DNA of 64,000 bases from an uncultured Bacteroidota bacterium (GTDB lineage Bacteria > Bacteroidota > Bacteroidia > AKYH767-A > JABDAW01): assembly GCA_903844645.1 (NCBI GenBank), contig CAIMUP010000014.1:31760-95759 (forward strand). Direction: 5' to 3'. Numbering within the stretch: the first letter of the stretch is position 1; the number at the start of each line of letters is the position of its first letter. The position numbers and the translations under genes are program-made. Below the pieces are notes generated by a model. The model saw only the letters and a program-made list of their open reading frames with translations. It was not told the origin of the DNA and ran no database searches. This document shows, piece by piece, positions 1-64,000 of this stretch.

Positions 1-1275
1 GGTGCCTCCGAGATAAACGGTATTCGAGTCTCCCGGCTGAACTTTTACATACATATCGTACCCGCCTTGCGAGAAATAATTCCCGAATTGCATGCCATTG
101 TATGGAATATTCGCAGAAAGATTAGTCCACATGCCGCCAGCACTATCGCCATTGCCGGAGATGTAAGTATATTTCCAAAGACTGTAATATTCGGTATCGG
201 CATGGTAGTTAATAGTCATCGTGGAAGGAAATCCGGCACCAGGGGTATAAGCAATAAAATAAACATTCCGTTCATTGTTTGGGTCAATACCGATGCAAAT
301 CCGTTCATACACCGAAGGAAAACTATCAGGAGTAATTTTAGTCCATGTTACGCCATCCACAGACCTCCTGATGCCTCTGATATTGGATGCTCCATCGCTG
401 CTCATCGTAGCATACTTCGCACCATTCGATGCTATCGCAATGTCGGTATAAGTAGGGGCAACAAGGCTTCCATTAACAGGGATTGTCCAGTTGATACCAC
501 CATCCATTGTTCTATATATCTTCCCATAAGTAGCGACATACAACGGACTAATTGAGTCTGGAGCGGTAGGGTCCACAGCCATATTCCAACATAAATCGAA
601 ATCGGTGCTGAATGTTTGCGGAGTATTCGCAGCAGTGTTGGTTAGCGAATTCCAAGTAAGCCCATTATCCGTGGATTTAAAAATTCCATTCCCCAATGGA
701 TATGCGCCATTAGCATAAGCCGAAGGACCTACTCCTTCACCAGTTCCATAATACCAAATGTTGGTATGGCCGGGGCGAATATCTTGAACAATGCAAGAGA
801 TCGCATGAATTTGAGCCGGCGTAGAAACCTGTGTCCACGAATTTCCTTGGTCGGTAGAACGCCACATACTGCCTGAAACACTGCCTGCGAGGATGATGCT
901 ATCATTCGTAATATCCACCGCTAATGCACGCGTTCTTCCTCCTATATTATATGGTCCGCGAGCCGCCCAATTCAATGGCAAAACCTTCATCCGTTCATTA
1001 TTTTTAAAGTCTGCATCCTTCGGCATAGTCGTTGCAAACTCCAATTCTCGTTGCCTTATGTTAGCTGGAATTTTCCCCGTCGCAGGGTCTTTAAGCCTAT
1101 TAAATTCATAATTAAATGCCGCATTGGCATCGTCTTTATCTCCATTGATAAAGGCTTCGCCGATAATTAAAGGCGATACCATTTTCTTCGGCGGATTAAG
1201 ATTTAAAAAGAGAAGAGTCCAGGCTCCGATAACAGCTAAAATACCGAATAGCGCAAAATTGTTTTTAGTTTTCAT
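1..1275 (-). CDS. Secreted BNR/Asp-box repeat (sortilin-like) protein, C-terminus beyond window
   Basis: Reading the minus strand from ATG at 1275-1273 gives an open frame that reaches base 1 without a stop, so at least 425 residues are present and the C-terminus lies outside. The N-terminus (MKTKNNFALFGILAVIGAW) is a signal peptide or membrane anchor. Asp-box motifs of the form S-x-D-x-G-x-x-W recur (STDQGNSW, STDNGLTW, TMDGGINW), as in BNR/VPS10-type beta-propellers. Such proteins in Bacteroidota are usually exported to the surface, often by T9SS, but the sorting domain that would prove it is not in the window. Plus-strand open frames inside it are shadows. The propeller fold is confident; the function is unknown. 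Confidence 0.85.
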   Translation of the reverse strand, partial: MKTKNNFALFGILAVIGAWTLLFLNLNPPKKMVSPLIIGEAFINGDKDDANAAFNYEFNRLKDPATGKIPANIRQRELEFATTMPKDADFKNNERMKVLPLNWAARGPYNIGGRTRALAVDITNDSIILAGSVSGSMWRSTDQGNSWTQVSTPAQIHAISCIVQDIRPGHTNIWYYGTGEGVGPSAYANGAYPLGNGIFKSTDNGLTWNSLTNTAANTPQTFSTDFDLCWNMAVDPTAPDSISPLYVATYGKIYRTMDGGINWTIPVNGSLVAPTYTDIAIASNGAKYATMSSDGASNIRGIRRSVDGVTWTKITPDSFPSVYERICIGIDPNNERNVYFIAYTPGAGFPSTMTINYHADTEYYSLWKYTYISGNGDSAGGMWTNLSANIPYNGMQFGNYFSQGGYDMYVKVQPGDSNTVYLGGT

Positions 1276-1311
1276 GATAAAATATTTAGTGTAAATGTTG
1301 GTTAGTAAATT

Positions 1312-1614
1312 CTAAATGCGAGTCGTAATCATCGCGATATATTGTCCCTCCAGTTGCCTGTTCCGCTTCGAAGCATTATCAAACCAATGCTTGCCGGCAT
1401 TAGACGTTATCGAAATAGAACAACTACTCTCATCAATCTTTGTAATCACAATTTCCAGGTTCATCGCGGCATATAAAAGTGTCGCTTTCCTCCGCGCCAC
1501 CATCACTCCCGGGTTCTTTTCATCCTCCGAAATCACGTAACCCTTCTTCTGAAAGGTCTGCTTCGTCCTCCTATAAACTTTCTCGAACGGCGTCCAAAAT
1601 GATGTTAATTCCAT
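1312..1614 (-). CDS. Small conserved-looking protein of unknown function
   Basis: A 100-residue soluble protein starting MELTSFWTPFEK. I do not recognise a family. It is rich in Lys/Arg at the start, has no signal peptide or membrane segment, and contains a KKGY..EDEKNPGVMVARRK stretch followed by a predicted beta-rich half. Support for a real gene is the TATCTTTG promoter element on the minus strand at 1644-1651, 30 bases upstream, and natural amino-acid composition. It lies 36 bp from the start of the BNR gene on the same strand, so the two may be co-transcribed. Confidence 0.6.
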   Translation of the reverse strand: MELTSFWTPFEKVYRRTKQTFQKKGYVISEDEKNPGVMVARRKATLLYAAMNLEIVITKIDESSCSISITSNAGKHWFDNASKRNRQLEGQYIAMITTRI

Positions 1615-1643
1615 TTAATGAATAATGATTTTGTTTCGAGGCG

Positions 1644-1651
1644 CAAAGATA
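1644..1651 (-). promoter_or_regulatory. Bacteroidota -7 promoter element TATCTTTG
   Basis: The minus strand reads TATCTTTG, matching the TAnnTTTG -7 consensus of Bacteroidota. A TTTG that could serve as -33 lies about 22 bases upstream. It would drive the small gene starting at 1614. Confidence 0.6.
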
Positions 1652-1741
1652 CTACTTAATTCGGAATGTAGAACAAATGCTAAATCGGCGATCAAGTTTT
1701 AACAAACTGTGTTCACGTTTTAATAAGTTTCATTAATTCGA

Positions 1742-2518
1742 TTATGAAAGTTCAAAATCAAAAATCTTCATCGCATTTTGAGTCGTAATTAATGCAACAT
1801 CCTCGACTGTTGTTTCTTTAATCTCTGCAATTTTCTCGGCAACATTCAAAATATAATCCGGCTGATTCCTTTTGCCGCGAAAAGGAGTAGGGGCAAGGTA
1901 AGGAGCATCCGTTTCCAACACCAAATGCTTCAAATCAATCGCCGAAACCACCTTATCCAAGCCCGAATTCTTGTACGTTACCACACCCCCGATGCCAAGA
2001 TAAAATCCCAAGTCAATAATCTTCTTTGCCTGCTCAATAGTTCCTGAAAAGCAATGAAAAATTCCCCGTGGTTGCAAGCTACGGCAATCAACAAGAATTT
2101 TATAAACTTCATCGAATGATTCCCGTGAATGAATCACAATCGGCAGCCGATAATGATGCGCCCATTCTATTTGTTTCTTGAATGCAAACTCTTGTTCGGT
2201 AATAAAAGATTTATCCCAATACAAATCAATCCCAATCTCGCCCACTGCCTTGAATTCAGCCTTCGTCAGCCACGTTTCAACAGTCTTTAATTCCTCTTTA
2301 TAATTCGTTTTCACCGAACAAGGATGCAAGCCGATCATAGCATAACAAATCCCCGGATAACGATGCTGCAAATCCATCATCGAGGTAATAGAATCGCTAT
2401 CAATATTCGGCATAAAAAACCGGTTGATGCCCGACTTTTGGGCATGTTCTATCATTTCTTCGCGGTCGCTATCGAACTCCTTAGCGTAAAGGTGAATATG
2501 TGTATCGGTGATGTTCAT
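1742..2518 (-). CDS. tatD: TatD family metal-dependent hydrolase/DNase
   Basis: 258 residues, the usual TatD length. The metal-site residues of the amidohydrolase-like TIM barrel are visible: H-x-H at residues 7 and 9 (DTHIHL), Glu 94 in VGEIGID, His 130 in IVIHSRE, His 155 in GIFHCFSG, and the Asp in LETDAPYL. TatD proteins are cytoplasmic 3'-5' exonucleases acting on damaged or single-stranded DNA. The start ATG follows directly on the stop codon of the upstream M15 peptidase gene (TAAATG), so the two are translationally coupled in one minus-strand operon. Confidence 0.95.
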   Translation of the reverse strand: MNITDTHIHLYAKEFDSDREEMIEHAQKSGINRFFMPNIDSDSITSMMDLQHRYPGICYAMIGLHPCSVKTNYKEELKTVETWLTKAEFKAVGEIGIDLYWDKSFITEQEFAFKKQIEWAHHYRLPIVIHSRESFDEVYKILVDCRSLQPRGIFHCFSGTIEQAKKIIDLGFYLGIGGVVTYKNSGLDKVVSAIDLKHLVLETDAPYLAPTPFRGKRNQPDYILNVAEKIAEIKETTVEDVALITTQNAMKIFDFELS

Positions 2519-3280
2519 TTACTTGCAATCTTCGTTAATACTCAACAAATAATTCTTTATAATTCCCAATTCTATCTCCGTTCCTGCGCCAAGAAATCCC
2601 TTTATATCCTCATAATTCACGTCCTCGAAATAGCGTTCCATAAAGGCGTTCGCAATCGGGTAATACGACCAATGCCATCGCTCTTCTTCGTACCCCGTTC
2701 TATGATTTATTCCTTTCGCATTGTAAGGATTGCAGAACCCATAATGATGCGCATTCTTCGTCAACCAATCATAAACTTTTAAGCCCTCGCCATGATCAAA
2801 AAATGCGTTGTTAAAATTATCCAAATCAACGTCAGTTCCCCAATGGTGGCGGGAAGCAGAGGGCATCGCACTATATTTTAATATCTCCTTGGCACGTAGA
2901 ATTGTATCCTTCATCATGGTCAGGTTTTTGCCGTTCACCAATGTTTTTCCCGTCCATTTATCCTCCCAAATCTGCTTCTGTTCATCGAAGTTTCGGGTGC
3001 TCGAAAGGATAAACAAATTAACCTTGTCTTTCTTAGCGTCATCAGCCATTGCGATGAAATGTAGCAGCACTTCTTTGCGTAAATATTGCCTCGGCATCTG
3101 TGTAAATTTCGCAGGCACGGGTACAAATCCGGTATCAATGGTATAATCGAATTTCCCTAACAGATATTCTTTCGTAATGACCTCTGATTTGCCCAGTTTA
3201 ATGGGTGTTGGGATGGTTTGTGCAACTCCTTTTATTAATATAATAAGGGATACTGAAATCAGTAAAAGTATTCTTTTCAT
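2519..3280 (-). CDS. M15 family D-alanyl-D-alanine carboxypeptidase-like protein, exported
   Basis: 253 residues with a signal peptide (about residues 1-21, ending GVAQ). The zinc-site pattern of M15/VanY peptidases is present: His 145 and Asp 152 in SRHHWGTDVDLD, and Glu 200 with His 203 in EEERWHWSY. This family trims D-Ala-D-Ala from peptidoglycan stems in the periplasm. It is the first gene of a two-gene unit with tatD, with no bases between stop and start. The family is confident; the exact bond cleaved is inferred. Confidence 0.9.
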   Translation of the reverse strand: MKRILLLISVSLIILIKGVAQTIPTPIKLGKSEVITKEYLLGKFDYTIDTGFVPVPAKFTQMPRQYLRKEVLLHFIAMADDAKKDKVNLFILSSTRNFDEQKQIWEDKWTGKTLVNGKNLTMMKDTILRAKEILKYSAMPSASRHHWGTDVDLDNFNNAFFDHGEGLKVYDWLTKNAHHYGFCNPYNAKGINHRTGYEEERWHWSYYPIANAFMERYFEDVNYEDIKGFLGAGTEIELGIIKNYLLSINEDCK

Positions 3281-3434
3281 AATAGCTGTTTTTTAGTTCG
3301 TTTGTTAGGATAATATGTCTATGGCAATGCGGCAAAATTAACAAAAGCATGATGAGTTTTTTGGGATGCCGAATCGTTTTATAATTGTTCAATATCATGC
3401 CCAAAATTTTGTTCCTTTTGAGCATTTTATGATG

Positions 3435-4000
3435 GGTCATTTCGACTCCGTTATTCGTCATTCAAATCCGAAGAAACATCATTCCAAATAAAAGAAACAT
3501 CATTCCAAGAAAACTACTCGTCATTCCAAGAAAAAGATTCGTCATTCTTCTTAAATCATTCGTCATTTCAAGTTTTTTATTCGTCATTCCGATCTAACAC
3601 TTCGTCATTTCGATGCAACACTTCGTCTTTAAAAGTAAACACTTCGTCTTTTCGATGAAACACTTCGTCTTTTCATCAAAAGACCGTGGTGTTTTATCAA
3701 AAGACCGAGGTGTTTCATCAAAAGAGCGAGGTGTTTTACCCAAAAGACCGTGGTGTTTCATCAAAACACCGAGGTGTTTCATCGAAAGACCGTGGTGTTT
3801 CATTAAAAAGGCGTGGTGTTTCATTGAAAAGACGAAGTGTTTCATCGAAATGACGAAGTGTTTTGTTTTGATGACGATGTGTTTCTTGTAAATGACTTGA
3901 TAATGCGTATAATAGACGAGTATCGGTTTTGGAATGACGTCTCAAATTCCCAAAATCACGCCTCAAATTCCCAAAATAATGACTGATTTCAGGAAAAAAA
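3435..4000. repeat. Array 1: about 27 degenerate 21-bp units, two inverted arms
   Basis: This fills the divergent gap between the M15 gene (minus) and the TMTC-like gene (plus). The 21-bp phase holds from about 3435 to 4000, with degenerate outer units and more regular inner ones. Left-arm units carry CACTTCGTC and right-arm units carry its complement GACGAAGTG. For example 3598-3615 is the reverse complement of 3843-3860, so the array folds about a centre near 3729. Central units carry GACCGTGGTG and the dyad AAACACCGAGGTGTTT. Frames stay open on both strands because 21 is a multiple of three, but no ribosome site or protein-like composition supports coding. Confidence 0.9.
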
Positions 4001-4103
4001 GAGGTAGCCAACCAAAAAAGAGAAGCCTTTTGGAGGATAAAATAAGTAGGCAACAAAAATTGACACGACCTAATCCCGCCGAAACGATGAGTTCGCTTTT
4101 TCC

Positions 4104-4111
4104 TACTTTTG
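4104..4111 (+). promoter_or_regulatory. -7 promoter element TACTTTTG
   Basis: This matches TAnnTTTG and lies 33 bases before the ATG at 4145, beyond the right end of array 1. Likely promoter of the TMTC-like gene. Confidence 0.5.
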
Positions 4112-4144
4112 CTCCTCGAAATTCCAACAATATTTTGATAATTA

Positions 4145-6145
4145 ATGGCAAATAAACGGACAAATCCTACCATAAATAACACCAAAAAACCCTTTGTTTT
4201 AAGGGATGAAAATCACCTTAAAATTTCTTTGGGAATCATCATTTCCGTATTCGCATTTATACTCTACGCTCAAAGTGTTTTTTTCGATTATACAATAGAT
4301 GATGTCTATGTTTTAAAAGGAAATACGCTGACAAAAGAAGGCATCAAAAGTATTCCGCAAATCCTTAAAACAGATTATTTATTCGGCTTCAAAGATATTG
4401 AAAGAGGACCCATTTATCGCCCCGCATCCATGATAATGTTTGCCATAGAATGGAATTTCTTTCCCGATAATCCGCACGTTTATCATTTAATAAATGTATT
4501 ACTTTTCGCCCTCACCGGATTCCTTTTGTATCTCTTGCTTTGTTACTTATTTAAAAATCAAAACGTCTTCTTTCCCTTTGTTTGCAGCCTTTTGTACGTC
4601 GCCCATCCCATCCATACCGAAGTAATTAATAACATAAAAAGCCGAGATGAAATACTATGTTTTCTTTTTGGGATATTAGCGATTACAATGTTTGTTAAAT
4701 ACATTTCAACGCCATCATTACGCTATATAATAACGGGTAGTATCAGTTTTTTTATCAGCATGCTTTCCAAAGAAACGGGTGTTACATTTTTAATCATAAT
4801 ACCTTTAACAATTTATGTCTTTTCTGATGTCTCATTAAGGAAATTTCTTATCGTTTCATTCGTATTAATAACGGTATCAGGGATCTACTTTTTAATAAGA
4901 TTACACGTCCTGAAAAATGTAGGAACGAACACCACGATACCCTATTTATACAACTCTGTATTAGCCGCTCCGACCCTTATAAGTCGCCAGTTTACGGTGT
5001 TTTATATCCTCTTAAAATATTTACAATTGTTAATCCTTCCCTATTCTCTCACATGCGATTATAATTACTCCATGATCGCCGTACAAACATTCAAAGACTT
5101 GCCTGCATTAGTCGGCATCTTGATAAATTTATCCATAGGAATCTACGCATTAATAACCCTTCGGAAGAAAAGTATTATTGCCTACGGAATTTTGTTTTAT
5201 TTTATAACTTTATCACCCGTATCAAATATGTTTATTGATAACGGAGCCACCTTGGCAGAACGGTTTCTGTACACACCATCACTTGGCTTTTGTATTTTAT
5301 TAACCTATCTTATTTTTCGATTTACAAAGACAGAAATAATGCAAAACAAACTCCAAAAATTAGTTCCGAATCGTACATTATATACCGTTGTAGTGATTGT
5401 TATTGGACTCTATTCAATTAAAACAGTTGCACGCAGTATGGATTGGAAAGATAGTTACACCATCTTTAGTCATGATGCCGAAACATCGGCTAACAGTGCC
5501 ACTATTCATTACCTTTTGGGCTATGAAATATTCGCTAATATCTACCCAAAAGAAAAGGATAAAAGCGAAAAAATCAAACTACTCGATAAAGCTATTATTG
5601 AACTCACAAAAGCAACAACAATTTATGCTAAATATAAAGATGCTTATCTTTGTTTGGCATATTGTTATGAAAAAAAGGAAGCCTATCCAGATGCTTTAAA
5701 AAACTACGAAACAGCAGCACGAATAAGCGATTCAAAAGATGCTATTTTATTATGCGATATAGGGGGATTATACTCTAAATTAGGGCAGTTTGATAAGGCA
5801 TTGCTGTTCTTGGATTCGGCATTGCTCTATAAGCCGAACTCTTCTGATATTCACAATAACAAAGGCAGCGTTCTATCAAGTTTACAACGATATGACTCGG
5901 CAATAATAGAGTTTGATAAGGCGATTGAATTAGACGAAAAGAACGCACAAGCCCTAAAAAATTTAGGTAGTACTTATGCTAATTTAAAACAATATACCAA
6001 GGCATTAAATGCTTATAAAAAGTCAATGGAATATGACACTACTATTTTTGAAAGCTACTATTTTACCGGAATGATTTACCAAATCTTAGGAGACACTGCA
6101 ACGGCAAAATCTTTCCTTGAGAAAGCACAATCTTTACGGAACTAA
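4145..6145 (+). CDS. TMTC-like membrane glycosyltransferase with C-terminal TPR repeats
   Basis: 666 residues. After a short cytoplasmic start come about 10 membrane segments (residues ~30-430) and then TPR repeats (residues ~440-660, for example the YDSAIIEFDKAIELDEKNAQ unit). The first periplasmic loop holds FDYTIDDVYVLKGN and the next HPIHTEVINNIKSRDE. These resemble the Asp-Asp and HP.HTE..x.R.E motifs of TMTC proteins, GT-C O-mannosyltransferases that use a lipid-linked mannose donor. It is a close paralogue of the gene at 10638. A GT2 gene of DPM1 type follows and could supply the donor. The GT-C fold is confident; the protein acceptor and sugar are inferred. Confidence 0.82.
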   Translation: MANKRTNPTINNTKKPFVLRDENHLKISLGIIISVFAFILYAQSVFFDYTIDDVYVLKGNTLTKEGIKSIPQILKTDYLFGFKDIERGPIYRPASMIMFAIEWNFFPDNPHVYHLINVLLFALTGFLLYLLLCYLFKNQNVFFPFVCSLLYVAHPIHTEVINNIKSRDEILCFLFGILAITMFVKYISTPSLRYIITGSISFFISMLSKETGVTFLIIIPLTIYVFSDVSLRKFLIVSFVLITVSGIYFLIRLHVLKNVGTNTTIPYLYNSVLAAPTLISRQFTVFYILLKYLQLLILPYSLTCDYNYSMIAVQTFKDLPALVGILINLSIGIYALITLRKKSIIAYGILFYFITLSPVSNMFIDNGATLAERFLYTPSLGFCILLTYLIFRFTKTEIMQNKLQKLVPNRTLYTVVVIVIGLYSIKTVARSMDWKDSYTIFSHDAETSANSATIHYLLGYEIFANIYPKEKDKSEKIKLLDKAIIELTKATTIYAKYKDAYLCLAYCYEKKEAYPDALKNYETAARISDSKDAILLCDIGGLYSKLGQFDKALLFLDSALLYKPNSSDIHNNKGSVLSSLQRYDSAIIEFDKAIELDEKNAQALKNLGSTYANLKQYTKALNAYKKSMEYDTTIFESYYFTGMIYQILGDTATAKSFLEKAQSLRN

Positions 6146-6223
6146 ATTGATAGAATTCATTTAGTAATTCCTAACTGTAATCAATTGTTTTTTGGTGGTG
6201 ATAGTTTGTTCATTTCTTTTAAT

Positions 6224-6231
6224 TAATTTTG
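6224..6231 (+). promoter_or_regulatory. -7 promoter element TAATTTTG
   Basis: This matches TAnnTTTG, 78 bases before the ATG at 6309. The GT2 gene probably has its own promoter here. Confidence 0.5.
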
Positions 6232-6308
6232 CTCCTTAAATAACATCGAATCTTAGATAACAAATGATGAACAAAATAACACAAAATTTAAACTCTAATA
6301 ATTTATAA

Positions 6309-7247
6309 ATGATAAACAAAAAATTGATAAGTATCGTAACGCCTTGCTACAATGAGGAGGAAAATATTCAACTGATTTATATGAAAGTAAAGGCGATTTT
6401 TGACGAGTTGGAAATTTATAATTACGAACATATTTTTATAGATAACGATTCACAAGATAAGACCGTCGAACTGCTAAAGGAATTTGCGGCGAAAGATAAA
6501 AATGTAAAAATAATAGTGAATGCCCGGAATTTTGGACACCTTCGTTCTCCCTATCATGCCTTGCTGCAATCGAGCGGAGAAGCAACCATTCTTATCGTTG
6601 CCGATATGCAAGATCCTCCTGAATTAATTAAAGATTTTTTAGTGAAATGGGAGGAAGGTTTTAAGATTGTTATCGGTGTGAAGAATGAAAGTAAAGAGTC
6701 GCCGATGATGTTCAGGATTCGTAAAATGTATTATAATATTATCAATAAACTTTCTGAAACCGAATTAATAAAAAACTATACCGGCTTTGGGTTGTATGAT
6801 AAAATGATCATTGATATTTTAAAAAAAATAGACGATCCTTATCCCTATTTTCGTGGTTTGATTTGTGATATAGGTTTTGAAATTTCCATCATACCATATA
6901 TCCAGCCGGTGCGATATAGAGGCATCACGAAGAATAACTTTTATACACTTTATGATGTAGCAATTCTGGGCATCACGAACCATTCTAAGATACCTTTACG
7001 ACTGGCAACGATGATTGGTTTTCTAATGGCGATTCTTAGCTTTTTAGCTGCCATTGTTTACTTCATTTTTAAATTAATTTTTTGGTATCAGTTTACAATT
7101 GGACTTGCACCTTTGATTATCGGTTTATTCTTTTTTTCATCTATACAATTATTCTTCATCGGCATCATTGGTGAATACATTGGTTCCATTCAAACGCAAG
7201 TATTAAAGCGTCCGCTTGTTATAGAAAAGGAAAGAATAAATTTCTAA
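6309..7247 (+). CDS. Glycosyltransferase family 2, DPM1/GtrB-like polyprenyl-phosphate sugar transferase
   Basis: 312 residues. The N-terminal GT-A domain shows ISIVTPCYNEEENI, the IDNDSQDKT nucleotide-binding stretch and the ADMQDPPEL acidic motif. Two membrane helices follow near residues 230-295, the layout of GtrB/DPM1-type enzymes that put a hexose on undecaprenyl phosphate at the inner face of the membrane. It sits between a TMTC-like gene and a convergent GT-C gene, with 8 bp to the latter. A role as donor synthase for those GT-C enzymes is inferred from context. Confidence 0.9.
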   Translation: MINKKLISIVTPCYNEEENIQLIYMKVKAIFDELEIYNYEHIFIDNDSQDKTVELLKEFAAKDKNVKIIVNARNFGHLRSPYHALLQSSGEATILIVADMQDPPELIKDFLVKWEEGFKIVIGVKNESKESPMMFRIRKMYYNIINKLSETELIKNYTGFGLYDKMIIDILKKIDDPYPYFRGLICDIGFEISIIPYIQPVRYRGITKNNFYTLYDVAILGITNHSKIPLRLATMIGFLMAILSFLAAIVYFIFKLIFWYQFTIGLAPLIIGLFFFSSIQLFFIGIIGEYIGSIQTQVLKRPLVIEKERINF

Positions 7248-7255
7248 TTATTGGA

Positions 7256-8746
7256 TTATTTACCCAACTCTTTTTGATTAATTGCCCAGTTAAGATTATT
7301 CTTTAATAGTTGCAAGTTTGGGTTGATTTCAACAGCCTTCTTTCCTGCTTCAATAGCATGATCCCAGTCTTTCATTTGATTATAAGAACTACAAATATTA
7401 TTATATGCTTCTGCACAATCCGGCTTAATAATAATTGCATTTTGAGCCTCTTTAATGCAATCAAAATACCATCCTTTATTATAATAATATAGGCTCATTC
7501 TTAAATAAGATTCTTCTAAAGGCAGTTCTCCTACACCAAAGAAAACCCTTTCAGCGACTAATAAATTAAAAGAGGTAGGGTCATAAATGTCGTATCTTAT
7601 AAAATAGTTGTAGTATGATTTAACATTGGTATAAAGTATCAGAAACATCAATGTAATCGCAATCGTTTTTCTAATTCTAATCTTCGCATTTATTGTTTCA
7701 TAAAGATGAATGATCAGTAGCCCTGCACATATCCTGAATATCATATCCACTGGTATTGCCCAGCGAACATTCTTTGGTAGAAAGGAGTAGAGCATGATAA
7801 AATAAATACTAAACAGCAGCAATAAATTCAAGGGTTCATCTTTTCTTTCGGTGCCAATGAAATAATAACCGACATACAGCATGCAGAATATAGATACGAA
7901 TGGCGAAAGCAAAAAGAGGTCTATAAATATCTGATACCACGGTCCTGAATGATACCGCACGACATAAGGCGGGGGCGTTGCCAGGCTTAATTTATTAATG
8001 ATTCTTGCTATCTCTAACGCATTGTGGAGGCTGCCAAGTACGAGCATATATGCTGTTATACATACAACGAGCGGACCAATAATCATTGCTCCCATAGAAA
8101 AAATATTAATGTCTTTTTTGTAATAAAATTTATGTACCAATAACATCAATCCGAAGAAGGGCAGTAACAATATTGCATTCTCTTTTATTAAAATACTGAA
8201 AGCAAAAACGAGGATAAACTGGATACAACTTTTCATCTTATTCCTTCGTAAAAAATCTATGAATGTAAACAAGGAAAGAGATAGAAAAAGAAATAATGCA
8301 GGGTCGGATAATGCTCGCTTTGATAAAGCCCAACTCAAAGGTGATGCACATATCAGAATGCCCACTATTACTGCAACCTTAATACCCCAATGCCGCCTTA
8401 AAAAGAAGAAACTGGCGAGCACTTGCAGTATAAAAAATAGTACATTCAGCATGGATAGGGCATGAAAAGAATAAGAAATTTTTAATGCTAACGAAGCCAA
8501 AAAAAGATACCCAATTCTTGCCGGAGAGGGATACACTTGCAAGTCCGGCTTCTCGATATATTCCTTTGCAAGCGTTTCAAAGCCGCGCAAGCCTTGCTCA
8601 TTTATCTTTGTTGCCTGCCTGTAATAACCGCCTTCATCGGCTGTTGTTTGATATTCGTTCTCTTTCGGAAACGAAATAATGATGCATATTGAGGATAGCA
8701 ATAGCACTGCTAAAAACACTAAAGTCAAGGTTAGTTCTTTCTTCAT
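7256..8746 (-). CDS. GT-C (GT39/PMT-like) membrane glycosyltransferase with C-terminal TPR
   Basis: 496 residues. A first membrane helix is followed by a long loop with TADEGGYYRQA, an acidic motif in the place where GT-C transferases bind the lipid donor. About ten further membrane segments reach residue ~400, and two or three TPR repeats end the protein (PDCAEAYNNICSSYNQ, HAIEAGKKAVEINPN). The same architecture, GT-C plus TPR tail, is seen in the two TMTC-like proteins on either side although this sequence is distinct. It converges with the GT2 gene. Substrate unknown. Confidence 0.8.
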   Translation of the reverse strand: MKKELTLTLVFLAVLLLSSICIIISFPKENEYQTTADEGGYYRQATKINEQGLRGFETLAKEYIEKPDLQVYPSPARIGYLFLASLALKISYSFHALSMLNVLFFILQVLASFFFLRRHWGIKVAVIVGILICASPLSWALSKRALSDPALFLFLSLSLFTFIDFLRRNKMKSCIQFILVFAFSILIKENAILLLPFFGLMLLVHKFYYKKDINIFSMGAMIIGPLVVCITAYMLVLGSLHNALEIARIINKLSLATPPPYVVRYHSGPWYQIFIDLFLLSPFVSIFCMLYVGYYFIGTERKDEPLNLLLLFSIYFIMLYSFLPKNVRWAIPVDMIFRICAGLLIIHLYETINAKIRIRKTIAITLMFLILYTNVKSYYNYFIRYDIYDPTSFNLLVAERVFFGVGELPLEESYLRMSLYYYNKGWYFDCIKEAQNAIIIKPDCAEAYNNICSSYNQMKDWDHAIEAGKKAVEINPNLQLLKNNLNWAINQKELGK

Positions 8747-8824
8747 AAACGTAAATTATTTTTAATGAAATTTGTGAATATTGCTGTCTTGTTTAATCCT
8801 GCAAAACAACAAAATTTTTCTTAA

Positions 8825-9787
8825 TTAAAGATGATGAATCACGAAGGTTATGTTCCCTGAAACCTTGCCGCTTTTGTTTAAACACATAACATATTTATAT
8901 CGCAAATCGCCTAATAATTCAGCATCAATATTTGCCGTATCCCCGCCTTTTATAAGGTACCAAACGATGTCATTCGTCTTTGCATCTCTCGCCAAGCCTA
9001 CCCAAAGATCTACTTTTTTATTATTCGTTATCGTTACTTTTTCTCCTCGTTTAAAACGATGATTACACAGTTTCATTTTGGTTTTTGCTTTCACCACTTT
9101 CGTATAAATTTTCTGTTTTGCAGCTTTATAAATTAGCTCCATCGGAAGAAATGCCAACGCCAGTTTTGAGTTCTTAATAAAAATCATCAAAAGCCCAAGA
9201 TACACATACCATATAGCTTCAGAAGACTCCTCAACAATCTTTTTTACGTTTGCCGAATTCGTCTTTACATTCATAACTTTATCCGTTTGAGTATTGCTAT
9301 TTCCGGTAAATACATCCACCCTTTCCTGCACCATTGCCTTGACAGCAGCCAATGCCAGATCATTGCCAATGCCCAAAATCAATGTTTTCAAACGCCCCAG
9401 TTTACTGAATCTCGGTCCTTTATAAAAATCCTTTGTACCACCAATAAACAACCGCATGAATTCTTCAGAATCCACCTCATAAACATTCTCGGTCAGGCGC
9501 ATCCATTTTCGCAAATGTGGTTGCAATCCTTTTATCGTTATATTAGTCTGTTTTGTATGTGCCCGTCGTTCGAGCAAATCGCCACTTTGCCGCAAAACTT
9601 CTTCTTGCAAAGCATCGTCGTAAGGGACAAAATAATCGTGCAAATCTTCTATTCTTTCATCATCCCCCTTCTTCGCTTCCAGCGTAGCTCTTAAAAATGC
9701 TGAAATCGTTCCTGCAATTTCTATACTTGCTCGCATAGCTCTCTTAAAGGGATTTAAGCCTAATCGTGAACCTTTCTTTGCTGACAT
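8825..9787 (-). CDS. Hypothetical protein with one or two central hydrophobic segments
   Basis: 320 residues; I do not recognise a family. The N-terminus is basic (SAKKGSRLGLNPFKRAMRASIEIAG) with no signal peptide. A hydrophobic stretch near residues 190-220 (WYVYLGLLMIFI, then LALAFLPMELIY) could be a membrane or buried segment. A Lys-rich piece follows (KVVKAKTKMKLCNHRFKRGEK), and the end is beta-rich. The amino-acid balance is that of a real protein. It is the last minus-strand gene before the array-2 gap, 78 bp upstream of the GT-C gene on the same strand, and could be co-transcribed with it. Confidence 0.65.
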   Translation of the reverse strand: MSAKKGSRLGLNPFKRAMRASIEIAGTISAFLRATLEAKKGDDERIEDLHDYFVPYDDALQEEVLRQSGDLLERRAHTKQTNITIKGLQPHLRKWMRLTENVYEVDSEEFMRLFIGGTKDFYKGPRFSKLGRLKTLILGIGNDLALAAVKAMVQERVDVFTGNSNTQTDKVMNVKTNSANVKKIVEESSEAIWYVYLGLLMIFIKNSKLALAFLPMELIYKAAKQKIYTKVVKAKTKMKLCNHRFKRGEKVTITNNKKVDLWVGLARDAKTNDIVWYLIKGGDTANIDAELLGDLRYKYVMCLNKSGKVSGNITFVIHHL

Positions 9788-10129
9788 TTTCCTGAATTTT
9801 ATATACTATGTTAGAGAACCGAATCCGTTTCGGGCTGCAAAGTTGCACATTAAAGTTGGAGTAATCTAATTTTTTACCAATGTTTATTGCTATAATTTGT
9901 ATAAAAAAGGTGTTTTGCATGATTTGTAATACTATTAATCTATCAAATATAACTACTATGATATTAACCAATATAGCTTACAAGTAGAATATAAAGCCGC
10001 CCTAAACTCCTCATAATGATAGTCTATGAAAGATACTGCTTTCATGAATTCACATGAATACAATCCAGTAAAAAGGTCATATCTCACTACTTCGCAATTT
10101 TGCTAAAAGGCTAAAAATATATTTTGCAG
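9788..10129. other. Non-coding left flank of array 2
   Basis: 342 bases of AT-rich sequence upstream of the minus-strand gene. A minus-strand open frame at 9744-9971 overlaps the start of the real gene and has no codon support. No hairpin, promoter consensus or RNA gene was recognised. Confidence 0.4.
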
Positions 10130-10361
10130 TTAATATCATTAATGAAGTATGGCTTAAACTTTAGTATGCAATCAACTTCATTAATGAAGTTCAATAAAAA
10201 CTCTGGTTTTCTTCCAACTTCATTAATGAAGTTCATTAAAAACTCGAGTTTTTATCATACTTCATTAATGAAGTCCATAAAAAACCAGAGTTTTCTTCGT
10301 ATTTCATTAATGAAGTTGATTGCATACTAAAGTTTAAGCCATACTTCATTAATGATATTAA
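10130..10361. repeat. Array 2: six 16-bp palindromes exactly 42 bp apart inside a 232-bp palindrome
   Basis: The palindrome ACTTCATTAATGAAGT, or a near copy, occurs at 10133, 10175, 10217, 10259, 10301 and 10343, each 42 bp from the last, with 26-bp spacers between. The spacers pair with each other across the centre at 10245/10246, the middle of AACTCGAGTT. The outer 59 bases on each side are perfect reverse complements. AAAACTCTGGTTTT on the left pairs with AAAACCAGAGTTTT on the right. It lies in a divergent gap, so it could form one large cruciform or RNA hairpin. Confidence 0.97.
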
Positions 10362-10599
10362 ACCAAAACTAAACTTTCGTCAAATTAGCCATTTTGCAAA
10401 TTCCTGAAAACAAGATTTTCGATGGAATAAGAGGAGAGGGAATTGATACGAATAAAAGTTTTTATCAGATAGCGGGAATGGGTATTTTAGGGGATTAAAT
10501 TTTCGATATTGAAGCCGAAATGGATACCTTTGGAAACAAGATTTTCAACCTGTTTGCAGTTAATAAATGGCGTTAAAAATTTGATATTATACGGAATCC

Positions 10600-10607
10600 T
10601 ATTTTTG
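10600..10607 (+). promoter_or_regulatory. -7 promoter element TATTTTTG
   Basis: This matches TAnnTTTG and lies 30 bases before the ATG at 10638. A TTTG at 10580-10583 is rather close for a -33 element. Confidence 0.5.
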
Positions 10608-10637
10608 CATCCGATAAAAACTTTTAATCCTTAATTG

Positions 10638-12665
10638 ATGAGTAAAAAGATACCCTCAAAAACTTCAAATCCCTTGCAAAAGAGGTCTGGAATTATCTCC
10701 GAAAATCCATCCGATTTAAAGAAGCTAAAAACTATTTTAGGGATACTGATTGCTGCCTTCGCATTCCTGCTTTATGCGCAAAGTATTCCTTATAATTACA
10801 CCCTGGACGACCATCCGGCAATTGATCAAAATAAAGTTACAAAGCAAGGCGTAGCGGGCATTCCCACACTTCTTACGACAGATTATTGGTATGGATATGA
10901 AGGAGAAATCAGAGGACCTGTTTACCGCCCTACGTCGTTAATTTTATTCGCTATTGTCTGGCAATTCTCTCCCGACAGTCCTCATATTTATCACTTTTTA
11001 AATGTATTATTATATGCCCTTTCTTGCTGGATTTTGTTTCATGTTTTATGCAGAGTATTTGAGAAACAAAATTTCGTCTTTCCCTTTGTTTGCAGCCTTT
11101 TGTATGCCACTCATCCTATCCATACGGAAGTAGTGAATAACATCAAAAGCATGGATGAAATACTTTGTTTCCTCTTTGGAATAACAGCCATTTTCTTTAT
11201 CTTAAAATATTTAAAAACACCTTCTATTCTGAATCTTATTTTCGCAGGAATCACCTTTTTTCTCTGTTTAATTTCCAAAGAAACAGGCATTACTTTCCTT
11301 ATAATGATCCCCTTACTTTTGTATGTTTTCTCCACCACTTCTTTTAAAAATATTGGGATAATTTCTCTCGGATTAATAACTATTTCAGGCATCTATTTTT
11401 TAGTAAGAATGCAGGTTTTAAGCCATGTTCGGATGAATGTTTCTGACTCTGTTTTGAATAATACATTACTCGCCGCCCCCGATTTTATTAGTCGCGAAGC
11501 CACTGCATTTTATATCCTTTTGCGTTATCTATTATTGATGATTTTTCCGCATCCCTTGCGCTGCGATTACAACTATTCTCAAATAACAATATTATCCTTT
11601 ACAAGTCCTCTTGCCATCATCGCCATCCTTCTGAATATCGGCATTTTGGGCTATTCTATTTTGATGATTAAAAGGAAAAATCAGGTTGCCTTCGGTATCT
11701 TATTTTTCATGATAACGATAGCCCCAGTTTCTAATATTTTTTTATTGATAGGAGCAACCATGGCAGAACGATTTCTGTACATGCCATCGCTAGGATTTTG
11801 TATTATTTTCACTTTCTTTTTAATCAAATTTACAAAGACAGAATTTGTTAAAAGCAAGTTCAATTCACTTCCACAATTTTTCTCTTTTAATTCAAAATTG
11901 TTCATACCGCTTTTTGTAATTATAGGAATCTATTCCCTAAAAACATTCTCGAGAAATGCGGATTGGAAAGATAATTATACCATCTTCAAAACCGATGTTG
12001 AAGTATCTGAAAATAGCGCAACAGCCCACTATTTCTATGGTTCAGAATTATTATTTACCAGTTATAAAAATGAAAAAAATGCTCAACAAAAAGGAATTTA
12101 TTTAGATAAAGCGATTGAGGAATTCACTAAGGCAACGACTATTTTCAATACCTATCACAACGCTTTTTACTGCCTCGGAAAAGCGTATAATTATAAGAGA
12201 GATTATCAGAATGCATTAAAAAATTACGAGAAAGCTCGCGATCTTTTTGTTGTTCCGAATCCCCTTTTCTTGAATGATTTGGGTGAATTATATTTGCAAT
12301 TTGGGACTTATGACAAAGCCTTGCTTCTATTAGATTCAGCTATCAAATTAAAGCCAGATTTCGCAGAAGCAAATGATAATAAAGGCGTTGCTTTGATGAA
12401 AATGGGGAAATTTAAAGAGGCAATTCCTTCGTTAGAACGTGCAATAAAAATCAATCCTGATTTGGATAAATCATACTTTAATTTAGGCTGTTCTTACTAT
12501 AATTTAAAAGACTATCCCAAGGCAGTTGAAGCCTTTAAAAAAGCTTTGACATTTGATGCTGATAACTACCAGTTTAATGGGCTTTTAGGGCTTACTTATG
12601 CAAGTATGGGAGATAGTATTAATGCAAAAATCTATACCGATAAATCGAATAGTTTAAGGAACTGA
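10638..12665 (+). CDS. TMTC-like membrane glycosyltransferase with C-terminal TPR repeats (paralogue)
   Basis: 675 residues from ATG 10638; a TTG one codon earlier is in frame but less likely. The order matches the 4145 gene: a first helix, the loop NYTLDDHPAIDQNK with the Asp pair, HPIHTEVVNNIKSMDEI, about ten membrane helices, then TPR repeats from about residue 450 (KLKPDFAEANDNKGVA, AIKINPDLDKSYFNLGC). Much of the sequence aligns directly with the 4145 product, so this is a duplication within one cluster. The predicted role is O-glycosylation of exported proteins from a lipid-linked sugar; this is inference from TMTC similarity. Confidence 0.82.
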   Translation: MSKKIPSKTSNPLQKRSGIISENPSDLKKLKTILGILIAAFAFLLYAQSIPYNYTLDDHPAIDQNKVTKQGVAGIPTLLTTDYWYGYEGEIRGPVYRPTSLILFAIVWQFSPDSPHIYHFLNVLLYALSCWILFHVLCRVFEKQNFVFPFVCSLLYATHPIHTEVVNNIKSMDEILCFLFGITAIFFILKYLKTPSILNLIFAGITFFLCLISKETGITFLIMIPLLLYVFSTTSFKNIGIISLGLITISGIYFLVRMQVLSHVRMNVSDSVLNNTLLAAPDFISREATAFYILLRYLLLMIFPHPLRCDYNYSQITILSFTSPLAIIAILLNIGILGYSILMIKRKNQVAFGILFFMITIAPVSNIFLLIGATMAERFLYMPSLGFCIIFTFFLIKFTKTEFVKSKFNSLPQFFSFNSKLFIPLFVIIGIYSLKTFSRNADWKDNYTIFKTDVEVSENSATAHYFYGSELLFTSYKNEKNAQQKGIYLDKAIEEFTKATTIFNTYHNAFYCLGKAYNYKRDYQNALKNYEKARDLFVVPNPLFLNDLGELYLQFGTYDKALLLLDSAIKLKPDFAEANDNKGVALMKMGKFKEAIPSLERAIKINPDLDKSYFNLGCSYYNLKDYPKAVEAFKKALTFDADNYQFNGLLGLTYASMGDSINAKIYTDKSNSLRN

Positions 12666-12737
12666 TGAAATAGAATATTTGTATCGTCATATTAATCCAA
12701 GAAATCCTTTAAGCGGGTAAGAACATTAAAAAAACGA

Positions 12738-12770
12738 TTTGAGATAAGAATCAAGAAGATTGTATCTTTG
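12738..12770 (+). promoter_or_regulatory. Complete Bacteroidota promoter (-33 TTTG, -7 TATCTTTG)
   Basis: TTTG at 12738-12741 and TATCTTTG at 12763-12770 are separated by 21 bases, a near-ideal spacing. The ATG at 12812 follows about 40 bases later, after an AT-rich leader typical of well-expressed Bacteroidota genes. Confidence 0.8.
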
Positions 12771-12811
12771 CGGCGTTAAAAATAATTAAAATAATTTAAA
12801 ATAAATAAAAT

Positions 12812-14446
12812 ATGAAATCTTTACAATCAAAAATGAATTTAGGATTACTGTTAATCCTCTTATGTATGATGAGTCTTTTCTCTGCAAAGACTACTGCTAC
12901 GTGCCAAGCGAACTTCACTTGGTCGCAAACAACGAACAACGTAATTAACTTTACAAACACCTCCACCGGGACGACCATGAACACCACCTACACTTGGTAT
13001 TTTGGTGATGGCGGGACTGGTTACACCCCAAATCCAACTTACACTTATTCCGTTCCTGGGACCTATTCCGTATGCTTGGTAATCTCTGATTCCAACACAT
13101 GCAGCAGCTATTTCTGCGACTCTTTTGTTACCGTTTATGGTAATGTTTTATGTGTGATGACCGCCTCGACATCCACTTTGAATGCAAGTTGTGGAACCTG
13201 TACTGATGGTGCGGCAAGTGCCTATTCAAGCGGTGGCACAGCACCTTATCATTATATTTGGAGTCCTTCTGGGGCTACCACGCAATCGGCAACGAATTTG
13301 GCAACAGGCACTTATTTTGTAACTATTACAGATGCTAATAATTGTACCGCCACCGCTTCGGCTACTATTGATACTTGCGCACTTCATGCGAGCTTTACAT
13401 GGAATCAACCATCGAATAATGTGATTGACTATACCAATACTTCGACAGGAACAAATATTTATACCATGTATGAATGGAACTATGGCGATGGAAACTATGG
13501 TTATACAGCCAATACATCGCATACTTATAGCAACCCAGGCACTTATTATCCTTGCTTGGCTATCACCGATTCTGCTAACATGATTTCTTGCACCAATACC
13601 TATTGTACCACGATTACTGTTACTGGTGTGAATTGCAATAATCTTTCCATTAATTCAACTACTACCAATTCCTCATGTGCTACTTGCGCAACAGGTTCTA
13701 TGGTTACAACAACCACTGGCGGAACATCTCCTTTTACTTATGTATGGACACCGAATGTATCTTCTAATTCCTCTGTTTACGGACTGCTTCCGGGTAGCTA
13801 TACTTGCTGCGTTTCTGATGCTATGGGATGTACGGCTTGCACCACCGGATACGTTGATTCTACCATAAATAATACCTTCTGCGGAGCGAGTTTTTATCTT
13901 TATCCTGATAGCATGACAGCGCATCATTATTGGGCTGTAAATAGTTCTTATGGAACACCTCCTTTAACATACTCTTGGAATTGGGGAGATTCTACTTTTT
14001 CTACTGGTCCTTATCCTCAACATACCTACGCGAATGCAGGCATCTATACCATTTGTTTGATGATTACAGATTCCACTGGTTGTACGAATACCACCTGCGT
14101 AACAGATTCTATTCAGCGTACCAAAAACGCGATGGTATATATCAATGTCATCTCTCCGCAAATGGTGGGGATTAAAGAAGTTACGAGCATCAATTCTTGG
14201 TCAGTATTCCCTAATCCGGTGGCTAATTCCATGACCATTAATTACGACCTTGCCAACACAACCAAGGTGATGATTAATGTTTATGATATGATTGGAAATA
14301 AAGTAGCCGGAATTACCAACACTATTCAACTTGCAGGACCACATTCTATTCTTTGGGATGCTACGACGGTTCCCCAAGGCGTTTATTTAATGCAATTAAA
14401 AACCGATACCAAAACGCTTAATCAAAAGATTACCATCATGAGGTAA
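12812..14446 (+). CDS. PKD-domain surface protein with T9SS type A sorting domain
   Basis: 544 residues with a signal peptide near residues 9-28. Three PKD-like modules are visible (for example TYTWYFGDGGTGYTPNPTYT, YEWNYGDGNYGYTANTSHTY and SWNWGDSTFSTGPYPQHTYA). They alternate with SprB-like modules that contain CTDGAASAYSSGGTAPYHY and ATGSMVTTTTGGTSPFTY. The last 80 residues are a type A C-terminal domain (SVFPNPVANSMTINYDL ... GVYLMQLKTDTKTLNQKITI), which directs export through T9SS and attachment to the cell surface. It has a strong promoter of its own and a terminator after it. Likely an adhesin; the ligand is unknown. Confidence 0.92.
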   Translation: MKSLQSKMNLGLLLILLCMMSLFSAKTTATCQANFTWSQTTNNVINFTNTSTGTTMNTTYTWYFGDGGTGYTPNPTYTYSVPGTYSVCLVISDSNTCSSYFCDSFVTVYGNVLCVMTASTSTLNASCGTCTDGAASAYSSGGTAPYHYIWSPSGATTQSATNLATGTYFVTITDANNCTATASATIDTCALHASFTWNQPSNNVIDYTNTSTGTNIYTMYEWNYGDGNYGYTANTSHTYSNPGTYYPCLAITDSANMISCTNTYCTTITVTGVNCNNLSINSTTTNSSCATCATGSMVTTTTGGTSPFTYVWTPNVSSNSSVYGLLPGSYTCCVSDAMGCTACTTGYVDSTINNTFCGASFYLYPDSMTAHHYWAVNSSYGTPPLTYSWNWGDSTFSTGPYPQHTYANAGIYTICLMITDSTGCTNTTCVTDSIQRTKNAMVYINVISPQMVGIKEVTSINSWSVFPNPVANSMTINYDLANTTKVMINVYDMIGNKVAGITNTIQLAGPHSILWDATTVPQGVYLMQLKTDTKTLNQKITIMR

Positions 14447-14472
14447 AAGGAATCCTTTTATCAGGTTCTTCA

Positions 14473-14506
14473 AGAAGGCATCCAGCAGTGGATGCCTTCT
14501 TTCGTT
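14473..14506 (+). terminator. Rho-independent terminator after the PKD protein gene
   Basis: An 11-bp perfect stem (AGAAGGCATCC / GGATGCCTTCT) with a 6-base loop is followed by a short T-rich tail, 27 bases after the stop codon. Confidence 0.8.
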
Positions 14507-14523
14507 TAATGCCATTCCTTTTA

Positions 14524-14531
14524 TAGTTTTG
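14524..14531 (+). promoter_or_regulatory. -7 element TAGTTTTG four bases before a start codon
   Basis: TAGTTTTG ends at 14531 and the ATG is at 14536. Transcription would begin at or next to the start codon, giving a leaderless or almost leaderless message. Confidence 0.55.
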
Positions 14532-14535
14532 CAGA

Positions 14536-14916
14536 ATGGAGGATAAACAAAAAGATCAAATCATTAAATGGAGCAGCGTAGTATGCGCCGATGCTGTGAT
14601 TATTTTATTAATCATTTTCCTTCAATTATTGTTGTATTCAACCGCCCCTAAACTTTCTTATGACAAGCCATTCAAATGTAATTTTGACAAGCAAGCCGCT
14701 TGCAATCAATTAGCCTTTCATCATAATAAGACACTGATTCTCGAACTACTGATAGGTGGAATTTTATTGACCCTCACGAATTACCTATTGTTAAAAGGTA
14801 AAGTCCAGAAGCCTGTTCTTACTTTATGCATCCTAATATTAATTTATTTGCTGATCACCGGATTAAGTTTGGCATACTTTACAATGGAGTTTGTGAACCT
14901 TAATATGAGAGCCTAA
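14536..14916 (+). CDS. Small integral membrane protein of unknown function
   Basis: 126 residues with three hydrophobic helices (about residues 15-38, 66-88 and 93-117). Between the first two lies a loop with two cysteines, CNFDKQAAC, which could form a disulfide in the periplasm. I do not recognise the family. The start codon is fixed by the -7 element immediately upstream. It stands alone between a terminator and array 3. Confidence 0.65.
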   Translation: MEDKQKDQIIKWSSVVCADAVIILLIIFLQLLLYSTAPKLSYDKPFKCNFDKQAACNQLAFHHNKTLILELLIGGILLTLTNYLLLKGKVQKPVLTLCILILIYLLITGLSLAYFTMEFVNLNMRA

Positions 14917-15022
14917 AAGTATTCTCCCCAATCCCCCTTTCTCTGTTTCCGCTCCCTCTATACCTTATATCCTTATACTATAAACCCTTAATTTCGCTTT
15001 TTCAGTGCAAAATACCTTTTTA

Positions 15023-15253
15023 TCCATGCGACTTATCCTTTTATCCATGGCAACTAAGAGATTTACCATGGCAACTAAGACATTAACCATGGCAACTATC
15101 AGTTTGTCCATGGACAAATTGATAGTTGCTATGGACAAACCGATAGTTGCCATGGACAAACTGATAGTTGCCATGGCAAAAAGGATAGTTGCCATGGCAA
15201 AAAAGATAGTTGCCATGGGTAAAAGGAGTTTCTCCATGGGTAAAAGGTGATTA
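15023..15253. repeat. Array 3: 11 units of 21 bp, CCATGG core, arms inverted at 15110
   Basis: Units start at 15023 and repeat every 21 bases. Most contain CCATGG. To the left of 15110 the units read CCATGGCAACTA, and to the right TAGTTGCCATGG, so the array turns over at the CCATGG at 15108-15113. The outer parts also pair: CCTTTTATCCATGG on the left against CCATGGGTAAAAGG on the right. The flanking genes are both on the plus strand. Open frames occur on both strands and are artefacts. Confidence 0.95.
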
Positions 15254-15367
15254 CCGACTGCCGCCATGCTTTTTTCTTTAATAACAAACCTTGGAGGAAG
15301 TGTGGAAAGGGTCGTGGGTAGAGGGGTTTGAGGGAGAAAAAGGTAAATGACGAGGAATTGTGAGTAG

Positions 15368-15403
15368 ACTTTACCAAAGTTTAAGACTTTGGTAAAGTTT
15401 TTT
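15368..15403 (+). terminator. Perfect 13-bp hairpin with T-run
   Basis: ACTTTACCAAAGT and ACTTTGGTAAAGT are perfect complements around a TTAAG loop, followed by a run of Ts from 15399. It would stop plus-strand transcription entering from the array-3 region. The stem also supports termination of leftward transcription less well, as the A-run on that side is short. Confidence 0.75.
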
Positions 15404-15501
15404 AGTACATTTTTTTTCATTAAGGGTCTATCTCACGTCCGGTTTTGATTATTAGAAAGAGTAAGTGTTGACAATGTGATTTTTATTTGATGACAGATGT
15501 G

Positions 15502-15509
15502 TATCTTTG
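15502..15509 (+). promoter_or_regulatory. -7 element TATCTTTG that sets the start of the BNR gene
   Basis: The element lies inside the longest open frame (from 15487), so translation must begin later, at ATG 15514 or, more likely, ATG 15535 where a signal peptide starts. Confidence 0.6.
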
Positions 15510-15534
15510 CGGGATGAATTCTAAAAACTTAAGC

Positions 15535-16844
15535 ATGAAAAGGGTAATGATAATTCTATTTCTGATAAGTTTTGGTAAGCCATGTTATTGCCAATGGACT
15601 TCGGTAGATACTATTGACTTGGCTTATGGCTTTGGCAATGAAGCTAAGGTTACCATTAAATATCTGAACGAAGACGAGGTTTTTTGGTATAGTGAATATG
15701 ATTATATAACGCCCACTTATCCTGCATACTATGTGGTTTCGCGCACTGCAAATTCTTTTGCAAATAAGCAAGTTTTTTTTCCTGTAATGGAGGTCCACAC
15801 CAAAATTCAAATTACCTTTATGATGTTGATTTCTTATCTTATGATACCATATTTCTTTATAGTGATTGTTCGGTACCTCCTACCTTACATTGGGGATTTA
15901 TCAAATCATTTGACGGAGGAAATTCATGGACGCAGTATGTACATAATCGCCCGAAAAATATGTATTTTATAAATGCGAGTTTAGCTTATGGTTTCACAGG
16001 CAGTAATATGTATTGTTACTATAACGATACCGTCCAATTTGTGAGTAGTGTGCCATTTACATATAACACTTATAGCCAGGCAAATTTTATTGATAGCCTT
16101 AACGGTTTTGTATATGCAATTAGCAGTCCGTTTAATCAGGTATTTCGAACCAGTGACGGTGGAATGACATGGATTCAACTTGCAGTCAATACAAGTAGAT
16201 CGTATTATCTAATGGAATCATTGAATGAAACAGTCAGTTACCTTTATGCAGATTCAGGATATGTGTATAAAACAATTGATGGAGGGAATTCATGGAATCA
16301 AATTATACGAAAGGATTCAGTTATTGATATACATTTTCTTAATGAACAACGTGCCTATTCGGTAAGTTATATAAGCAATACAGATAGCAAATATAGTTTT
16401 TCAAATGATGGAGGGCAATCATGGACTTCAAGTAATCTGCCTACTTCTTTTATGGCGGAACACATAAAAATGTTTAACGATAGTGTGGGATATGTTGATG
16501 GTAAAAGCACTAACATGTATAGTAAGTTAGTGATATTAAAAACGACAAATAATGGGTTAATGCCAATAGATATTACAACATTTACCAAACTTCTTATAAA
16601 TCCCAATCCTTCTATTGATGGAGAATATATAATTGAGATACCCTTAGACATGGCATCTCTTGATGATGTTTTGCTTTCAGTTTATGATGCTAAAGGTTGT
16701 TTGATTTTAAAGAATAATTTAACTAATCATTCAAACAAAACAACCCTTTATCTGCAAGGCAAAGCAAAAGGAATTTATCTTATCCAATTGAGTGATGGAA
16801 GTAATAGATATTTCAAGTATACCGGGAAGCTGGTGAAAGAATGA
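15535..16844 (+). pseudogene. BNR/Asp-box T9SS cargo protein split by a frameshift in a T8 run
   Basis: The signal peptide MKRVMIILFLISFGKPCYCQ starts at 15535. The frame continues to the T8 run at 15773-15780 and then becomes meaningless, ending at 15972. The frame one base away carries on with protein-like sequence (SCNGGPHQNSNYLYDV, then SFDGGNSWTQ), well upstream of the first ATG of the second open frame at 15960. One extra T would join both into a protein of about 437 residues. Four Asp boxes (FDGGNSW, SDGGMTW, IDGGNSW, NDGGQSW) indicate a propeller, and the end (LLINPNPSIDGEYII ... GIYLIQLSDG) is a T9SS type A domain. Sequencing error, phase variation and real decay are all possible. 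Confidence 0.85.
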
Positions 16845-16984
16845 TGATCAAGCTTGGTAAACCACCTAATAGGTAACGACCTGCATCCTGACAGACAATC
16901 ACGAATAGGCGATTGAATAATTCAGATAATAAGGTTAAAATTTACTGCCCTTTCGGATGATTCAAAAATGAGAAATCAAATTCG

Positions 16985-17057
16985 TAATTTTGCCAAGATG
17001 AAAATGAATGACGCCGTTGCAATTCCGAAACGCGATACCATGCTGAATGAATTATAA
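16985..17057 (+). promoter_or_regulatory. -7 element TAATTTTG followed by a possible 19-codon leader peptide
   Basis: TAATTTTG is at 16985-16992. A short frame runs from ATG 16998 to TAA 17055-17057 (MKMNDAVAIPKRDTMLNEL) and ends 8 bases before the aminopeptidase start at 17065. It may be a leader peptide that couples translation to the downstream gene, or chance. The rest of the 16845-16984 gap shows nothing clear. Confidence 0.35.
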
Positions 17058-17064
17058 GAATTCG

Positions 17065-19002
17065 ATGAAGAAAATAGTAATCCTGATTTTGTTTGCGATG
17101 GTCGCGAAGGGCATCCTCGGACAAACGGTTTTGGACTCGTTGGGGATTATAAAACTGTCTCCTGATTTGGAGAAAATTATTGAAGCCGAAAAGCAAAGCA
17201 ACGTCTGGAAACTAAATGCAAAATCGAATCCTTTGACGAATAATTATGATCTCAAATACCATCGCCTGGAATGGATGATTGATCCCGCCGTAGATTCTAT
17301 TAAGGGCTGCATCACCTCTTATTTTATGCCGATGAACAACGGCTTCAATCAAATCAATTTTGATTGCTCGAATGCCTTGGTTATTGACTCCGTTCGCTTT
17401 CATGGAGCGATGATCAGCTACCTTCAATTGCCGAATGGTTTGTTGCAGATTACGCTGCCCATCACGCTTCCGGCTACTATCTTGGATTCTGTTTCCGTCT
17501 ATTACGAAGGCATTCCGAGTTCCACCGGCTTTGGCTCTTTTGAACAAACTACGCACAACGGTGTCCCTGTTTTATGGACTCTTTCCGAGCCTTACGGAGC
17601 ACAAGATTGGTGGCCCTGCAAGAACAGTTTGCTGGATAAAATTGATTCTATAGATGTTCTCGTAACTACGCCGCAAATCTATCGCGTAGCAAGCAATGGG
17701 TTACTTGTTGAAGAGAATTTAATTGGTAGTAATTCTAAAGTTTATCATTGGAAACATCGCCATCCTATCGCCACTTATCTAATTGGGATAGCGGTTACGA
17801 ATTATTCCTTTTATTCCGATTATGTTCCCTTCGGCACGGATTCTTTCGAGGTCCTGAATTATGTGTATCCCGAGAATGATTCCTTGGCAAGAACGCAAAC
17901 GCCAGACATTATTAATGTCATTAAAATCTACGACAGCCTTATCGTTCCTTATCCTTTTCGGGATGAAAAATACGGACACGCACAATTCAGTTGGGGTGGC
18001 GGTATGGAACATCAAACCATGAGCTTCGTTACCCGTTTCGATAATGGATTAATCGCCCATGAATGCGCCCATCAATGGTTCGGAGATGCCGTTACCTGCG
18101 GCAGTTGGGAGGATATTTGGCTGAACGAAGGGTTCGCGGTTTTCATGGAAAGCCTCACCGAGAAATATTTATTTCCCGACATCTGGAAAGGCTTGATGAA
18201 AAGAAATTGTACCTACGTTTGTTCTGTTCCGAATGGTTCTGTTTGGGTGGATGATACGACTTCTGTTTCAAGAATATTCAGCGGCAGGTTAACCTATACC
18301 AAAGGTTCGCTCCTCCTCCGAATGTTGCAGTGGAAACTCGGCGATTCCTTGTTCTTCCAAGGATTAAGAAATTATCAGAACGACCCTTTATTAAAATACA
18401 ATTTCGCTCACACCAAAGACCTTCAACGAAACTTGGAACAAACCAGCGGGCTGCAACTCGACAACTTCTTCCAGCAATGGTTCTATGGTCAGGGATTTCC
18501 TTCTTACCACATTAAATGGAAGCAAAATAACAGCACCGTTTCATTAACCATTGACCAAACTACTTCCGACAAAAGCGTTGCCTTTTACGAGATGCCCCTG
18601 CCCATAGAATTCCGTGGAAAAGACCGCGATACAATCATCGTTTTCAACCACACCTTCTCTGGGCAAGCCTTCACCGCCAATCTCGATTTCTTCGTCGAAG
18701 AAGTCATTTTCGACCCCGATTCCTGGATCATCTCCTCCAACAATATTATCTATCATACCCCGCAAATAACCATTTTCCCAAATCCTTTTACCGATAACTT
18801 TTCCCTCTACATACAAGGGCTGAATACCGATGGCGATGTAACGATTACCATCCTCGACCTTCTCGGAAACAGGATTTGGAACAGAACGGGTACCGCTCAC
18901 GAATTAACCGAAACGAATGTACCCCCCATAGCCAGCGGACTGTATTTCCTGAAGATTACCTGCAACGAATTCAGCCTGGTGAGGAAATTAGTCAAAGATT
19001 AA
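17065..19002 (+). CDS. M1 family zinc aminopeptidase with T9SS type A sorting domain
   Basis: 645 residues from MKKIVILILF, chosen because it begins a clean signal peptide; an ATG six codons earlier is also in frame. The exopeptidase motif is GGGMEHQ (residues 311-317), and the zinc site HECAHQW (His 332, His 336) is followed by Glu 355 in NEGFAVF. M1 enzymes remove N-terminal residues from peptides. The C-terminus (ITIFPNPFTDNFSLYI ... GLYFLKITCNEFSLVRKLV) is a type A T9SS domain, so this is an exported or surface enzyme for protein feeding. The bacterial M1 catalytic core is complete, with a shortened C-terminal region replaced by the sorting domain. Confidence 0.95.
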   Translation: MKKIVILILFAMVAKGILGQTVLDSLGIIKLSPDLEKIIEAEKQSNVWKLNAKSNPLTNNYDLKYHRLEWMIDPAVDSIKGCITSYFMPMNNGFNQINFDCSNALVIDSVRFHGAMISYLQLPNGLLQITLPITLPATILDSVSVYYEGIPSSTGFGSFEQTTHNGVPVLWTLSEPYGAQDWWPCKNSLLDKIDSIDVLVTTPQIYRVASNGLLVEENLIGSNSKVYHWKHRHPIATYLIGIAVTNYSFYSDYVPFGTDSFEVLNYVYPENDSLARTQTPDIINVIKIYDSLIVPYPFRDEKYGHAQFSWGGGMEHQTMSFVTRFDNGLIAHECAHQWFGDAVTCGSWEDIWLNEGFAVFMESLTEKYLFPDIWKGLMKRNCTYVCSVPNGSVWVDDTTSVSRIFSGRLTYTKGSLLLRMLQWKLGDSLFFQGLRNYQNDPLLKYNFAHTKDLQRNLEQTSGLQLDNFFQQWFYGQGFPSYHIKWKQNNSTVSLTIDQTTSDKSVAFYEMPLPIEFRGKDRDTIIVFNHTFSGQAFTANLDFFVEEVIFDPDSWIISSNNIIYHTPQITIFPNPFTDNFSLYIQGLNTDGDVTITILDLLGNRIWNRTGTAHELTETNVPPIASGLYFLKITCNEFSLVRKLVKD

Positions 19003-19310
19003 AGACGATTGCCCCAAGAGGCAGCACCCTTTCTGCCACTTCTTTTCATAGTTATAGCAATACTCATCCTCCTTTTATTGTTGCTCCCAAGAGGTCGCAA
19101 TCATAAAAAAGAGGAAAGAAAAACTGGCTGGAGCAAAATTAAGAGGTATATTTTAATAAGATTTTCCCAGTTTTTTCTTATCAAATACGCTTTGAAGGAG
19201 ACTTAGATTCTTTTGTCAATTTTGTCCAATATGAGTTTTTGAGTCTCAAAAATGCAGTTTTACGTTGAGAATGCCCAAAAACTTTTCTTTTTTTTTCGTC
19301 AACTCTTCAG
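19003..19310. other. Non-coding left flank of array 4 with a hairpin
   Basis: 308 bases between the aminopeptidase and array 4. Apart from the hairpin at 19068-19114 nothing convincing was seen. Small open frames here (for example around 19009-19206) are hydrophobic and basic, lack a start signal and overlap the hairpin. Confidence 0.4.
19068..19114 (+). repeat. Stem-loop of the CCTTTTATTG family, copy 1
   Basis: Left arm CCTCCTTTTATTGTTGC pairs with right arm GCAATCATAAAAAAGAGG. Two other hairpins with the same outer stem (CCTTTTATTG / ATCATAAAAGG) and a different inner stem lie at 41829-41877 and 42761-42802. This copy follows the aminopeptidase gene and may act as its terminator. Confidence 0.6.
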
Positions 19311-19562
19311 ACATGGAGTTCATGTCATCATACATGAAGTTCATGTACGATTACATGAACTTCAAAGTCGAGTACATGAAACTCATGTACAATTACATGA
19401 ATCGCAAAGTCGAGTACATGAATTTCAAAGTCGAGTACATGAGTTGCAAAGTTGATTACATGAGTTGCAAAGTTGATTACATGAATCGCAAAGTTGATTA
19501 CATGAATCGCATGTACGATTACATGAGATGCAAAGCTGATGACATGAATTGCAAAGATGACA
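19311..19562. repeat. Array 4: 12 units of 21 bp, ACATGA core
   Basis: Twelve units start with ACATGA at exactly 21-base steps from 19311. The other half of each unit is either CAAAGTCGAGT-like or CATGTACGATT-like. Some units hold the dyad ACATGAAGTTCATGT. The flanking genes are both on the plus strand. Two plus-strand frames are open through the array (one translating to a YMNxKVxYMN repeat), but the same is true of the other arrays on both strands, so coding is not supported. Confidence 0.95.
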
Positions 19563-19823
19563 ACATTTTTTGAATAACTTTTTCCATGCTTTGGACTTTG
19601 GTGAAGTTAATTTTACAATTATTTATAGTAATTTTGTCCCCTTATCTAAAAGATGTAAAATGATACCCCTCCTGATATTAAAGATAGCCGACCATACCTT
19701 TCCATCCATCGCAATAGGCAACAGCGACCTCTTGAATGTCGGGCAAAAAATATATGCAATAGGAAGCTATAATAATTGGCACATTCTTTGTAATTCAACA
19801 AATCTTTAATATATCAAAATAAA
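19563..19823. other. Non-coding right flank of array 4
   Basis: 261 bases before the next gene. A phrase ACTTTGGTGAAGTT at 19593-19606 recalls one arm of the terminator stem at 15386, but no partner arm is present. No promoter consensus was clear. Confidence 0.35.
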
Positions 19824-20486
19824 ATGGCAACAGAAAAAGGAAAGGAACAAATGAAAATCCGTCTTGATCGATTTACATCAATCATCAAGAAGAAACGAAA
19901 TAATGATTTTGAAAATGAATTAAAAGAAATCAAGGATCTTTTTAAATCCCAAAAAGACTTTTCTCCGGAAGAATTTTATGAAAGATTATTAACAAGATTA
20001 GAGATATCATACAACGACGGAAGTTTAAAAAAATGGTTTTGGATTGACTTAGTTAATATTGCAGATGGAATATTCATGAACGAAAAGGAGGAAACCATAA
20101 CCAATGAGGATAATGAAAAATTTGTAAAACGACTATATGAAATAATTAATGAGATGGCTGAATCAGATTATAAACAAAATGAAACTGGAATCAATGATCC
20201 TGATTACGTTTCTCCAAAACAGCAGTATGAAGTTTTTTTGCACGACTTCCAAGCAGACTCTGATATTGAATTGATTGAGCGATTTAATGACCAGGTTTAT
20301 ACTCAAGGTTGGACTGGATCCAGAGGTGCATATTTATCTGCAATACATACGGAATTTAATAATCGTAAATTTGATTTCAGTGTAATAGGTGATTCGGAAG
20401 GATTATCCTTTAAACAAAAAATCAAACTTGAGGGGAAAATAATTTCTATAATGGATGCTTCAGCTCCTGATGAAGAGAAGATATAA
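19824..20486 (+). CDS. Hypothetical charged soluble protein
   Basis: 220 residues; no family recognised. It is rich in Lys, Glu and Asp, predicted helical for the first 120 residues (KIRLDRFTSIIKKKRNNDFENEL), without signal peptide or membrane segment. The C-terminal third contains GWTGSRGAYLSAIHTEFNNRK, which looks like an enzyme or binding loop but matches nothing I know. It opens an accessory stretch with a phosphoesterase and toxin-antitoxin genes and is lower in G+C than the core genes, which fits horizontal transfer. It could act with the phosphoesterase 90 bases downstream; this is a guess from position. Confidence 0.6.
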   Translation: MATEKGKEQMKIRLDRFTSIIKKKRNNDFENELKEIKDLFKSQKDFSPEEFYERLLTRLEISYNDGSLKKWFWIDLVNIADGIFMNEKEETITNEDNEKFVKRLYEIINEMAESDYKQNETGINDPDYVSPKQQYEVFLHDFQADSDIELIERFNDQVYTQGWTGSRGAYLSAIHTEFNNRKFDFSVIGDSEGLSFKQKIKLEGKIISIMDASAPDEEKI

Positions 20487-20576
20487 TTTATTGATGAGTT
20501 TAACTTCATTAATTAATTATAAAAAATTCAAGAGTTAAAGGGAAAATATTTTGCAACTATAGATTGATATACCATT

Positions 20577-21523
20577 TTGAAGATTCTTATTTTATCAGAT
20601 TTATTTTGGAATATTGAAGCAAAAAAAAATCAAATTTTGATATAAAAAATTCCTCTGAAATTGACCATAGTTCTTCAAAATTTTCTTCGTATCGGCTTTA
20701 TACATCTATAATATTAAATCACAAACCTGATATTGTATTGTTAGCGGGCGATATAACAGGGGACGGATCTTGTGGTCATGGATTTCAAAATGCTTTAATA
20801 TTATTATTAACATTTTTAGAGAGCAAAAAAGTACAAACATTTTTCATTAAAGGTAACCATGATGAAAATAAGTTTTTTGGTTTAGTGATGAATATGACAA
20901 AAGATTTTCAATATGTTGAACGAATTTCAAGTAAGATAATTCAATTTAAAGAGATAAAATTTTTGGGATTAGACTTTGACGACACCGAAAGCATAACAAG
21001 ATTAAATGATATTATTTTACATAATTCAAAGGTAAATTTTATTCTTGCCCATTGCTCATGGAGACGTAGAATTAGACTTCTTGATTTTGACACAAATTAT
21101 ATAATAACTGGACATTTTAATGAGAATATTGGATATATTGAAGATAAAGTATTTATATCTATTGGGAATGACAGATTAGAAGATATAAATTTTGTTACTA
21201 TCAATTTAACAAAATCTGGGGAAAAAATTACCTTCTATAATATGAATTGTCTGAATGATAATGTAAAATTAACCAATGCAATTAAAAATAAGAATAATTT
21301 TTCTATGGATATTGCATCATCAGATATTACAGACAATAAATTTTCTCAATCCCTTAGTATAATTAGAAACATTAAGAACAAAGAAATGAATGAAATTACT
21401 CAATATGACCTTGAACAGATTAGATCAATAATTAGTTTGAATTCTATGACATTTTTTACTGATTATTTGGGAAGATCAAAATATTATAAAATTATGAACA
21501 AACTATCTGAAACACACTCCTGA
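20577..21523 (+). pseudogene. Calcineurin-like metallophosphoesterase split by a frameshift in an A9 run
   Basis: The longest uninterrupted frame starts at TTG 20738 (LAGDITGDGSCGHG) and has the metal-site motifs GD, GNHDEN, ILAHCSW and ITGHFNENIGY. It lacks the first motif of the fold. That motif is found upstream in another frame from TTG 20577: KILILSDLFWN, which runs into A9 at 20621-20629 and is then lost. One extra A would join the halves into about 315 residues. The first motif reads D-L-F where the family has D-x-H, so metal binding may be altered. The C-terminal 100 residues are low-complexity helical and unfamiliar. Cause: sequencing error, slippage-based switching or decay. Confidence 0.8.
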
Positions 21524-21529
21524 AATGTA

Positions 21530-21568
21530 CCTGACACCTGAATTATAATGAAATCGAATGTCGTCTAT
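21530..21568 (+). repeat. 39-bp direct repeat, left copy, flanking toxin-antitoxin cassette
   Basis: This matches 22207-22245 at 35 of 39 positions, with the last 23 bases (from TAATGAAATCGAATG) identical. It starts 7 bases after the stop codon of the phosphoesterase gene. The right copy overlaps the end of the Fic gene and stands upstream of the DUF433 gene. Confidence 0.9.
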
Positions 21569-21569
21569 T

Positions 21570-21596
21570 CTCGTAGGAACTTGATTCCTTACCGAG
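21570..21596. promoter_or_regulatory. Imperfect palindrome, candidate toxin-antitoxin operator
   Basis: CTCGTAGGAA and TTCCTTACCGAG form an interrupted dyad around CTTGA, 54 bases before the antitoxin start. Type II toxin-antitoxin operons are usually autoregulated at such sites. The link is inferred from position. Confidence 0.4.
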
Positions 21597-21649
21597 ATGT
21601 ATGTCCATAAATTTTCGTTATTTTGCAGTGAAATTAAAAAATACCAAAT

Positions 21650-21838
21650 ATGTCATCACAAGAAATAAAACAAGAAATCAGTAAGGTTATCGAAGAGGTT
21701 CCTGAATCTGTATTAGCTGAAATTCTGGGCTATTTAAAGCAAATTCAGAGTTTGCCAAAGGACAAAATAGAAATGAGCGAGAACTTGAAAAGGATTCTTC
21801 GTGAGGACAAAGATTTATTGCAACGCCTTGCAGAATGA
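21650..21838 (+). CDS. Small antitoxin-like protein paired with Fic/Doc
   Basis: 62 residues, helical and acidic (QEIKQEISKVIEEVPESVLAEILGYLKQIQ). The pattern resembles DUF2281-type or other small antitoxins, with a predicted helix pair and a charged disordered tail (MSENLKRILREDKDLLQRLAE). Its stop overlaps the start of the Fic/Doc gene by four bases (ATGA), the normal coupling of antitoxin and toxin. The role is inferred mainly from this pairing. Confidence 0.75.
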   Translation: MSSQEIKQEISKVIEEVPESVLAEILGYLKQIQSLPKDKIEMSENLKRILREDKDLLQRLAE

Positions 21839-22218
21839 TCGCCTTAAATGATGCTGTGAATATCCATAAGATACTTATAGAAAGATTTGGAGGAGGCGAA
21901 GGAATCAGGGATATGGCATTGCTGGAATCAGCTATTAACAGACCATTCCAGACTTTTGACCAAGAAGAGCTTTATGCTACTACGTTAGAAAAAGCGGCTG
22001 CTGTAATTGAAAGTATTGTTCTCAATCATCCCTTCGTAGATGGCAATAAAAGGACAGGATATGTATTGATGCGGATGCTGCTCTTGGAAGATGGATTTGA
22101 TATAGAAGCAACGCAAGATGAGAAATATGAATTTGTCTTGAATATAGCTAACGGTAAATCGGATAATGAAGCGATAAAAAGTTGGATAAGGGATAAGATT
22201 ATTGAACCTAACACCTGA
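21835..22218 (+). CDS. doc: Fic/Doc family toxin
   Basis: 127 residues, the length of Doc rather than longer Fic proteins. The catalytic loop HPFVDGNKRTG is complete at residues 65-75. Doc-type enzymes transfer phosphate from ATP to EF-Tu and stop translation; Fic relatives transfer AMP. No inhibitory helix is seen inside the protein, so inhibition would rest on the upstream 62-residue partner, whose gene overlaps by four bases. The last codons lie inside the right copy of the 39-bp direct repeat. Confidence 0.92.
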   Translation: MIALNDAVNIHKILIERFGGGEGIRDMALLESAINRPFQTFDQEELYATTLEKAAAVIESIVLNHPFVDGNKRTGYVLMRMLLLEDGFDIEATQDEKYEFVLNIANGKSDNEAIKSWIRDKIIEPNT

Positions 22219-22245
22219 AGGCTAATGAAATCGAATGTCGTCTAT
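22207..22245 (+). repeat. 39-bp direct repeat, right copy
   Basis: It overlaps the Fic/Doc stop codon (22216-22218) and ends about 115 bases before the DUF433 gene. See the left copy at 21530. Confidence 0.9.
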
Positions 22246-22328
22246 CCATTCAGGTTTTTCTTCTGCAAGGTTTTGAATCTTGCGCAAGGAATTTCAAAAC
22301 CAGGAACCCACCAATCCGTTTAATTCCC

Positions 22329-22336
22329 TATCTTTG
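22329..22336 (+). promoter_or_regulatory. -7 promoter element TATCTTTG
   Basis: This matches TAnnTTTG, 24 bases before the DUF433 gene. The interrupted repeat TGCAAG...CTTGCG lies upstream near 22266-22287 and could be an operator. Confidence 0.55.
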
Positions 22337-22359
22337 CCGCCGAATAAAATAAATAAAAT

Positions 22360-22572
22360 ATGAATAATTCTATAATAAACATAGACCCTGAAATATTAGG
22401 AGGAACGCCCGTTTTCAGCGGCACCAGAGTTCCGATAAAAAATTTATTCGATTATCTTGAAACCGGCGAAAGCATAGAAACCTTTATTGATGAATTTGAA
22501 GGTGTGAGCAGAGAACAGGTGATTAAGGTATTAGAGATTTCTGGTGGATTACTTTTCTATTCCATTCAATAA
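22360..22572 (+). CDS. DUF433 family antitoxin-like protein, orphan
   Basis: 70 residues. The DUF433 signature is clear: DPEILGGTPVFSGTRVPIKNLFDYLE, then FIDEFEGVSREQVIKVLE. The family is a winged-helix-type, VapB-like partner usually followed by an overlapping DUF5615 PIN-like toxin gene. No such gene follows: the 221 bases to the next start contain no matching frame. It is therefore either an orphan regulator or the remnant of a pair. Confidence 0.85.
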   Translation: MNNSIINIDPEILGGTPVFSGTRVPIKNLFDYLETGESIETFIDEFEGVSREQVIKVLEISGGLLFYSIQ

Positions 22573-22734
22573 AAAAAGAGGAAAACGCGATGCCGTTAGC
22601 TCTCAAACCTTTGCAATTAATCTTTAACCAATTTGAAGGGGATTCAATATTGGGCATTCAGATGCTATTTAACGGAGTATTTCAAAAAGGAAAAAGGAGC
22701 ATAAAAGAATTGAGGCTGCAATTTTATTAAGAAC

Positions 22735-22767
22735 TTTGTCATTTGTCCATTAATAATGTTAATTTTG
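22735..22767 (+). promoter_or_regulatory. Promoter that sets the start of the HD gene
   Basis: TTTG (22735-22738), 21 bases, then TAATTTTG (22760-22767). It lies inside the upstream extension of the open frame, so the gene must start after it, most simply at TTG 22794. Confidence 0.65.
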
Positions 22768-22793
22768 CGCCCTTAAACATAAATAAAATTGCT

Positions 22794-24020
22794 TTGAACA
22801 AGAAGAAAATCTTTAACGACCCAATCTACGGATTCATCAGCATCCCGAATGATTTGATATTCGACCTTATCGAACATCCCTACTTCCAAAGACTGCGTAG
22901 AATCAGCCAATTGGGCTTGACCCACATGGTGTATCCCGGTGCTATCCATACGCGGTTTGCACATGCCTTAGGGTCTATGCACATGTGCGGAATGGCATTG
23001 GAGGTTCTGAAATCGAAGGGACAAAAAATTACCGAAGATGAAAGTAATGGCGTACTGATTGCCGTTTTATTGCATGATATTGGGCATGGTCCATATTCTC
23101 ACGCTTTGGAAAACAGTATCGTTACAGGCATTACCCATGAGAAGCTCTCGGAACTGTATATGGAGGCTCTGAATATTGAATTTAAAGGCAAACTGACTAC
23201 CGCAATCAAGATTTTCAAGGGCGAATACCCTAAGAGGTTTTTACATTCCTTAGTCTCCAGCCAATTAGATATGGATCGGTTGGATTATTTGAAACGCGAT
23301 TGCTTCTACACAGGCGTTGAAGAAGGCGCAATAGGTACGGATAGATTAATAAAAATGTTGGATGTACACAATGATAAGCTGGTTATCGAGGCAAAAGGGA
23401 TTTATTCGGTGGAGAAATTTATCCTTGCGAGGCGGTTGATGTATTGGCAGGTGTATTTGCACAAGACTGTCGTGTCAGCAGAGTTTCTGTTGGCAACAAT
23501 CTTGAAGCGAGCGAAAGAATTAGCCATTGCCGAGAAACCAATGTTCTGCTCCCCTACCCTTTCGCGGTTTTTGCATAATAAGTTTTCGGAGAAAGAGTTT
23601 GAATCAAACCCTGTCAACCTCAAGTTATTCGCGGAATTGGATGACTTTGATATTATGGGTTCGATAAAAGTGTGGCAGAAGCACGGAGATGATATTTTGT
23701 CGGTATTAAGCGAGAAGTTAATCACGAGAAAATTGAATGCTTTGGAGATTTCTACCTCCCCGCCTGATGGAACCAAAACCAAGAAAGCCAGAGAAAAAGC
23801 CATGAAGATGTACCGCTTAAAACAAAAGGAGATTCCATTTATGGTGCAGACGGGCTTACTCTCGAATCCTGCTTATAAAAAAGAGGACGATAGAATAAAT
23901 CTCCTTTACAAAGACGGAAAAATAGTGGATATTGCCACAGCATCCGACCAACAGACGATTTCGGTAATTACGATTCCGCTAAAGAAATACTTCTTGTATT
24001 ACCCGAAAGAATGTTTGTAA
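22794..24020 (+). CDS. HD-domain phosphohydrolase (dNTPase/YwfO-like)
   Basis: About 408 residues from TTG 22794 (LNKKKIFNDPIYGFI), chosen because the promoter lies between this codon and the earlier TTG at 22743. The HD metal site is complete: HTRFAHALG, LLHDIGHGPYSH, and the downstream Asp in LDMDRLDYLKRD. The family includes dGTP triphosphohydrolase-like enzymes and YwfO. Substrate is not evident. It probably heads a plus-strand run with the deacetylase gene (58 bp gap) and the barrel protein gene. Confidence 0.9.
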   Translation: MNKKKIFNDPIYGFISIPNDLIFDLIEHPYFQRLRRISQLGLTHMVYPGAIHTRFAHALGSMHMCGMALEVLKSKGQKITEDESNGVLIAVLLHDIGHGPYSHALENSIVTGITHEKLSELYMEALNIEFKGKLTTAIKIFKGEYPKRFLHSLVSSQLDMDRLDYLKRDCFYTGVEEGAIGTDRLIKMLDVHNDKLVIEAKGIYSVEKFILARRLMYWQVYLHKTVVSAEFLLATILKRAKELAIAEKPMFCSPTLSRFLHNKFSEKEFESNPVNLKLFAELDDFDIMGSIKVWQKHGDDILSVLSEKLITRKLNALEISTSPPDGTKTKKAREKAMKMYRLKQKEIPFMVQTGLLSNPAYKKEDDRINLLYKDGKIVDIATASDQQTISVITIPLKKYFLYYPKECL

Positions 24021-24078
24021 AAGAAGGTTTCTTGCCTTCTGTTCAGGATAGTTTATGATGAATCAATAAAAAATATTC

Positions 24079-24699
24079 ATGAGTATCTATCCGCTCCTTA
24101 TCCCAAAGTTTATTCAGAGTCTCTTCAAAAGCTATATTTGGAGTATGGATACCAATTCCGCCGTTATATACCTAACTTTTGATGATGGTCCGACAAAAAT
24201 TGTTACCGAAAAAGTGTTGGAAATACTGGCTAAATACAATGCCCAGGCTACCTTCTTTTGCATCGGGAAGAACGTGGAGAATTACCCGACTATCTACCAA
24301 TCTATCCTTGCGGCGGGGCATTCGGTGGGTAACCATACATACAATCATCGGGATGGATGGAAGTCTCCCAATTCCGAATACTTCAACGACATTTCCCAGG
24401 CTGAATCGTTCATTAAATCCGACTTATTCCGCCCTCCGTACGGGCATATTACGAGGCGGCAGGGGAAGTTTATCCTGAAGAACTACCGGATTATTATGTG
24501 GAATGTCTTGTCTGGCGACTTCGATCAATCGTTATCCAATGAAAGGTGCTTGAAAAACGTCCTGAAATTCACCAAAAGCGGCTCCATTGTGGTCTTCCAC
24601 GACAGCCTGAAAGCCTCTGAAAGGATGCTATATACCTTGCCGAGGATGCTGGAACATTTTTCCGACAGGGGCTATCAATTTAAAGCTATTACTTTTTAA
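24079..24699 (+). CDS. Polysaccharide deacetylase (NodB domain, CE4)
   Basis: 206 residues, nearly all one NodB domain. The catalytic motifs are in order: LTFDDGPT (Asp 35, Asp 36), the His pair in GNHTYNH (His 86, His 90), RPPYG from residue 118, and VVFHDS near the end. These enzymes remove N-acetyl groups from cell-wall or capsular polysaccharides. There is no clear signal peptide. The gene ends 67 bases before the barrel-protein gene. Confidence 0.92.
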   Translation: MSIYPLLIPKFIQSLFKSYIWSMDTNSAVIYLTFDDGPTKIVTEKVLEILAKYNAQATFFCIGKNVENYPTIYQSILAAGHSVGNHTYNHRDGWKSPNSEYFNDISQAESFIKSDLFRPPYGHITRRQGKFILKNYRIIMWNVLSGDFDQSLSNERCLKNVLKFTKSGSIVVFHDSLKASERMLYTLPRMLEHFSDRGYQFKAITF

Positions 24700-24766
24700 A
24701 ATAGTTCCCGTAAAAAGTCCGTTCATGCCTTTAAATATGAAATTATTCCCAATAAAATTCCCGCTG

Positions 24767-25645
24767 ATGAAGTCCAAGACGGCTATCCTTGTGCTGCTTA
24801 TTTTATTTTTTCTGGCGAAGCCCGTTCATTCCCAAAACCCGTTTCAACCCTACTTCGGGATGGGGCTTTCGGCGGGAGTAACGAATTATACCGGCGATTT
24901 GAATGATAATTTCTCTTACAAATTTTCCAAACTCGCCTTCGGAGCGCATTTTTCATTGGTTTTCAACAAGCATTTTTCTGCCCGCGCCACGTACTTAAAT
25001 GGCGAGATAGCGGCTTCTGATGCTCAAAATTCTATTCTCGCCAACCGAGGCAGAAATCTTAATTTCCGCTCCAATATTTCCGAGGTCGGGGCTAATATTG
25101 TTTACAATTTGTTCGGGCTTCAGGCGGGGTTCTTGGCTCGTGCTCGATACACGCCTTATGTTTTTCTCGGCATCGCGATTTTCCATTTTAATCCGCAGGA
25201 TAGCATCAATGGAAATTGGATTGACCTCCAGCCCTTGGGCACCGAGGGGCAGACCTTGGGAAGCGGAAAATATCCCGAGCCGTATTCTCGGACTCAATTC
25301 GCGATTCCTTTGGGCATCGGCTTCGATTATAAATTGCTGAACAACCTCGATATTGGCGTCGAGCTGGGCTTTCGGAAGACGTTCACCGATTATCTGGACG
25401 ATGTCAGCGGCACTTATCCCGATGAAACCTTGCTTCGCGCCAATGTCGGCAATCTTTCAGCCGATTTGTCGGATCGTACTTTGCGGCACAACGTCAAATT
25501 ACATTCCCCGAGAGGCGATCCGGGAGCCAACGACAGTTATTTTTATACCAATATCCATTTTACCTATTACTTTTATTGGACTATTTTCGGAGGGCGTTTC
25601 TCTGGTTCCAAACACTCCGGCGATTGCTGGGCGTTCCCGAAATAA
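24767..25645 (+). CDS. Outer-membrane beta-barrel protein (DUF6089-like)
   Basis: 292 residues from MKSKTAILVLL, where a signal peptide begins (cleavage after PVHSQ); an ATG 14 codons earlier is also in frame. The mature part starts NPFQPYFGMGLSAGVTNYTGDLND, typical of the DUF6089 outer-membrane proteins of Bacteroidota, and continues with alternating beta strands (LVFNKHFSARATYLNGEI). It has a large periodic content of aromatic strand ends (FTYYFYWTIFGGRF). It may form a small barrel; its cargo or role is not known. It ends 41 bases before array 5. Confidence 0.8.
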   Translation: MKSKTAILVLLILFFLAKPVHSQNPFQPYFGMGLSAGVTNYTGDLNDNFSYKFSKLAFGAHFSLVFNKHFSARATYLNGEIAASDAQNSILANRGRNLNFRSNISEVGANIVYNLFGLQAGFLARARYTPYVFLGIAIFHFNPQDSINGNWIDLQPLGTEGQTLGSGKYPEPYSRTQFAIPLGIGFDYKLLNNLDIGVELGFRKTFTDYLDDVSGTYPDETLLRANVGNLSADLSDRTLRHNVKLHSPRGDPGANDSYFYTNIHFTYYFYWTIFGGRFSGSKHSGDCWAFPK

Positions 25646-25685
25646 ATTTCCACCCCATTCCCCATTTTTTCCACCATCTAAAGAA

Positions 25686-25874
25686 CTATTTGAGGCTTAT
25701 AGAATACTATTTGCGTCTCATAGAATACTATTTACGTCTCATAGAATACTATTTATGACTCATAGAATACTATTTGCGTCTCATAGAATACTATTTGCGG
25801 CTTATAGAATACTATTTGCGGCTTATAGAATACTATTTGCGGCTTATAGAGTGGTCTATATGGCTCATGGAATA
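25686..25874. repeat. Array 5: 9 units of 21 bp, ATAGAATACTATTT core
   Basis: Nine units start at 25686 with CTATTT and repeat every 21 bases. The junction of neighbouring units gives the dyad AATACTATT. The variable half reads GCGTCTCAT, ACGTCTCAT or GCGGCTTAT. It fills a convergent gap between the barrel gene and recO. Both strands are open in several frames. Confidence 0.95.
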
Positions 25875-25990
25875 TTACAGATGGGTTGAATATCAACGTA
25901 TTAACCAAAATTAATACCCTCCCCACCCCTCTTCCCATTGTTCGCGGTGCATTAAAGGGAAAAAAGGCTGGGAATAAAAGGGTCAGGGAA

Positions 25991-26719
25991 TTATTTTAGA
26001 ATCTCCTCTAGGATAAAAGGCGTTTTCAGATTCTTGAAAGCGGCAAGGTGCAGCTCGAAAAACAAAAGCAGTTTATGGAGCAATATTTTTCGCTGCGCGG
26101 AAGTCATGGCAAGGGAATTCAAAGTATCGAAATTGGCATTCATAAAGCTGAATAAAAGGCGGCTCATCGTGGCATCGAGGGTAATAAGTAATTCAATATC
26201 AGAGGCAATAAAAGTTCCTTCCCGCAAATCGAAATACGGGGTCGCATCGCAACATTCGCCATGCGGAAAAAAGCCCAGCAAGCGGCTCAATTGAATCATA
26301 AAATAGAGATGAAAGTTCGGCAACAGCTCGGTTTTTAAGTCCAGAATTTGCAGAGCATAGAAGACGAAATCGAAAAGCGGTTGGTCGGCATGCCCTTCCT
26401 CTTTGATGGATTTATAAAGCACTTCATTCAGAAAAAGAACCAGCGAACTCTTCACAATATCGCTGTGGATGGAGTGATAAATCGGCATGGCGCGAATGTC
26501 TTTGATCCGTTGCAAGCCGCGATTTTCCTTGATCTGGAAAATTAAATCCACCAACGTCAGCGGTTGAAAAACGGCAGCCTTGATTTTGCTTTTCTTGCCC
26601 CGCACACTATTCACGATGAAGGATTGAAGCCCGTAATGCTCGGTAAAAATCTTGACCACCAAGCCGCTTTCGCCATATTTTATGGTGTGAAAAATGATGC
26701 CCCGAGTTTTATGTTCCAT
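25991..26719 (-). CDS. recO: DNA repair protein RecO
   Basis: 242 residues from ATG 26719 (MEHKTRGIIFHTIKYGESG). A longer frame begins 13 codons earlier, but the TACTTTTG promoter element lies between the two starts. The N-terminal OB fold (KTRGIIFHTIKYGESGLVVKIFTE) and the later helical domain with a C-C pair (GECCDA) fit Bacteroidota RecO. RecO loads RecA onto gapped DNA with RecR in the cytoplasm. It is divergently transcribed from the GT4 gene, with facing promoters 35 bases apart. Confidence 0.93.
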   Translation of the reverse strand: MEHKTRGIIFHTIKYGESGLVVKIFTEHYGLQSFIVNSVRGKKSKIKAAVFQPLTLVDLIFQIKENRGLQRIKDIRAMPIYHSIHSDIVKSSLVLFLNEVLYKSIKEEGHADQPLFDFVFYALQILDLKTELLPNFHLYFMIQLSRLLGFFPHGECCDATPYFDLREGTFIASDIELLITLDATMSRLLFSFMNANFDTLNSLAMTSAQRKILLHKLLLFFELHLAAFKNLKTPFILEEILK

Positions 26720-26725
26720 GCTGCG

Positions 26726-26733
26726 CAAAAGTA
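26726..26733 (-). promoter_or_regulatory. -7 element of recO (TACTTTTG on minus strand)
   Basis: The element ends six bases before the recO ATG, giving a leaderless or near-leaderless transcript. It decides the start codon against the upstream ATG. Confidence 0.65.
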
Positions 26734-26768
26734 GATTATGGCGCGGTAAATTATTCATCTCCTTTCCC

Positions 26769-26776
26769 TAATTTTG
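26769..26776 (+). promoter_or_regulatory. -7 element of the GT4 gene (TAATTTTG)
   Basis: It lies 24 bases before ATG 26801 and overlaps an earlier in-frame TTG, which is thus excluded as the start. Confidence 0.65.
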
Positions 26777-26800
26777 ACCCCGCGAATAAAAAATAAAACG

Positions 26801-27919
26801 ATGAACATAGCCGTAAATACCCGCCTGCTGATGAAAGACCGCCTCGAAGGGATCGGTTCGGTAATTTATAACACCATGAAACGAATTACGGTCGCGCATC
26901 CCGAACATCATTTCTTCTTTTTGTTTGACCGCGATTACGACGATGAATTCCTCTTCTCCGATAATATTACCCCCCTCGTGATTAGTCCGCAGGCACGGCA
27001 TCCTATCTTGTTTTATTGGTGGTTTGAGCATTCTATTCCGAGTATTTTAAAAGCCATCAAAGCCGATATATTTATCTCCCCCGATGGCTACCTTTCGTTA
27101 TCCACGAAGGTGAAATCGTTGTCCATCATTCATGATCTTAACTTCGAGGAATACCCTGAACATTTCCCGTGGCTGATTAAACAATATTACCATTATTATT
27201 TCCCACGCTTCGCCAGGCGTGCCGACCGGATAGCGACCGTTTCCGAGTTCTCGAAAAGGGATATTAGTACCCGATACGGCGTTGATTCGGGGAAGATTGA
27301 TGTAATCTACAATGGCGTGAATGCTGCCTTCAAGCCATTAAATAATGAGGAGATTCTGGACACCAGAAACAAATATTCAGACAATGCTCCGTACTTCATT
27401 TTTGTCGGTTCTATCCAGCCGAGGAAGAACATCCGGAACCTTCTTATCGCCTTCGATTTATTCAAGGATAATTATCCGCAGCCCTTCAAACTTTTGATTG
27501 TCGGGGCGAAGAAATGGTGGACTCCGGAGGAGGCTAAAACGATTGATGCGATGAAACATGCAGGCGATGTTCATCTTACCGGTCGCGTTGCGGAGGATGA
27601 TTTGGCGAGGCTGATGGGCGGTGCATTCGCGATGACTTATGTGCCCTTTTACGAGGGTTTCGGCATCCCGATTTTGGAGGCTTTCGAGAGCGGTATTCCG
27701 GTTATTACCTCCAATGTTACGTCCATGCCGGAGGTGGCTGGCGATGCGGCATTGCTGGTCAATCCTCACGACCCGCAAAGTATTGCTGCGAGCATGATGC
27801 GGATGGTTGAAGATACTGAATTAAGGAACGATTTGATCGCCAAAGGCACCGTTCGGAAGGACGATTTCAGTTGGGATCAATCCGCCGATTTACTCTGGAA
27901 AAGCATTGCGAAGTTGTAA
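26801..27919 (+). CDS. Glycosyltransferase family 4 (GT-B)
   Basis: 372 residues from [19 protein letters not shown]. The C-terminal donor domain is clear: [18 protein letters not shown], the VGAKKWW strand, [11 protein letters not shown], then the E-x7-E motif in [20 protein letters not shown]. The N-terminal half has the acceptor domain with [15 protein letters not shown]. Enzymes of this group add a sugar to lipopolysaccharide, capsule or other glycans on the cytoplasmic side. It stands alone, so the glycan cannot be named. Confidence 0.93.
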
Positions 27920-27999
27920 TCGCCCACCCATATTCTTCTATTCCACAGCAGTCCTCGCTTAATTAATTAGGGCGTAAATAACCATTTTGAAATCGCCCC

Positions 28000-28230
28000 C
28001 CATGGCGTGGGGGGCACTTTCCACGGAGTGGGGGGCACTTTCCACGGCGTGGGGGGCACTTTCCATGGAGTTAGCGGCACTTTCCATGGAGTTAGCGGCA
28101 CTTTTCATGGAGTTAGCGGCACTTTTCACCGAGTGAGCGGCACTTCTCACGGAGTTAGCGGCACATCTCACCGAGTCAGCGGCACATCTCACGGAGTGGG
28201 AGGCACATCTCACGGAGCCAGCGGCGATTC
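28000..28230. repeat. Array 6: 11 units of 21 bp, GGCACTTTCCACGG core
   Basis: Eleven units start at 28000 and repeat every 21 bases. The array changes smoothly from GTGGGGGGCACTTT units on the left to GTTAGCGGCACTTT and GAGTxxGCGGCACATC units on the right. The ends are inverted: ATCGCC just left of the array against GGCGAT in the last unit. It lies in a convergent gap between the GT4 and heme A synthase genes, 25 bases from the latter's stop codon. Confidence 0.95.
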
Positions 28231-28255
28231 CAAAAAGCCCTCCAATCTGAATCAT

Positions 28256-29299
28256 TTATCCCCTTTCCCGCATCGAGTGCATCATATAAATGGCTGCTGT
28301 GAAGAGGAAGAATGCCCCCATTTGATGCAGCACCCCAAGCACAATCGGTACAGAATAAATCAAGGTAAAAATGCCTAAAAGGAATTGATAAACGAGGACG
28401 TAAGCGAGGTGTTTGACGGCACTTCGTTGGCGTTTCGTAAGCTCAAAACGAGTGGAGATAAACCAATACATGCCCACCAACATCACCAGCAACCAGGCAA
28501 TGGAACGATGGATGAATTGCACCCCCGCGAGGTTCTCCGTGAAGTTGCGCCAAGCCGGTTCCAGAGCGGTAATGGCAGAGGCAATCCATTCCTCCCCCAT
28601 CTTCGGGAACGTGGTATAAACCTTGCCGGCATGCAGCCCCGCAACGAAGGCTCCGAAGATGATTTGGAGTGTGATGACGGCTAAAATAAGTTTTGAGAGT
28701 TGGTAGAGAATGTTGTCCTTTTGCAGGATGGAATTTTCTTTCGAGGACGGATAAATCAAATCCAAGGCAAACCACATCGTGAACCCGAACGTGATGAAGG
28801 CGGTAATCAGGTGCATCGCGAGACGGTAATGGCTGACATGGGGATTATTCTGCAAGCCGCTATACACCATGTACCAACCCAATACGCCCTGCAAAGCCCC
28901 CAAGAAAAGCAGGAATAAAGCCCTGCGCTGCATCGCCTTATCGAACCGCTTTTTGATGATGAAATAACAGAAGGGAATGATGAACACCACCCCGATAAAC
29001 CTCCCAATAAAACGGTGGATAAACTCCCAAAAGAAGATGAACTTGAACTCCGACAAAGGCATATCGAAGTTAATCTTTTGGAACTCGGGAGTCTGCTGGT
29101 ATTTCTCGAAGGCGATGTTCCAATCCGCGTCGTTCAACGGCGGGATAGTACCCATGATCAGATTCCATTCCGTGATGGAAAGCCCGCTGCTGGTGAGGCG
29201 AGTAATCCCCCCGATAACGACCATCGCGAAGACGAGAAAACAGCCCGACAACAGCCAAACGATGATTGGTTTATTAGGATTTTCTTTTAATGAATTCAT
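28256..29299 (-). CDS. ctaA: Heme A synthase (COX15/CtaA family)
   Basis: 347 residues with eight membrane helices. The family motifs are GGITRLTSSGLSITEWNLIMG near the first helix and conserved helix histidines in EFIHRFIGR, HYRLAMHL, QFIHRSIAW and LHQMGAFF. The enzyme oxidises heme O to heme A for aa3-type cytochrome oxidases. It lies 27 bp downstream of the C1 peptidase gene on the same strand. No ctaB is nearby. Confidence 0.96.
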   Translation of the reverse strand: MNSLKENPNKPIIVWLLSGCFLVFAMVVIGGITRLTSSGLSITEWNLIMGTIPPLNDADWNIAFEKYQQTPEFQKINFDMPLSEFKFIFFWEFIHRFIGRFIGVVFIIPFCYFIIKKRFDKAMQRRALFLLFLGALQGVLGWYMVYSGLQNNPHVSHYRLAMHLITAFITFGFTMWFALDLIYPSSKENSILQKDNILYQLSKLILAVITLQIIFGAFVAGLHAGKVYTTFPKMGEEWIASAITALEPAWRNFTENLAGVQFIHRSIAWLLVMLVGMYWFISTRFELTKRQRSAVKHLAYVLVYQFLLGIFTLIYSVPIVLGVLHQMGAFFLFTAAIYMMHSMRERG

Positions 29300-29326
29300 C
29301 TCGAGCCGAGAGATAGTAGGAGCGGA

Positions 29327-30472
29327 TTATTTCATCCCGATTTTCTTCGCGATCTCCTTAGGAACGGCGTTTTTATTCACCAAGATGCAGGTCGTTTTCA
29401 GTTGGAAGTATGCTTCGGAAACGAATAAATATCCTTTCAAATCATTCTTTTCCGTGCCCCAAGAATTCTTCACCAAGAAATAGGGAGTCCCCGCCTGATC
29501 TTTCGCGCTACCTATAATATGCATGCCGTGATCATCGGTGGTGGAGAGATTATCGAACGCTTTTTGGCGCATATCCTGGGTTATCACCATTTGCTTGACG
29601 GGGTAATTAAAGATAGAATCCTGCATTTTCTTGCTCATATCCTCCCACAAAGTATCCGTCCAGATGGCGACGCCGTTCTTGAAAGAGAAGGTTTTCTCGC
29701 TCATATCGGTAGCCCATTCAATGGAAAAACCTTTCTCGACACTGCTTTTGGCGACCTCTGTAAATTCATCGAGGGGGAGGTTATACACGGAGCCGTTATC
29801 CCAATTATCGGATATTTCGATGATAAACGGTTTATAAAAAGGATGATGCGTAAAGGAGCTGAATTCAATATAGTCATCGGGGTTGATACCGATAAATTGG
29901 GCGAAGGAAAGGGGGGTATAATTCTTACCATCATACATAAAATTATCGGGGCGTTTGCCGAGGTACGCATCTAATATCCCATTAAAACCGGCGAGCCAAT
30001 GTTCGCTTAATTTTGACTGTTTAATAACGGCATCGAGGTAGGCTTTGAGCACGGAAACCATCTCGATATGATCCGGTTTGTCGTTCGCTCCGGGATAAGC
30101 GTTTTGCGGAACGATGCCGTACTTGCGGATGGCATTCATTACGTCGTGAGGCTCGCCGCCTTCATCGAATTGGGCTTTGCCTTGGCGGCGGACAAAATTC
30201 AGGGCGCGTTCCTGGTATTCATTCCGAACAATCCACATTTCGCTCAAATCTATCTTCGGTTTGCCCATCCTGATTAGTTCGCTTTCGATGAATGATTCGG
30301 TGCTGTAAGTCCAGCAAGTACCCGATTTTCCTTGGCTTTTCACATCGGTAGCCGAAAATTCTTTCGTAACCGTGAATTCGTAATGACTGTCCTTGTGGTT
30401 GGTTTTGAAATCCTGTGCCTGGGCATTCACGATGAACAGCGCGGCGGCAATTAGTAAGGTAATTTTATACAT
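29327..30472 (-). CDS. C1 family peptidase (bleomycin hydrolase/PepC-like), exported
   Basis: 381 residues with a signal peptide (MYKITLLIAAALFIVNAQAQ). The papain-fold triad is visible: Cys in SQGKSGTCWTYS (near residue 53), His in DDHGMHIIG and Asn in VKNSWG. The layout and the insert between Cys and His match bleomycin hydrolase/aminopeptidase C of Bacteroidota, here sent to the periplasm or beyond. It is the first gene of a two-gene minus-strand unit with ctaA, although no functional link is obvious. Confidence 0.92.
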   Translation of the reverse strand: MYKITLLIAAALFIVNAQAQDFKTNHKDSHYEFTVTKEFSATDVKSQGKSGTCWTYSTESFIESELIRMGKPKIDLSEMWIVRNEYQERALNFVRRQGKAQFDEGGEPHDVMNAIRKYGIVPQNAYPGANDKPDHIEMVSVLKAYLDAVIKQSKLSEHWLAGFNGILDAYLGKRPDNFMYDGKNYTPLSFAQFIGINPDDYIEFSSFTHHPFYKPFIIEISDNWDNGSVYNLPLDEFTEVAKSSVEKGFSIEWATDMSEKTFSFKNGVAIWTDTLWEDMSKKMQDSIFNYPVKQMVITQDMRQKAFDNLSTTDDHGMHIIGSAKDQAGTPYFLVKNSWGTEKNDLKGYLFVSEAYFQLKTTCILVNKNAVPKEIAKKIGMK

Positions 30473-30706
30473 AGTATATAGTTTTTATAAGGCGCAAAGA
30501 AATAAAATTAAGCGGGAATCATTCACCCTTTTCTGGTATTTTATGTTAAATAATCTCCAAAATACCGATTTCCATGTTGCATTCAATGTTATTCACCATT
30601 AATAAATGCACGAAAATTCATTAACCCATTCCTTACCCCCGCTACCTTTATTTAATGCCTGAAAAGGGGGTATTTATGTCATTTTCTATCGTAAAATCAA
30701 AATCCC

Positions 30707-30874
30707 AACTGTCAGTTGGGGATGTCGAACTGACAGTTGGGGATGTCGAACTGACAGTTGGGGATGTCGAACTGACAGTTGGGGATGTCGAACTGACAGT
30801 TGGGGATGTCAAACTGACAGTTCGGGATGATGAACTGACAGTTCGGGATGGGGAAATGACAGATGGAGACGGGG
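30707..30874. repeat. Array 7: 8 units of 21 bp, AACTGACAGTT core
   Basis: Units start at 30707 and repeat every 21 bases. Each has the 11-bp dyad AACTGACAGTT followed by GGGGATGTCG; the last three units drift. The first unit forms ATCCCAACTG / CAGTTGGGGAT, so the left edge is itself a hairpin. The gap is divergent between the C1 peptidase gene and gyrB. Confidence 0.96.
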
Positions 30875-30954
30875 AAATCGGGGTTGTTTTGATTAAATAA
30901 AGGGGTGGGCAAAAAAGTTATTAACAATGGGGCATTCATGTCATTAATTTTTTG

Positions 30955-30962
30955 TAGATTTG
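30955..30962 (+). promoter_or_regulatory. -7 promoter element TAGATTTG of gyrB
   Basis: This matches TAnnTTTG, 71 bases before the gyrB ATG and 80 bases after array 7. Confidence 0.6.
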
Positions 30963-31023
30963 CCCGTATAGAATTTACCAACATTTCTACCTTAATAACA
31001 GATAATAAAACAAAAAATAATAA

Positions 31024-32997
<1,974 letters not shown>

Positions 32998-33020
32998 TTA
33001 ATAGAAATAATCCCAAAAGC

Positions 33021-33053
33021 AAGCCCTCCGATTCCACTTCGGAGGGCTTTTTT
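33021..33053 (+). terminator. Rho-independent terminator of gyrB
   Basis: AAGCCCTCCGA pairs with TCGGAGGGCTT around a short loop and is followed by a T-run, 24 bases after the stop codon. Confidence 0.93.
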
Positions 33054-33201
33054 ATTTTAAAATAGCCCCAATAGTTTTATTAACCTCGGAACCTGCCCAT
33101 TTATAAAAGAGAGTCGCAGCCCGAATTCCCCGAAATTTCAGGTTTTACCTTTGAAAACTGCCATTTTAAACCTAAAAATCTTCACCGGAGCAATTAATCT
33201 G

Positions 33202-33327
33202 ACCACAATAGCTACTGGCATGTCCACAATAGCTGCTGGTATGACCACAATAGCTGCTGGTATGTCCACAATAGCTGCTGGTATGACCACAATAGCTGCT
33301 GGCATGACCAGAATAGCTATTGAATCC
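33202..33327. repeat. Array 8: 6 units of 21 bp, CCACAATAGCTGCTGG core
   Basis: Six units start at 33202 and repeat every 21 bases, alternating between endings ATGA and ATGT for most of the array, which gives a weak 42-bp order. It lies between the gyrB terminator and the next plus-strand gene. Confidence 0.95.
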
Positions 33328-33417
33328 GAAATTATGACTCAAACTCCTCAAGGATTTTTCTCCCGAGAGATATGAATTAAAATCAAATCCCTCCAAAATT
33401 TCTTTATTTTACCGCCG

Positions 33418-34965
33418 ATGAATATGAATCAAAAGGCGGAAAAAGGGATGGGATTAGCGAAACGGTGGTCAGGAATTGCAACCCCGACCCTATTAATCGT
33501 CCTTTGTTTCCTCTCTCGTTTACCGCAATTAATGAGTGGCAACTTGTTATTGGATGGCGATGAAAGTATTGTCGGATTAATGGCAAAACATGTCGCTGAA
33601 GGTAAAGAATTTCCCCTCTTTTTCTATGGACAAAGCTACGGTTTTTCAGCAATTGAAAACTGTTTTGGAGCCTTCTTTTTTAAGCTCTTCGGGATGAATA
33701 CAATGGCATTAAAATTAGCCATGCTATCACTCTGGAGCATCGGTATTGTATTCTATTATAAAACCTTTTTTCTAATATCAAACAATAAAAAAACAGCACT
33801 GTTATTAACCCTGTTATTAATTTTTATTCCCCCTTGGGCGGTGTGGTCCATGAAGGCACGAGGCGGCTATCTATCGGCATTTACACTCTCTGCGATGGCT
33901 ATTTATTGGTTAATAAAATTGAAGTACAAGAGGAGTATAATCATAAGTTTTATCATCGGATTTGTTATCGGGATCATCACCCTTTCGCAACCCCTTTGGA
34001 TACCCGGATTGATACCCATTATTGTTTATTCTTTTTGGGATAAGAAAAGGATAAGGGAGGTACTTTTATTGATAGCAGGCATCGTAATTTGTATGGCATT
34101 AATCAAGGTACTAATTCCGCATAAAGATTCCGATTATTGGTCTCCCACCATCTTTTCCATTCCCCATTTAATGCAAACAATAACCGCATTACCAGAACTA
34201 TTATTCAACCATTTCGCCGGCATGATAGACCCAGGCGAAAGCACGGAAACAGGCACATTCAGCGGCATTCTATCACTTGTTTGGATAGGATTTATTTGCT
34301 TGGGAATGGGCATTCAATTGTATAGAATGTATTCCAAGAAACAGCATCCTATCGCATCGGTATTTATGCTGTCCTCCCTCCTCACGATGAGCTATATTTT
34401 TATCCTTAAAGAAGGTTTCTCATCCCGCTACCTGCTACCTTTAAGCGGTTATCTGGTATTGTGGATAGGGGTGGAATTTACATCGGTTGCAATGAATACT
34501 AAAATATTCAAAATGCTAATGAATGGAGTCCTGATTGTAGTAATTCTTCTCGGTGTATGCTCTGTATTGGAATTTAGAGATTATTCCACGCTTCCCGAAA
34601 TGCCGAATAAACAACATACCGAGCAACAAAACATAGATGAATTAACTACTTATCTCGAAACAAATAATATCCATTACGCCTACTCCCTTGACCCTTATCT
34701 TCAATGGCAAATCATGTTCTATTCCAAGGAGAAAATAACCAGCCGATACCTCTTTGAAGATGAACGCTGCCCCCTACTCCCACCTTTGGTTGATGCCGCC
34801 CTCCGCGATGGTAAACCAACAGCTATTATTGGATATATCTATGCCCTTGAAGGCTTGGAAACGATGGTAAATAAAGACAGCCTCATTCACGAAGTGAGTA
34901 CTCGTTACTTTGTTTATAAAAACCCTACCGAAGCCCAGCTCAAATCATTGAAGTTTGAGTTTTAA
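33418..34965 (+). CDS. GT-C fold membrane glycosyltransferase-like protein
   Basis: 515 residues with about ten membrane helices. The first outer loop has the acidic motif LLLDGDESIVGLMAKHVAEG, followed by FPLFFYGQSYG, as in PMT_2/GT39-type lipid-sugar-dependent transferases of bacteria. A soluble C-terminal tail (from about residue 405) contains YAYSLDPYLQWQIMFYSKE. No TPR repeats. It is the fourth GT-C type protein in the window. Its substrate is unknown, and it is not in an operon. Confidence 0.78.
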   Translation: MNMNQKAEKGMGLAKRWSGIATPTLLIVLCFLSRLPQLMSGNLLLDGDESIVGLMAKHVAEGKEFPLFFYGQSYGFSAIENCFGAFFFKLFGMNTMALKLAMLSLWSIGIVFYYKTFFLISNNKKTALLLTLLLIFIPPWAVWSMKARGGYLSAFTLSAMAIYWLIKLKYKRSIIISFIIGFVIGIITLSQPLWIPGLIPIIVYSFWDKKRIREVLLLIAGIVICMALIKVLIPHKDSDYWSPTIFSIPHLMQTITALPELLFNHFAGMIDPGESTETGTFSGILSLVWIGFICLGMGIQLYRMYSKKQHPIASVFMLSSLLTMSYIFILKEGFSSRYLLPLSGYLVLWIGVEFTSVAMNTKIFKMLMNGVLIVVILLGVCSVLEFRDYSTLPEMPNKQHTEQQNIDELTTYLETNNIHYAYSLDPYLQWQIMFYSKEKITSRYLFEDERCPLLPPLVDAALRDGKPTAIIGYIYALEGLETMVNKDSLIHEVSTRYFVYKNPTEAQLKSLKFEF

Positions 34966-34991
34966 GTTATTCCCATTTCAAATAATACTAC

Positions 34992-35021
34992 TTGTCATTA
35001 GCGTGGCATTATTTATATTTG
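34992..35021 (+). promoter_or_regulatory. Promoter of nuoG-nuoH, start codon 7 bases after the -7 element
   Basis: TTG at 34992-34994, 19 bases, then TATATTTG at 35014-35021; the ATG is at 35029. The message would have almost no leader. Confidence 0.7.
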
Positions 35022-35028
35022 CACCGCT

Positions 35029-36021
35029 ATGATAAAATTAACAATAGACGGAATCGAAGTAGAGGTTGAACCCGGAACCACTATCTTAAATGCAGCACGG
35101 AAAATAGGTGGAGAGATTGTTCCGCCTGCTATGTGCTACTATTCCAAACTGAAGGGTAGTGGTGGCAAATGCCGCACTTGCATCGTGAAGGTTGCACAAG
35201 GTTCTGCGAAGGATCCCCGCCCCATGCCGAAGCCTGTGGCATCGTGTTCTACGCCTGTCCAGGAAGGGATGGTAGTACTAAACATTACTTCTCCAGAATT
35301 GCTGGAAGCAAGGAAAGGTGTAGTAGAAATGTTATTGATTAACCACCCTCTCGACTGCCCTATTTGCGACCAAGCCGGTGAATGCGACCTGCAGAACCTG
35401 GCGTATGAACATGGTGTCGCAAAGACCCGTTACGAGGAGCCACGAAGAACATTCGAGAAGATAGATATCGGTCCTAACATTCAACTGCACATGACTCGTT
35501 GCATCCTTTGCTACCGCTGCGTTCAGACGGCAGATCAAATTACGGACAACCGCGTACATGGCGTATTAGGCAGAGGTGATACTGCCGAGATCGGTACCTA
35601 CATCGCTAATGCTATTGATAATGATTTCTCCGGTAATATGATAGACGTTTGCCCCGTAGGTGCCCTTACCGACAAGACCTTTCGCTTCAAGTCGAGGGTA
35701 TGGTATGTGGACCCCATGGATGCGCATCGCAACTGCCAAAAATGTAGTGGAAAAGTAGCCCTATGGATGCACGGTAAGACCGAAATATACCGTGTTACCG
35801 GTCGCAAAGACGAGTTCGGGGAAGTAGATGAATTTATATGCAACGAGTGCCGATTCGAGAAGAAAGATATTAACGATTGGACGATAGAAGGACCTCGTAA
35901 AATAAATAAAACATCCGTCATCTCCCAGAACCATTACGTCCTTAAAGCCCCACCACACCGCATTAACCTGAACTCCGTAGAGATGGTAAGCAAACAAATA
36001 TTAACCGAAGGAAAAGAATAA
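35029..36021 (+). CDS. nuoG: NADH-quinone oxidoreductase subunit G, short form
   Basis: 330 residues. The N-terminal [2Fe-2S] ferredoxin domain has Cys 36, 48, 51 and 73. The NADH-G motif follows with His 106 and Cys 110, 113 and 119, then a [4Fe-4S] site with Cys 158, 161, 164 and 208. The protein ends after a further Cys-rich stretch (NCQKCSGK ... CNECRF) and lacks the large molybdopterin-like domain of classical NuoG. Short NuoG is known in Bacteroidota. It passes electrons within the hydrophilic arm of complex I. nuoH follows after 3 bases. Confidence 0.93.
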   Translation: MIKLTIDGIEVEVEPGTTILNAARKIGGEIVPPAMCYYSKLKGSGGKCRTCIVKVAQGSAKDPRPMPKPVASCSTPVQEGMVVLNITSPELLEARKGVVEMLLINHPLDCPICDQAGECDLQNLAYEHGVAKTRYEEPRRTFEKIDIGPNIQLHMTRCILCYRCVQTADQITDNRVHGVLGRGDTAEIGTYIANAIDNDFSGNMIDVCPVGALTDKTFRFKSRVWYVDPMDAHRNCQKCSGKVALWMHGKTEIYRVTGRKDEFGEVDEFICNECRFEKKDINDWTIEGPRKINKTSVISQNHYVLKAPPHRINLNSVEMVSKQILTEGKE

Positions 36022-36024
36022 AAC

Positions 36025-37053
36025 ATGGACATCACAATCTTAATTTACCAGGCAATATTAGTCGTCTTTATCTTCAGCGTATCGCTTTTTGTCGCCATGT
36101 ATTCTACCTATGCCGAAAGAAAAGTAGCTGCATTCATGCAAGACCGTATCGGTCCCGACAGAGCAGGTCCATTCGGCATTCTCCAACCGCTGGCAGACGG
36201 AGTAAAGATGTTTATGAAGGAAGAGTTTATCCCCAATCCATCTGATAAATTCCTTTTTGTGGTCGGTCCATGTGTCGCCATGTTTACAGCCTGTATTTCC
36301 AGTGCCGTCATCCCTTGGGGCGACTCGCTTTCTATTAATGGGCACATTCTCTCGCTTCAGGTAGCAGACATAAATATCGGAATCCTCTATGTCTTCGGTG
36401 TCGTATCTATGGGAGTTTATGGCATCATGATAGGCGGATGGGCTTCCAATAATAAATACTCCATGATAGGAGCTATCCGCGCTTCCTCCCAGTTGATAAG
36501 TTATGAAATAAGCATGGGCTTAGCCCTCATTCCGATTGTAATGATGAGTGGCTCGATAAGCCTGAAAACCATTGTAGAGCAACAACAAGGAATCCACTGG
36601 AACGTATTCGTCCAACCCCTTTCATTCCTTATTTTCCTTATCTGCGCATTCGCCGAAACCAACCGAACACCCTTCGATTTGCCCGAGTGCGAAACCGAAC
36701 TCATCGGAGGCTTCCATACCGAATACAGCAGCATGAAGTTAGGCTTTTATCTCTTTGCTGAATACATTAATATGTTCGTTTCCTCGGCAGTAATGGCAGC
36801 CCTGTATTTCGGGGGATACAACTTCCCGTTCATTCACAGCCTCGGCTTGTCTCACAATGCCGTTACCCTGCTCGGAGTAGGATTTTTCTTCGCCAAGATA
36901 TTCGCCTTTATCTTCTTCTTTATGTGGGTACGGTGGACCATCCCCCGCTTCCGGTACGATCAATTAATGAAGCTCGGATGGAAAATCCTCATCCCCTTAG
37001 CCATCCTCAATATCCTCATTACCGGAGCCCTGATGATGATCAAAGCAAGCTAA
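36025..37053 (+). CDS. nuoH: NADH-quinone oxidoreductase subunit H
   Basis: 342 residues with eight or nine membrane helices and the family motifs AERKVAAFMQDRIGPDRAGP and FAETNRTPFDLPE(C)E. The second contains the acidic loop of the quinone chamber. NuoH joins the hydrophilic arm to the membrane arm and helps form the quinone site. It is coupled to nuoG. No other complex I gene follows; array 9 begins 310 bases later. Confidence 0.97.
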   Translation: MDITILIYQAILVVFIFSVSLFVAMYSTYAERKVAAFMQDRIGPDRAGPFGILQPLADGVKMFMKEEFIPNPSDKFLFVVGPCVAMFTACISSAVIPWGDSLSINGHILSLQVADINIGILYVFGVVSMGVYGIMIGGWASNNKYSMIGAIRASSQLISYEISMGLALIPIVMMSGSISLKTIVEQQQGIHWNVFVQPLSFLIFLICAFAETNRTPFDLPECETELIGGFHTEYSSMKLGFYLFAEYINMFVSSAVMAALYFGGYNFPFIHSLGLSHNAVTLLGVGFFFAKIFAFIFFFMWVRWTIPRFRYDQLMKLGWKILIPLAILNILITGALMMIKAS

Positions 37054-37363
37054 ATTCCCTCCCGCCCATTCCTATTTTTAATAAAATGAAGCAATGCTGT
37101 TGCCTTGGCTTGCGCTTTGGTATTTAATTAAATAAGAATCCCGTATTTCGGAATCCTTACCCCTATTTAATAAAATAATATCCTCCCCTCCCTTTCTGCC
37201 GATTTCATCAAAACCTGCGATTTCTCTGAAAACAGCAAGAATTTAGGAAAAAAATTACCTCCTTCAAATCGTTCCAAAATAGGTCTAAATTCCAAATAAC
37301 GCCACTTTTGCGAAATCCGGCAAGATTTTCCATAAAAAACAAGTGCTTTTCATGTTCAGGAAG
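37054..37363. other. Non-coding gap between nuoH and array 9
   Basis: 310 AT-rich bases. No promoter, RNA gene or strong hairpin was recognised, and nuoI or another nuo gene is not present here. Confidence 0.4.
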
Positions 37364-37592
37364 TTCGACAACGCAGTAAATAACATTATTTAGACCGTTC
37401 CCTAATTCGGCAACGCAGTAAATAACATTGTTTAGACCGTTCCCTAATTCGGCAACGCAGTAAATAACATTGTTTAGACCGTTCCCTAATTCGACAACGG
37501 GGTAAATAACATTAATTAGACCGATCCCTAATTCGGCAACGCAGTAAATAACATTATTTAGACCCATCCCTAAGTCGGCAACGCTATAAACC
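37364..37592. repeat. Array 9: 5.5 units of 42 bp
   Basis: The unit is 42 bp, twice 21, starting at 37364 and ending in a partial sixth copy. Half of the unit carries TTCGGCAACGCAGTAAATAA, the other TTTAGACCGTTCCCTAA. The dyad TAAATAACATTATTTA links the halves. Copies differ at only a few bases. Both flanking genes are on the plus strand. The minus strand is open across the array in one frame (a VAELGNGLNNVIYC-like repeat) and is judged non-coding. Confidence 0.95.
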
Positions 37593-37651
37593 ACTTATTT
37601 TATATTCTTCCCCAAAATGATACCTATATAATAGGAGTGAATTCCCACGCC

Positions 37652-37683
37652 CCCTTCTCCCTTGGAGAAGGGTTGGGGATGAG
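37652..37683. repeat. REP-like hairpin of the CCCTTCTCC...GGAGAAGGG type
   Basis: CCCTTCTCC and GGAGAAGGG form a 9-bp stem with a 3-base loop, followed by TTGGGGATGAGG. I know this pattern as a dispersed repeat in Bacteroidota genomes. A looser relative is at 57401-57434. Confidence 0.65.
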
Positions 37684-37723
37684 GCTTTATAAGAACTTCT
37701 CCCCCGATGAATGAAATTATCCC

Positions 37724-37731
37724 TATCTTCG
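37724..37731 (+). promoter_or_regulatory. -7-like element TATCTTCG just before a start codon
   Basis: One mismatch to TAnnTTTG, ending four bases before the ATG at 37736. This is another near-leaderless arrangement. Confidence 0.45.
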
Positions 37732-37735
37732 CCCC

Positions 37736-38395
37736 ATGAGACTCCCCAATATACTCCTTTCAGTAGCTGTAATAATTGCAGCATCCCTCGCCAATGCACA
37801 ACAATTGAAAGTCATCAAAGACACTGTGGATTATAAATTGATGGAGGTGGATAGTGGGTATTTCTACTCGCATGGGATAGAAAAAAAGAATGATTTTATC
37901 TTAGATACATCCATTATTAAAAAAAAGAATGGGATATTAAGATTGCCCTTATTGAATGGGAAGTTCAAAGAGTTTAAAGATTCACTAATGCTGGATACAT
38001 TCAATTGGGACAAGAAGGAATATGTGTATAGTGGTGAGAATAAAAGATTAAAATGCTACTTAGTAATAGGTAACTATTGGGAATCATCAGGATATTTTTT
38101 GATTGATAAGAATAATGGAGAAAAAGACTTTTTAAATAATATGCCTAATTATTCTCCTTCTTATATTTATTATGGATATTGCTTTTTTTATCACATGGAC
38201 GATCCAATGAAAGGAGTAGTTATTGTGGAAAATCTCAAAACAAAGAAGATTATCCGATTATTCTTAGATAAACAAGACCCTACCCATTTTAAATGGATAG
38301 ATGATTACAAATTTTTATTTAAGACCGATGTGATAGGTGGTGAAGAATATAAGGAAACAAAGGATAAGTATTTCCTTGTCGAGATAAAGAAATAA
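37736..38395 (+). CDS. Secreted protein of unknown function
   Basis: 219 residues with a signal peptide (MRLPNILLSVAVIIAASLANAQ). I do not recognise the family. The mature part is beta-rich and full of Tyr, Lys and Asp, with repeated strand-turn phrases (SGYFYSHGIEKKND, SSGYFLIDKNNGEKD), as in WD-like or beta-propeller surface proteins. No sorting domain is present. It converges with mfd, 23 bases away. Confidence 0.65.
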   Translation: MRLPNILLSVAVIIAASLANAQQLKVIKDTVDYKLMEVDSGYFYSHGIEKKNDFILDTSIIKKKNGILRLPLLNGKFKEFKDSLMLDTFNWDKKEYVYSGENKRLKCYLVIGNYWESSGYFLIDKNNGEKDFLNNMPNYSPSYIYYGYCFFYHMDDPMKGVVIVENLKTKKIIRLFLDKQDPTHFKWIDDYKFLFKTDVIGGEEYKETKDKYFLVEIKK

Positions 38396-38418
38396 ATCCA
38401 AGTCGTTTCCGATACTCT

Positions 38419-41400
38419 TTATTGAAAAGATTTCATCACCCGTATCGCCTCCTCAATCGTCCGTATCCCATCGAAAGTAAGACTTAACTTTCCCTGTCCT
38501 TCCTTCATCCTGCAGAGGCGGGAATTGTTCTGTACGAAGAGGAGAATCCTGGAGAAATTTTCGCTTTGATAGAAGGGCGAATTTTGATTGCTGATGAAAT
38601 ATCCGATGAGTTTGTTGTTCTTCAAAACTATCTTTTCAAATCCGATGCGGATAGCCATTTCCCGCAGCCGCACTGCATTTAATAACTCCTTTACCTCTCG
38701 TGGTATGGGTCCGAAGCGGTCAATCAAATTCTTTTCAAAAGCTACCAGCTTCTCCTCTTCTTCGATGTCGTCGAGGTCTTTGTAGAGGCTCATCCGTTCC
38801 TTGATACTGCTCACGTATTCATCGGGAATCAGTATCTCCAAATCGGTATCTATCGTGCAATCATGCACAAACTTGATGGGCGTTTTATCATTCGTATCGG
38901 CAGCGAATAAATCCTTGAAGTCGGTCTCCTTCAATTCCTGAATCGCTTCGTTAAGTATCTTGTGATACATCTCAAAACCAATCTCCGAAATGAATCCGCT
39001 TTGCTCGCCACCAAGCAAGTTTCCGGCACCGCGTATGTCCAGATCGCGCATCGAAATATTGAAGCCGCTGCCGAGGTCAGAGAACTCCTCGATGGCTTTT
39101 AATCGTTGCTTTGCTTCCGTCGTCAGCACCGAAAGTGGCGGCGTTAGCAGGTAACAGAACGCCTTCTTATTCGACCGTCCCACACGTCCTCTCATCTGAT
39201 GCAAATCCGACAAGCCGAAGTTCTGCGCCTGGTTGATAATTATGGTATTCGCATTCGAGATGTCAAGCCCCGACTCGATGATCGTCGTAGAGACCAACAC
39301 ATCCGAATCGCCCTCGATGAAAGTCATCAAAACATCCTCCAGTTGGTCGCCGTCCATCTGCCCATGACCCACTGCCACCGTGGCATCCGGCACCAATTTC
39401 TTGATCATCGCAGCAAGCTCATGGATGTCCTGAATGCGATTGTGGACAAAGAACACTTGCCCTCCGCGATCCACCTCATAGCGAATGACATCGCGGATAA
39501 TCTTTTCATTGAACGAATGGACTTCGGTCTTTACAGGGTATCGGTTCGCGGGCGGCGTGTTGATAATAGATAAATCACGCGCACCCATCAAAGAAAACTG
39601 CAAGGTACGAGGTATCGGAGTCGCCGTGAGCGTAAGGGTATCAACGTTTATGCGAAGAGCCTTCAACTTCTCTTTCGATGCCACACCAAACTTCTGTTCT
39701 TCATCAATAATCAACAAACCGAGGTTCTTGAATTTAATATCTTTACTCAATATCCGATGCGTCCCGATGAGGATGTCGAGCTTCCCTTCCTCTAATCTCT
39801 TGAGGGTTTCATGCTGTTCCTTAGCCGACTTAAATCGGTTGATATAATCCACATTGCAAGGGAAGTTTTTGAGGCGTTCCTTGAACGTGTTGTAATGCTG
39901 CAAAGCCAATATAGTCGTGGGAACTAAGATCGCCACCTGCTTGCTGTCGGTTACTGCTTTGAACGCTGCGCGGATCGCAATCTCTGTCTTGCCGAAGCCC
40001 ACATCGCCACAGATCAAACGATCCATCGGCATGGGTAATTCCATATCCTTCTTCACATCAATCGTCGCTTTGACTTGATCTTTAGTATCCTCATAGATGA
40101 ACGAAGCCTCCAATTCATTCTGAAGATAAGTATCGGGAGAGAACGCGAAACCCTTGTGCTGCTTGCGTTTAGCATACAAGGCAATCAAGTCCTTTGCAAT
40201 GTCCTTGACCTTCTTCTTGGTCTTTTGTTTAAGGTTTTCCCAAGCCTTTGTGCCGAGCTTATTGAGGATAGGAACAGAGCCTTCCTTGCTACTATATTTC
40301 GCGATGCGATGCAGGGAATGTATGCTGACATAAAGTATGTCATTGTCCTTATATACCAAGCGAATCGCCTCCTGCATCTTACCATTCACCTCCATCTTTT
40401 CAAGCCCAGCGAAACGCCCCACACCATGATCAATATGTGTAACGAAATCACCGGGCTTGAGGTTGTATATTTCCTTCGCTGTAAGAGCTTCGTTCTTGTT
40501 ATAGTTTTGCTTCAACCGGAAGCGATGATAGCGGTCGAATATCTGGTGGTCGGTATAGCATGCCACACGCAAATCATTGTCTATAAAACCTTCATGCAAG
40601 GACAACAGAATCGGATAGCAAACAATGTCCTTTCCGATGTCCGCGAAGATGGCATAGAGACGCTCTATCTGCCGCGCTGCATCAGCGAAGATGAAGTTCT
40701 TGTAACTCTTTTTAGTATTAGCAATAAGAGCCTCCGTAAGCAAGTCAAACTTCTTATTAAACGATGGCTGCGGGATGATATTAAACATAATTTCGGCAGC
40801 ATCTTTATAGTAATAGTTCCTCCCGAACTCGATTACTTTAAACATGTTAATCTCATTCAAAATAGCTGACTTGTTATCGAATAATTCAATAGGAGTAAGA
40901 TGTGAAATCGTGCTCTGTATTTCCTCATACGCCAGCGTTATCTTCTCATATTCCAAGTCAATATATACAAGCGCAGAAGACAAGTCTTTAGTCCAGATAA
41001 CAGTCTCCTGTTTGATGAACTGGAAGAACGATTCTCGGCTCTCCTTCAGCAATCTCGTCTGCACATTCGGGATAATCGTGATGCGCGATAGCTTCTGTTC
41101 CGACAGTTGATCAGCAGGATTAAAGGTACGAATGGATTCCACTTTGTCGCCATTGAATTCTATCCTGTAAGGCAGTTCATTAGCGAAAGAATAGATGTCA
41201 ACAATACCGCCACGAACCGCATACTGACCGGCTTCCAGAACAAAATCAGTACGCTCAAACTCATACTCATTCATGAAAGAAATAATGAAATCAACAGACA
41301 GCGTTTCGCCAAGATGAATGTCGATAGTATTCGAAGAAAGGTTCTTCCGCGTCACCACTTTCTCATTCAAAGCCTCGGGATAACTGACGATCATCACACC

Positions 41401-41751
41401 CCTTTCGGTCTTGGTAATGCGATTCAAAACCTCTGCCCGCTGCAACACATTGGCATTGTCAATTTCCTCGACTTGGTAAGGCTTCTTGTAAGATGCGGGG
41501 AAGAATAACACCACACGATTCCCAGCAAGATTCTCCAGATTATTCAAGAAGTAAGCAGCCTCCTCCTTATCCTTCATAATAAAAAGGTGCGAGCATTCAG
41601 TCTCCGCCGCCACGACAGAAGAAACGATAGCATCCGATGATCCCGACAAGCCATTCAGATGCAAATGCCGCTCCTTCCTGTCAATGAAATTAATGACCTG
41701 ATGCGTTCGTGAATCTTGCTTATAAAGGTTGAGGAGATGCGGTAAATCCAT
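38419..41751 (-). CDS. mfd: Transcription-repair coupling factor
   Basis: 1110 residues, the usual length. The UvrB-like N-terminal part is followed by the RNA polymerase-interacting domain (LKPGDFVTHIDHGVGRFAG). The RecG-like helicase follows with Walker A CGDVGFGKTE, the DEEQ box in LLIIDEEQKFGV, TATPIPRTL and the QMRGRVGRS motif, and then the C-terminal TRCF domain. Mfd removes stalled RNA polymerase and recruits UvrA. A -7 element is at 41778-41785 on the minus strand, 26 bases upstream. Single gene. Confidence 0.98.
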   Translation of the reverse strand: MDLPHLLNLYKQDSRTHQVINFIDRKERHLHLNGLSGSSDAIVSSVVAAETECSHLFIMKDKEEAAYFLNNLENLAGNRVVLFFPASYKKPYQVEEIDNANVLQRAEVLNRITKTERGVMIVSYPEALNEKVVTRKNLSSNTIDIHLGETLSVDFIISFMNEYEFERTDFVLEAGQYAVRGGIVDIYSFANELPYRIEFNGDKVESIRTFNPADQLSEQKLSRITIIPNVQTRLLKESRESFFQFIKQETVIWTKDLSSALVYIDLEYEKITLAYEEIQSTISHLTPIELFDNKSAILNEINMFKVIEFGRNYYYKDAAEIMFNIIPQPSFNKKFDLLTEALIANTKKSYKNFIFADAARQIERLYAIFADIGKDIVCYPILLSLHEGFIDNDLRVACYTDHQIFDRYHRFRLKQNYNKNEALTAKEIYNLKPGDFVTHIDHGVGRFAGLEKMEVNGKMQEAIRLVYKDNDILYVSIHSLHRIAKYSSKEGSVPILNKLGTKAWENLKQKTKKKVKDIAKDLIALYAKRKQHKGFAFSPDTYLQNELEASFIYEDTKDQVKATIDVKKDMELPMPMDRLICGDVGFGKTEIAIRAAFKAVTDSKQVAILVPTTILALQHYNTFKERLKNFPCNVDYINRFKSAKEQHETLKRLEEGKLDILIGTHRILSKDIKFKNLGLLIIDEEQKFGVASKEKLKALRINVDTLTLTATPIPRTLQFSLMGARDLSIINTPPANRYPVKTEVHSFNEKIIRDVIRYEVDRGGQVFFVHNRIQDIHELAAMIKKLVPDATVAVGHGQMDGDQLEDVLMTFIEGDSDVLVSTTIIESGLDISNANTIIINQAQNFGLSDLHQMRGRVGRSNKKAFCYLLTPPLSVLTTEAKQRLKAIEEFSDLGSGFNISMRDLDIRGAGNLLGGEQSGFISEIGFEMYHKILNEAIQELKETDFKDLFAADTNDKTPIKFVHDCTIDTDLEILIPDEYVSSIKERMSLYKDLDDIEEEEKLVAFEKNLIDRFGPIPREVKELLNAVRLREMAIRIGFEKIVLKNNKLIGYFISNQNSPFYQSENFSRILLFVQNNSRLCRMKEGQGKLSLTFDGIRTIEEAIRVMKSFQ

Positions 41752-41777
41752 TCGAGAAAAGTAATATAATCATGCCG

Positions 41778-41785
41778 CAAAATTA
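41778..41785 (-). promoter_or_regulatory. -7 element of mfd (TAATTTTG on minus strand)
   Basis: This matches TAnnTTTG, 26 bases before the mfd ATG. Confidence 0.6.
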
Positions 41786-41828
41786 CGAATTACATCGGCG
41801 TAATGAGGATACTATTCACATTCATCAT

Positions 41829-41877
41829 CATCCTTTTATTGCAGCACCGCCAGAGCGGATGCTATCATAAAAGGATG
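41829..41877. repeat. Stem-loop of the CCTTTTATTG family, copy 2
   Basis: CATCCTTTTATTGCAGCA pairs with TGCTATCATAAAAGGATG; CCGC and GCGG continue the stem inside. It lies 17 bases after the stop of the minus-strand gene at 41894 and is probably its terminator or an mRNA 3' end structure. Confidence 0.65.
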
Positions 41878-41893
41878 AATGAAAAACTATCAA

Positions 41894-42349
41894 TCAAAAC
41901 TTATAGACAATTTTATACAATTCTTTTAATGGGTATTCTCCTTCTAAACCATAATCTTTAATTATGAACTTTCGCTTTGAAGTGTATATTGTTATTGTTG
42001 ATGTTGGTTGGTCGCTCATTCCAACTTTATATTCGTTCTTTAGCTTTTCCAAATCAGCATTTTGAAGTAGTTCCATAACTCTTTTTATTTCGATATGAGA
42101 TAAGGAATAGGTAGTACCTTTAAATGCTGGATTATAATATGATTTTATAAAGCCACTCGAATCATGCAGGAAGTCTATACATCCATCTATTGAAGGGAAA
42201 TTATCTGATTCAACGCCAAAGGCACTCAAGTTTGTTTCAATCTTAAATATAGAGTCATTAATCATTTTCTTTTCAGATGTACCATTTTGTGGGGAACAAC
42301 AAAAATTGAAAGTAACTACAAACATGCCAACTAATATTTCCCTTTTCAT
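41894..42349 (-). CDS. Small exported protein, possible lipoprotein
   Basis: 151 residues from MKREILVGMFVVTFNFCCSPQ. The 13-codon-longer frame is unlikely because a near-consensus -7 sequence (TAGTATTG) sits between the two ATGs. The hydrophobic start ends in CC, which may be a loose lipobox. The mature part resembles small Bacteroidota proteins with a heat-repeat-free beta fold (STITIYTSKRKFIIKDYG); no family recognised. Confidence 0.6.
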   Translation of the reverse strand: MKREILVGMFVVTFNFCCSPQNGTSEKKMINDSIFKIETNLSAFGVESDNFPSIDGCIDFLHDSSGFIKSYYNPAFKGTTYSLSHIEIKRVMELLQNADLEKLKNEYKVGMSDQPTSTITIYTSKRKFIIKDYGLEGEYPLKELYKIVYKF

Positions 42350-42538
42350 GCCTGCAATACTACAAAATTCCAAGACATTCCGGTTCACCTTTTCTTTCTT
42401 TTGCGAATTCTTGAGGTATGGAATCCTTGAATTGCATGCTCATCACGCGCTCCTTCCTCCCTTTCCCATCCTTTCTTCAACGTAAAAAGAGGTCTAAAAC
42501 CTGGAAAGGGTGCTTCCCGAGTGAAAAAGGGTGCTTGG

Positions 42539-42727
42539 CGAGGAGTTTTGCCAGTAACTCGAGGAGTTTTCCTAGGAGTCCGAGGAGTTTTGCCAGTAAC
42601 CCGAAGAGTTTTCCTAGGAGTTCGAGGAGTTTTGCCAGTAACCCGAAGAGTTTTCCTAGGAGTTCGAGGAGTTTTGCCAGTAACTCGAGGAGTTTTCCTA
42701 GGAGTTGGATGAGTTTTGCCAGCAACC
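42539..42727. repeat. Array 10: 9 units of 21 bp in strict A-B alternation
   Basis: Units begin at 42539 and step by 21 bases. All begin with CGAGGAGTTTT or CGAAGAGTTTT. Odd units continue GCCAGTAAC; even units continue CCTAGGAGT with the palindrome CCTAGG. The higher-order repeat is therefore 42 bp. It lies between two minus-strand genes. Open frames exist on both strands and encode simple repeats rich in Arg/Pro or Leu/Lys; they are not credible genes. Confidence 0.95.
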
Positions 42728-42760
42728 CAGCTTTTAGGGATTTGTAATCCCGTCCCTATT

Positions 42761-42802
42761 CCTTTTATGATACCGACCTTTTTGGGTCGGTGCAATAAAA
42801 GG
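42761..42802. repeat. Stem-loop of the CCTTTTATTG family, copy 3
   Basis: CCTTTTATGATACCGACC pairs with GGTCGGTGCAATAAAAGG around a T-rich loop (as read on plus). It lies 20 bases after the cdaA stop on the minus strand and probably acts as a terminator or 3' end structure. Confidence 0.65.
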
Positions 42803-42822
42803 ATGATGGGGATGATGGGGAA

Positions 42823-43617
42823 TTATAACTCGTTTTGGAGTGTTCTTTCCAATTCTTCGATGGAGATGTTGAGGTTTATTTGCCCGTCTTTGGCGAGGGC
42901 TATTTCGCCAGTTTGTTCGGATACTACGATGGCTATGGCATCGGTTTGTTCGGTGATTCCGATAGCAGCGCGATGGCGCATTCCCAAGGTCGGGGGCAGT
43001 TCCTGGTTTTCGGAAACGGGGAGTACGCATCTGGCGGCTTTGATTTTATTATGAGAAATGATGATCGCGCCATCGTGCAGGGGCGAGTTTTTGGAGAATA
43101 TGCTTTCAATTAATCGTTTGGAAATGTCGGCATCGAGGATGTCGCCCGTGTTGGTATAGAACCGGAGTTCGGTGCTTTTGGCAAGGATAATCAAGGCACC
43201 GGTATTGGTTTTCGAGAGGTGTTTGCAAGCATTTAATACCGGGGCGATGGTCAGGTTTTCCTCCTTTTCCTCTCCCCTGTTCCAATTGATGAATTGCTTG
43301 CCGAAGGTCGTCGTTCCGGTAAAGGTATTGGAACCGAGGAGGATGAGGAATCGCCGTACTTCTTGCTGGAAAACGATGATGAGCGCGATGAATCCTACGC
43401 CGATGAATTGTCCGAAGATAGTGCCCAACATCTGCATGTGGAAGACGTGTTGAAAGAGCCAATAAAAGATGTAGATAAGCAGGATGCCGAAGATAATATT
43501 GATCGCTACGCCGCCCTTCAGGAGGTTGTATAACCGATATAAAAGGTATGCCACGAGGATTATGTCGAGGATGTCGAGCAGCCTGATCGTGAGGAAACCT
43601 ATTTGAAATAAATCCAT
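42823..43617 (-). CDS. cdaA: Diadenylate cyclase (CdaA/DacA type)
   Basis: 264 residues: three N-terminal membrane helices, a coiled linker (VFQQEVRRFLILLG), then the DAC domain with SPLHDGAIII (DGA motif) and GMRHRAAIG (RHR motif). The enzyme joins two ATP into cyclic di-AMP at the membrane. It follows folP by 27 bases on the same strand, a conserved pair in Bacteroidota. CdaR, its usual partner in Firmicutes, is absent here. Confidence 0.96.
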   Translation of the reverse strand: MDLFQIGFLTIRLLDILDIILVAYLLYRLYNLLKGGVAINIIFGILLIYIFYWLFQHVFHMQMLGTIFGQFIGVGFIALIIVFQQEVRRFLILLGSNTFTGTTTFGKQFINWNRGEEKEENLTIAPVLNACKHLSKTNTGALIILAKSTELRFYTNTGDILDADISKRLIESIFSKNSPLHDGAIIISHNKIKAARCVLPVSENQELPPTLGMRHRAAIGITEQTDAIAIVVSEQTGEIALAKDGQINLNISIEELERTLQNEL

Positions 43618-43644
43618 TGGTATTGTATTAAAGCGGGGGTAAAA

Positions 43645-44505
43645 TTAGTTATTCTGGATGTGATTTACCAGTTTGATGGCTTCTACGGCAGGTTTTACAT
43701 CGTGCACACGGAGGATATTTGCACCATTTAATAAGGCAATCGTGTTCAGAACGGTCGTTCCGTTTAAGGCATCAGCAGGCTTGGTATGGAGGACTTTATT
43801 AATCATGGACTTCCTCGAAATGCCACACAGAATGGGGCATTCGAGCATTTGGAATAAGGCAAGTTTGTTTAGGAGTTCGTAATTATGTTCCAATGTTTTT
43901 CCGAATCCGAATCCCGGATCAATGATTAGATCGTTCACGCCGAGCGTATGTAATCGGTTTATCTTTAAGATGAAATAATCCATCACTTCGGTAATGATAT
44001 TATCGTAAACAGGGTTGATTTGCATAGTCGCGGGAGTGCCCTGAATGTGCATCAGGATATACGGAATGTTATACTTGGCAATGGTTTCAAACATCTTGTC
44101 ATCCATCGTGCCGCCAGCAATATCATTAATAATAGAAGCCCCTTCATTGATACTTTCAGTGGCGACTTCGGCATGAAAAGTATCAATAGATAAAGGTATT
44201 TCAGGGAACTCTTTCCTGATTAATTTGATGGCAGGCATCAAGCGCAACAACTCTTCTTCAATACTAATTACCGCGGCATTAGGGCGGGTGGATACAGCTC
44301 CAATATCAATGATAGATGCACCTTCTGTTATCATTTGTTCTACTTTATGAAGGATGTCTTGTTCGGTTTTATAAGAACCCCCATCGAAGAAGGAATCGGG
44401 AGTAAGATTCAGGATACCCATTACTATGGGAGTGTCAAGGCTGATTAACTTACCATTGCAGTTGATGGTTTGTTTGCGATAAAAAGGATTGTTTTCGTTC
44501 TTCAT
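43645..44505 (-). CDS. folP: Dihydropteroate synthase
   Basis: 286 residues. The family signatures are GILNLTPDSFFDGG near the start, IDIGAVSTRPNA, IPLSIDTFHAEV, INDIAGG, and DPGFGFGKTLEHN. It condenses p-aminobenzoate with dihydropterin pyrophosphate in folate synthesis. A TATCTTTG -7 element is at 44561-44568 on the minus strand. cdaA lies downstream in the same operon. Confidence 0.97.
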   Translation of the reverse strand: MKNENNPFYRKQTINCNGKLISLDTPIVMGILNLTPDSFFDGGSYKTEQDILHKVEQMITEGASIIDIGAVSTRPNAAVISIEEELLRLMPAIKLIRKEFPEIPLSIDTFHAEVATESINEGASIINDIAGGTMDDKMFETIAKYNIPYILMHIQGTPATMQINPVYDNIITEVMDYFILKINRLHTLGVNDLIIDPGFGFGKTLEHNYELLNKLALFQMLECPILCGISRKSMINKVLHTKPADALNGTTVLNTIALLNGANILRVHDVKPAVEAIKLVNHIQNN

Positions 44506-44560
44506 ATAAACTTAATTCTAATTGACTTACTTTGCACTCTAATAAAATAATAACAGACTG

Positions 44561-44568
44561 CAAAGATA
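44561..44568 (-). promoter_or_regulatory. -7 element of folP-cdaA (TATCTTTG on minus strand)
   Basis: This matches TAnnTTTG, 55 bases before the folP ATG, in the short divergent gap to the DoxX gene. Confidence 0.6.
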
Positions 44569-44592
44569 GGTCTTAACCAAAATAAAAATAAT

Positions 44593-45777
44593 ATGAAAAT
44601 CTTAACCACCATCTTCCGTTTTTTAGTAGGTCCTTTATTCATCTTTTCAGGTTGGATAAAGGTCAATGACCCGCTTGGGTTCTCTTATAAACTTAATGAA
44701 TACTTCGATGTCTTTGCGAATACCTGGATGAAAGATTTCTCCTTTCTGGTAAGCACATTACATTGGATGAAAGATGTTTCGTTATACCTTGCCATCTTCT
44801 TATCGGTCTTCGAGATAGGCTTGGGAGTGGTAACTTTGATAGGATATCGGATGAAATTCTTCTCTTGGTTGTTGTTTTTATTGATTGTTTTCTTTTCGTT
44901 CCTTACTTTTTATTCGGCGTGGAACGATGTGGTGAAAGATTGTGGATGTTTTGGCGATTTCATGCACCTGAAACCCTGGACTTCCTTCTCGAAAGATGTT
45001 GCGTTATTCATCCTTACGGGCACGATTCTCTTACAACGAAAAAATATAACTTGCATGTTCAGCGAGAAGATCGGATTGATTGTTACGATCCTTGGCTTTG
45101 CGGTTTCTACAGGATATGCGGTGCATTGTTACCGTCATTTGCCGGTGGTGGATTTGCGTCCTTATAAAATAGGAACGAACATTCTGGAGGCGATGAAGAT
45201 GCCTCCGAATGCGGTAACGGATAGCTTCGCGACGACCTTGATTTATACTAAAGACGGGGTTGCGAAAGAGTTTAATCAGAAGAATTATCCTTGGCAAGAT
45301 TCGACGTGGAAGTGGAAGGAAACGAAAAATAAAATGATCAGGGAAGGGACGCATCCTCCGATTCATGATTTTAAATTGACGGACTTGCTGGGTGGCGATG
45401 TGGACGATAATGACACGTTATATACCCGCAAATTTTTGACGGATAAGAAGTTTAGTTTCTTCTTGGTGAGTTATGATTTGAATAAATCGGATAAGGATAA
45501 GGAGCTGATGAAAAAGATTAATGACTTTTATGATGCGGCTCGGAAGGATTCATTAAATATGATTGCGCTGACGGCGACGGATGCGAAAACGATTGACAAA
45601 TTCAAGCACGAGAACCAGGCTTTATACGATTTTTATCTTTGCGATGAGACGGCTTTGAAGACTTTTATCCGTTCGAATCCGGGATTGGTGTTGTTGAAGA
45701 ATGGAACGGTGTTGGGGATGTGGCATTGTAACGATTTCCCGACTTATGGGGAGGTGAAGAGCGGTTATTTCAAGTAA
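44593..45777 (+). CDS. DoxX/MauE-like membrane protein of BT_3928 type with thioredoxin-like tail
   Basis: 394 residues. Four membrane helices in the first 155 residues match DoxX/MauE, with FIFSGWIKVNDPLGFSYKLNEYF and the CGCFGD cysteine motif after the third helix. Residues ~250-390 form a periplasmic thioredoxin-like domain lacking a CxxC pair. Members of this group lie beside folP in many Bacteroidota, as here (divergent, 87 bp gap). A redox or protein-maturation role is likely but unproven. Confidence 0.85.
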   Translation: MKILTTIFRFLVGPLFIFSGWIKVNDPLGFSYKLNEYFDVFANTWMKDFSFLVSTLHWMKDVSLYLAIFLSVFEIGLGVVTLIGYRMKFFSWLLFLLIVFFSFLTFYSAWNDVVKDCGCFGDFMHLKPWTSFSKDVALFILTGTILLQRKNITCMFSEKIGLIVTILGFAVSTGYAVHCYRHLPVVDLRPYKIGTNILEAMKMPPNAVTDSFATTLIYTKDGVAKEFNQKNYPWQDSTWKWKETKNKMIREGTHPPIHDFKLTDLLGGDVDDNDTLYTRKFLTDKKFSFFLVSYDLNKSDKDKELMKKINDFYDAARKDSLNMIALTATDAKTIDKFKHENQALYDFYLCDETALKTFIRSNPGLVLLKNGTVLGMWHCNDFPTYGEVKSGYFK

Positions 45778-45852
45778 ATTCCGTTTAAAACCATCTCGCG
45801 GGATTCTTTTATAAAGGGATTCCTTCGTTCGATTTTAGGTTTCATTCGCAGT

Positions 45853-46083
45853 AACTTGGATTTTCATCGTTGGAACTTGGATTTTCATCGTTGGAACTTG
45901 GATTTTCATCGTCGGGACTTGGATTATCATCGTCGGGACTTGGATTTTTAGCGTCGGGACTTGGATTATCATCGTCGGGACTTGGATTATCATCGTCGGG
46001 ACTTGGATTTTTAGCGTCGGGACTTGGATTATCATCGTCGGGACTTGGATTTTTAGCGTCGGGACTTGGATTATCAGCGTCGG
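45853..46083. repeat. Array 11: 11 units of 21 bp, ACTTGGATT core
   Basis: Eleven units begin at 45853 and step by 21 bases. All begin with GACTTGGATT or AACTTGGATT; the second half is TTCATCGTTGG, ATCATCGTCGG or TTTAGCGTCGG, with the last two often alternating. The gap is convergent. Minus-strand frames here read as Pro/Asp/Asn or Val/Pro/Thr repeats and are taken as artefacts, although the D-P-S-P-D pattern superficially resembles a cell-wall linker. Confidence 0.94.
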
Positions 46084-46137
46084 GATTTGGGTTTGGGGGA
46101 CTATTGGGTTCCACTGCGCGAGGGATGGTAGGGGTTT

Positions 46138-46181
46138 GTACCTGCCTTTTGGTGGGGACTTTTCGTGGGGGAGGCAGGTAC
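46138..46181. repeat. Hairpin with conserved loop, copy 1
   Basis: GTACCTGCC pairs with GGCAGGTAC. The loop contains TTGGTGGGGACTTTTCGTGGG. It is followed 24 bases later by copy 2, whose stem differs but whose loop is nearly the same. Confidence 0.75.
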
Positions 46182-46205
46182 GGCACCCCCGAACAGCCCG
46201 ACCGT

Positions 46206-46242
46206 AGCTGCCTGTTGGTGGGGACTTTGGTGGGAGGCAGCT
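46206..46242. repeat. Hairpin with conserved loop, copy 2
   Basis: AGCTGCC pairs with GGCAGCT around TGTTGGTGGGGACTTTGGTGG. Stem bases differ from copy 1 while pairing is kept (compensatory change), and the loop is conserved. Confidence 0.75.
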
Positions 46243-46284
46243 GGGGACGCGCCATAAGAGGGTTTAAAGTTTAAGGTGGGGGTG

Positions 46285-46322
46285 CAAAAAAAATCCTCAC
46301 GATGGGGGTCGTGAGGATTTTA
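46285..46322. terminator. Bidirectional terminator between converging genes
   Basis: AAAATCCTCACGA and TCGTGAGGATTTT form a 13-bp stem with A-run on one side and T-run on the other, so it can stop transcription from the DoxX gene and from the giant surface-protein gene. Confidence 0.85.
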
Positions 46323-46342
46323 TTAATCTTGATCGGGAATGG

Positions 46343-49300
46343 TTATCTTGTGAGGTTGACGTTGCCTACTTTGGAGTATTTTTTGATTTCGGTGTAATCC
46401 ATCAGTTTGTAATCTATTTTGTAGATATATACGCCGGCTTGGGCATCGGTTCCCATGTAGGTTCCGTCCCATCCGAGCCCAATGTCGGTGGATTCGAAGA
46501 CGAGTTCTCCCCAGCGATTGAAGATGTACATGTGGAAGTCTATGGCTCCGTCGCAGTATGCGAGGAACATGTCGTTTATCCCGTTGGAATTGGGGGTGAA
46601 GGCGTTGGGGATAAACATTTGGGATGGGCAGAATTCGCGAACGAGGACGGATGCTTCGGTGGGGCAATTGTTGGTGTCTATGACGTTGACGATGTAGGTT
46701 CCGGGGTTATAAATAATGATTTGATAGGATGTTTCTCTGCCGGGTAACCATGAATAATATTTGAATCCTTTGCCGGCACTAAGTTGCATTTGGTCGCCTG
46801 GGCAGATGGCGGTGTCTTTTCGTAATGGTATTGGCGGTGGGGAATCAATGAGGATGTTGACGGTGTCGTATGCTTTGCATCCTAAATGATTTACGCAGAC
46901 GACATAAGTGCCCGTAACGGCGGCTTTGATGGTTTGAGTGGTGGATGAATTGGACCAAGAGAATAGTAATCCTGCATTGCCGGCATTTAATAATGCGGAT
47001 TCGCCTTGGCAGAGGATTTGGTCGGGACCTAAATTGACTGTCGGCATGGTGATGAAGGCTACGTTGATGGTGTCGCTGTTGGTGCATCCGCCATTGTGAA
47101 CTATTACGGAATAAGTGCCGGGAGTGGTGATGTTTGTTGTTTCATCGGTGCCTCCATTGGACCATTGGTATGTGGCTCCGGCATTGCCACCATCGAGGGT
47201 GAGGGTTTCTCCGGTGCATAATGTTTTATCAGGACCGAGGTGAACGATTGGCAAGGGATTAAAGGTAACTAATACGGTGTCGGAATCCCAACAAGTGCCG
47301 ATAGATGCAACCACGATGTAGGTTCCTGAAGTGGTGGGAGAAATTATTCTTGTTGTTTCACCGGTTGACCAAAGATAGGTGGCGATTGGATTGCCTGCAT
47401 CTAAGGAAACGGGAACGCCAAAGCAGACACTGATGTCGTTACCGAGATTGACTACGGGTGCAGCGACGAAAGTTACGTTGATGGTGTCGTAATTGAAGCA
47501 TACATTCTGCGTAACCTTCACCCAGTAATTTCCGGAAGTGGTTACGTTGATTGTTTCGGTATTCGTACCTGTTGACCAGAGGTAATTCAAGCCGACATTT
47601 CCTGCATCGAGGGTGATATTCATCCCTACACAGAGGGTGGTATCGCTGCCGAGATAGACTGTTGGAATTGGGATGAAAGTAACTGTGATGGAATCTTGGT
47701 CTAAACATCCGTTCAGGTTTGCGATGACCCAATATACTCCTGAAGAAGTGGGAGAAATGGTTTGCGTGGTAGCACCGTTCGACCAGAGATAGGTGGAGCC
47801 TACGTTTCCTGCATCTAAGGTGATGGGTTGGTTTAAGCAGAGGGTGGTATCATTGCCAAGGTTCACGACCGGCATAGGGAGGAAGGTGATTGTTACGCTG
47901 TCGGTATCTACACATACGCCGTAATTGGCGATTACCCAAAAAGTGCCGGAGGTATCGGTAGTGATAGTTTGTGTTGTTGCTCCTGTATTCCAGATAAAAG
48001 TAGCTCCAACATTTCCTGCATTCAGGGTGAGGGCAGGTCCGGTACAAAGGGTAGTATCGTTGCCGAGATTCACGGAAGGCATTGGATTGACGGTTACTTG
48101 ATGCACTACGGTATCTATATTTCCTGATGAATCCACGACAATAAGCATTACATTATAATTCCCTGCGGTGGTATAGAAGTGGGCGGGATTCACGAGGGTT
48201 GAACTATCATTCGGTCCTGACCCATTATCCCCAAAGAACCAACTATTAGAAGCAATATGATACACGGAGGAATTATGAAACATAGTCGAATCTCCCACGC
48301 AGGGAGTAGTCCAGGTAAAGGCTGCGGTAATTATTTCACAAGGATTCCAATCGTAATTAAAATTAGGTAAGCTTAACTGGCTGGTAGGTCCGCCAAGCCC
48401 TACTCCATTATCCACATAATTGCAAGCATTGCCGGTAAGGTTAGGGAAGTTGATAACTCCTAAAGAACCTACCTGATACCTACCCATATATATCCGGCAA
48501 TCTTTGCCCATGAACAAAGGTCCAACCCAAGTAGAAGAGGTAGATCCGACCGGAGTGCGAGAAGCATTCAATGCCGCTTGCGTTGTTGCGGTGGCATCAT
48601 ATTGATAGACTTGCCCGGGGTTGCTGGTATGAACATAGAGCTTGGTATTATCAATTGAGAACTCGGCTCCATAACCTAAATTCAGATTGTTCATCGTCAT
48701 TACATTGGAAACAACGCCTGTGGAATTATCAAAATCAAACAACTCGTAGAGGTACAAATACCGTGCTGCTTTGCACAGTTTCGTTCCGATATGATTGGGT
48801 CTTAAATACCCTATTTGTTGTCCTCCGGTATTAATTACTGCCCCTAAAGATGAGGAAACATAAGTCGCGCTAACACCTGTTGACGACAATGTATATGCCC
48901 TAAAAGTATTCGTATTTATTTCATGGCTTAATATCCAATAATCCACGCCGTTAGCCTTCCTTACATACGTTTGTTGCTCGGAAGCAGGCATGTACATCAA
49001 GATATTTTTTTGTGTAGAGACCACATCCCCCAAGCCTGCCGCGAGGTTCATATCCACGACGGAATATCGTATTCCGTTCCCCGTCCCGTTTTCATCGGCA
49101 GTGAAGAGATAATAAAGGTGATTACTCCCTGGCAAAGGAACTATCATGGAAGATTGCGAACACTGGGTGAAGCCGCCCATCAATCCAAAACCATTAGGCA
49201 TTTGAACATGGTTTCTATTCCATACCAATCGCCCATCGGTGTAGAACATCAAATTCCCCGTGGTCGGGTCGCTGTAACATGCCCCACCTTCGGTTCCGGC

Positions 49301-49462
49301 AAATTGCCCTCCTAAGGCAGGAACTGGCGACCCACTATTAAAATTAAGCCCTGCATTGTTGCCAAAATACCAGTAATTCCATTGGTTCTGCGCATCCACG
49401 CTGGTTATTGTTAGTAATAATACCGCGATTAAGGCGGCGAATTGGTTTAGATTTTTTCTCAT
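46343..49462 (-). CDS. Giant surface protein with PKD domain, repeated Ig-like modules and T9SS type B domain
   Basis: 1039 residues from MRKNLNQFAALIAVLLL, where a signal peptide starts; upstream in-frame ATGs are not favoured. The first 380 residues form a propeller-like region (WNYWYFGNNAGLNFNSG) seen in many Bacteroidota surface proteins. One PKD domain follows (SWFFGDNGSGPNDSSTLVNP), then six or seven ~80-residue modules of the type VNLGNDTTLCLNQPITLDAG...WSNGATTQTISPT. The end (MFIPNAFTPNSNGINDMF ... NRWGELVFESTDIGLGWDG) is the gliding-motility-type (type B) C-terminal domain for T9SS export. Probably an adhesin. Confidence 0.93.
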   Translation of the reverse strand: MRKNLNQFAALIAVLLLTITSVDAQNQWNYWYFGNNAGLNFNSGSPVPALGGQFAGTEGGACYSDPTTGNLMFYTDGRLVWNRNHVQMPNGFGLMGGFTQCSQSSMIVPLPGSNHLYYLFTADENGTGNGIRYSVVDMNLAAGLGDVVSTQKNILMYMPASEQQTYVRKANGVDYWILSHEINTNTFRAYTLSSTGVSATYVSSSLGAVINTGGQQIGYLRPNHIGTKLCKAARYLYLYELFDFDNSTGVVSNVMTMNNLNLGYGAEFSIDNTKLYVHTSNPGQVYQYDATATTQAALNASRTPVGSTSSTWVGPLFMGKDCRIYMGRYQVGSLGVINFPNLTGNACNYVDNGVGLGGPTSQLSLPNFNYDWNPCEIITAAFTWTTPCVGDSTMFHNSSVYHIASNSWFFGDNGSGPNDSSTLVNPAHFYTTAGNYNVMLIVVDSSGNIDTVVHQVTVNPMPSVNLGNDTTLCTGPALTLNAGNVGATFIWNTGATTQTITTDTSGTFWVIANYGVCVDTDSVTITFLPMPVVNLGNDTTLCLNQPITLDAGNVGSTYLWSNGATTQTISPTSSGVYWVIANLNGCLDQDSITVTFIPIPTVYLGSDTTLCVGMNITLDAGNVGLNYLWSTGTNTETINVTTSGNYWVKVTQNVCFNYDTINVTFVAAPVVNLGNDISVCFGVPVSLDAGNPIATYLWSTGETTRIISPTTSGTYIVVASIGTCWDSDTVLVTFNPLPIVHLGPDKTLCTGETLTLDGGNAGATYQWSNGGTDETTNITTPGTYSVIVHNGGCTNSDTINVAFITMPTVNLGPDQILCQGESALLNAGNAGLLFSWSNSSTTQTIKAAVTGTYVVCVNHLGCKAYDTVNILIDSPPPIPLRKDTAICPGDQMQLSAGKGFKYYSWLPGRETSYQIIIYNPGTYIVNVIDTNNCPTEASVLVREFCPSQMFIPNAFTPNSNGINDMFLAYCDGAIDFHMYIFNRWGELVFESTDIGLGWDGTYMGTDAQAGVYIYKIDYKLMDYTEIKKYSKVGNVNLTR

Positions 49463-49707
49463 CATCATTGGTGCTTTTGTTTCAGGATGTAAAATTAGCA
49501 AAAGTTTTTTGAATGACCAAATATTTTTATCAAATCAGGCAAAAAAATTTTAACAATAGGGCAACATTCCTGATGCCTCCTCCAGAATTTTATAAAATTC
49601 CTACCCTTGCCTTCTCGGTTTATCGGCGTTCTTTATCTCGATTTCTATTGCTACGGGCAATTTTAAAAGGTCGTTTTCGGGGGATAAAACCGAATTATTC
49701 GTCGCGA

Positions 49708-49917
49708 CGGTATTCCTTGCATGGGAATGCGTTCAGACACTTGTCCGAGCCTTATCCCGTGCATCGGAATGCGTTCAGACACCTGTCCGAGCCTTATCCC
49801 GTGCATCGGAATTCGTTCAGACACTTGTCCGAGCCTTATCCCGTGCAAAGGAATACGTTCAGATACTTGTTTTAGGGTATTCCGATGCACGGGAATGCGT
49901 CAAGACATTTATTTCAG
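49708..49917. repeat. Array 12: 5 units of 42 bp with inverted ends
   Basis: The unit is 42 bp, starting at 49708. Each contains CCTTATCCCGTGCATCGGAA and GCGTTCAGACACTTGTCCGAG-like halves. The fifth unit begins TTCCGATGCACGGGAAT, which is the reverse complement of the same segment in the others. CGGTATTCC at 49708 is matched by GGAATACCG at 49933. The gap is divergent between the giant surface protein and the GT22-like pair. The plus and minus open frames are judged non-coding. Confidence 0.94.
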
Positions 49918-50049
49918 CCTCTAAATTAATAAGGAATACCGACATAACGCATTAAATAACAACTATTTATATTTAAAATATCATTAAGACGGGTTCGGTT
50001 CAAGAAAAGGGTAAATAGTAAGTTCTTAAAACTATAGCCTCCATTTTTC

Positions 50050-50057
50050 TACTTTTG
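50050..50057 (+). promoter_or_regulatory. -7 promoter element TACTTTTG
   Basis: This matches TAnnTTTG, 32 bases before the TTG start at 50090. It probably serves both GT22-like genes. Confidence 0.55.
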
Positions 50058-50089
50058 CATCCCAATAAAATCCCTAATAAAGCACCGAA

Positions 50090-51616
50090 TTGAAACATTA
50101 TTTATTAAAATACTGGGAAGAAAAACCCTTCCTCCTGATTATGATTGCCGCAGGATTCTTCCGGCTGCTGTCCGTTTTATTTTCAAAAGGATACGGAATG
50201 AGCGACGACCACTTTTTGGTCATCGAAGCAGCCAATAAATGGTTCGATGTGGCGGCAAATAATTGGTTTCCGAGTGCCACCAACAACATCACGAAGCCCC
50301 AGGGACATCCCCTTTTATACCCGGGTTTGCATGCCCTTTTATTCAAATTTTTACAAGCCATCGGCATCTTCGACCCGCAACTGAAAATGTATATCGTCCG
50401 ATTCCTACACGCCGTTTATTCCCTATCCATCGTTTATTGCGGATATAAAATTACGGAGAAATTATCGGGCATCAAAGCCGCCAAAACAGTAGGCATGTTG
50501 TTAGGAATCTTGTGGTTTATGCCCGTGATGAGCGTTCGGAATTTAGTGGAATTTGTCAGTATCCCACCTTTACTAATTGCCACTTGGTATTTTATAAAAT
50601 ATGAAGAAAAACCGCGTTGGTTTATCATTCTCTGGATAGGATTTTTATTAGGGATCGCATTTAATATCCGCTTCCAAACCATTACTTTTATAGGCGGCTT
50701 CGGCATCGCGATTTTACTGCTAAAAAAGTGGAAAGAAGCCATCCTGATCAGTATCGGATTTCTGCTCTGCACCGCCCTTGTACAAGCCTTTACAGACATG
50801 ATGATATGGCATAAACCATTCATGGAATTGACTGAATATATCCGATTCAATATCGAGAATGCGTATAATTATTTCACCCAAAGCTGGTACCTCTATCTTC
50901 TTTTAATAGGAGGGATATTGATACCTCCCATCAGCCTTTTTTTAATCTTCGGATTCCTCCGCAGTTGGAAAAAACACCTGATACTTTTCCTCCCCACCTT
51001 TCTCTTTTTTATAGCCCATTCTATGTTCCCTAACAAACAAGAACGGTTTATCTTACCGGCAATTCCGTTTGTAATAATATTAGGAACTATCGGCTGGATG
51101 GATTTTCAGGAACGCTCTACCTTTTGGAGGAATAACACAAAACTATTACACGCCTTCTGGGTCTTCTTCTGGATATTGAATTGTATTCCGCTTCCCGTGG
51201 TTTCAGTGGCTTACAGCAAACGAAGCCGAGTAGAATCTTTGTATTATATCTATCAAAAAAAGGACTTGAAAGAGTTTGTTTGGGATGAATCTTTCAGCGA
51301 CCATACTATCCTTCCGCCCATATTTTATATAGGCAGAACGGGCGGCTTTTTTTATATAAACAAAGACAACGGCGTGGATTTATTGATCCTGCATTTGGCA
51401 AGTTATGACTTTAAACATCATCCTAATTATATCATCTTTAATCAGCCCACCCACCTGGAAGACCGAGTGAAAACAATGAAGATTGCATTCCCGAATATGA
51501 CTTATGAAACGACCATCGAACCAGGATTCATTGACAACCTGTTGCATAAAATGAACCCTAATAATGTCAACTATGCTTGCTACATTTACAAGACCAACGA
51601 AGTAGAAAAGAAGTAA
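50090..51616 (+). CDS. GT22-like (Alg9/PIG-B family) membrane mannosyltransferase, first paralogue
   Basis: 508 residues from TTG 50090; no ATG gives a complete N-terminus. The first loop has KGYGMSDDHFLVIEAANKW, the Asp-Asp motif of GT-C enzymes, and a later loop has FPNKQERFILPAIPF, which resembles the H-K-E-x-R-F signature of GT22 mannosyltransferases, with N-K-Q in place of H-K-E. About ten membrane helices and a soluble C-terminus of ~100 residues follow. Its stop codon overlaps the start of the second paralogue by one base. The donor is probably a lipid-linked sugar; the acceptor is unknown. Confidence 0.8.
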   Translation: MKHYLLKYWEEKPFLLIMIAAGFFRLLSVLFSKGYGMSDDHFLVIEAANKWFDVAANNWFPSATNNITKPQGHPLLYPGLHALLFKFLQAIGIFDPQLKMYIVRFLHAVYSLSIVYCGYKITEKLSGIKAAKTVGMLLGILWFMPVMSVRNLVEFVSIPPLLIATWYFIKYEEKPRWFIILWIGFLLGIAFNIRFQTITFIGGFGIAILLLKKWKEAILISIGFLLCTALVQAFTDMMIWHKPFMELTEYIRFNIENAYNYFTQSWYLYLLLIGGILIPPISLFLIFGFLRSWKKHLILFLPTFLFFIAHSMFPNKQERFILPAIPFVIILGTIGWMDFQERSTFWRNNTKLLHAFWVFFWILNCIPLPVVSVAYSKRSRVESLYYIYQKKDLKEFVWDESFSDHTILPPIFYIGRTGGFFYINKDNGVDLLILHLASYDFKHHPNYIIFNQPTHLEDRVKTMKIAFPNMTYETTIEPGFIDNLLHKMNPNNVNYACYIYKTNEVEKK

Positions 51617-53151
51617 TGAAGTTAAGAAATACCATCCAGAACTATTGGCAAGAAAAACCCTTGTTGTTGATCCTTTTTATGTCAGCCTTCTTTCGTTTGT
51701 TGGCCGCCATCTTTTCTAAAGGGTACGGTATGCACGATGATCACTTCTTAGTCATCGAAGCGGCACAATCATGGGTGGATGGTACGGATTATAACGATTG
51801 GATTCCGGGCATTACAAAGACCGTAACACATCCGTCAGGACATCCTTTGCTTTATTCAGGATTACATTATTTGTTATTCAGGTTCTTACAAGCAATTGGT
51901 ATTTTCGATCCACAAATAAAGATGTATGTTGTTCGATTTATCCTTGCGCTTTATTCCCTATCTATAGTTTATTTCGGATATAGAATTGCAGAAAAACTGT
52001 CCGGCATAAAGGCAGCTAAAACGGTAGGGTTACTTCTTGGGTTACTGTGGTTCATGCCTAACATGAGTGTTCGTAGTTTGGTGGAATTGAGTTGCATCCC
52101 TCCCCTGCTTTACGCGACTTGGTTAGTGATTAAGAACGAAGGCAACGGCAAATTGATTCCATTTTTATTCATAGGGTTTTTATTAGGCATAGGATTTAAT
52201 ATCCGCTTCCAAACTGTAACTTTTATCGGTGGCTTTGGTTTGGCATTACTCCTATTGAAAAGGTGGAAAGAAAGTATCTTCGTTATATTTGGATTCATCC
52301 TTTGTATAGTCATCGTTCAAGCTTGTACAGATATGATAATTTGGAAGAAACCTTTCATGGAATTAACCGAATATATCCGATACAATATCGAAAGCGCGAC
52401 CACTTACGGCGTACAAAAATGGTACAATTACTTTTTACTATTAGGAGGAATTTTAATACCCCCGATCAGCTTATTCATCTACTTTGGATTTGGGTATAGC
52501 ATGTTCAACAACTGGAAGAAACACTTAATTCTTTTTCTTCCTTCCTTGCTTTTCTTTATTGCCCATTCTTCTTTCCCGAACAAGCAAGAGCGTTTTATTT
52601 TCCCTGCAATTCCATTCATCATCACCTTAGGGATTATCGGGTGGATGGAGTTTCAAAATGGATCTTTGTTCTGGCAAAGGAATCCCAAGTTGATGCGAGG
52701 GTGTTGGATATTCTTCTGGGTGTTAAACTGTATTCCTCTTGCTGTTGTATCAGTGTCTTATTCCAAGAGGAGCCGCGTAGAATCTATGGTTTACCTATCT
52801 CATAAAACAGATATTAAATACATAATGATTGAAGAATCCCAACACGATGATTTCATGCAGCCGCCTTTGTTTTATTTAAGGAAATGGGGTCATGTTTTCG
52901 ATGTTACCAAGAATAATCCGTTGGATTCTTTCAAGGTGATGGTGATGACGAATCCTATTGCGCAACGCCCTAATTACATCGTTTTTGTTCAGGAAGATAA
53001 TATCGAAAAGCGTGTCAGCGATATGAAAACGGTGTTCCCGAAACTCTCTTATGAAACAACTATCGAACCGGGATTTCTGGATAAGTTTATGCACCGCATC
53101 AACCCAAGAAATACCAATTACATTTGCTTTATTTATAAAACTAACGACTGA
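51616..53151 (+). CDS. GT22-like membrane mannosyltransferase, second paralogue
   Basis: 511 residues from ATG 51616, which overlaps the TAA of the upstream gene (TAATG); an in-frame earlier start lies inside that gene. The sequence aligns with the first paralogue along its whole length (KGYGMHDDHFLVIEAAQSW, FPNKQERFIFPAIPF, and the end YETTIEPGFLDKFMHRINP). This is a recent tandem duplication kept in one translationally coupled unit. It ends directly at the stop of the converging metzincin-like gene, with no bases between. Confidence 0.82.
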   Translation: MKLRNTIQNYWQEKPLLLILFMSAFFRLLAAIFSKGYGMHDDHFLVIEAAQSWVDGTDYNDWIPGITKTVTHPSGHPLLYSGLHYLLFRFLQAIGIFDPQIKMYVVRFILALYSLSIVYFGYRIAEKLSGIKAAKTVGLLLGLLWFMPNMSVRSLVELSCIPPLLYATWLVIKNEGNGKLIPFLFIGFLLGIGFNIRFQTVTFIGGFGLALLLLKRWKESIFVIFGFILCIVIVQACTDMIIWKKPFMELTEYIRYNIESATTYGVQKWYNYFLLLGGILIPPISLFIYFGFGYSMFNNWKKHLILFLPSLLFFIAHSSFPNKQERFIFPAIPFIITLGIIGWMEFQNGSLFWQRNPKLMRGCWIFFWVLNCIPLAVVSVSYSKRSRVESMVYLSHKTDIKYIMIEESQHDDFMQPPLFYLRKWGHVFDVTKNNPLDSFKVMVMTNPIAQRPNYIVFVQEDNIEKRVSDMKTVFPKLSYETTIEPGFLDKFMHRINPRNTNYICFIYKTND

Positions 53152-53709
53152 TTAATTCGGTCTTACGCAAGATGCATGCAACTGTGTGGCGGCAAGGGTC
53201 CCTATTCGGTAAGGCACGGTGTAGGGGCGAAATCTCGCTTTGCGTTTGGAATGACAAAAGCCTAAAACATGGCAATATTCATGAAGTAATTGTGCAGCCA
53301 AATACTCAACGCCATTATCCGAAACATAGCGTTTGTTGATGTGGATAACATTCTTTTTATCGGTGGTGCTCGCCTCTTCATTCGCAGTATAATCAAACGC
53401 CACTTTCAGATTAATGACATTATCGGCTTGTGTCCCTTCCTCTTGACCGGAGCGAATGAGGGCAATGATTTCTTTATTATTTTTACCGTTTTTCCGGAGG
53501 CATTTCACTTTCAAAAATGCTTCTTCAAATTCTTTAGAATTTACAAGAGTTGCCAACAGGACGGTTGCGCTATCGAGCTTGCCGGCAAATTGTTGATCAT
53601 CGAAATTGTTGGTTTGATTGCCCAGGCTGTCAAAGGGCTGTGTTTGCACTTTTGTTTGAGCCATGCAGAGGCTTGCGGTGAGGATTAAAATAAGGGTTAA
53701 AAGTTTCAT
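53152..53709 (-). CDS. Small secreted metzincin-like zinc protease
   Basis: 185 residues from MKLLTLILILTASLCMAQ, a signal peptide; the longer frame upstream is excluded by the promoter-like TAAATTTG at 53776-53783 and by composition. The motif HEYCHVLGFCH fits HExxHxxGxxH, the zinc site of metzincins. The rest is unlike any metzincin I know, and no Met-turn is clear. The C-terminus (RIGTLAATQLHASCVRPN) has a possible disulfide with the HEYC or FCH cysteine. The zinc motif is solid; catalytic activity is inferred. Confidence 0.75.
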   Translation of the reverse strand: MKLLTLILILTASLCMAQTKVQTQPFDSLGNQTNNFDDQQFAGKLDSATVLLATLVNSKEFEEAFLKVKCLRKNGKNNKEIIALIRSGQEEGTQADNVINLKVAFDYTANEEASTTDKKNVIHINKRYVSDNGVEYLAAQLLHEYCHVLGFCHSKRKARFRPYTVPYRIGTLAATQLHASCVRPN

Positions 53710-54079
53710 TGTAATTTGTGTTTGTTGTTTGTTAGAAATTTTGTTTTGCGGAATTAAGTGTTCAGTTTGATGCGGCAAATTTATAAAACATTTCTTAGTT
53801 CCAAACTTTATCCAAAAAAAATAAACCGAATGCACCCTTCATTACCTAAAACAAATCCTTCAAAACCGGAGGGTGGAAGTTACTTTTGGGACATTAATTC
53901 AAAGAGTTTTCACCTTTTTAAATGGTGGACAACGGGAATTCAGTCATTTTTCTCATTTCTTCTGCCTCATCTCAAGCTCCGACAGTCATCCACGAAGCTT
54001 GAGATGAGGCGGAAGAAACGGTATGAGGTTTAAAGTTTAAGGTTTAAGAACAGACCAAAACTTTAAACCTTAAACCCAT
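53710..54079. other. 370-bp gap with two hairpins, no 21-bp array
   Basis: The only gap longer than 330 bp in this window without an array. It holds a -7-like TAAATTTG for the metzincin gene (53776-53783) and two inverted repeats: CTTCTGCCTCATCTCAAGCT (53959-53978) with AGCTTGAGATGAGGCGGAAG (53996-54015), and GGTTTAAAGTTTAAGG (54028) with an imperfect partner up to 54074. A shorter relative of the second, GGTTTAAAGTTTAAGG, is at 46261. Confidence 0.6.
53959..54015. repeat. Strong 20-bp stem-loop after the giant Kelch/PKD gene
   Basis: 20-bp arms with one mismatch and a 17-base loop. It stands 65 bases beyond the stop of the minus-strand gene at 54080 and may end its transcript together with the second hairpin at 54028-54074. 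Confidence 0.75.
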
Positions 54080-57000
54080 TTACCGAATCAGGGTAATAAA
54101 TCCGTGGTCGGCGTAGGGTGCTTTGTTGAAATCAATGCCGGTGAAGATATAGTAATAGGTGCCATCAGTGCAATCGCCACCAGTGTTATTCACCTTGCCA
54201 TTCCACTGTAGTTTTGTGTCTATACTTTCAAATACTTTCAAGCCCCAACGATTAAAAATAAGGAGGTGATAGTTAGTATATCCATCGGTAATGATATTAA
54301 AGAAATCGTTCTTGCCATCATTATTTGGGGAGAAGGTGTTTGGGATGGAGAGTTCACAATTCTCTACGGTAATCAACAAACCAGTACTATCAGGAGTGTT
54401 CATGCAACGGTTGGTAGAGTTGGAAGCAATAAGGTACACATGATACGTTCCGGTGTCGTAAAGATGGGTAGGATTCAGGGTGGAAGAAACTCCTCCATCA
54501 CCAAAGTACCAATAATAGGTTGCTGCATTTATGCTGCCATTCGAGAAGTTGACTAGCAATGGCGAACAACCATTAACAGGTTCGGCAGTGAAGATACTTT
54601 TTACGGTAATCGGTTCATCCACCGTGATTAAACTTTGTTTAATGGCGGTATCTGTTACTACACCGCAAGGACCGCTGTTGGTGGTGATTAAAGTAACCGT
54701 GTAGGTTCCGGAACTAATGTAAGTATGTGTGGCATTGAAGGTAGAAAGGATGGTGCTATCTCCGAAATTCCAAATATAAGAAATGCCGTTGGTGCTGGTG
54801 ATATTGAAGTGAACAGTGAGCGGATTGCAGCCAGAAACACTATCTTGGGTGAAAGAACTTGTTACTATAGGCAGGGTATTGATGGTGATGTAATTGGTTT
54901 GAATCATGGTATCATTGCAGCCACCCGCATTGTATGCTATCAAAGTAATGGTATAGATGCCTGATGTGTTATAAGTAAAGGAAGGATTGGAGGCGGTGCT
55001 GGTATTGCTGTTGCCTAAATCCCAAAGGTAAGATGTTGCGTTGCTGCTGTTATTAATAAAATGAACCGTGAAAGGAGAACATCCTGTTAAGGTATCGGCA
55101 TAAAACAAAGCATGGGCTTGCGGATTCACGGTTATAGTAGTGGTCGAAGTATCAGTAACTACGCCACAGATGGAGGTGTTAGTCGTTATTAAATTTACTG
55201 TAAATGTTCCTGATGAATCGTAAATGTGGGCAGGATTATTTTGTGTACTGGTATTATTATCTCCAAAATTCCATAGATAACTGGTTCCATTGGTGCTGGT
55301 GTTATTGAATGAAACGGTTAATGGATTGCAGCCCGATAATGGCATAGCAGTGAACGAACTTGTGATAACAGGTAAAGAAAGAATAGTAATATAATTGGAA
55401 CGAATCATCGTATCATTGCAACCACCCGCCCCATATGCAATTAGTGTAATAGTATAAATTCCTGATGAATCATAAATATAAGAAGGATTGGTAAGGATGC
55501 TTGTATCATTATTGCCAAAGTTCCATAGATAAGAGGTGGCGTTACTGCTGGTGTTGATAAAAGTAACTGTAAGTGGTGAGCAACCCGTCAATGTATCTGC
55601 GGTGAAGGAAGCGTGGGCATTTGCATTAACGGTAACTGCTCTCGATGCAGTGCCTGTGCAACCAAAACCATTGGTAACGGTAACGATATAGTTATTGGTG
55701 GTAGTAACGATAATGCTTTGCGTGGTGGCACCTGTACTCCAATGATATTGTGCAAAAGAACCTGCGTCTAATAAAGAAGTATCTCCAGAACAAATTGAAC
55801 TGTCGCCAGTAATAACAGGTAAAGGAGTCGAAACATGTATAGTAATTAATGAAGTATCATTTGCACTGCAATTGTTATTTGTTATTAACATAACTATATA
55901 GGTGCTATCATGAGTATAAATATGAGTAGGATTAAAAGTCGTATCGTAGCTATTATCTCCAAAACTCCATATATAATTGGTGCTATTGGAACTCGTATTA
56001 TTAAAAGTAACTGTCAATGGACTGCAACCATTTAATGGCAGAGCAGTAAAATTACTAACAGAAGCATTCATTGGCATATAAGGACATGTACAATCAGGAA
56101 TAAATCTCCACATGTCATTTTTATAATATAAAATACTACCACCAAACATCCATAAATTTCCTGAATTATCAGTCCATCCCACACCCCCAGAACGACTTGA
56201 AGGCATGTTTGTAGGACTTGGAACTAATATGGTTCCATAAGAACCAGGCTGGTCAGGAATAACACTACCGCTCATCCAAGTCCATTCATTGGTATTAACA
56301 TTATAATTCCACATATCATTATATTGTATTACATCAGTACCTCCCCCAAAAAAAACAAAATTATCATTTGGGCGGGTCCAGCATACTCTGCTCTCCCGAC
56401 GAGCTTTAGGGATATTGTTTACTGATGGTAAGCATTGCGTACCACTAACTCCAATAGTATCATACGGCGTATTTGGTCCACTCATCCATGTCCATTCATT
56501 AGTTGTTGGATTAAATCGCCACATATCATTGCGATACCCAGTATTAATGCCTGCACCACTAAACATCCAAAAGTTTCCCTGACTGTCTTTCCATTTAGCA
56601 TAACACCATCGCGCACCTGGCTCATTTGTAGGGGAAGGGATGTTAATAATTCCATAAACAGGGGGTTGATTTACAATGTTAGCTCCTTTCATCCAAGTCC
56701 ATTGATTAGTTGAAATATCAAATTTCCATAAATCGGAAAGACTGCCAAGAGTATTTCCACCACCAAACAACCATAAACAGTTATTATTATCTGCCCATGA
56801 TGCACTTGTTTCAAATCTTGCTGGAGGATTGTTTGCAGGATCAGAGATTAAAATGGTTCCATAATGACCAGGATCATTGAGAGTCGTTGGTCCTGCCATC
56901 CAAGCCCATTCATTGGTTGCAATATTATATTTCCATAAATCGCTATAAATTCCCTTACCACCAAATAGCCATAAATTACCAGCAGTATCTACCCATGTAC

Positions 57001-57379
57001 TAATTCCATATCCTCTACTACCAGGGTGGTTAGCAGGAGACGGAATTGTTTGCGTTCCATAAACTCCAGGTTGAGCTATAGTAGTAGGTCCATTGATCCA
57101 TGCCCATTGATTGATAGCAGGTTTAAATTCCCATAAATCACAATAACCATTTCCTCCAAAAAGCCAAAAATTACCTTGTTTGTCTGTCCATTCACAAGCT
57201 TCATAATGACCCCGAGGTGTATTGTCCTGTGCAAAAACACCTTGTGTTCCACAATGTCCGAATACAGTTGCATTTGAGGTATCACTCCCATTCATCCAGG
57301 TCCATTCACCTTGTTGGGCTTTGATTGTTAATAGAGGGTAGTTGAACAAGAATAATATTATAATAATTATTTTTTTCAT
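54080..57379 (-). CDS. Giant Kelch-PKD surface protein with T9SS type B domain
   Basis: 1099 residues with a signal peptide (MKKIIIIILFLFNYPLLTIKAQ). Residues ~25-420 are a Kelch-like propeller with repeats such as DLWKYNIATNEWAWMAGP and NLWLFGGKG. Six PKD domains follow (for example YIWSFGDNSYDTTFNPTHIY, YYWYFGDGGVSSTLNPTHLY), interrupted by one GDSSICSGDTSLLDAG module. The end (LSIPNTFSPNNDGKNDFF ... YADHGFITLIR) is a type B T9SS domain, nearly identical to that of the gene at 59756. Probably a surface adhesin or glycan-binding protein. Confidence 0.93.
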   Translation of the reverse strand: MKKIIIIILFLFNYPLLTIKAQQGEWTWMNGSDTSNATVFGHCGTQGVFAQDNTPRGHYEACEWTDKQGNFWLFGGNGYCDLWEFKPAINQWAWINGPTTIAQPGVYGTQTIPSPANHPGSRGYGISTWVDTAGNLWLFGGKGIYSDLWKYNIATNEWAWMAGPTTLNDPGHYGTILISDPANNPPARFETSASWADNNNCLWLFGGGNTLGSLSDLWKFDISTNQWTWMKGANIVNQPPVYGIINIPSPTNEPGARWCYAKWKDSQGNFWMFSGAGINTGYRNDMWRFNPTTNEWTWMSGPNTPYDTIGVSGTQCLPSVNNIPKARRESRVCWTRPNDNFVFFGGGTDVIQYNDMWNYNVNTNEWTWMSGSVIPDQPGSYGTILVPSPTNMPSSRSGGVGWTDNSGNLWMFGGSILYYKNDMWRFIPDCTCPYMPMNASVSNFTALPLNGCSPLTVTFNNTSSNSTNYIWSFGDNSYDTTFNPTHIYTHDSTYIVMLITNNNCSANDTSLITIHVSTPLPVITGDSSICSGDTSLLDAGSFAQYHWSTGATTQSIIVTTTNNYIVTVTNGFGCTGTASRAVTVNANAHASFTADTLTGCSPLTVTFINTSSNATSYLWNFGNNDTSILTNPSYIYDSSGIYTITLIAYGAGGCNDTMIRSNYITILSLPVITSSFTAMPLSGCNPLTVSFNNTSTNGTSYLWNFGDNNTSTQNNPAHIYDSSGTFTVNLITTNTSICGVVTDTSTTTITVNPQAHALFYADTLTGCSPFTVHFINNSSNATSYLWDLGNSNTSTASNPSFTYNTSGIYTITLIAYNAGGCNDTMIQTNYITINTLPIVTSSFTQDSVSGCNPLTVHFNITSTNGISYIWNFGDSTILSTFNATHTYISSGTYTVTLITTNSGPCGVVTDTAIKQSLITVDEPITVKSIFTAEPVNGCSPLLVNFSNGSINAATYYWYFGDGGVSSTLNPTHLYDTGTYHVYLIASNSTNRCMNTPDSTGLLITVENCELSIPNTFSPNNDGKNDFFNIITDGYTNYHLLIFNRWGLKVFESIDTKLQWNGKVNNTGGDCTDGTYYYIFTGIDFNKAPYADHGFITLIR

Positions 57380-57400
57380 GATTATTATTATTCCTTCTTA

Positions 57401-57434
57401 CCTTTCCCTCTCTCTTACTTGAGAGGGGAAAAGG
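57401..57434. repeat. REP-like hairpin, relative of 37652
   Basis: CCTTTCCCTCTC pairs, with a bulge, with GAGAGGGGAAAAGG. It lies 18 bases after the stop of the minus-strand gene at 57452. Confidence 0.5.
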
Positions 57435-57451
57435 TTGAGAAGATTTGAAAA

Positions 57452-59071
57452 TTATTTTGTTAATACAATTTTCCAGTTATTAGAACTTTCACTTCCTGTT
57501 TCTCTTACCAGATAGATTCCATCAGGACAATCCTTTAAGTTAATCTCTTTAACAAAATTTGTTGATGGTGCTATATCATCAGAAGAATAGATTCTCTGAC
57601 CGATGGAATTATAAATCGAAATGGTAATAGATTCCCCTTTTTCTGTATTAAGTTTTAGAAGGAAATTTCCATTATTTGGGTTTGGGTAAATACCTGTAAT
57701 TTCATTTTTCTCATTATTATTTTCTAAACGTACTGGTGATGTACTTGCATTCCAAGCCCTTTCTTTGTATCTGACACTTTGAGGCAAGTTGTTTAATGAA
57801 TCATCATCCCAATACCAGGTATATTGAATATTTGCTGTATTGAAATTATCATCCCTGCCTGCTAACGAAATGGTTCTTTGAATATCCCAATAGGCGCAGG
57901 AAGAACATAAAGTTTGAACTTTAGGAACAATATAGAAAGGAAAACTTGCAGTGCTATATGTAGGATCCCCTAAATAATTACCTTGAACGACGATTGGTTG
58001 AACAAGAGGAGGGCAACCTACGCAAGTATAAGTAATTGCAGATGTCCAGGCTACAGTAACATTACTATAATCATGCGACCAAGTTACGACAGGTCTATAA
58101 TTTCCGTCTAAAAATAAATAGCAGGAATATTGGGAAAGGTCATCGCATCCGTAAGTATATGTATAGGAAGTTGGACCAGCATATTCATATCCCATTATTT
58201 GATTATTAACATCTTCATATACCACAATACAATCATCAAGAGTTCCCGGAGGTGGTGTAGCCGTTCTTGGATTTAACCCAGAGTTGACAAAAGTAGTAGT
58301 AACTGAAGGAGGAGCCGTAAAACTTGTAGCCTGATCAATATAAACTCTTCCATTTTGTACATAGGCATAATACATGGTAATAGTGCCGCTGCCATTGTTA
58401 TATAAACTAATATCAGGGCTATGTTCTCCGTTCGTGTGAATGGTAAACAATCCTGTATAAATTGGATTGGTCATTGAAACACTACCTTCTTCAACATACA
58501 TGTTTCCATTTTGGTCAGACCAAATTATTCCAAATAAATTTGTAAGGTTATCAGCATCTATATTAATTGCCCCTACATAAGTGGTACTGGCTTCAAGTGT
58601 TACCGTATTTGAATAATAAAAACTACTGCCACCCCATCCATAATTATCGACATAATAACCACCTAAATTTGTATCATAATACACCACAACAGCCCAATAC
58701 TTTCCAGAACCATCCACAACAACAGAAACATCTGGGTCTAATGTATATGATGAATGAAGACTCATGGTACCATAATTTGAAGAATATTGTTCATCATAAT
58801 ATAATCCAGGGTTGCTTCCGTCCCATACCGAAACATGCATATAACCGTTGACATCATTTCCTGTATTTAATACACTCGTTGATGCTCCAATAGGTGTTTC
58901 ATTTTGTGCCGGAGCCACTGCACAAGTTGGAGCTACATTTGGTCCAATATGAGGGGTTGATTGTGCCGACATTACAGTAGGCAGCATCATTACCAACATT
59001 AAAGTTGGTGTTACAAACAGTAAGTTTAACATGACTCCTACTGTCAAAAGAGTTCTTGTAATTTTTTTCAT
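57452..59071 (-). CDS. Secreted beta-rich protein with T9SS type A domain
   Basis: 539 residues from MKKITRTLLTVGVMLNLLFV, the start of a signal peptide; an earlier ATG is in frame but adds a second hydrophobic stretch. The middle is made of repeated ~45-residue strands (YWAVVVYYDTNLGGYYVDNYG, MYYAYVQNGRVYIDQATSF) resembling a propeller of unknown class. The end (GIYPNPNNGNFLLKLNTEK ... GIYLVRETGSESSNNWKIVLTK) is a type A T9SS domain. Promoter: TAATTTTG on the minus strand (59111-59118) with TTTG 19 bases upstream. Confidence 0.85.
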   Translation of the reverse strand: MKKITRTLLTVGVMLNLLFVTPTLMLVMMLPTVMSAQSTPHIGPNVAPTCAVAPAQNETPIGASTSVLNTGNDVNGYMHVSVWDGSNPGLYYDEQYSSNYGTMSLHSSYTLDPDVSVVVDGSGKYWAVVVYYDTNLGGYYVDNYGWGGSSFYYSNTVTLEASTTYVGAINIDADNLTNLFGIIWSDQNGNMYVEEGSVSMTNPIYTGLFTIHTNGEHSPDISLYNNGSGTITMYYAYVQNGRVYIDQATSFTAPPSVTTTFVNSGLNPRTATPPPGTLDDCIVVYEDVNNQIMGYEYAGPTSYTYTYGCDDLSQYSCYLFLDGNYRPVVTWSHDYSNVTVAWTSAITYTCVGCPPLVQPIVVQGNYLGDPTYSTASFPFYIVPKVQTLCSSCAYWDIQRTISLAGRDDNFNTANIQYTWYWDDDSLNNLPQSVRYKERAWNASTSPVRLENNNEKNEITGIYPNPNNGNFLLKLNTEKGESITISIYNSIGQRIYSSDDIAPSTNFVKEINLKDCPDGIYLVRETGSESSNNWKIVLTK

Positions 59072-59110
59072 TTTTTTATGTATTAAGATTATTAATTTAT
59101 TTATCGGGGA

Positions 59111-59118
59111 CAAAATTA
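59111..59118 (-). promoter_or_regulatory. -7 element of the 59071 gene (TAATTTTG on minus strand)
   Basis: With TTTG 19 bases upstream (59138-59141) this is a complete Bacteroidota promoter. It lies 40 bases before the ATG. Confidence 0.65.
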
Positions 59119-59233
59119 CAAATAAAAAGGATAGCAACAAATTTTATTAAACTATTTTCACCACGCACTTTATAAATCAAAAAAAAAGAAGATAGCAAAT
59201 GAAGCCACATCCCGATGGTCTGGAAATTTTAGC

Positions 59234-59525
59234 CTATATATAGGCAGTTATCCTCTTACAACTGCCAGTTATGGTCTTACAACTGCCAGTTATCCTCTTA
59301 CAACTGGCAATTGTTCTCTTACAATTGGCAATTATTCTCTTACAATTGGCAATTGTTCTCTTGCAATTGACAATTGTTCTCTTACAACTGGCAATTGTTC
59401 TCTTACAACTGGTAATTGTTCTCTTACAACTGGCAATTGTTCTCTTACAACTGGCAATTGTTCTCTTACAAGTGGCAATTGTTCTCTTACAACTGACAAT
59501 TGTTCTCTTACAACTGGCAGTTGCA
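59234..59525. repeat. Array 13: 12 full and 2 partial units of 21 bp, CAATTG core
   Basis: Units start at 59255 with CTTACAACTGGC and step by 21 bases to 59507. Most contain the palindrome CAATTG. The first and last units instead carry CAACTGSCAGTTG, so each edge forms its own dyad. It separates two minus-strand T9SS-cargo genes. All six frames are open or nearly open, a consequence of the 21-base period. Confidence 0.96.
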
Positions 59526-59755
59526 CGGGGCACATTGAACATCGTCTTTATTTCTTCACAAGTTGCTGAATATTAAGCTGATAAGGCACTAAAATAGGGT
59601 ATCAAAAAAGTGTTCTGGAACAAGGTGCTGACCACGGAATGGGCAAAATGGGTGTAAATAACAGGTAATTTAAGAACTCCGTTGTGCTGTGCGGATTAGT
59701 TGCAATAAACTGTTTTCACGGTGCAATAAACTAAGTCAGAAACCTAACTATTTGC

Positions 59756-62700
59756 TTACCGAATCAGGGTAATAAATCCGTGGTCGGCGTAGGGTGCTTT
59801 ATTAAAATCTATGCCGGTAAAAATATAGTAGTAGGTGCCATCGGGGCAGTCGCCACCGGTGTTATTCACCTTGCCATTCCACTGAATTTTATGGTCAATA
59901 CTCTCGAATACTTTTAAGCCCCAACGATTAAAAATAAGCAGGTGATAATCGCTGAATCCTTCTGCCAAGAGGTTGAAATAATCGTTCTTTCCATCAGCAT
60001 TTGGAGAGAACACATTTGGGGTATAAAGGTTGCATGAATCGGCGGTAATATCTAATTTAATCGTGTCGGGAGGGCTGTAACAAACCGCACTCGGATGGAA
60101 GGCGATCAGAGTAATCGTATAATTTCCGGCAATATGATAATGCGCATGCCCGGGCACTGAATCGAGGCTTTGGATGCCATTGCCAAAGTCCCAGAAATAC
60201 GCCGTTCCGTTCGTGCTGCCATTGGTAATATCAACATCCAACGGAGAGCAACCGGAGACAGGGCTGCGAATGAAATCGCTGGTAACGACAACCGGGTTTT
60301 CGACCGCTATGTAATGGATATAAACCAAGGAATCTATGTACTCACCACAAACCGTAGAGGTATCATTGGTAACAACCAAAGTAACGGTATAGAATCCGGC
60401 AGAAGTGTATTGATGATTCGGATTAAACAAGGTGCTGGTTTGGTTATCGCCAAACCTCCAGAGATACGATAAACCGCCTGCCGAATTATTGGTGAAATGA
60501 ATGGTTAATGGATTGCAACCATTCGTGGTATCGGCAACGAAATTACTCAACACCACTGGCGGCGTAACAACGGAAACAATCACACTATCCGTCCGCGAAC
60601 AACTGCCATTATTCACCACCACCCAGTAGATGCCCGGGGTATTCACCGTGATAGTCGGAGTTTGAGCACCAGTAACCCAGAGGTAGGTATTCCCCGTAGT
60701 TCCAGAGTTTAAGGTAACAGGATTCGGGGAACAAACCACGGTATCATTACCAAGATTCACGATCGGAGGAGCGATGTAATGAATATGAACCGTATCATCC
60801 GAAACACACAAGCCGAGATTCACCACCACCCAATAATTCCCTGCGGTAGTAACGGTAATAGTTTCCGTAGTTTCTCCGGTTGACCAATGATACAAGTAAC
60901 CTGTATTCCCTGCATCTATCGAAATCGTTTCGCCAACACAGAGGGTGCTGTCATGCCCTAAATTCACCACCGGCATCTGTATCACGGTAATACTTGTAGT
61001 ATCACTCCCAGAACAAGCTGCATTACTGACCACGACAGAATAAACTCCCGTAGTATTCGCAGAAATACTTTGTGTAGTAGCACCCGTACTCCAAGAGAAG
61101 GTGCTACCGGCATTGCCTGCATTCAGGGTTATTGTTTGATTAGAACAAATCGTACTGTCAGGACCGATATTCACAACAGGAGGATTAACCAGAGTAACAT
61201 TAATCGTATCCCTTCCATGACACACACTTTGGCTAACATATACCGAATACGTTCCCGCAGTATTCACGGTAATAGTTTGAGTCGTAGCACCCGTATTCCA
61301 TAAAAAGTTGAAGCCGGTATTTCCAGCATTAAGGGTAATGGTCGCGTTGCTGCAAATGGTCGTATCCGGACCTAAATTCACCGTAGGCGAAGCCACGAAA
61401 GTAACCGTTACCGTGTCATACCCCGTGCATCCACCATTATTCACCGCCACCCAATAAGTACCCGTGGTAGTAATACTGATGTTCTGTGTTGTAGCCCCCG
61501 TACTCCAAAGGTACGTATCACCAGGATTCCCCCCCCTCAAAGTATCAGGTCCAGCACCGCAAACAGAATGATCAAGACCCAAATTAACCACAGGCGGCAA
61601 AGCAAAACTTACATTGAAAGTATCGGCAATAGTAACCACCTGATTACAAACAGTAGCACCTAATACATGCACCCAATACTGCCCTTGAACAGAAACAGAA
61701 ATAGAATCGGTAGTGGCTCCCGTATTCCAAAGATAGCTGACACCCGTACTGGTAGGATGCAGAATGACAGGATTAGTACAAGAAACAATGGTCACATTCT
61801 CCGAAATACTGGATGATGATACCGTACAAATCGGGAAGGTATATGAACCGAAGAAGGATTGTCCACAGGCAAGGATTTCTCCTGGTACACTACCGTTATT
61901 CACATCATAAACATTACCCGTTGTAGCCACCGCAGCAAGATGCACCAAGTTGCCATCAAATTCAATGATGCTATCCGGTCCGCCGACATATACATTGCCG
62001 CACGAATCTGTACAAAGCCCTCCGGTAGTATAGGCAATGCCTCCGGTAATATTGACACTGCCTTGCAAGGCAAGGGTTACCTTATCCCATTTCTTCACCG
62101 TCAACCCATCATAGGTAAATAAAGAACAACCACTAACTGCTGTGCCATTAAAACCAGAGAATTCCGAACTTGTATTGCTCGCTTGCCCTTCATAAAGTAA
62201 ATATCCATCCTGAACAGAACCTGTTGTAGCATTCGATGCATCTACTTTCCAGAGTAAATTAGTGGTATCGGCTCCCGTGAAACCTGATGAAAAGGAAAGT
62301 CCAAAAGCATCCCCATTGGCATCTACCGACATACACCGAACCTCTCCATGCAAACAGGTAGGATGAAACGAATAAGGCGAATGCGCACCAGTTGCAGGAT
62401 CAACAGTGAAAACTAATGGAGCTTGAGAGGGATGTAATTCCATACCCATTACCGTTAATTTACCGGATACAGGATTCGGGAAGATACGATAGATCTCTAC
62501 CGAAGGTGCCGAGGTAATAACACTCCAAACCAATATCCCGCCAGGGTCTAATTTTAAACATAAATCGCCCCAAGGACCATACACAATATAGCAATTACCA
62601 CCGGCATCCAAAGTGAAGTCGCCATAATAACCGGCTGCACTTGTATTATACGTCCAGATAGGAGAACCAAGCGAAGTATATTTCTGAATTTGATAAGGAT

Positions 62701-63595
62701 TCGCACCTCCATAAACATAAATATTACCTGACGGATCATGCTGTATATCGAATGCGCCATCATACGTTGCAAAGTTCGGATCATGAACCCAAGGATCGAT
62801 AATTAAGGTCTTCCCATGGTCATAATCGCTTAATAAAAACGAAACCGTCTTGCCATTCACCTTAAACGTAGAGGCTACGGCAGACTTTTCATCGCCTTCG
62901 TAATAACTAATAGGTGCATTATCCACAAATAATCCTCCTTTATAATGCAATTGCAAATTGCCCGATTCATCTAAACCCACTGCCTCCACCCCGCTCCATT
63001 TTATCTTAATAACTGATGCATCCGCACCCGGATGAACAATAAAAGAATACTTTATTCCGCCTTCTTTTTGGAAAGAATACGCAACATCTATCCCAGGATA
63101 TACATTCTTTTCGGTAAGGCTCTTCCAACCATCGGCTTTCAGAGTTCCATTTTTAATGACAGCATCGGGGAATGTAAAATATTGCCCCTCTTTTTCATCG
63201 GTAATAAAGCTTGCATCCTTATTTGCATCCACAAAAGTCATCGTTTGCCGATGCTGCTCAAATTTATGCTCTTCCTCCTCTTTTCCTTCTGCTTCTTTTT
63301 TATTGATATTCTCTACAAACTGCACCGAATTTTTAGAGAATAATACAATCGTCTTGCCCATTTGCCCACCATAAGCCGGGTGGTTAGAACTCCCTTTTTC
63401 ATATCGGTCATACTGCCCCTTATTCTCAATGAATGTCGGCTGAAAAGGCTTCACTACGAAGTTTGTTTTAGTAGCATTTGCCGCCACCGGATGTGTCGTT
63501 AAGGAAGCAAGGTTTTGTTGCTGCCCGATACTGCTTTCCGAGGAAAGAAAATACACAACCAACAGGGCGAGAGCAATTCGTTTTAATGATTTCAT
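59756..63595 (-). CDS. Giant DUF7948/SBBP-like surface protein with Ig-like and PKD modules and T9SS type B domain
   Basis: 1279 residues with a signal peptide. The N-terminal domain starts FQPTFIENKGQYD, the FIENKGQ-type domain (DUF7948) found before SBBP repeats, and reads on through LIIDPWVHDPNFATYDGAFD. A propeller-like part leads to six or seven VNLGPDTTICSNATITLNAG...WNTGATTQTI modules, two PKD domains (YLWRFGDNQTSTLFNPNHQY, YFWDFGNGIQ) and a type B T9SS domain ending YADHGFITLIR. It is probably the largest adhesin in the window. Its end is nearly the same as that of the gene at 54080 at DNA level. Confidence 0.93.
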   Translation of the reverse strand: MKSLKRIALALLVVYFLSSESSIGQQQNLASLTTHPVAANATKTNFVVKPFQPTFIENKGQYDRYEKGSSNHPAYGGQMGKTIVLFSKNSVQFVENINKKEAEGKEEEEHKFEQHRQTMTFVDANKDASFITDEKEGQYFTFPDAVIKNGTLKADGWKSLTEKNVYPGIDVAYSFQKEGGIKYSFIVHPGADASVIKIKWSGVEAVGLDESGNLQLHYKGGLFVDNAPISYYEGDEKSAVASTFKVNGKTVSFLLSDYDHGKTLIIDPWVHDPNFATYDGAFDIQHDPSGNIYVYGGANPYQIQKYTSLGSPIWTYNTSAAGYYGDFTLDAGGNCYIVYGPWGDLCLKLDPGGILVWSVITSAPSVEIYRIFPNPVSGKLTVMGMELHPSQAPLVFTVDPATGAHSPYSFHPTCLHGEVRCMSVDANGDAFGLSFSSGFTGADTTNLLWKVDASNATTGSVQDGYLLYEGQASNTSSEFSGFNGTAVSGCSLFTYDGLTVKKWDKVTLALQGSVNITGGIAYTTGGLCTDSCGNVYVGGPDSIIEFDGNLVHLAAVATTGNVYDVNNGSVPGEILACGQSFFGSYTFPICTVSSSSISENVTIVSCTNPVILHPTSTGVSYLWNTGATTDSISVSVQGQYWVHVLGATVCNQVVTIADTFNVSFALPPVVNLGLDHSVCGAGPDTLRGGNPGDTYLWSTGATTQNISITTTGTYWVAVNNGGCTGYDTVTVTFVASPTVNLGPDTTICSNATITLNAGNTGFNFLWNTGATTQTITVNTAGTYSVYVSQSVCHGRDTINVTLVNPPVVNIGPDSTICSNQTITLNAGNAGSTFSWSTGATTQSISANTTGVYSVVVSNAACSGSDTTSITVIQMPVVNLGHDSTLCVGETISIDAGNTGYLYHWSTGETTETITVTTAGNYWVVVNLGLCVSDDTVHIHYIAPPIVNLGNDTVVCSPNPVTLNSGTTGNTYLWVTGAQTPTITVNTPGIYWVVVNNGSCSRTDSVIVSVVTPPVVLSNFVADTTNGCNPLTIHFTNNSAGGLSYLWRFGDNQTSTLFNPNHQYTSAGFYTVTLVVTNDTSTVCGEYIDSLVYIHYIAVENPVVVTSDFIRSPVSGCSPLDVDITNGSTNGTAYFWDFGNGIQSLDSVPGHAHYHIAGNYTITLIAFHPSAVCYSPPDTIKLDITADSCNLYTPNVFSPNADGKNDYFNLLAEGFSDYHLLIFNRWGLKVFESIDHKIQWNGKVNNTGGDCPDGTYYYIFTGIDFNKAPYADHGFITLIR

Positions 63596-63620
63596 AGTTC
63601 TTGTTTTATTAATTAGAGGA

Positions 63621-63651
63621 CAAAATTACAACTTATTTTTCAATGCCGCAA
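63621..63651 (-). promoter_or_regulatory. Complete promoter of the 59756 gene
   Basis: On the minus strand TTTG/TTG (63649-63651) is followed after 20 bases by TAATTTTG (63621-63628), about 26 bases before the ATG at 63595. Confidence 0.65.
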
Positions 63652-63819
63652 ATTTATGATAAAGATTTTTAAGATTCGGTGCTTCTTTCAGGATAATTTT
63701 ATCGGACTGTTTTCCTCAAACGCTTATTATCGAATCTATCCATCTCATCGCTGCAAATCTACCATTCCCCAGGAAACAAATAAACCTTTATCTTGACAAT
63801 TTTTATCATCTGCACAAAC

Positions 63820-64000
63820 TCCTAAGTCTTCAACATTAGCTCCTAAGTCTTCAACTCTACGTCCTAAAGCTTCAACTCTACGTCCTAAAGCTTCAACTCT
63901 ACGTCCTAAAGCTGCAACTCTACGTCCTAAAGCTGCAACTCTACGTCCTAAAGCTGCAACTCTACGTCCTAAAGCTGCAACTCTACGTCCTAAAGCTGCA
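63820..64000. repeat. Array 14: at least 8.5 units of 21 bp, cut by window end
   Basis: Units begin at 63820 with TCCTAAGTCTTCAAC and step by 21 bases, becoming TCCTAAAGCTTCAAC and then TCCTAAAGCTGCAAC. Left-end units are the most different, and the later ones are identical to the window edge. The palindrome AAGCTT is in units 3 and 4. The array continues beyond base 64000. Confidence 0.95.

Follow-up and report, generated by a model that had tools for sequence, protein, structure and literature searches.

Short tandem arrays in most sampled long intergenic gaps of this uncultured Bacteroidota genome nearly always share a unit length, 21 bp or a multiple of it, while their sequences mostly differ from one locus to the next. 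Arrays of this pitch number in the hundreds in the genome. We tentatively read them as dispersed, fast-changing elements whose 21-bp pitch is held by selection, with a putative two-fold-symmetric DNA-organising protein docking at each second turn of the helix, a reading to which we give somewhat less than even confidence.

In the window, that is, the whole 64,000-nucleotide stretch analysed, Tandem Repeats Finder reported all 14 arrays that an earlier, sequence-only reading had listed, with periods of 21, 42, 63 or 84 bp (64 in one row). That reading had put their share of the window at about 5%, close to our measurement of 3147 bp (4.92%) in 18 clusters with rows that include a multiple of 21. 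An extra two-copy match at 62019-62063 is intragenic. Dinucleotide-matched random 64-kb sequences (n = 20) yielded on average 0.5 rows scoring at least 50 and none scoring at least 100, and an Rfam scan of the window gave zero matches. The array at 3435..3990, with about 26 units of 21 bp, flips orientation near 3680, its right half approximating the reverse complement of its left, and shows inverted 21-mers and end symmetry. A similar flip occurs at about 15105 in the 21-bp array with a CCATGG core at 15023..15250, whose right flank, as far as about 15412, is a member of a dispersed family that adjoins different array units in G002 and G001. At 19311..19560, the repeat finder and the printed units indicate a 21/63-bp array. 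Three arrays have a genuine 42-bp period, namely 10130..10382, 37364..37590 and 49708..49910: the lag-21 identity of their halves is 0.20, 0.28 and 0.15, respectively, and the halves are partly reverse complements of each other, the complementary fraction of dyad positions being 0.74, 0.67 and 0.59 where column permutation gives 0.44-0.48. In the first of these, the palindromes ACTTCATTAATGAAGT and AAAAACTCGAGTTTTT alternate with dyad centres 21 bp apart (dyad z 7.4) and the ends are mutually inverted; the second contains inverted 21-mers, and the third, lying between divergent genes, again alternates palindromes.

The pitch extends well beyond the window. The period spike that the earlier reading had predicted genome-wide was borne out in 376 kb of the window's own genome (G000; a sampled tenth), where the period is a multiple of 21 in 77 of the 87 strong arrays, at odds with the mixed unit lengths of ordinary minisatellites; off-by-one periods are scarce (20 and 64 once each, 83 twice, 125 once). 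Close relatives agreed with the prediction as well, with multiples of 21 in 29 of 34 strong arrays in 208 kb of G001 and in 9 of 14 in another genome of the same genus. The sister genus has none among five. In G027, 21-type arrays make up all four strong arrays at periods of 10-130 and six of ten without a period limit, two of these six having a period of 147 and being perhaps coding. From G000, G001 and G003 we sampled stretches, most of them contig starts picked by number and some placed by earlier matches, and the G002 sample was partly selected for matching the window.

The register within arrays is equally strict. In the 103 arrays that repeat directly, 839 of the 885 steps from unit to unit measure exactly 21 bp once duplicate places are removed (863 of 911 before removal), whereas 11 are off by one and three fall on a half-turn, steps of 9 bp or more being scored; this recount, like those of dyads and end symmetry, leaves aside four duplicate places and 39 arrays included by similarity. 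Degenerate units up to three steps beyond an array's edge keep the register (mean match 5.5-7.3 of 21 versus 4.8-4.9), and one family in G002 has a mixed 21/22-bp pitch. We saw neither a 7-bp nor a 10-bp sub-repeat inside the 21-bp units, which are not internally 3 x 7 or 2 x 10.5. An origin from three heptamers was rejected, the letters carrying no lag-7 signal although an adenine-only spectrum shows some period-7 power (z 4.8), as was an origin from half-turn sub-repeats, of which the units show none.

Unit sequence, by comparison, is largely free. The 104 consensus units share no genome-wide common consensus, and pairs among them lie near shuffles, apart from slightly more moderate matches (12-15 of 21 in 496 pairs versus 392) and seven pairs at 17 or more. 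A conserved core with a free spacer describes a minority, 9 of the 53 arrays (2.7 expected) having clustered conserved columns at p<0.05, and the entire 21-mer repeats, unlike the constant repeats with unique spacers of CRISPR. The units also carry an excess of two-fold symmetry. Complementary pairs average 5.70 versus 5.27 in 21-bp units (7.5 s.d.) and 12.54 versus 10.00 in 42-bp units (13.3 s.d.), while 90 of 103 21-bp units have no individually significant dyad. Inverted 21-mers occur in 22 of 77 G000 arrays, some of which alternate or flip a 21-mer with its reverse complement, and 43 of 113 arrays have mutually inverted ends, though we found no fixed ends such as MITEs have. Single changes inside arrays break dyads far more often (295) than they compensate (37). 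Between the 37364 array and its relative G000:C27, four changes are compensatory and three broken; in that analysis the dyad was picked on both sequences and many of the 79 pairs probably match by chance, and we therefore leave its total aside. The suggestion that arrays are selected for bending found no backing, with 22.9 versus 22.3 and 74.5 versus 64.9 degrees per 105 bp in arrays and permuted arrays under two parameter sets, by which 51 and 65 of 120 arrays, respectively, lie above the permuted mean.

Arrays sit between genes. Of 88 merged 21-type arrays in the G000 sample, 80 lie mostly outside the kept gene calls and eight in genes. Genes came from a custom hexamer caller, and before gaps were counted any frame shorter than 750 bp was removed if arrays made up more than 30% of it. 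Of the G000 gaps of at least 300 bp, 54 of 68 hold an array, with all gene-orientation classes represented; this figure is partly circular because the array itself lengthens its gap, and if a gap must have 150 bp outside the array to be counted, 49 of 90 are occupied in G000 and, in G001, 20 of 52. The arrays have a median length of 192 bp and a median distance of 185 bp to gene starts. Two-array gaps are rare (three observed in G000, 12.7 expected), which points to about one array per long gap. Arrays adjoin different genes in different species of the genus; near gyrB, for instance, the nearest arrays in G002 and G001 are more than 1.2 kb away. In the gaps beside gyrB, nuoG and nuoH, sequences from three species have diverged so far beyond about 100 bp that they reveal no pre-array site. 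Contig ends fall within 60 bp of a 21-bp array in 14 of 30 cases examined (2.3 expected), from which it follows that arrays interrupt short-read assemblies of this lineage and are probably undercounted in them. The 21-bp array at 63800..64000 reaches the contig end and probably continues on contig C57, whose start matches it at 96%.

The sequence-only reading had held that they have no common motif and arise in place. Inside the window the lack of a motif stands; genome-wide, birth in place is not supported, at least seven of the ten tested window arrays being related to other loci of the same genome (72-92% identity), often together with their flanks. This search covered positions 25500-64000, with the four earlier arrays outside it, and scored 40 of 181 initial candidates in one run and 40 of 294 in another, so that relatives may be missed. 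The 21-bp array upstream of gyrB, between divergent genes (30700..30890), is related to G000:C43 (80%), and the one downstream of gyrB (33200..33325) to G000:C8, C51 and C44 (79%) and to G002:C18 (86%). The 37364 array is related to C27 (74%, including flanks, 37193-37639) and to C129 (72%). For the 42/21-bp array at 42539..42730, related to C26 (88%), the right end and flank match C128 at 100% identity over 119 bp. The 21-bp array at 45853..46100, with convergent genes on either side, has relatives at C117 (92%), C39 (76%) and C69 (74%), that at 59234..59530 at C21 (90%) and C137 (78%), and the array at the contig end at C39 (78%). Three arrays have no own-genome relative among the matches listed: two of 21 bp with convergent genes on either side, at 25685..25880 and (G+C-rich) at 28000..28232, with 40 of 181 candidates scored, and the 42-bp array at 49708, with 40 of 294 scored. 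Dispersed elements are common alongside. A 144-bp multi-hairpin element (46114..46257; fold z -3.35) adjoining the 45853 array recurs in at least 27 other places of the genome (40 of 294 candidates scored), and a REP-like hairpin element of the family TCATCCTTTTATTG...CAATAAAAGGATGA lies at 41825..41887, with more copies at 42760-42809 and 19064-19125. Altogether, a partner exists for 121 of the 263 array flanks, in 104 cases at another locus.

These relationships lend some weight to the view that the arrays are selfish or neutral: a single ancestral 21-bp satellite would have spread with non-autonomous hairpin elements and diverged, its length inherited and functionless. We consider this possible, if on balance doubtful. 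Besides the relatives at other loci, the element-rich flanks and the recent copying shown by the 119 identical base pairs, it accounts for the gap rates of related arrays, which resemble those of their flanks (0.077 versus 0.089 gap openings per substitution over 18 related pairs, a negative outcome for indel depletion). It sits less easily with a period common to arrays of unrelated sequence, with the few off-by-one variants and with the shortage of multiply occupied gaps. For a pitch held by selection speaks that, in 5 of the 18 pairs, similarity is at least 14 points lower in the array than in its flank while the periods of both partners are still multiples of 21. Indel bases per mismatch within arrays are also low, at 0.046 where other arrays have 0.18-0.23 and flank families 0.12, a ratio with few comparators (31 and 52 arrays) and biased because arrays with an off-by-one best period (20, 64, 83 and so on) fell in neither set. 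Alternatively, a genus-specific enzyme or replication process could copy in exact 21-bp steps, making every array new. The absence of a common motif from most arrays, the three window arrays without a listed relative, the different neighbouring genes in different species and the short repeats of array-free gaps speak for such a process; lag-21 runs are slightly raised in these gaps (4 versus a median of 1 in G000; 8 versus a median of 3 in G001, where lag 21 is the commonest). We nevertheless judge it unlikely. Relatives with common flanks exist, and coding DNA has no excess of two-copy 21-bp repeats (2 runs at lag 21 versus 4 at lag 18 in 307 kb), arguing against a genome-wide slippage bias to 21. 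Reverse transcriptase (RVT_1) has zero matches in G000 and the incomplete G002 and one in G001, and mutS1 is full-length in G000 and G001; neither reverse transcriptase nor mismatch-repair loss is thereby supported as a cause.

Mobilisation of REP/BIME-like elements by a RAYT-type (Y1) transposase is very improbable in our estimation. The arrays are extragenic, often palindromic and in part alternating in orientation, and other REP-like hairpins lie near them; against this, a genome-wide consensus is absent, and G000, G001 and the incomplete G002 have no full-length stop-free Y1 match, only partial or stop-bearing ones, yet the array-free G003 has five near full-length, stop-free matches. We give almost no credence to translated heptapeptide repeats (21 bp = 7 codons): column permutation lowers the open frames from 2.86 to 2.40 of 6, as coding would predict, yet the spread of unit conservation over codon positions (mod 3) is no larger than in permuted arrays (0.103 versus 0.107), and units invert within part of the arrays. 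HU/IHF genes show no expansion in the genus, and our search found no binding protein for the arrays. As genus markers, HU/IHF expansion, RAYT, reverse transcriptase and MutS1 loss all failed, none distinguishing the genus. In each of the order's 31 genomes SbcD scored below the cut-off; this may make palindromes tolerable, yet it is not a marker of the genus. MutS2-like matches are absent from G000, G001 and G003, and likewise from G006, G009, G015, G017, G019 and G030.

Known repeat systems resemble the arrays in part. BIMEs alternate in orientation. REP, BIME and REPIN sequences are characterised as short extragenic palindromes in inverted pairs, some tandem in gaps and linked to RAYT (PMC3116915). 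The extragenic site is common to both, and inverted or alternating pairs occur in the 22 of 77 G000 arrays noted above and not in the rest; the arrays differ in their many unit sequences, near-exact 21-bp pitch, lack of a majority consensus and lack of an intact Y1 match. Plasmid iterons and sopC-type centromeres consist of direct repeats about two turns apart, or of units of about 43 bp that contain inverted repeats, and proteins arrayed in phase read them. Our arrays share with iterons the tandem direct repeats of 19-22 bp in helical phase and differ in occupying many chromosomal loci with different sequences, 14 of them in 64 kb next to other genes instead of a single replication origin, with no Rep or Par gene beside the window arrays among the Pfam matches of 39 scanned frames. 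In eukaryotic satellites, monomer length is conserved while sequence turns over, and higher-order repeats form. Length is likewise kept here despite sequence turnover, with higher-order periods of 42, 63 and 84, in arrays that are instead bacterial, short (about 200 bp) and about one per gap. The SPADE survey found heptamers to be commoner than any other intergenic tandem repeat, and its main text contains neither '21-bp' nor '21 bp' (PMC6344855); bacterial minisatellites are intergenic and tandem too, while the 21-bp units here have no 7-bp sub-repeat. In uncultured lake Planctomycetota, another phylum, noncoding structural variation has been linked to intergenic tandem repeats, with no fixed unit length reported in the sections available (PMC9426551). 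A full-text search of open-licence papers found no description of such arrays.

Under the reading that we prefer, in which selection holds the pitch, arrays would reach new gaps by copying, and unequal exchange or slippage would homogenise each locally, leaving the unit sequence to drift freely. Changes that break the register would be removed because units would then land on different faces of the helix. With a helical repeat of 10.5 bp, no integer number of base pairs below 21 completes whole turns, and a putative two-fold-symmetric protein would meet the same face once every two turns. The outcome may be looping, wrapping, supercoil management or the insulation of transcription units from one another. 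The evidence falls short of proof that the pitch is selected, since no binding protein has been identified, one indel-depletion test was negative and the other is biased. A bolder version, rather unlikely in our view, is that of a sequence-free element: most long gaps would carry their own differently spelled array, read by geometry (dyads, one face, every two turns), giving hundreds of equivalent sites too unlike to recombine. Dispersed repeats are usually known by a common sequence, whereas the property in common here is the unit length and, for the most part, not the sequence. If the pitch is selected, the arrays would amount to a bacterial helical-phase code that spans the chromosome and would offer a natural test of whether proteins can organise DNA through geometry alone.

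The window (contig C14, bases 31760-95759) comes from a 3.84 Mb genome in 143 contigs, with 98.7% completeness. Among the encoded proteins are some with type IX secretion sorting domains, which are typical of Bacteroidota, and by Mfd the nearest named records belong to uncultured Bacteroidetes assembled from metagenomes (80% and 96% identity). We recovered all 14 of the intergenic arrays with a 21- or 42-bp period that the sequence-only reading had described, and its estimate that they fill about 5% of the window agrees with the 4.92% taken up by the 14 arrays and their minor neighbours; 20 random windows contained no array with a score of 100 or more. The spike at 21 and its multiples extends beyond the window. 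Across 376 kb of the same genome (G000; the window plus 20 further stretches), 92 of the 122 arrays repeat best at a multiple of 21. So do 77 of the 87 that are strong (a score of at least 100), and no strong array repeats best at 10, 11, 31 or 32; extrapolation to the whole genome gives about 775 strong arrays. The spike recurs in two further genomes of its genus: such 21-type arrays make up 29 of 34 strong arrays in 208 kb of G001 and 9 of 14 strong arrays in 56 kb of G002, a sample partly chosen by similarity.

The 21-bp array trait is dense in this one genus and sparse elsewhere. None of the 5 strong arrays in 149 kb of G003, from another genus of the same family, is of the 21-type, and 12 further genomes of the order (395 kb) yielded 2 among 8. 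With periods limited to 10-130 bp, 21-type arrays per 100 kb number 20.2 in G000, 13.5 in G001, 16.2 in G002 and 3.6 in G027; G010, G022 and G031 hold a single one each, and samples of 5-149 kb from 19 other genomes hold none. In G003 (L141-L160), 7- and 8-bp arrays are numerous, and the best period is 21 in only 1 of 21 arrays. The lone array of G031, another Bacteroidota genome, has a 42-bp period with inverted 21-mers and lies upstream of mfd (L011, 197-398), the 125 kb sampled being otherwise nearly free of arrays.

The pitch is held closely. Among 885 unit-to-unit steps, taken from 103 arrays of direct repeats, 839 measure exactly 21 bp and 855 a multiple of 21; a one-base deviation occurs in 11, and 3 lie near a half-turn. 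Faded units beyond the array edges keep register for three steps, and no 7-bp or 10-bp sub-repeats were found inside units. With 10.5 bp to the turn, no integer length below 21 bp completes a whole number of turns. The sequence-only reading had proposed a mechanism that measures two helical turns; helical phasing is the most economical, if not proven, reason for the number 21.

The arrays occupy most of the larger spaces between genes. Gaps of at least 300 bp carry an array in 54 of 68 cases in G000 (co-directional 31/42, divergent 16/18, convergent 7/8) and in 20 of 34 in G001. Because an array lengthens its own gap, we also made a stricter count, of gaps with 150 bp left once the array is discounted; of these, 49 of 90 in G000 and 20 of 52 in G001 are occupied. 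Two-array gaps number 3, against 12.7 expected under random placement. The median array is 192 bp long, the median distance to a gene start is 185 bp, and 8 of 88 arrays lie mostly inside kept gene calls. Coding DNA shows no lag-21 excess; array-free gaps show a slight one (lag-21 runs number 4 in G000, where the median is 1, and 8 in G001, where it is 3). Around gyrB, nuoG and nuoH, array positions differ among the three species. Of the 30 G000 contig ends examined, 14 have a 21-bp array no more than 60 bp away, against 2.3 expected, the window's own end among them.

Pairs among 104 consensus units match near the shuffled level, apart from slightly too many moderate matches. Seven pairs match at 17 or more of 21 positions; two of these, at contig ends, probably reflect a single array that the assembly broke up. 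The units carry no codon-position signal. Two-fold symmetry is over-represented: 21-bp units have 5.70 complementary pairs against 5.27 expected (13 of 103 significant singly), and the excess is stronger in 42-bp units (12.54 against 10.00; 12 of 24). Many 42-bp arrays alternate a 21-mer with its reverse complement, which places dyad centres every 21 bp, and some 21-bp arrays (those at 3435 and 15023) flip orientation once, at a palindrome. Inverted 21-mers occur in 22 of 77 G000 arrays, compared with some 2-3% of positions in shuffled sequence. The two ends of an array are mutually inverted, above the 95th percentile for random pairings, in 43 of 113 cases.

The proposal that the arrays arise in place fared less well. 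When window positions 25500-64000 were searched against the whole genome, scoring the best 40 candidates per list, seven of ten arrays (30707, 33202, 37364, 42539, 45853, 59234 and 63820) had relatives at other loci, and those at 25686, 28000 and 49708 had none among the matches listed. The claim that the arrays are unrelated thus needs correcting. Homology frequently takes in the flanks (for example 37193-37639 with contig C27 and 45854-46257 with contig C117). Among 18 related pairs, 5 have an array whose identity falls at least 14 points below that of the flank (65/84, 73/87, 71/87, 73/90 and 70/91%), with periods still multiples of 21 in both partners; two pairs with a comparable gap show the reverse, the array being better conserved than the flank (83/74 and 90/84%). 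Shared flanks, and arrays diverged beyond them, suggest copying of arrays from one gap to another, followed by drift.

Other dispersed elements lie nearby. A 144-bp G+C-rich element at 46114-46257, with two long hairpins and a GCGCG/CGCGC closing stem, folds well (z -3.35) and recurs at no fewer than 27 further genome places, often, not always, near a 21-bp array. Array flanks carry another dispersed family, CCTTTTATTG...CAATAAAAGG, and a REP-like hairpin, TCATCCTTTTATTG...CAATAAAAGGATGA, lies 7-62 bp past gene stops (41825-41887, 42760-42809, 19064-19125) and matches many places in G001, G002 and G000. In G001 (C139, L254), the flanks of array 3927 carry a high-copy element, CGTCCCGCTATCCGCTGTAGCC...GCAGCGGGCTGCCGCTACTATCGGGG, 83-96% identical among array flanks.

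None of the usual candidates for spreading or instability sets the genus apart. Matches to Y1 transposase are either partial or broken, RVT_1 reverse transcriptase matches are absent from G000 and from the G002 genome, which is incomplete, HU/IHF shows no expansion, G000 and G001 each have a full-length MutS1, and SbcD (TIGR00619) falls below cut-off in all 31 genomes of the order searched. SbcD exceeds the cut-off in 8 of 14 control genomes, against 0 of those 31, and G000, G001 and G003 lack a MutS2-like match.

We lean towards a pitch under selection, given the one length common to unrelated units and the low ratio of indel bases per mismatch within arrays: 0.046, a value that excludes arrays whose best period is off by one, where other arrays give 0.18-0.23 and flank families 0.12. 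Counting against it, gap openings per substitution in alignments of related arrays are similar in arrays (0.077) and flanks (0.089), and one G002 family mixes 21- and 22-bp pitch. Predicted curvature, in one model, is about doubled by any 21-bp repetition (22.9 degrees per 105 bp, shuffled DNA reaching 11.8) and partly lost in 20- and 22-bp versions (17.0 and 16.0). The real units do not exceed permuted ones in bend (22.9 against 22.3 degrees per 105 bp), so the constraint would be on phase rather than bend.

As an explanation we tentatively favour, at somewhat below even probability, intergenic satellites whose pitch is constrained for phased protein binding, with a putative symmetric protein docking in phase along the arrays. 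That the arrays are neutral or selfish satellites seems to us only slightly less probable. The bias in the indel ratio and the stricter gap count slightly lowered our estimate for phased docking and slightly raised that for neutral satellites. As far as our searches of open full texts go, such fixed-length arrays are undescribed; they are a real class of intergenic array, fixed in length and free in sequence, present in all three sampled genomes of one genus.
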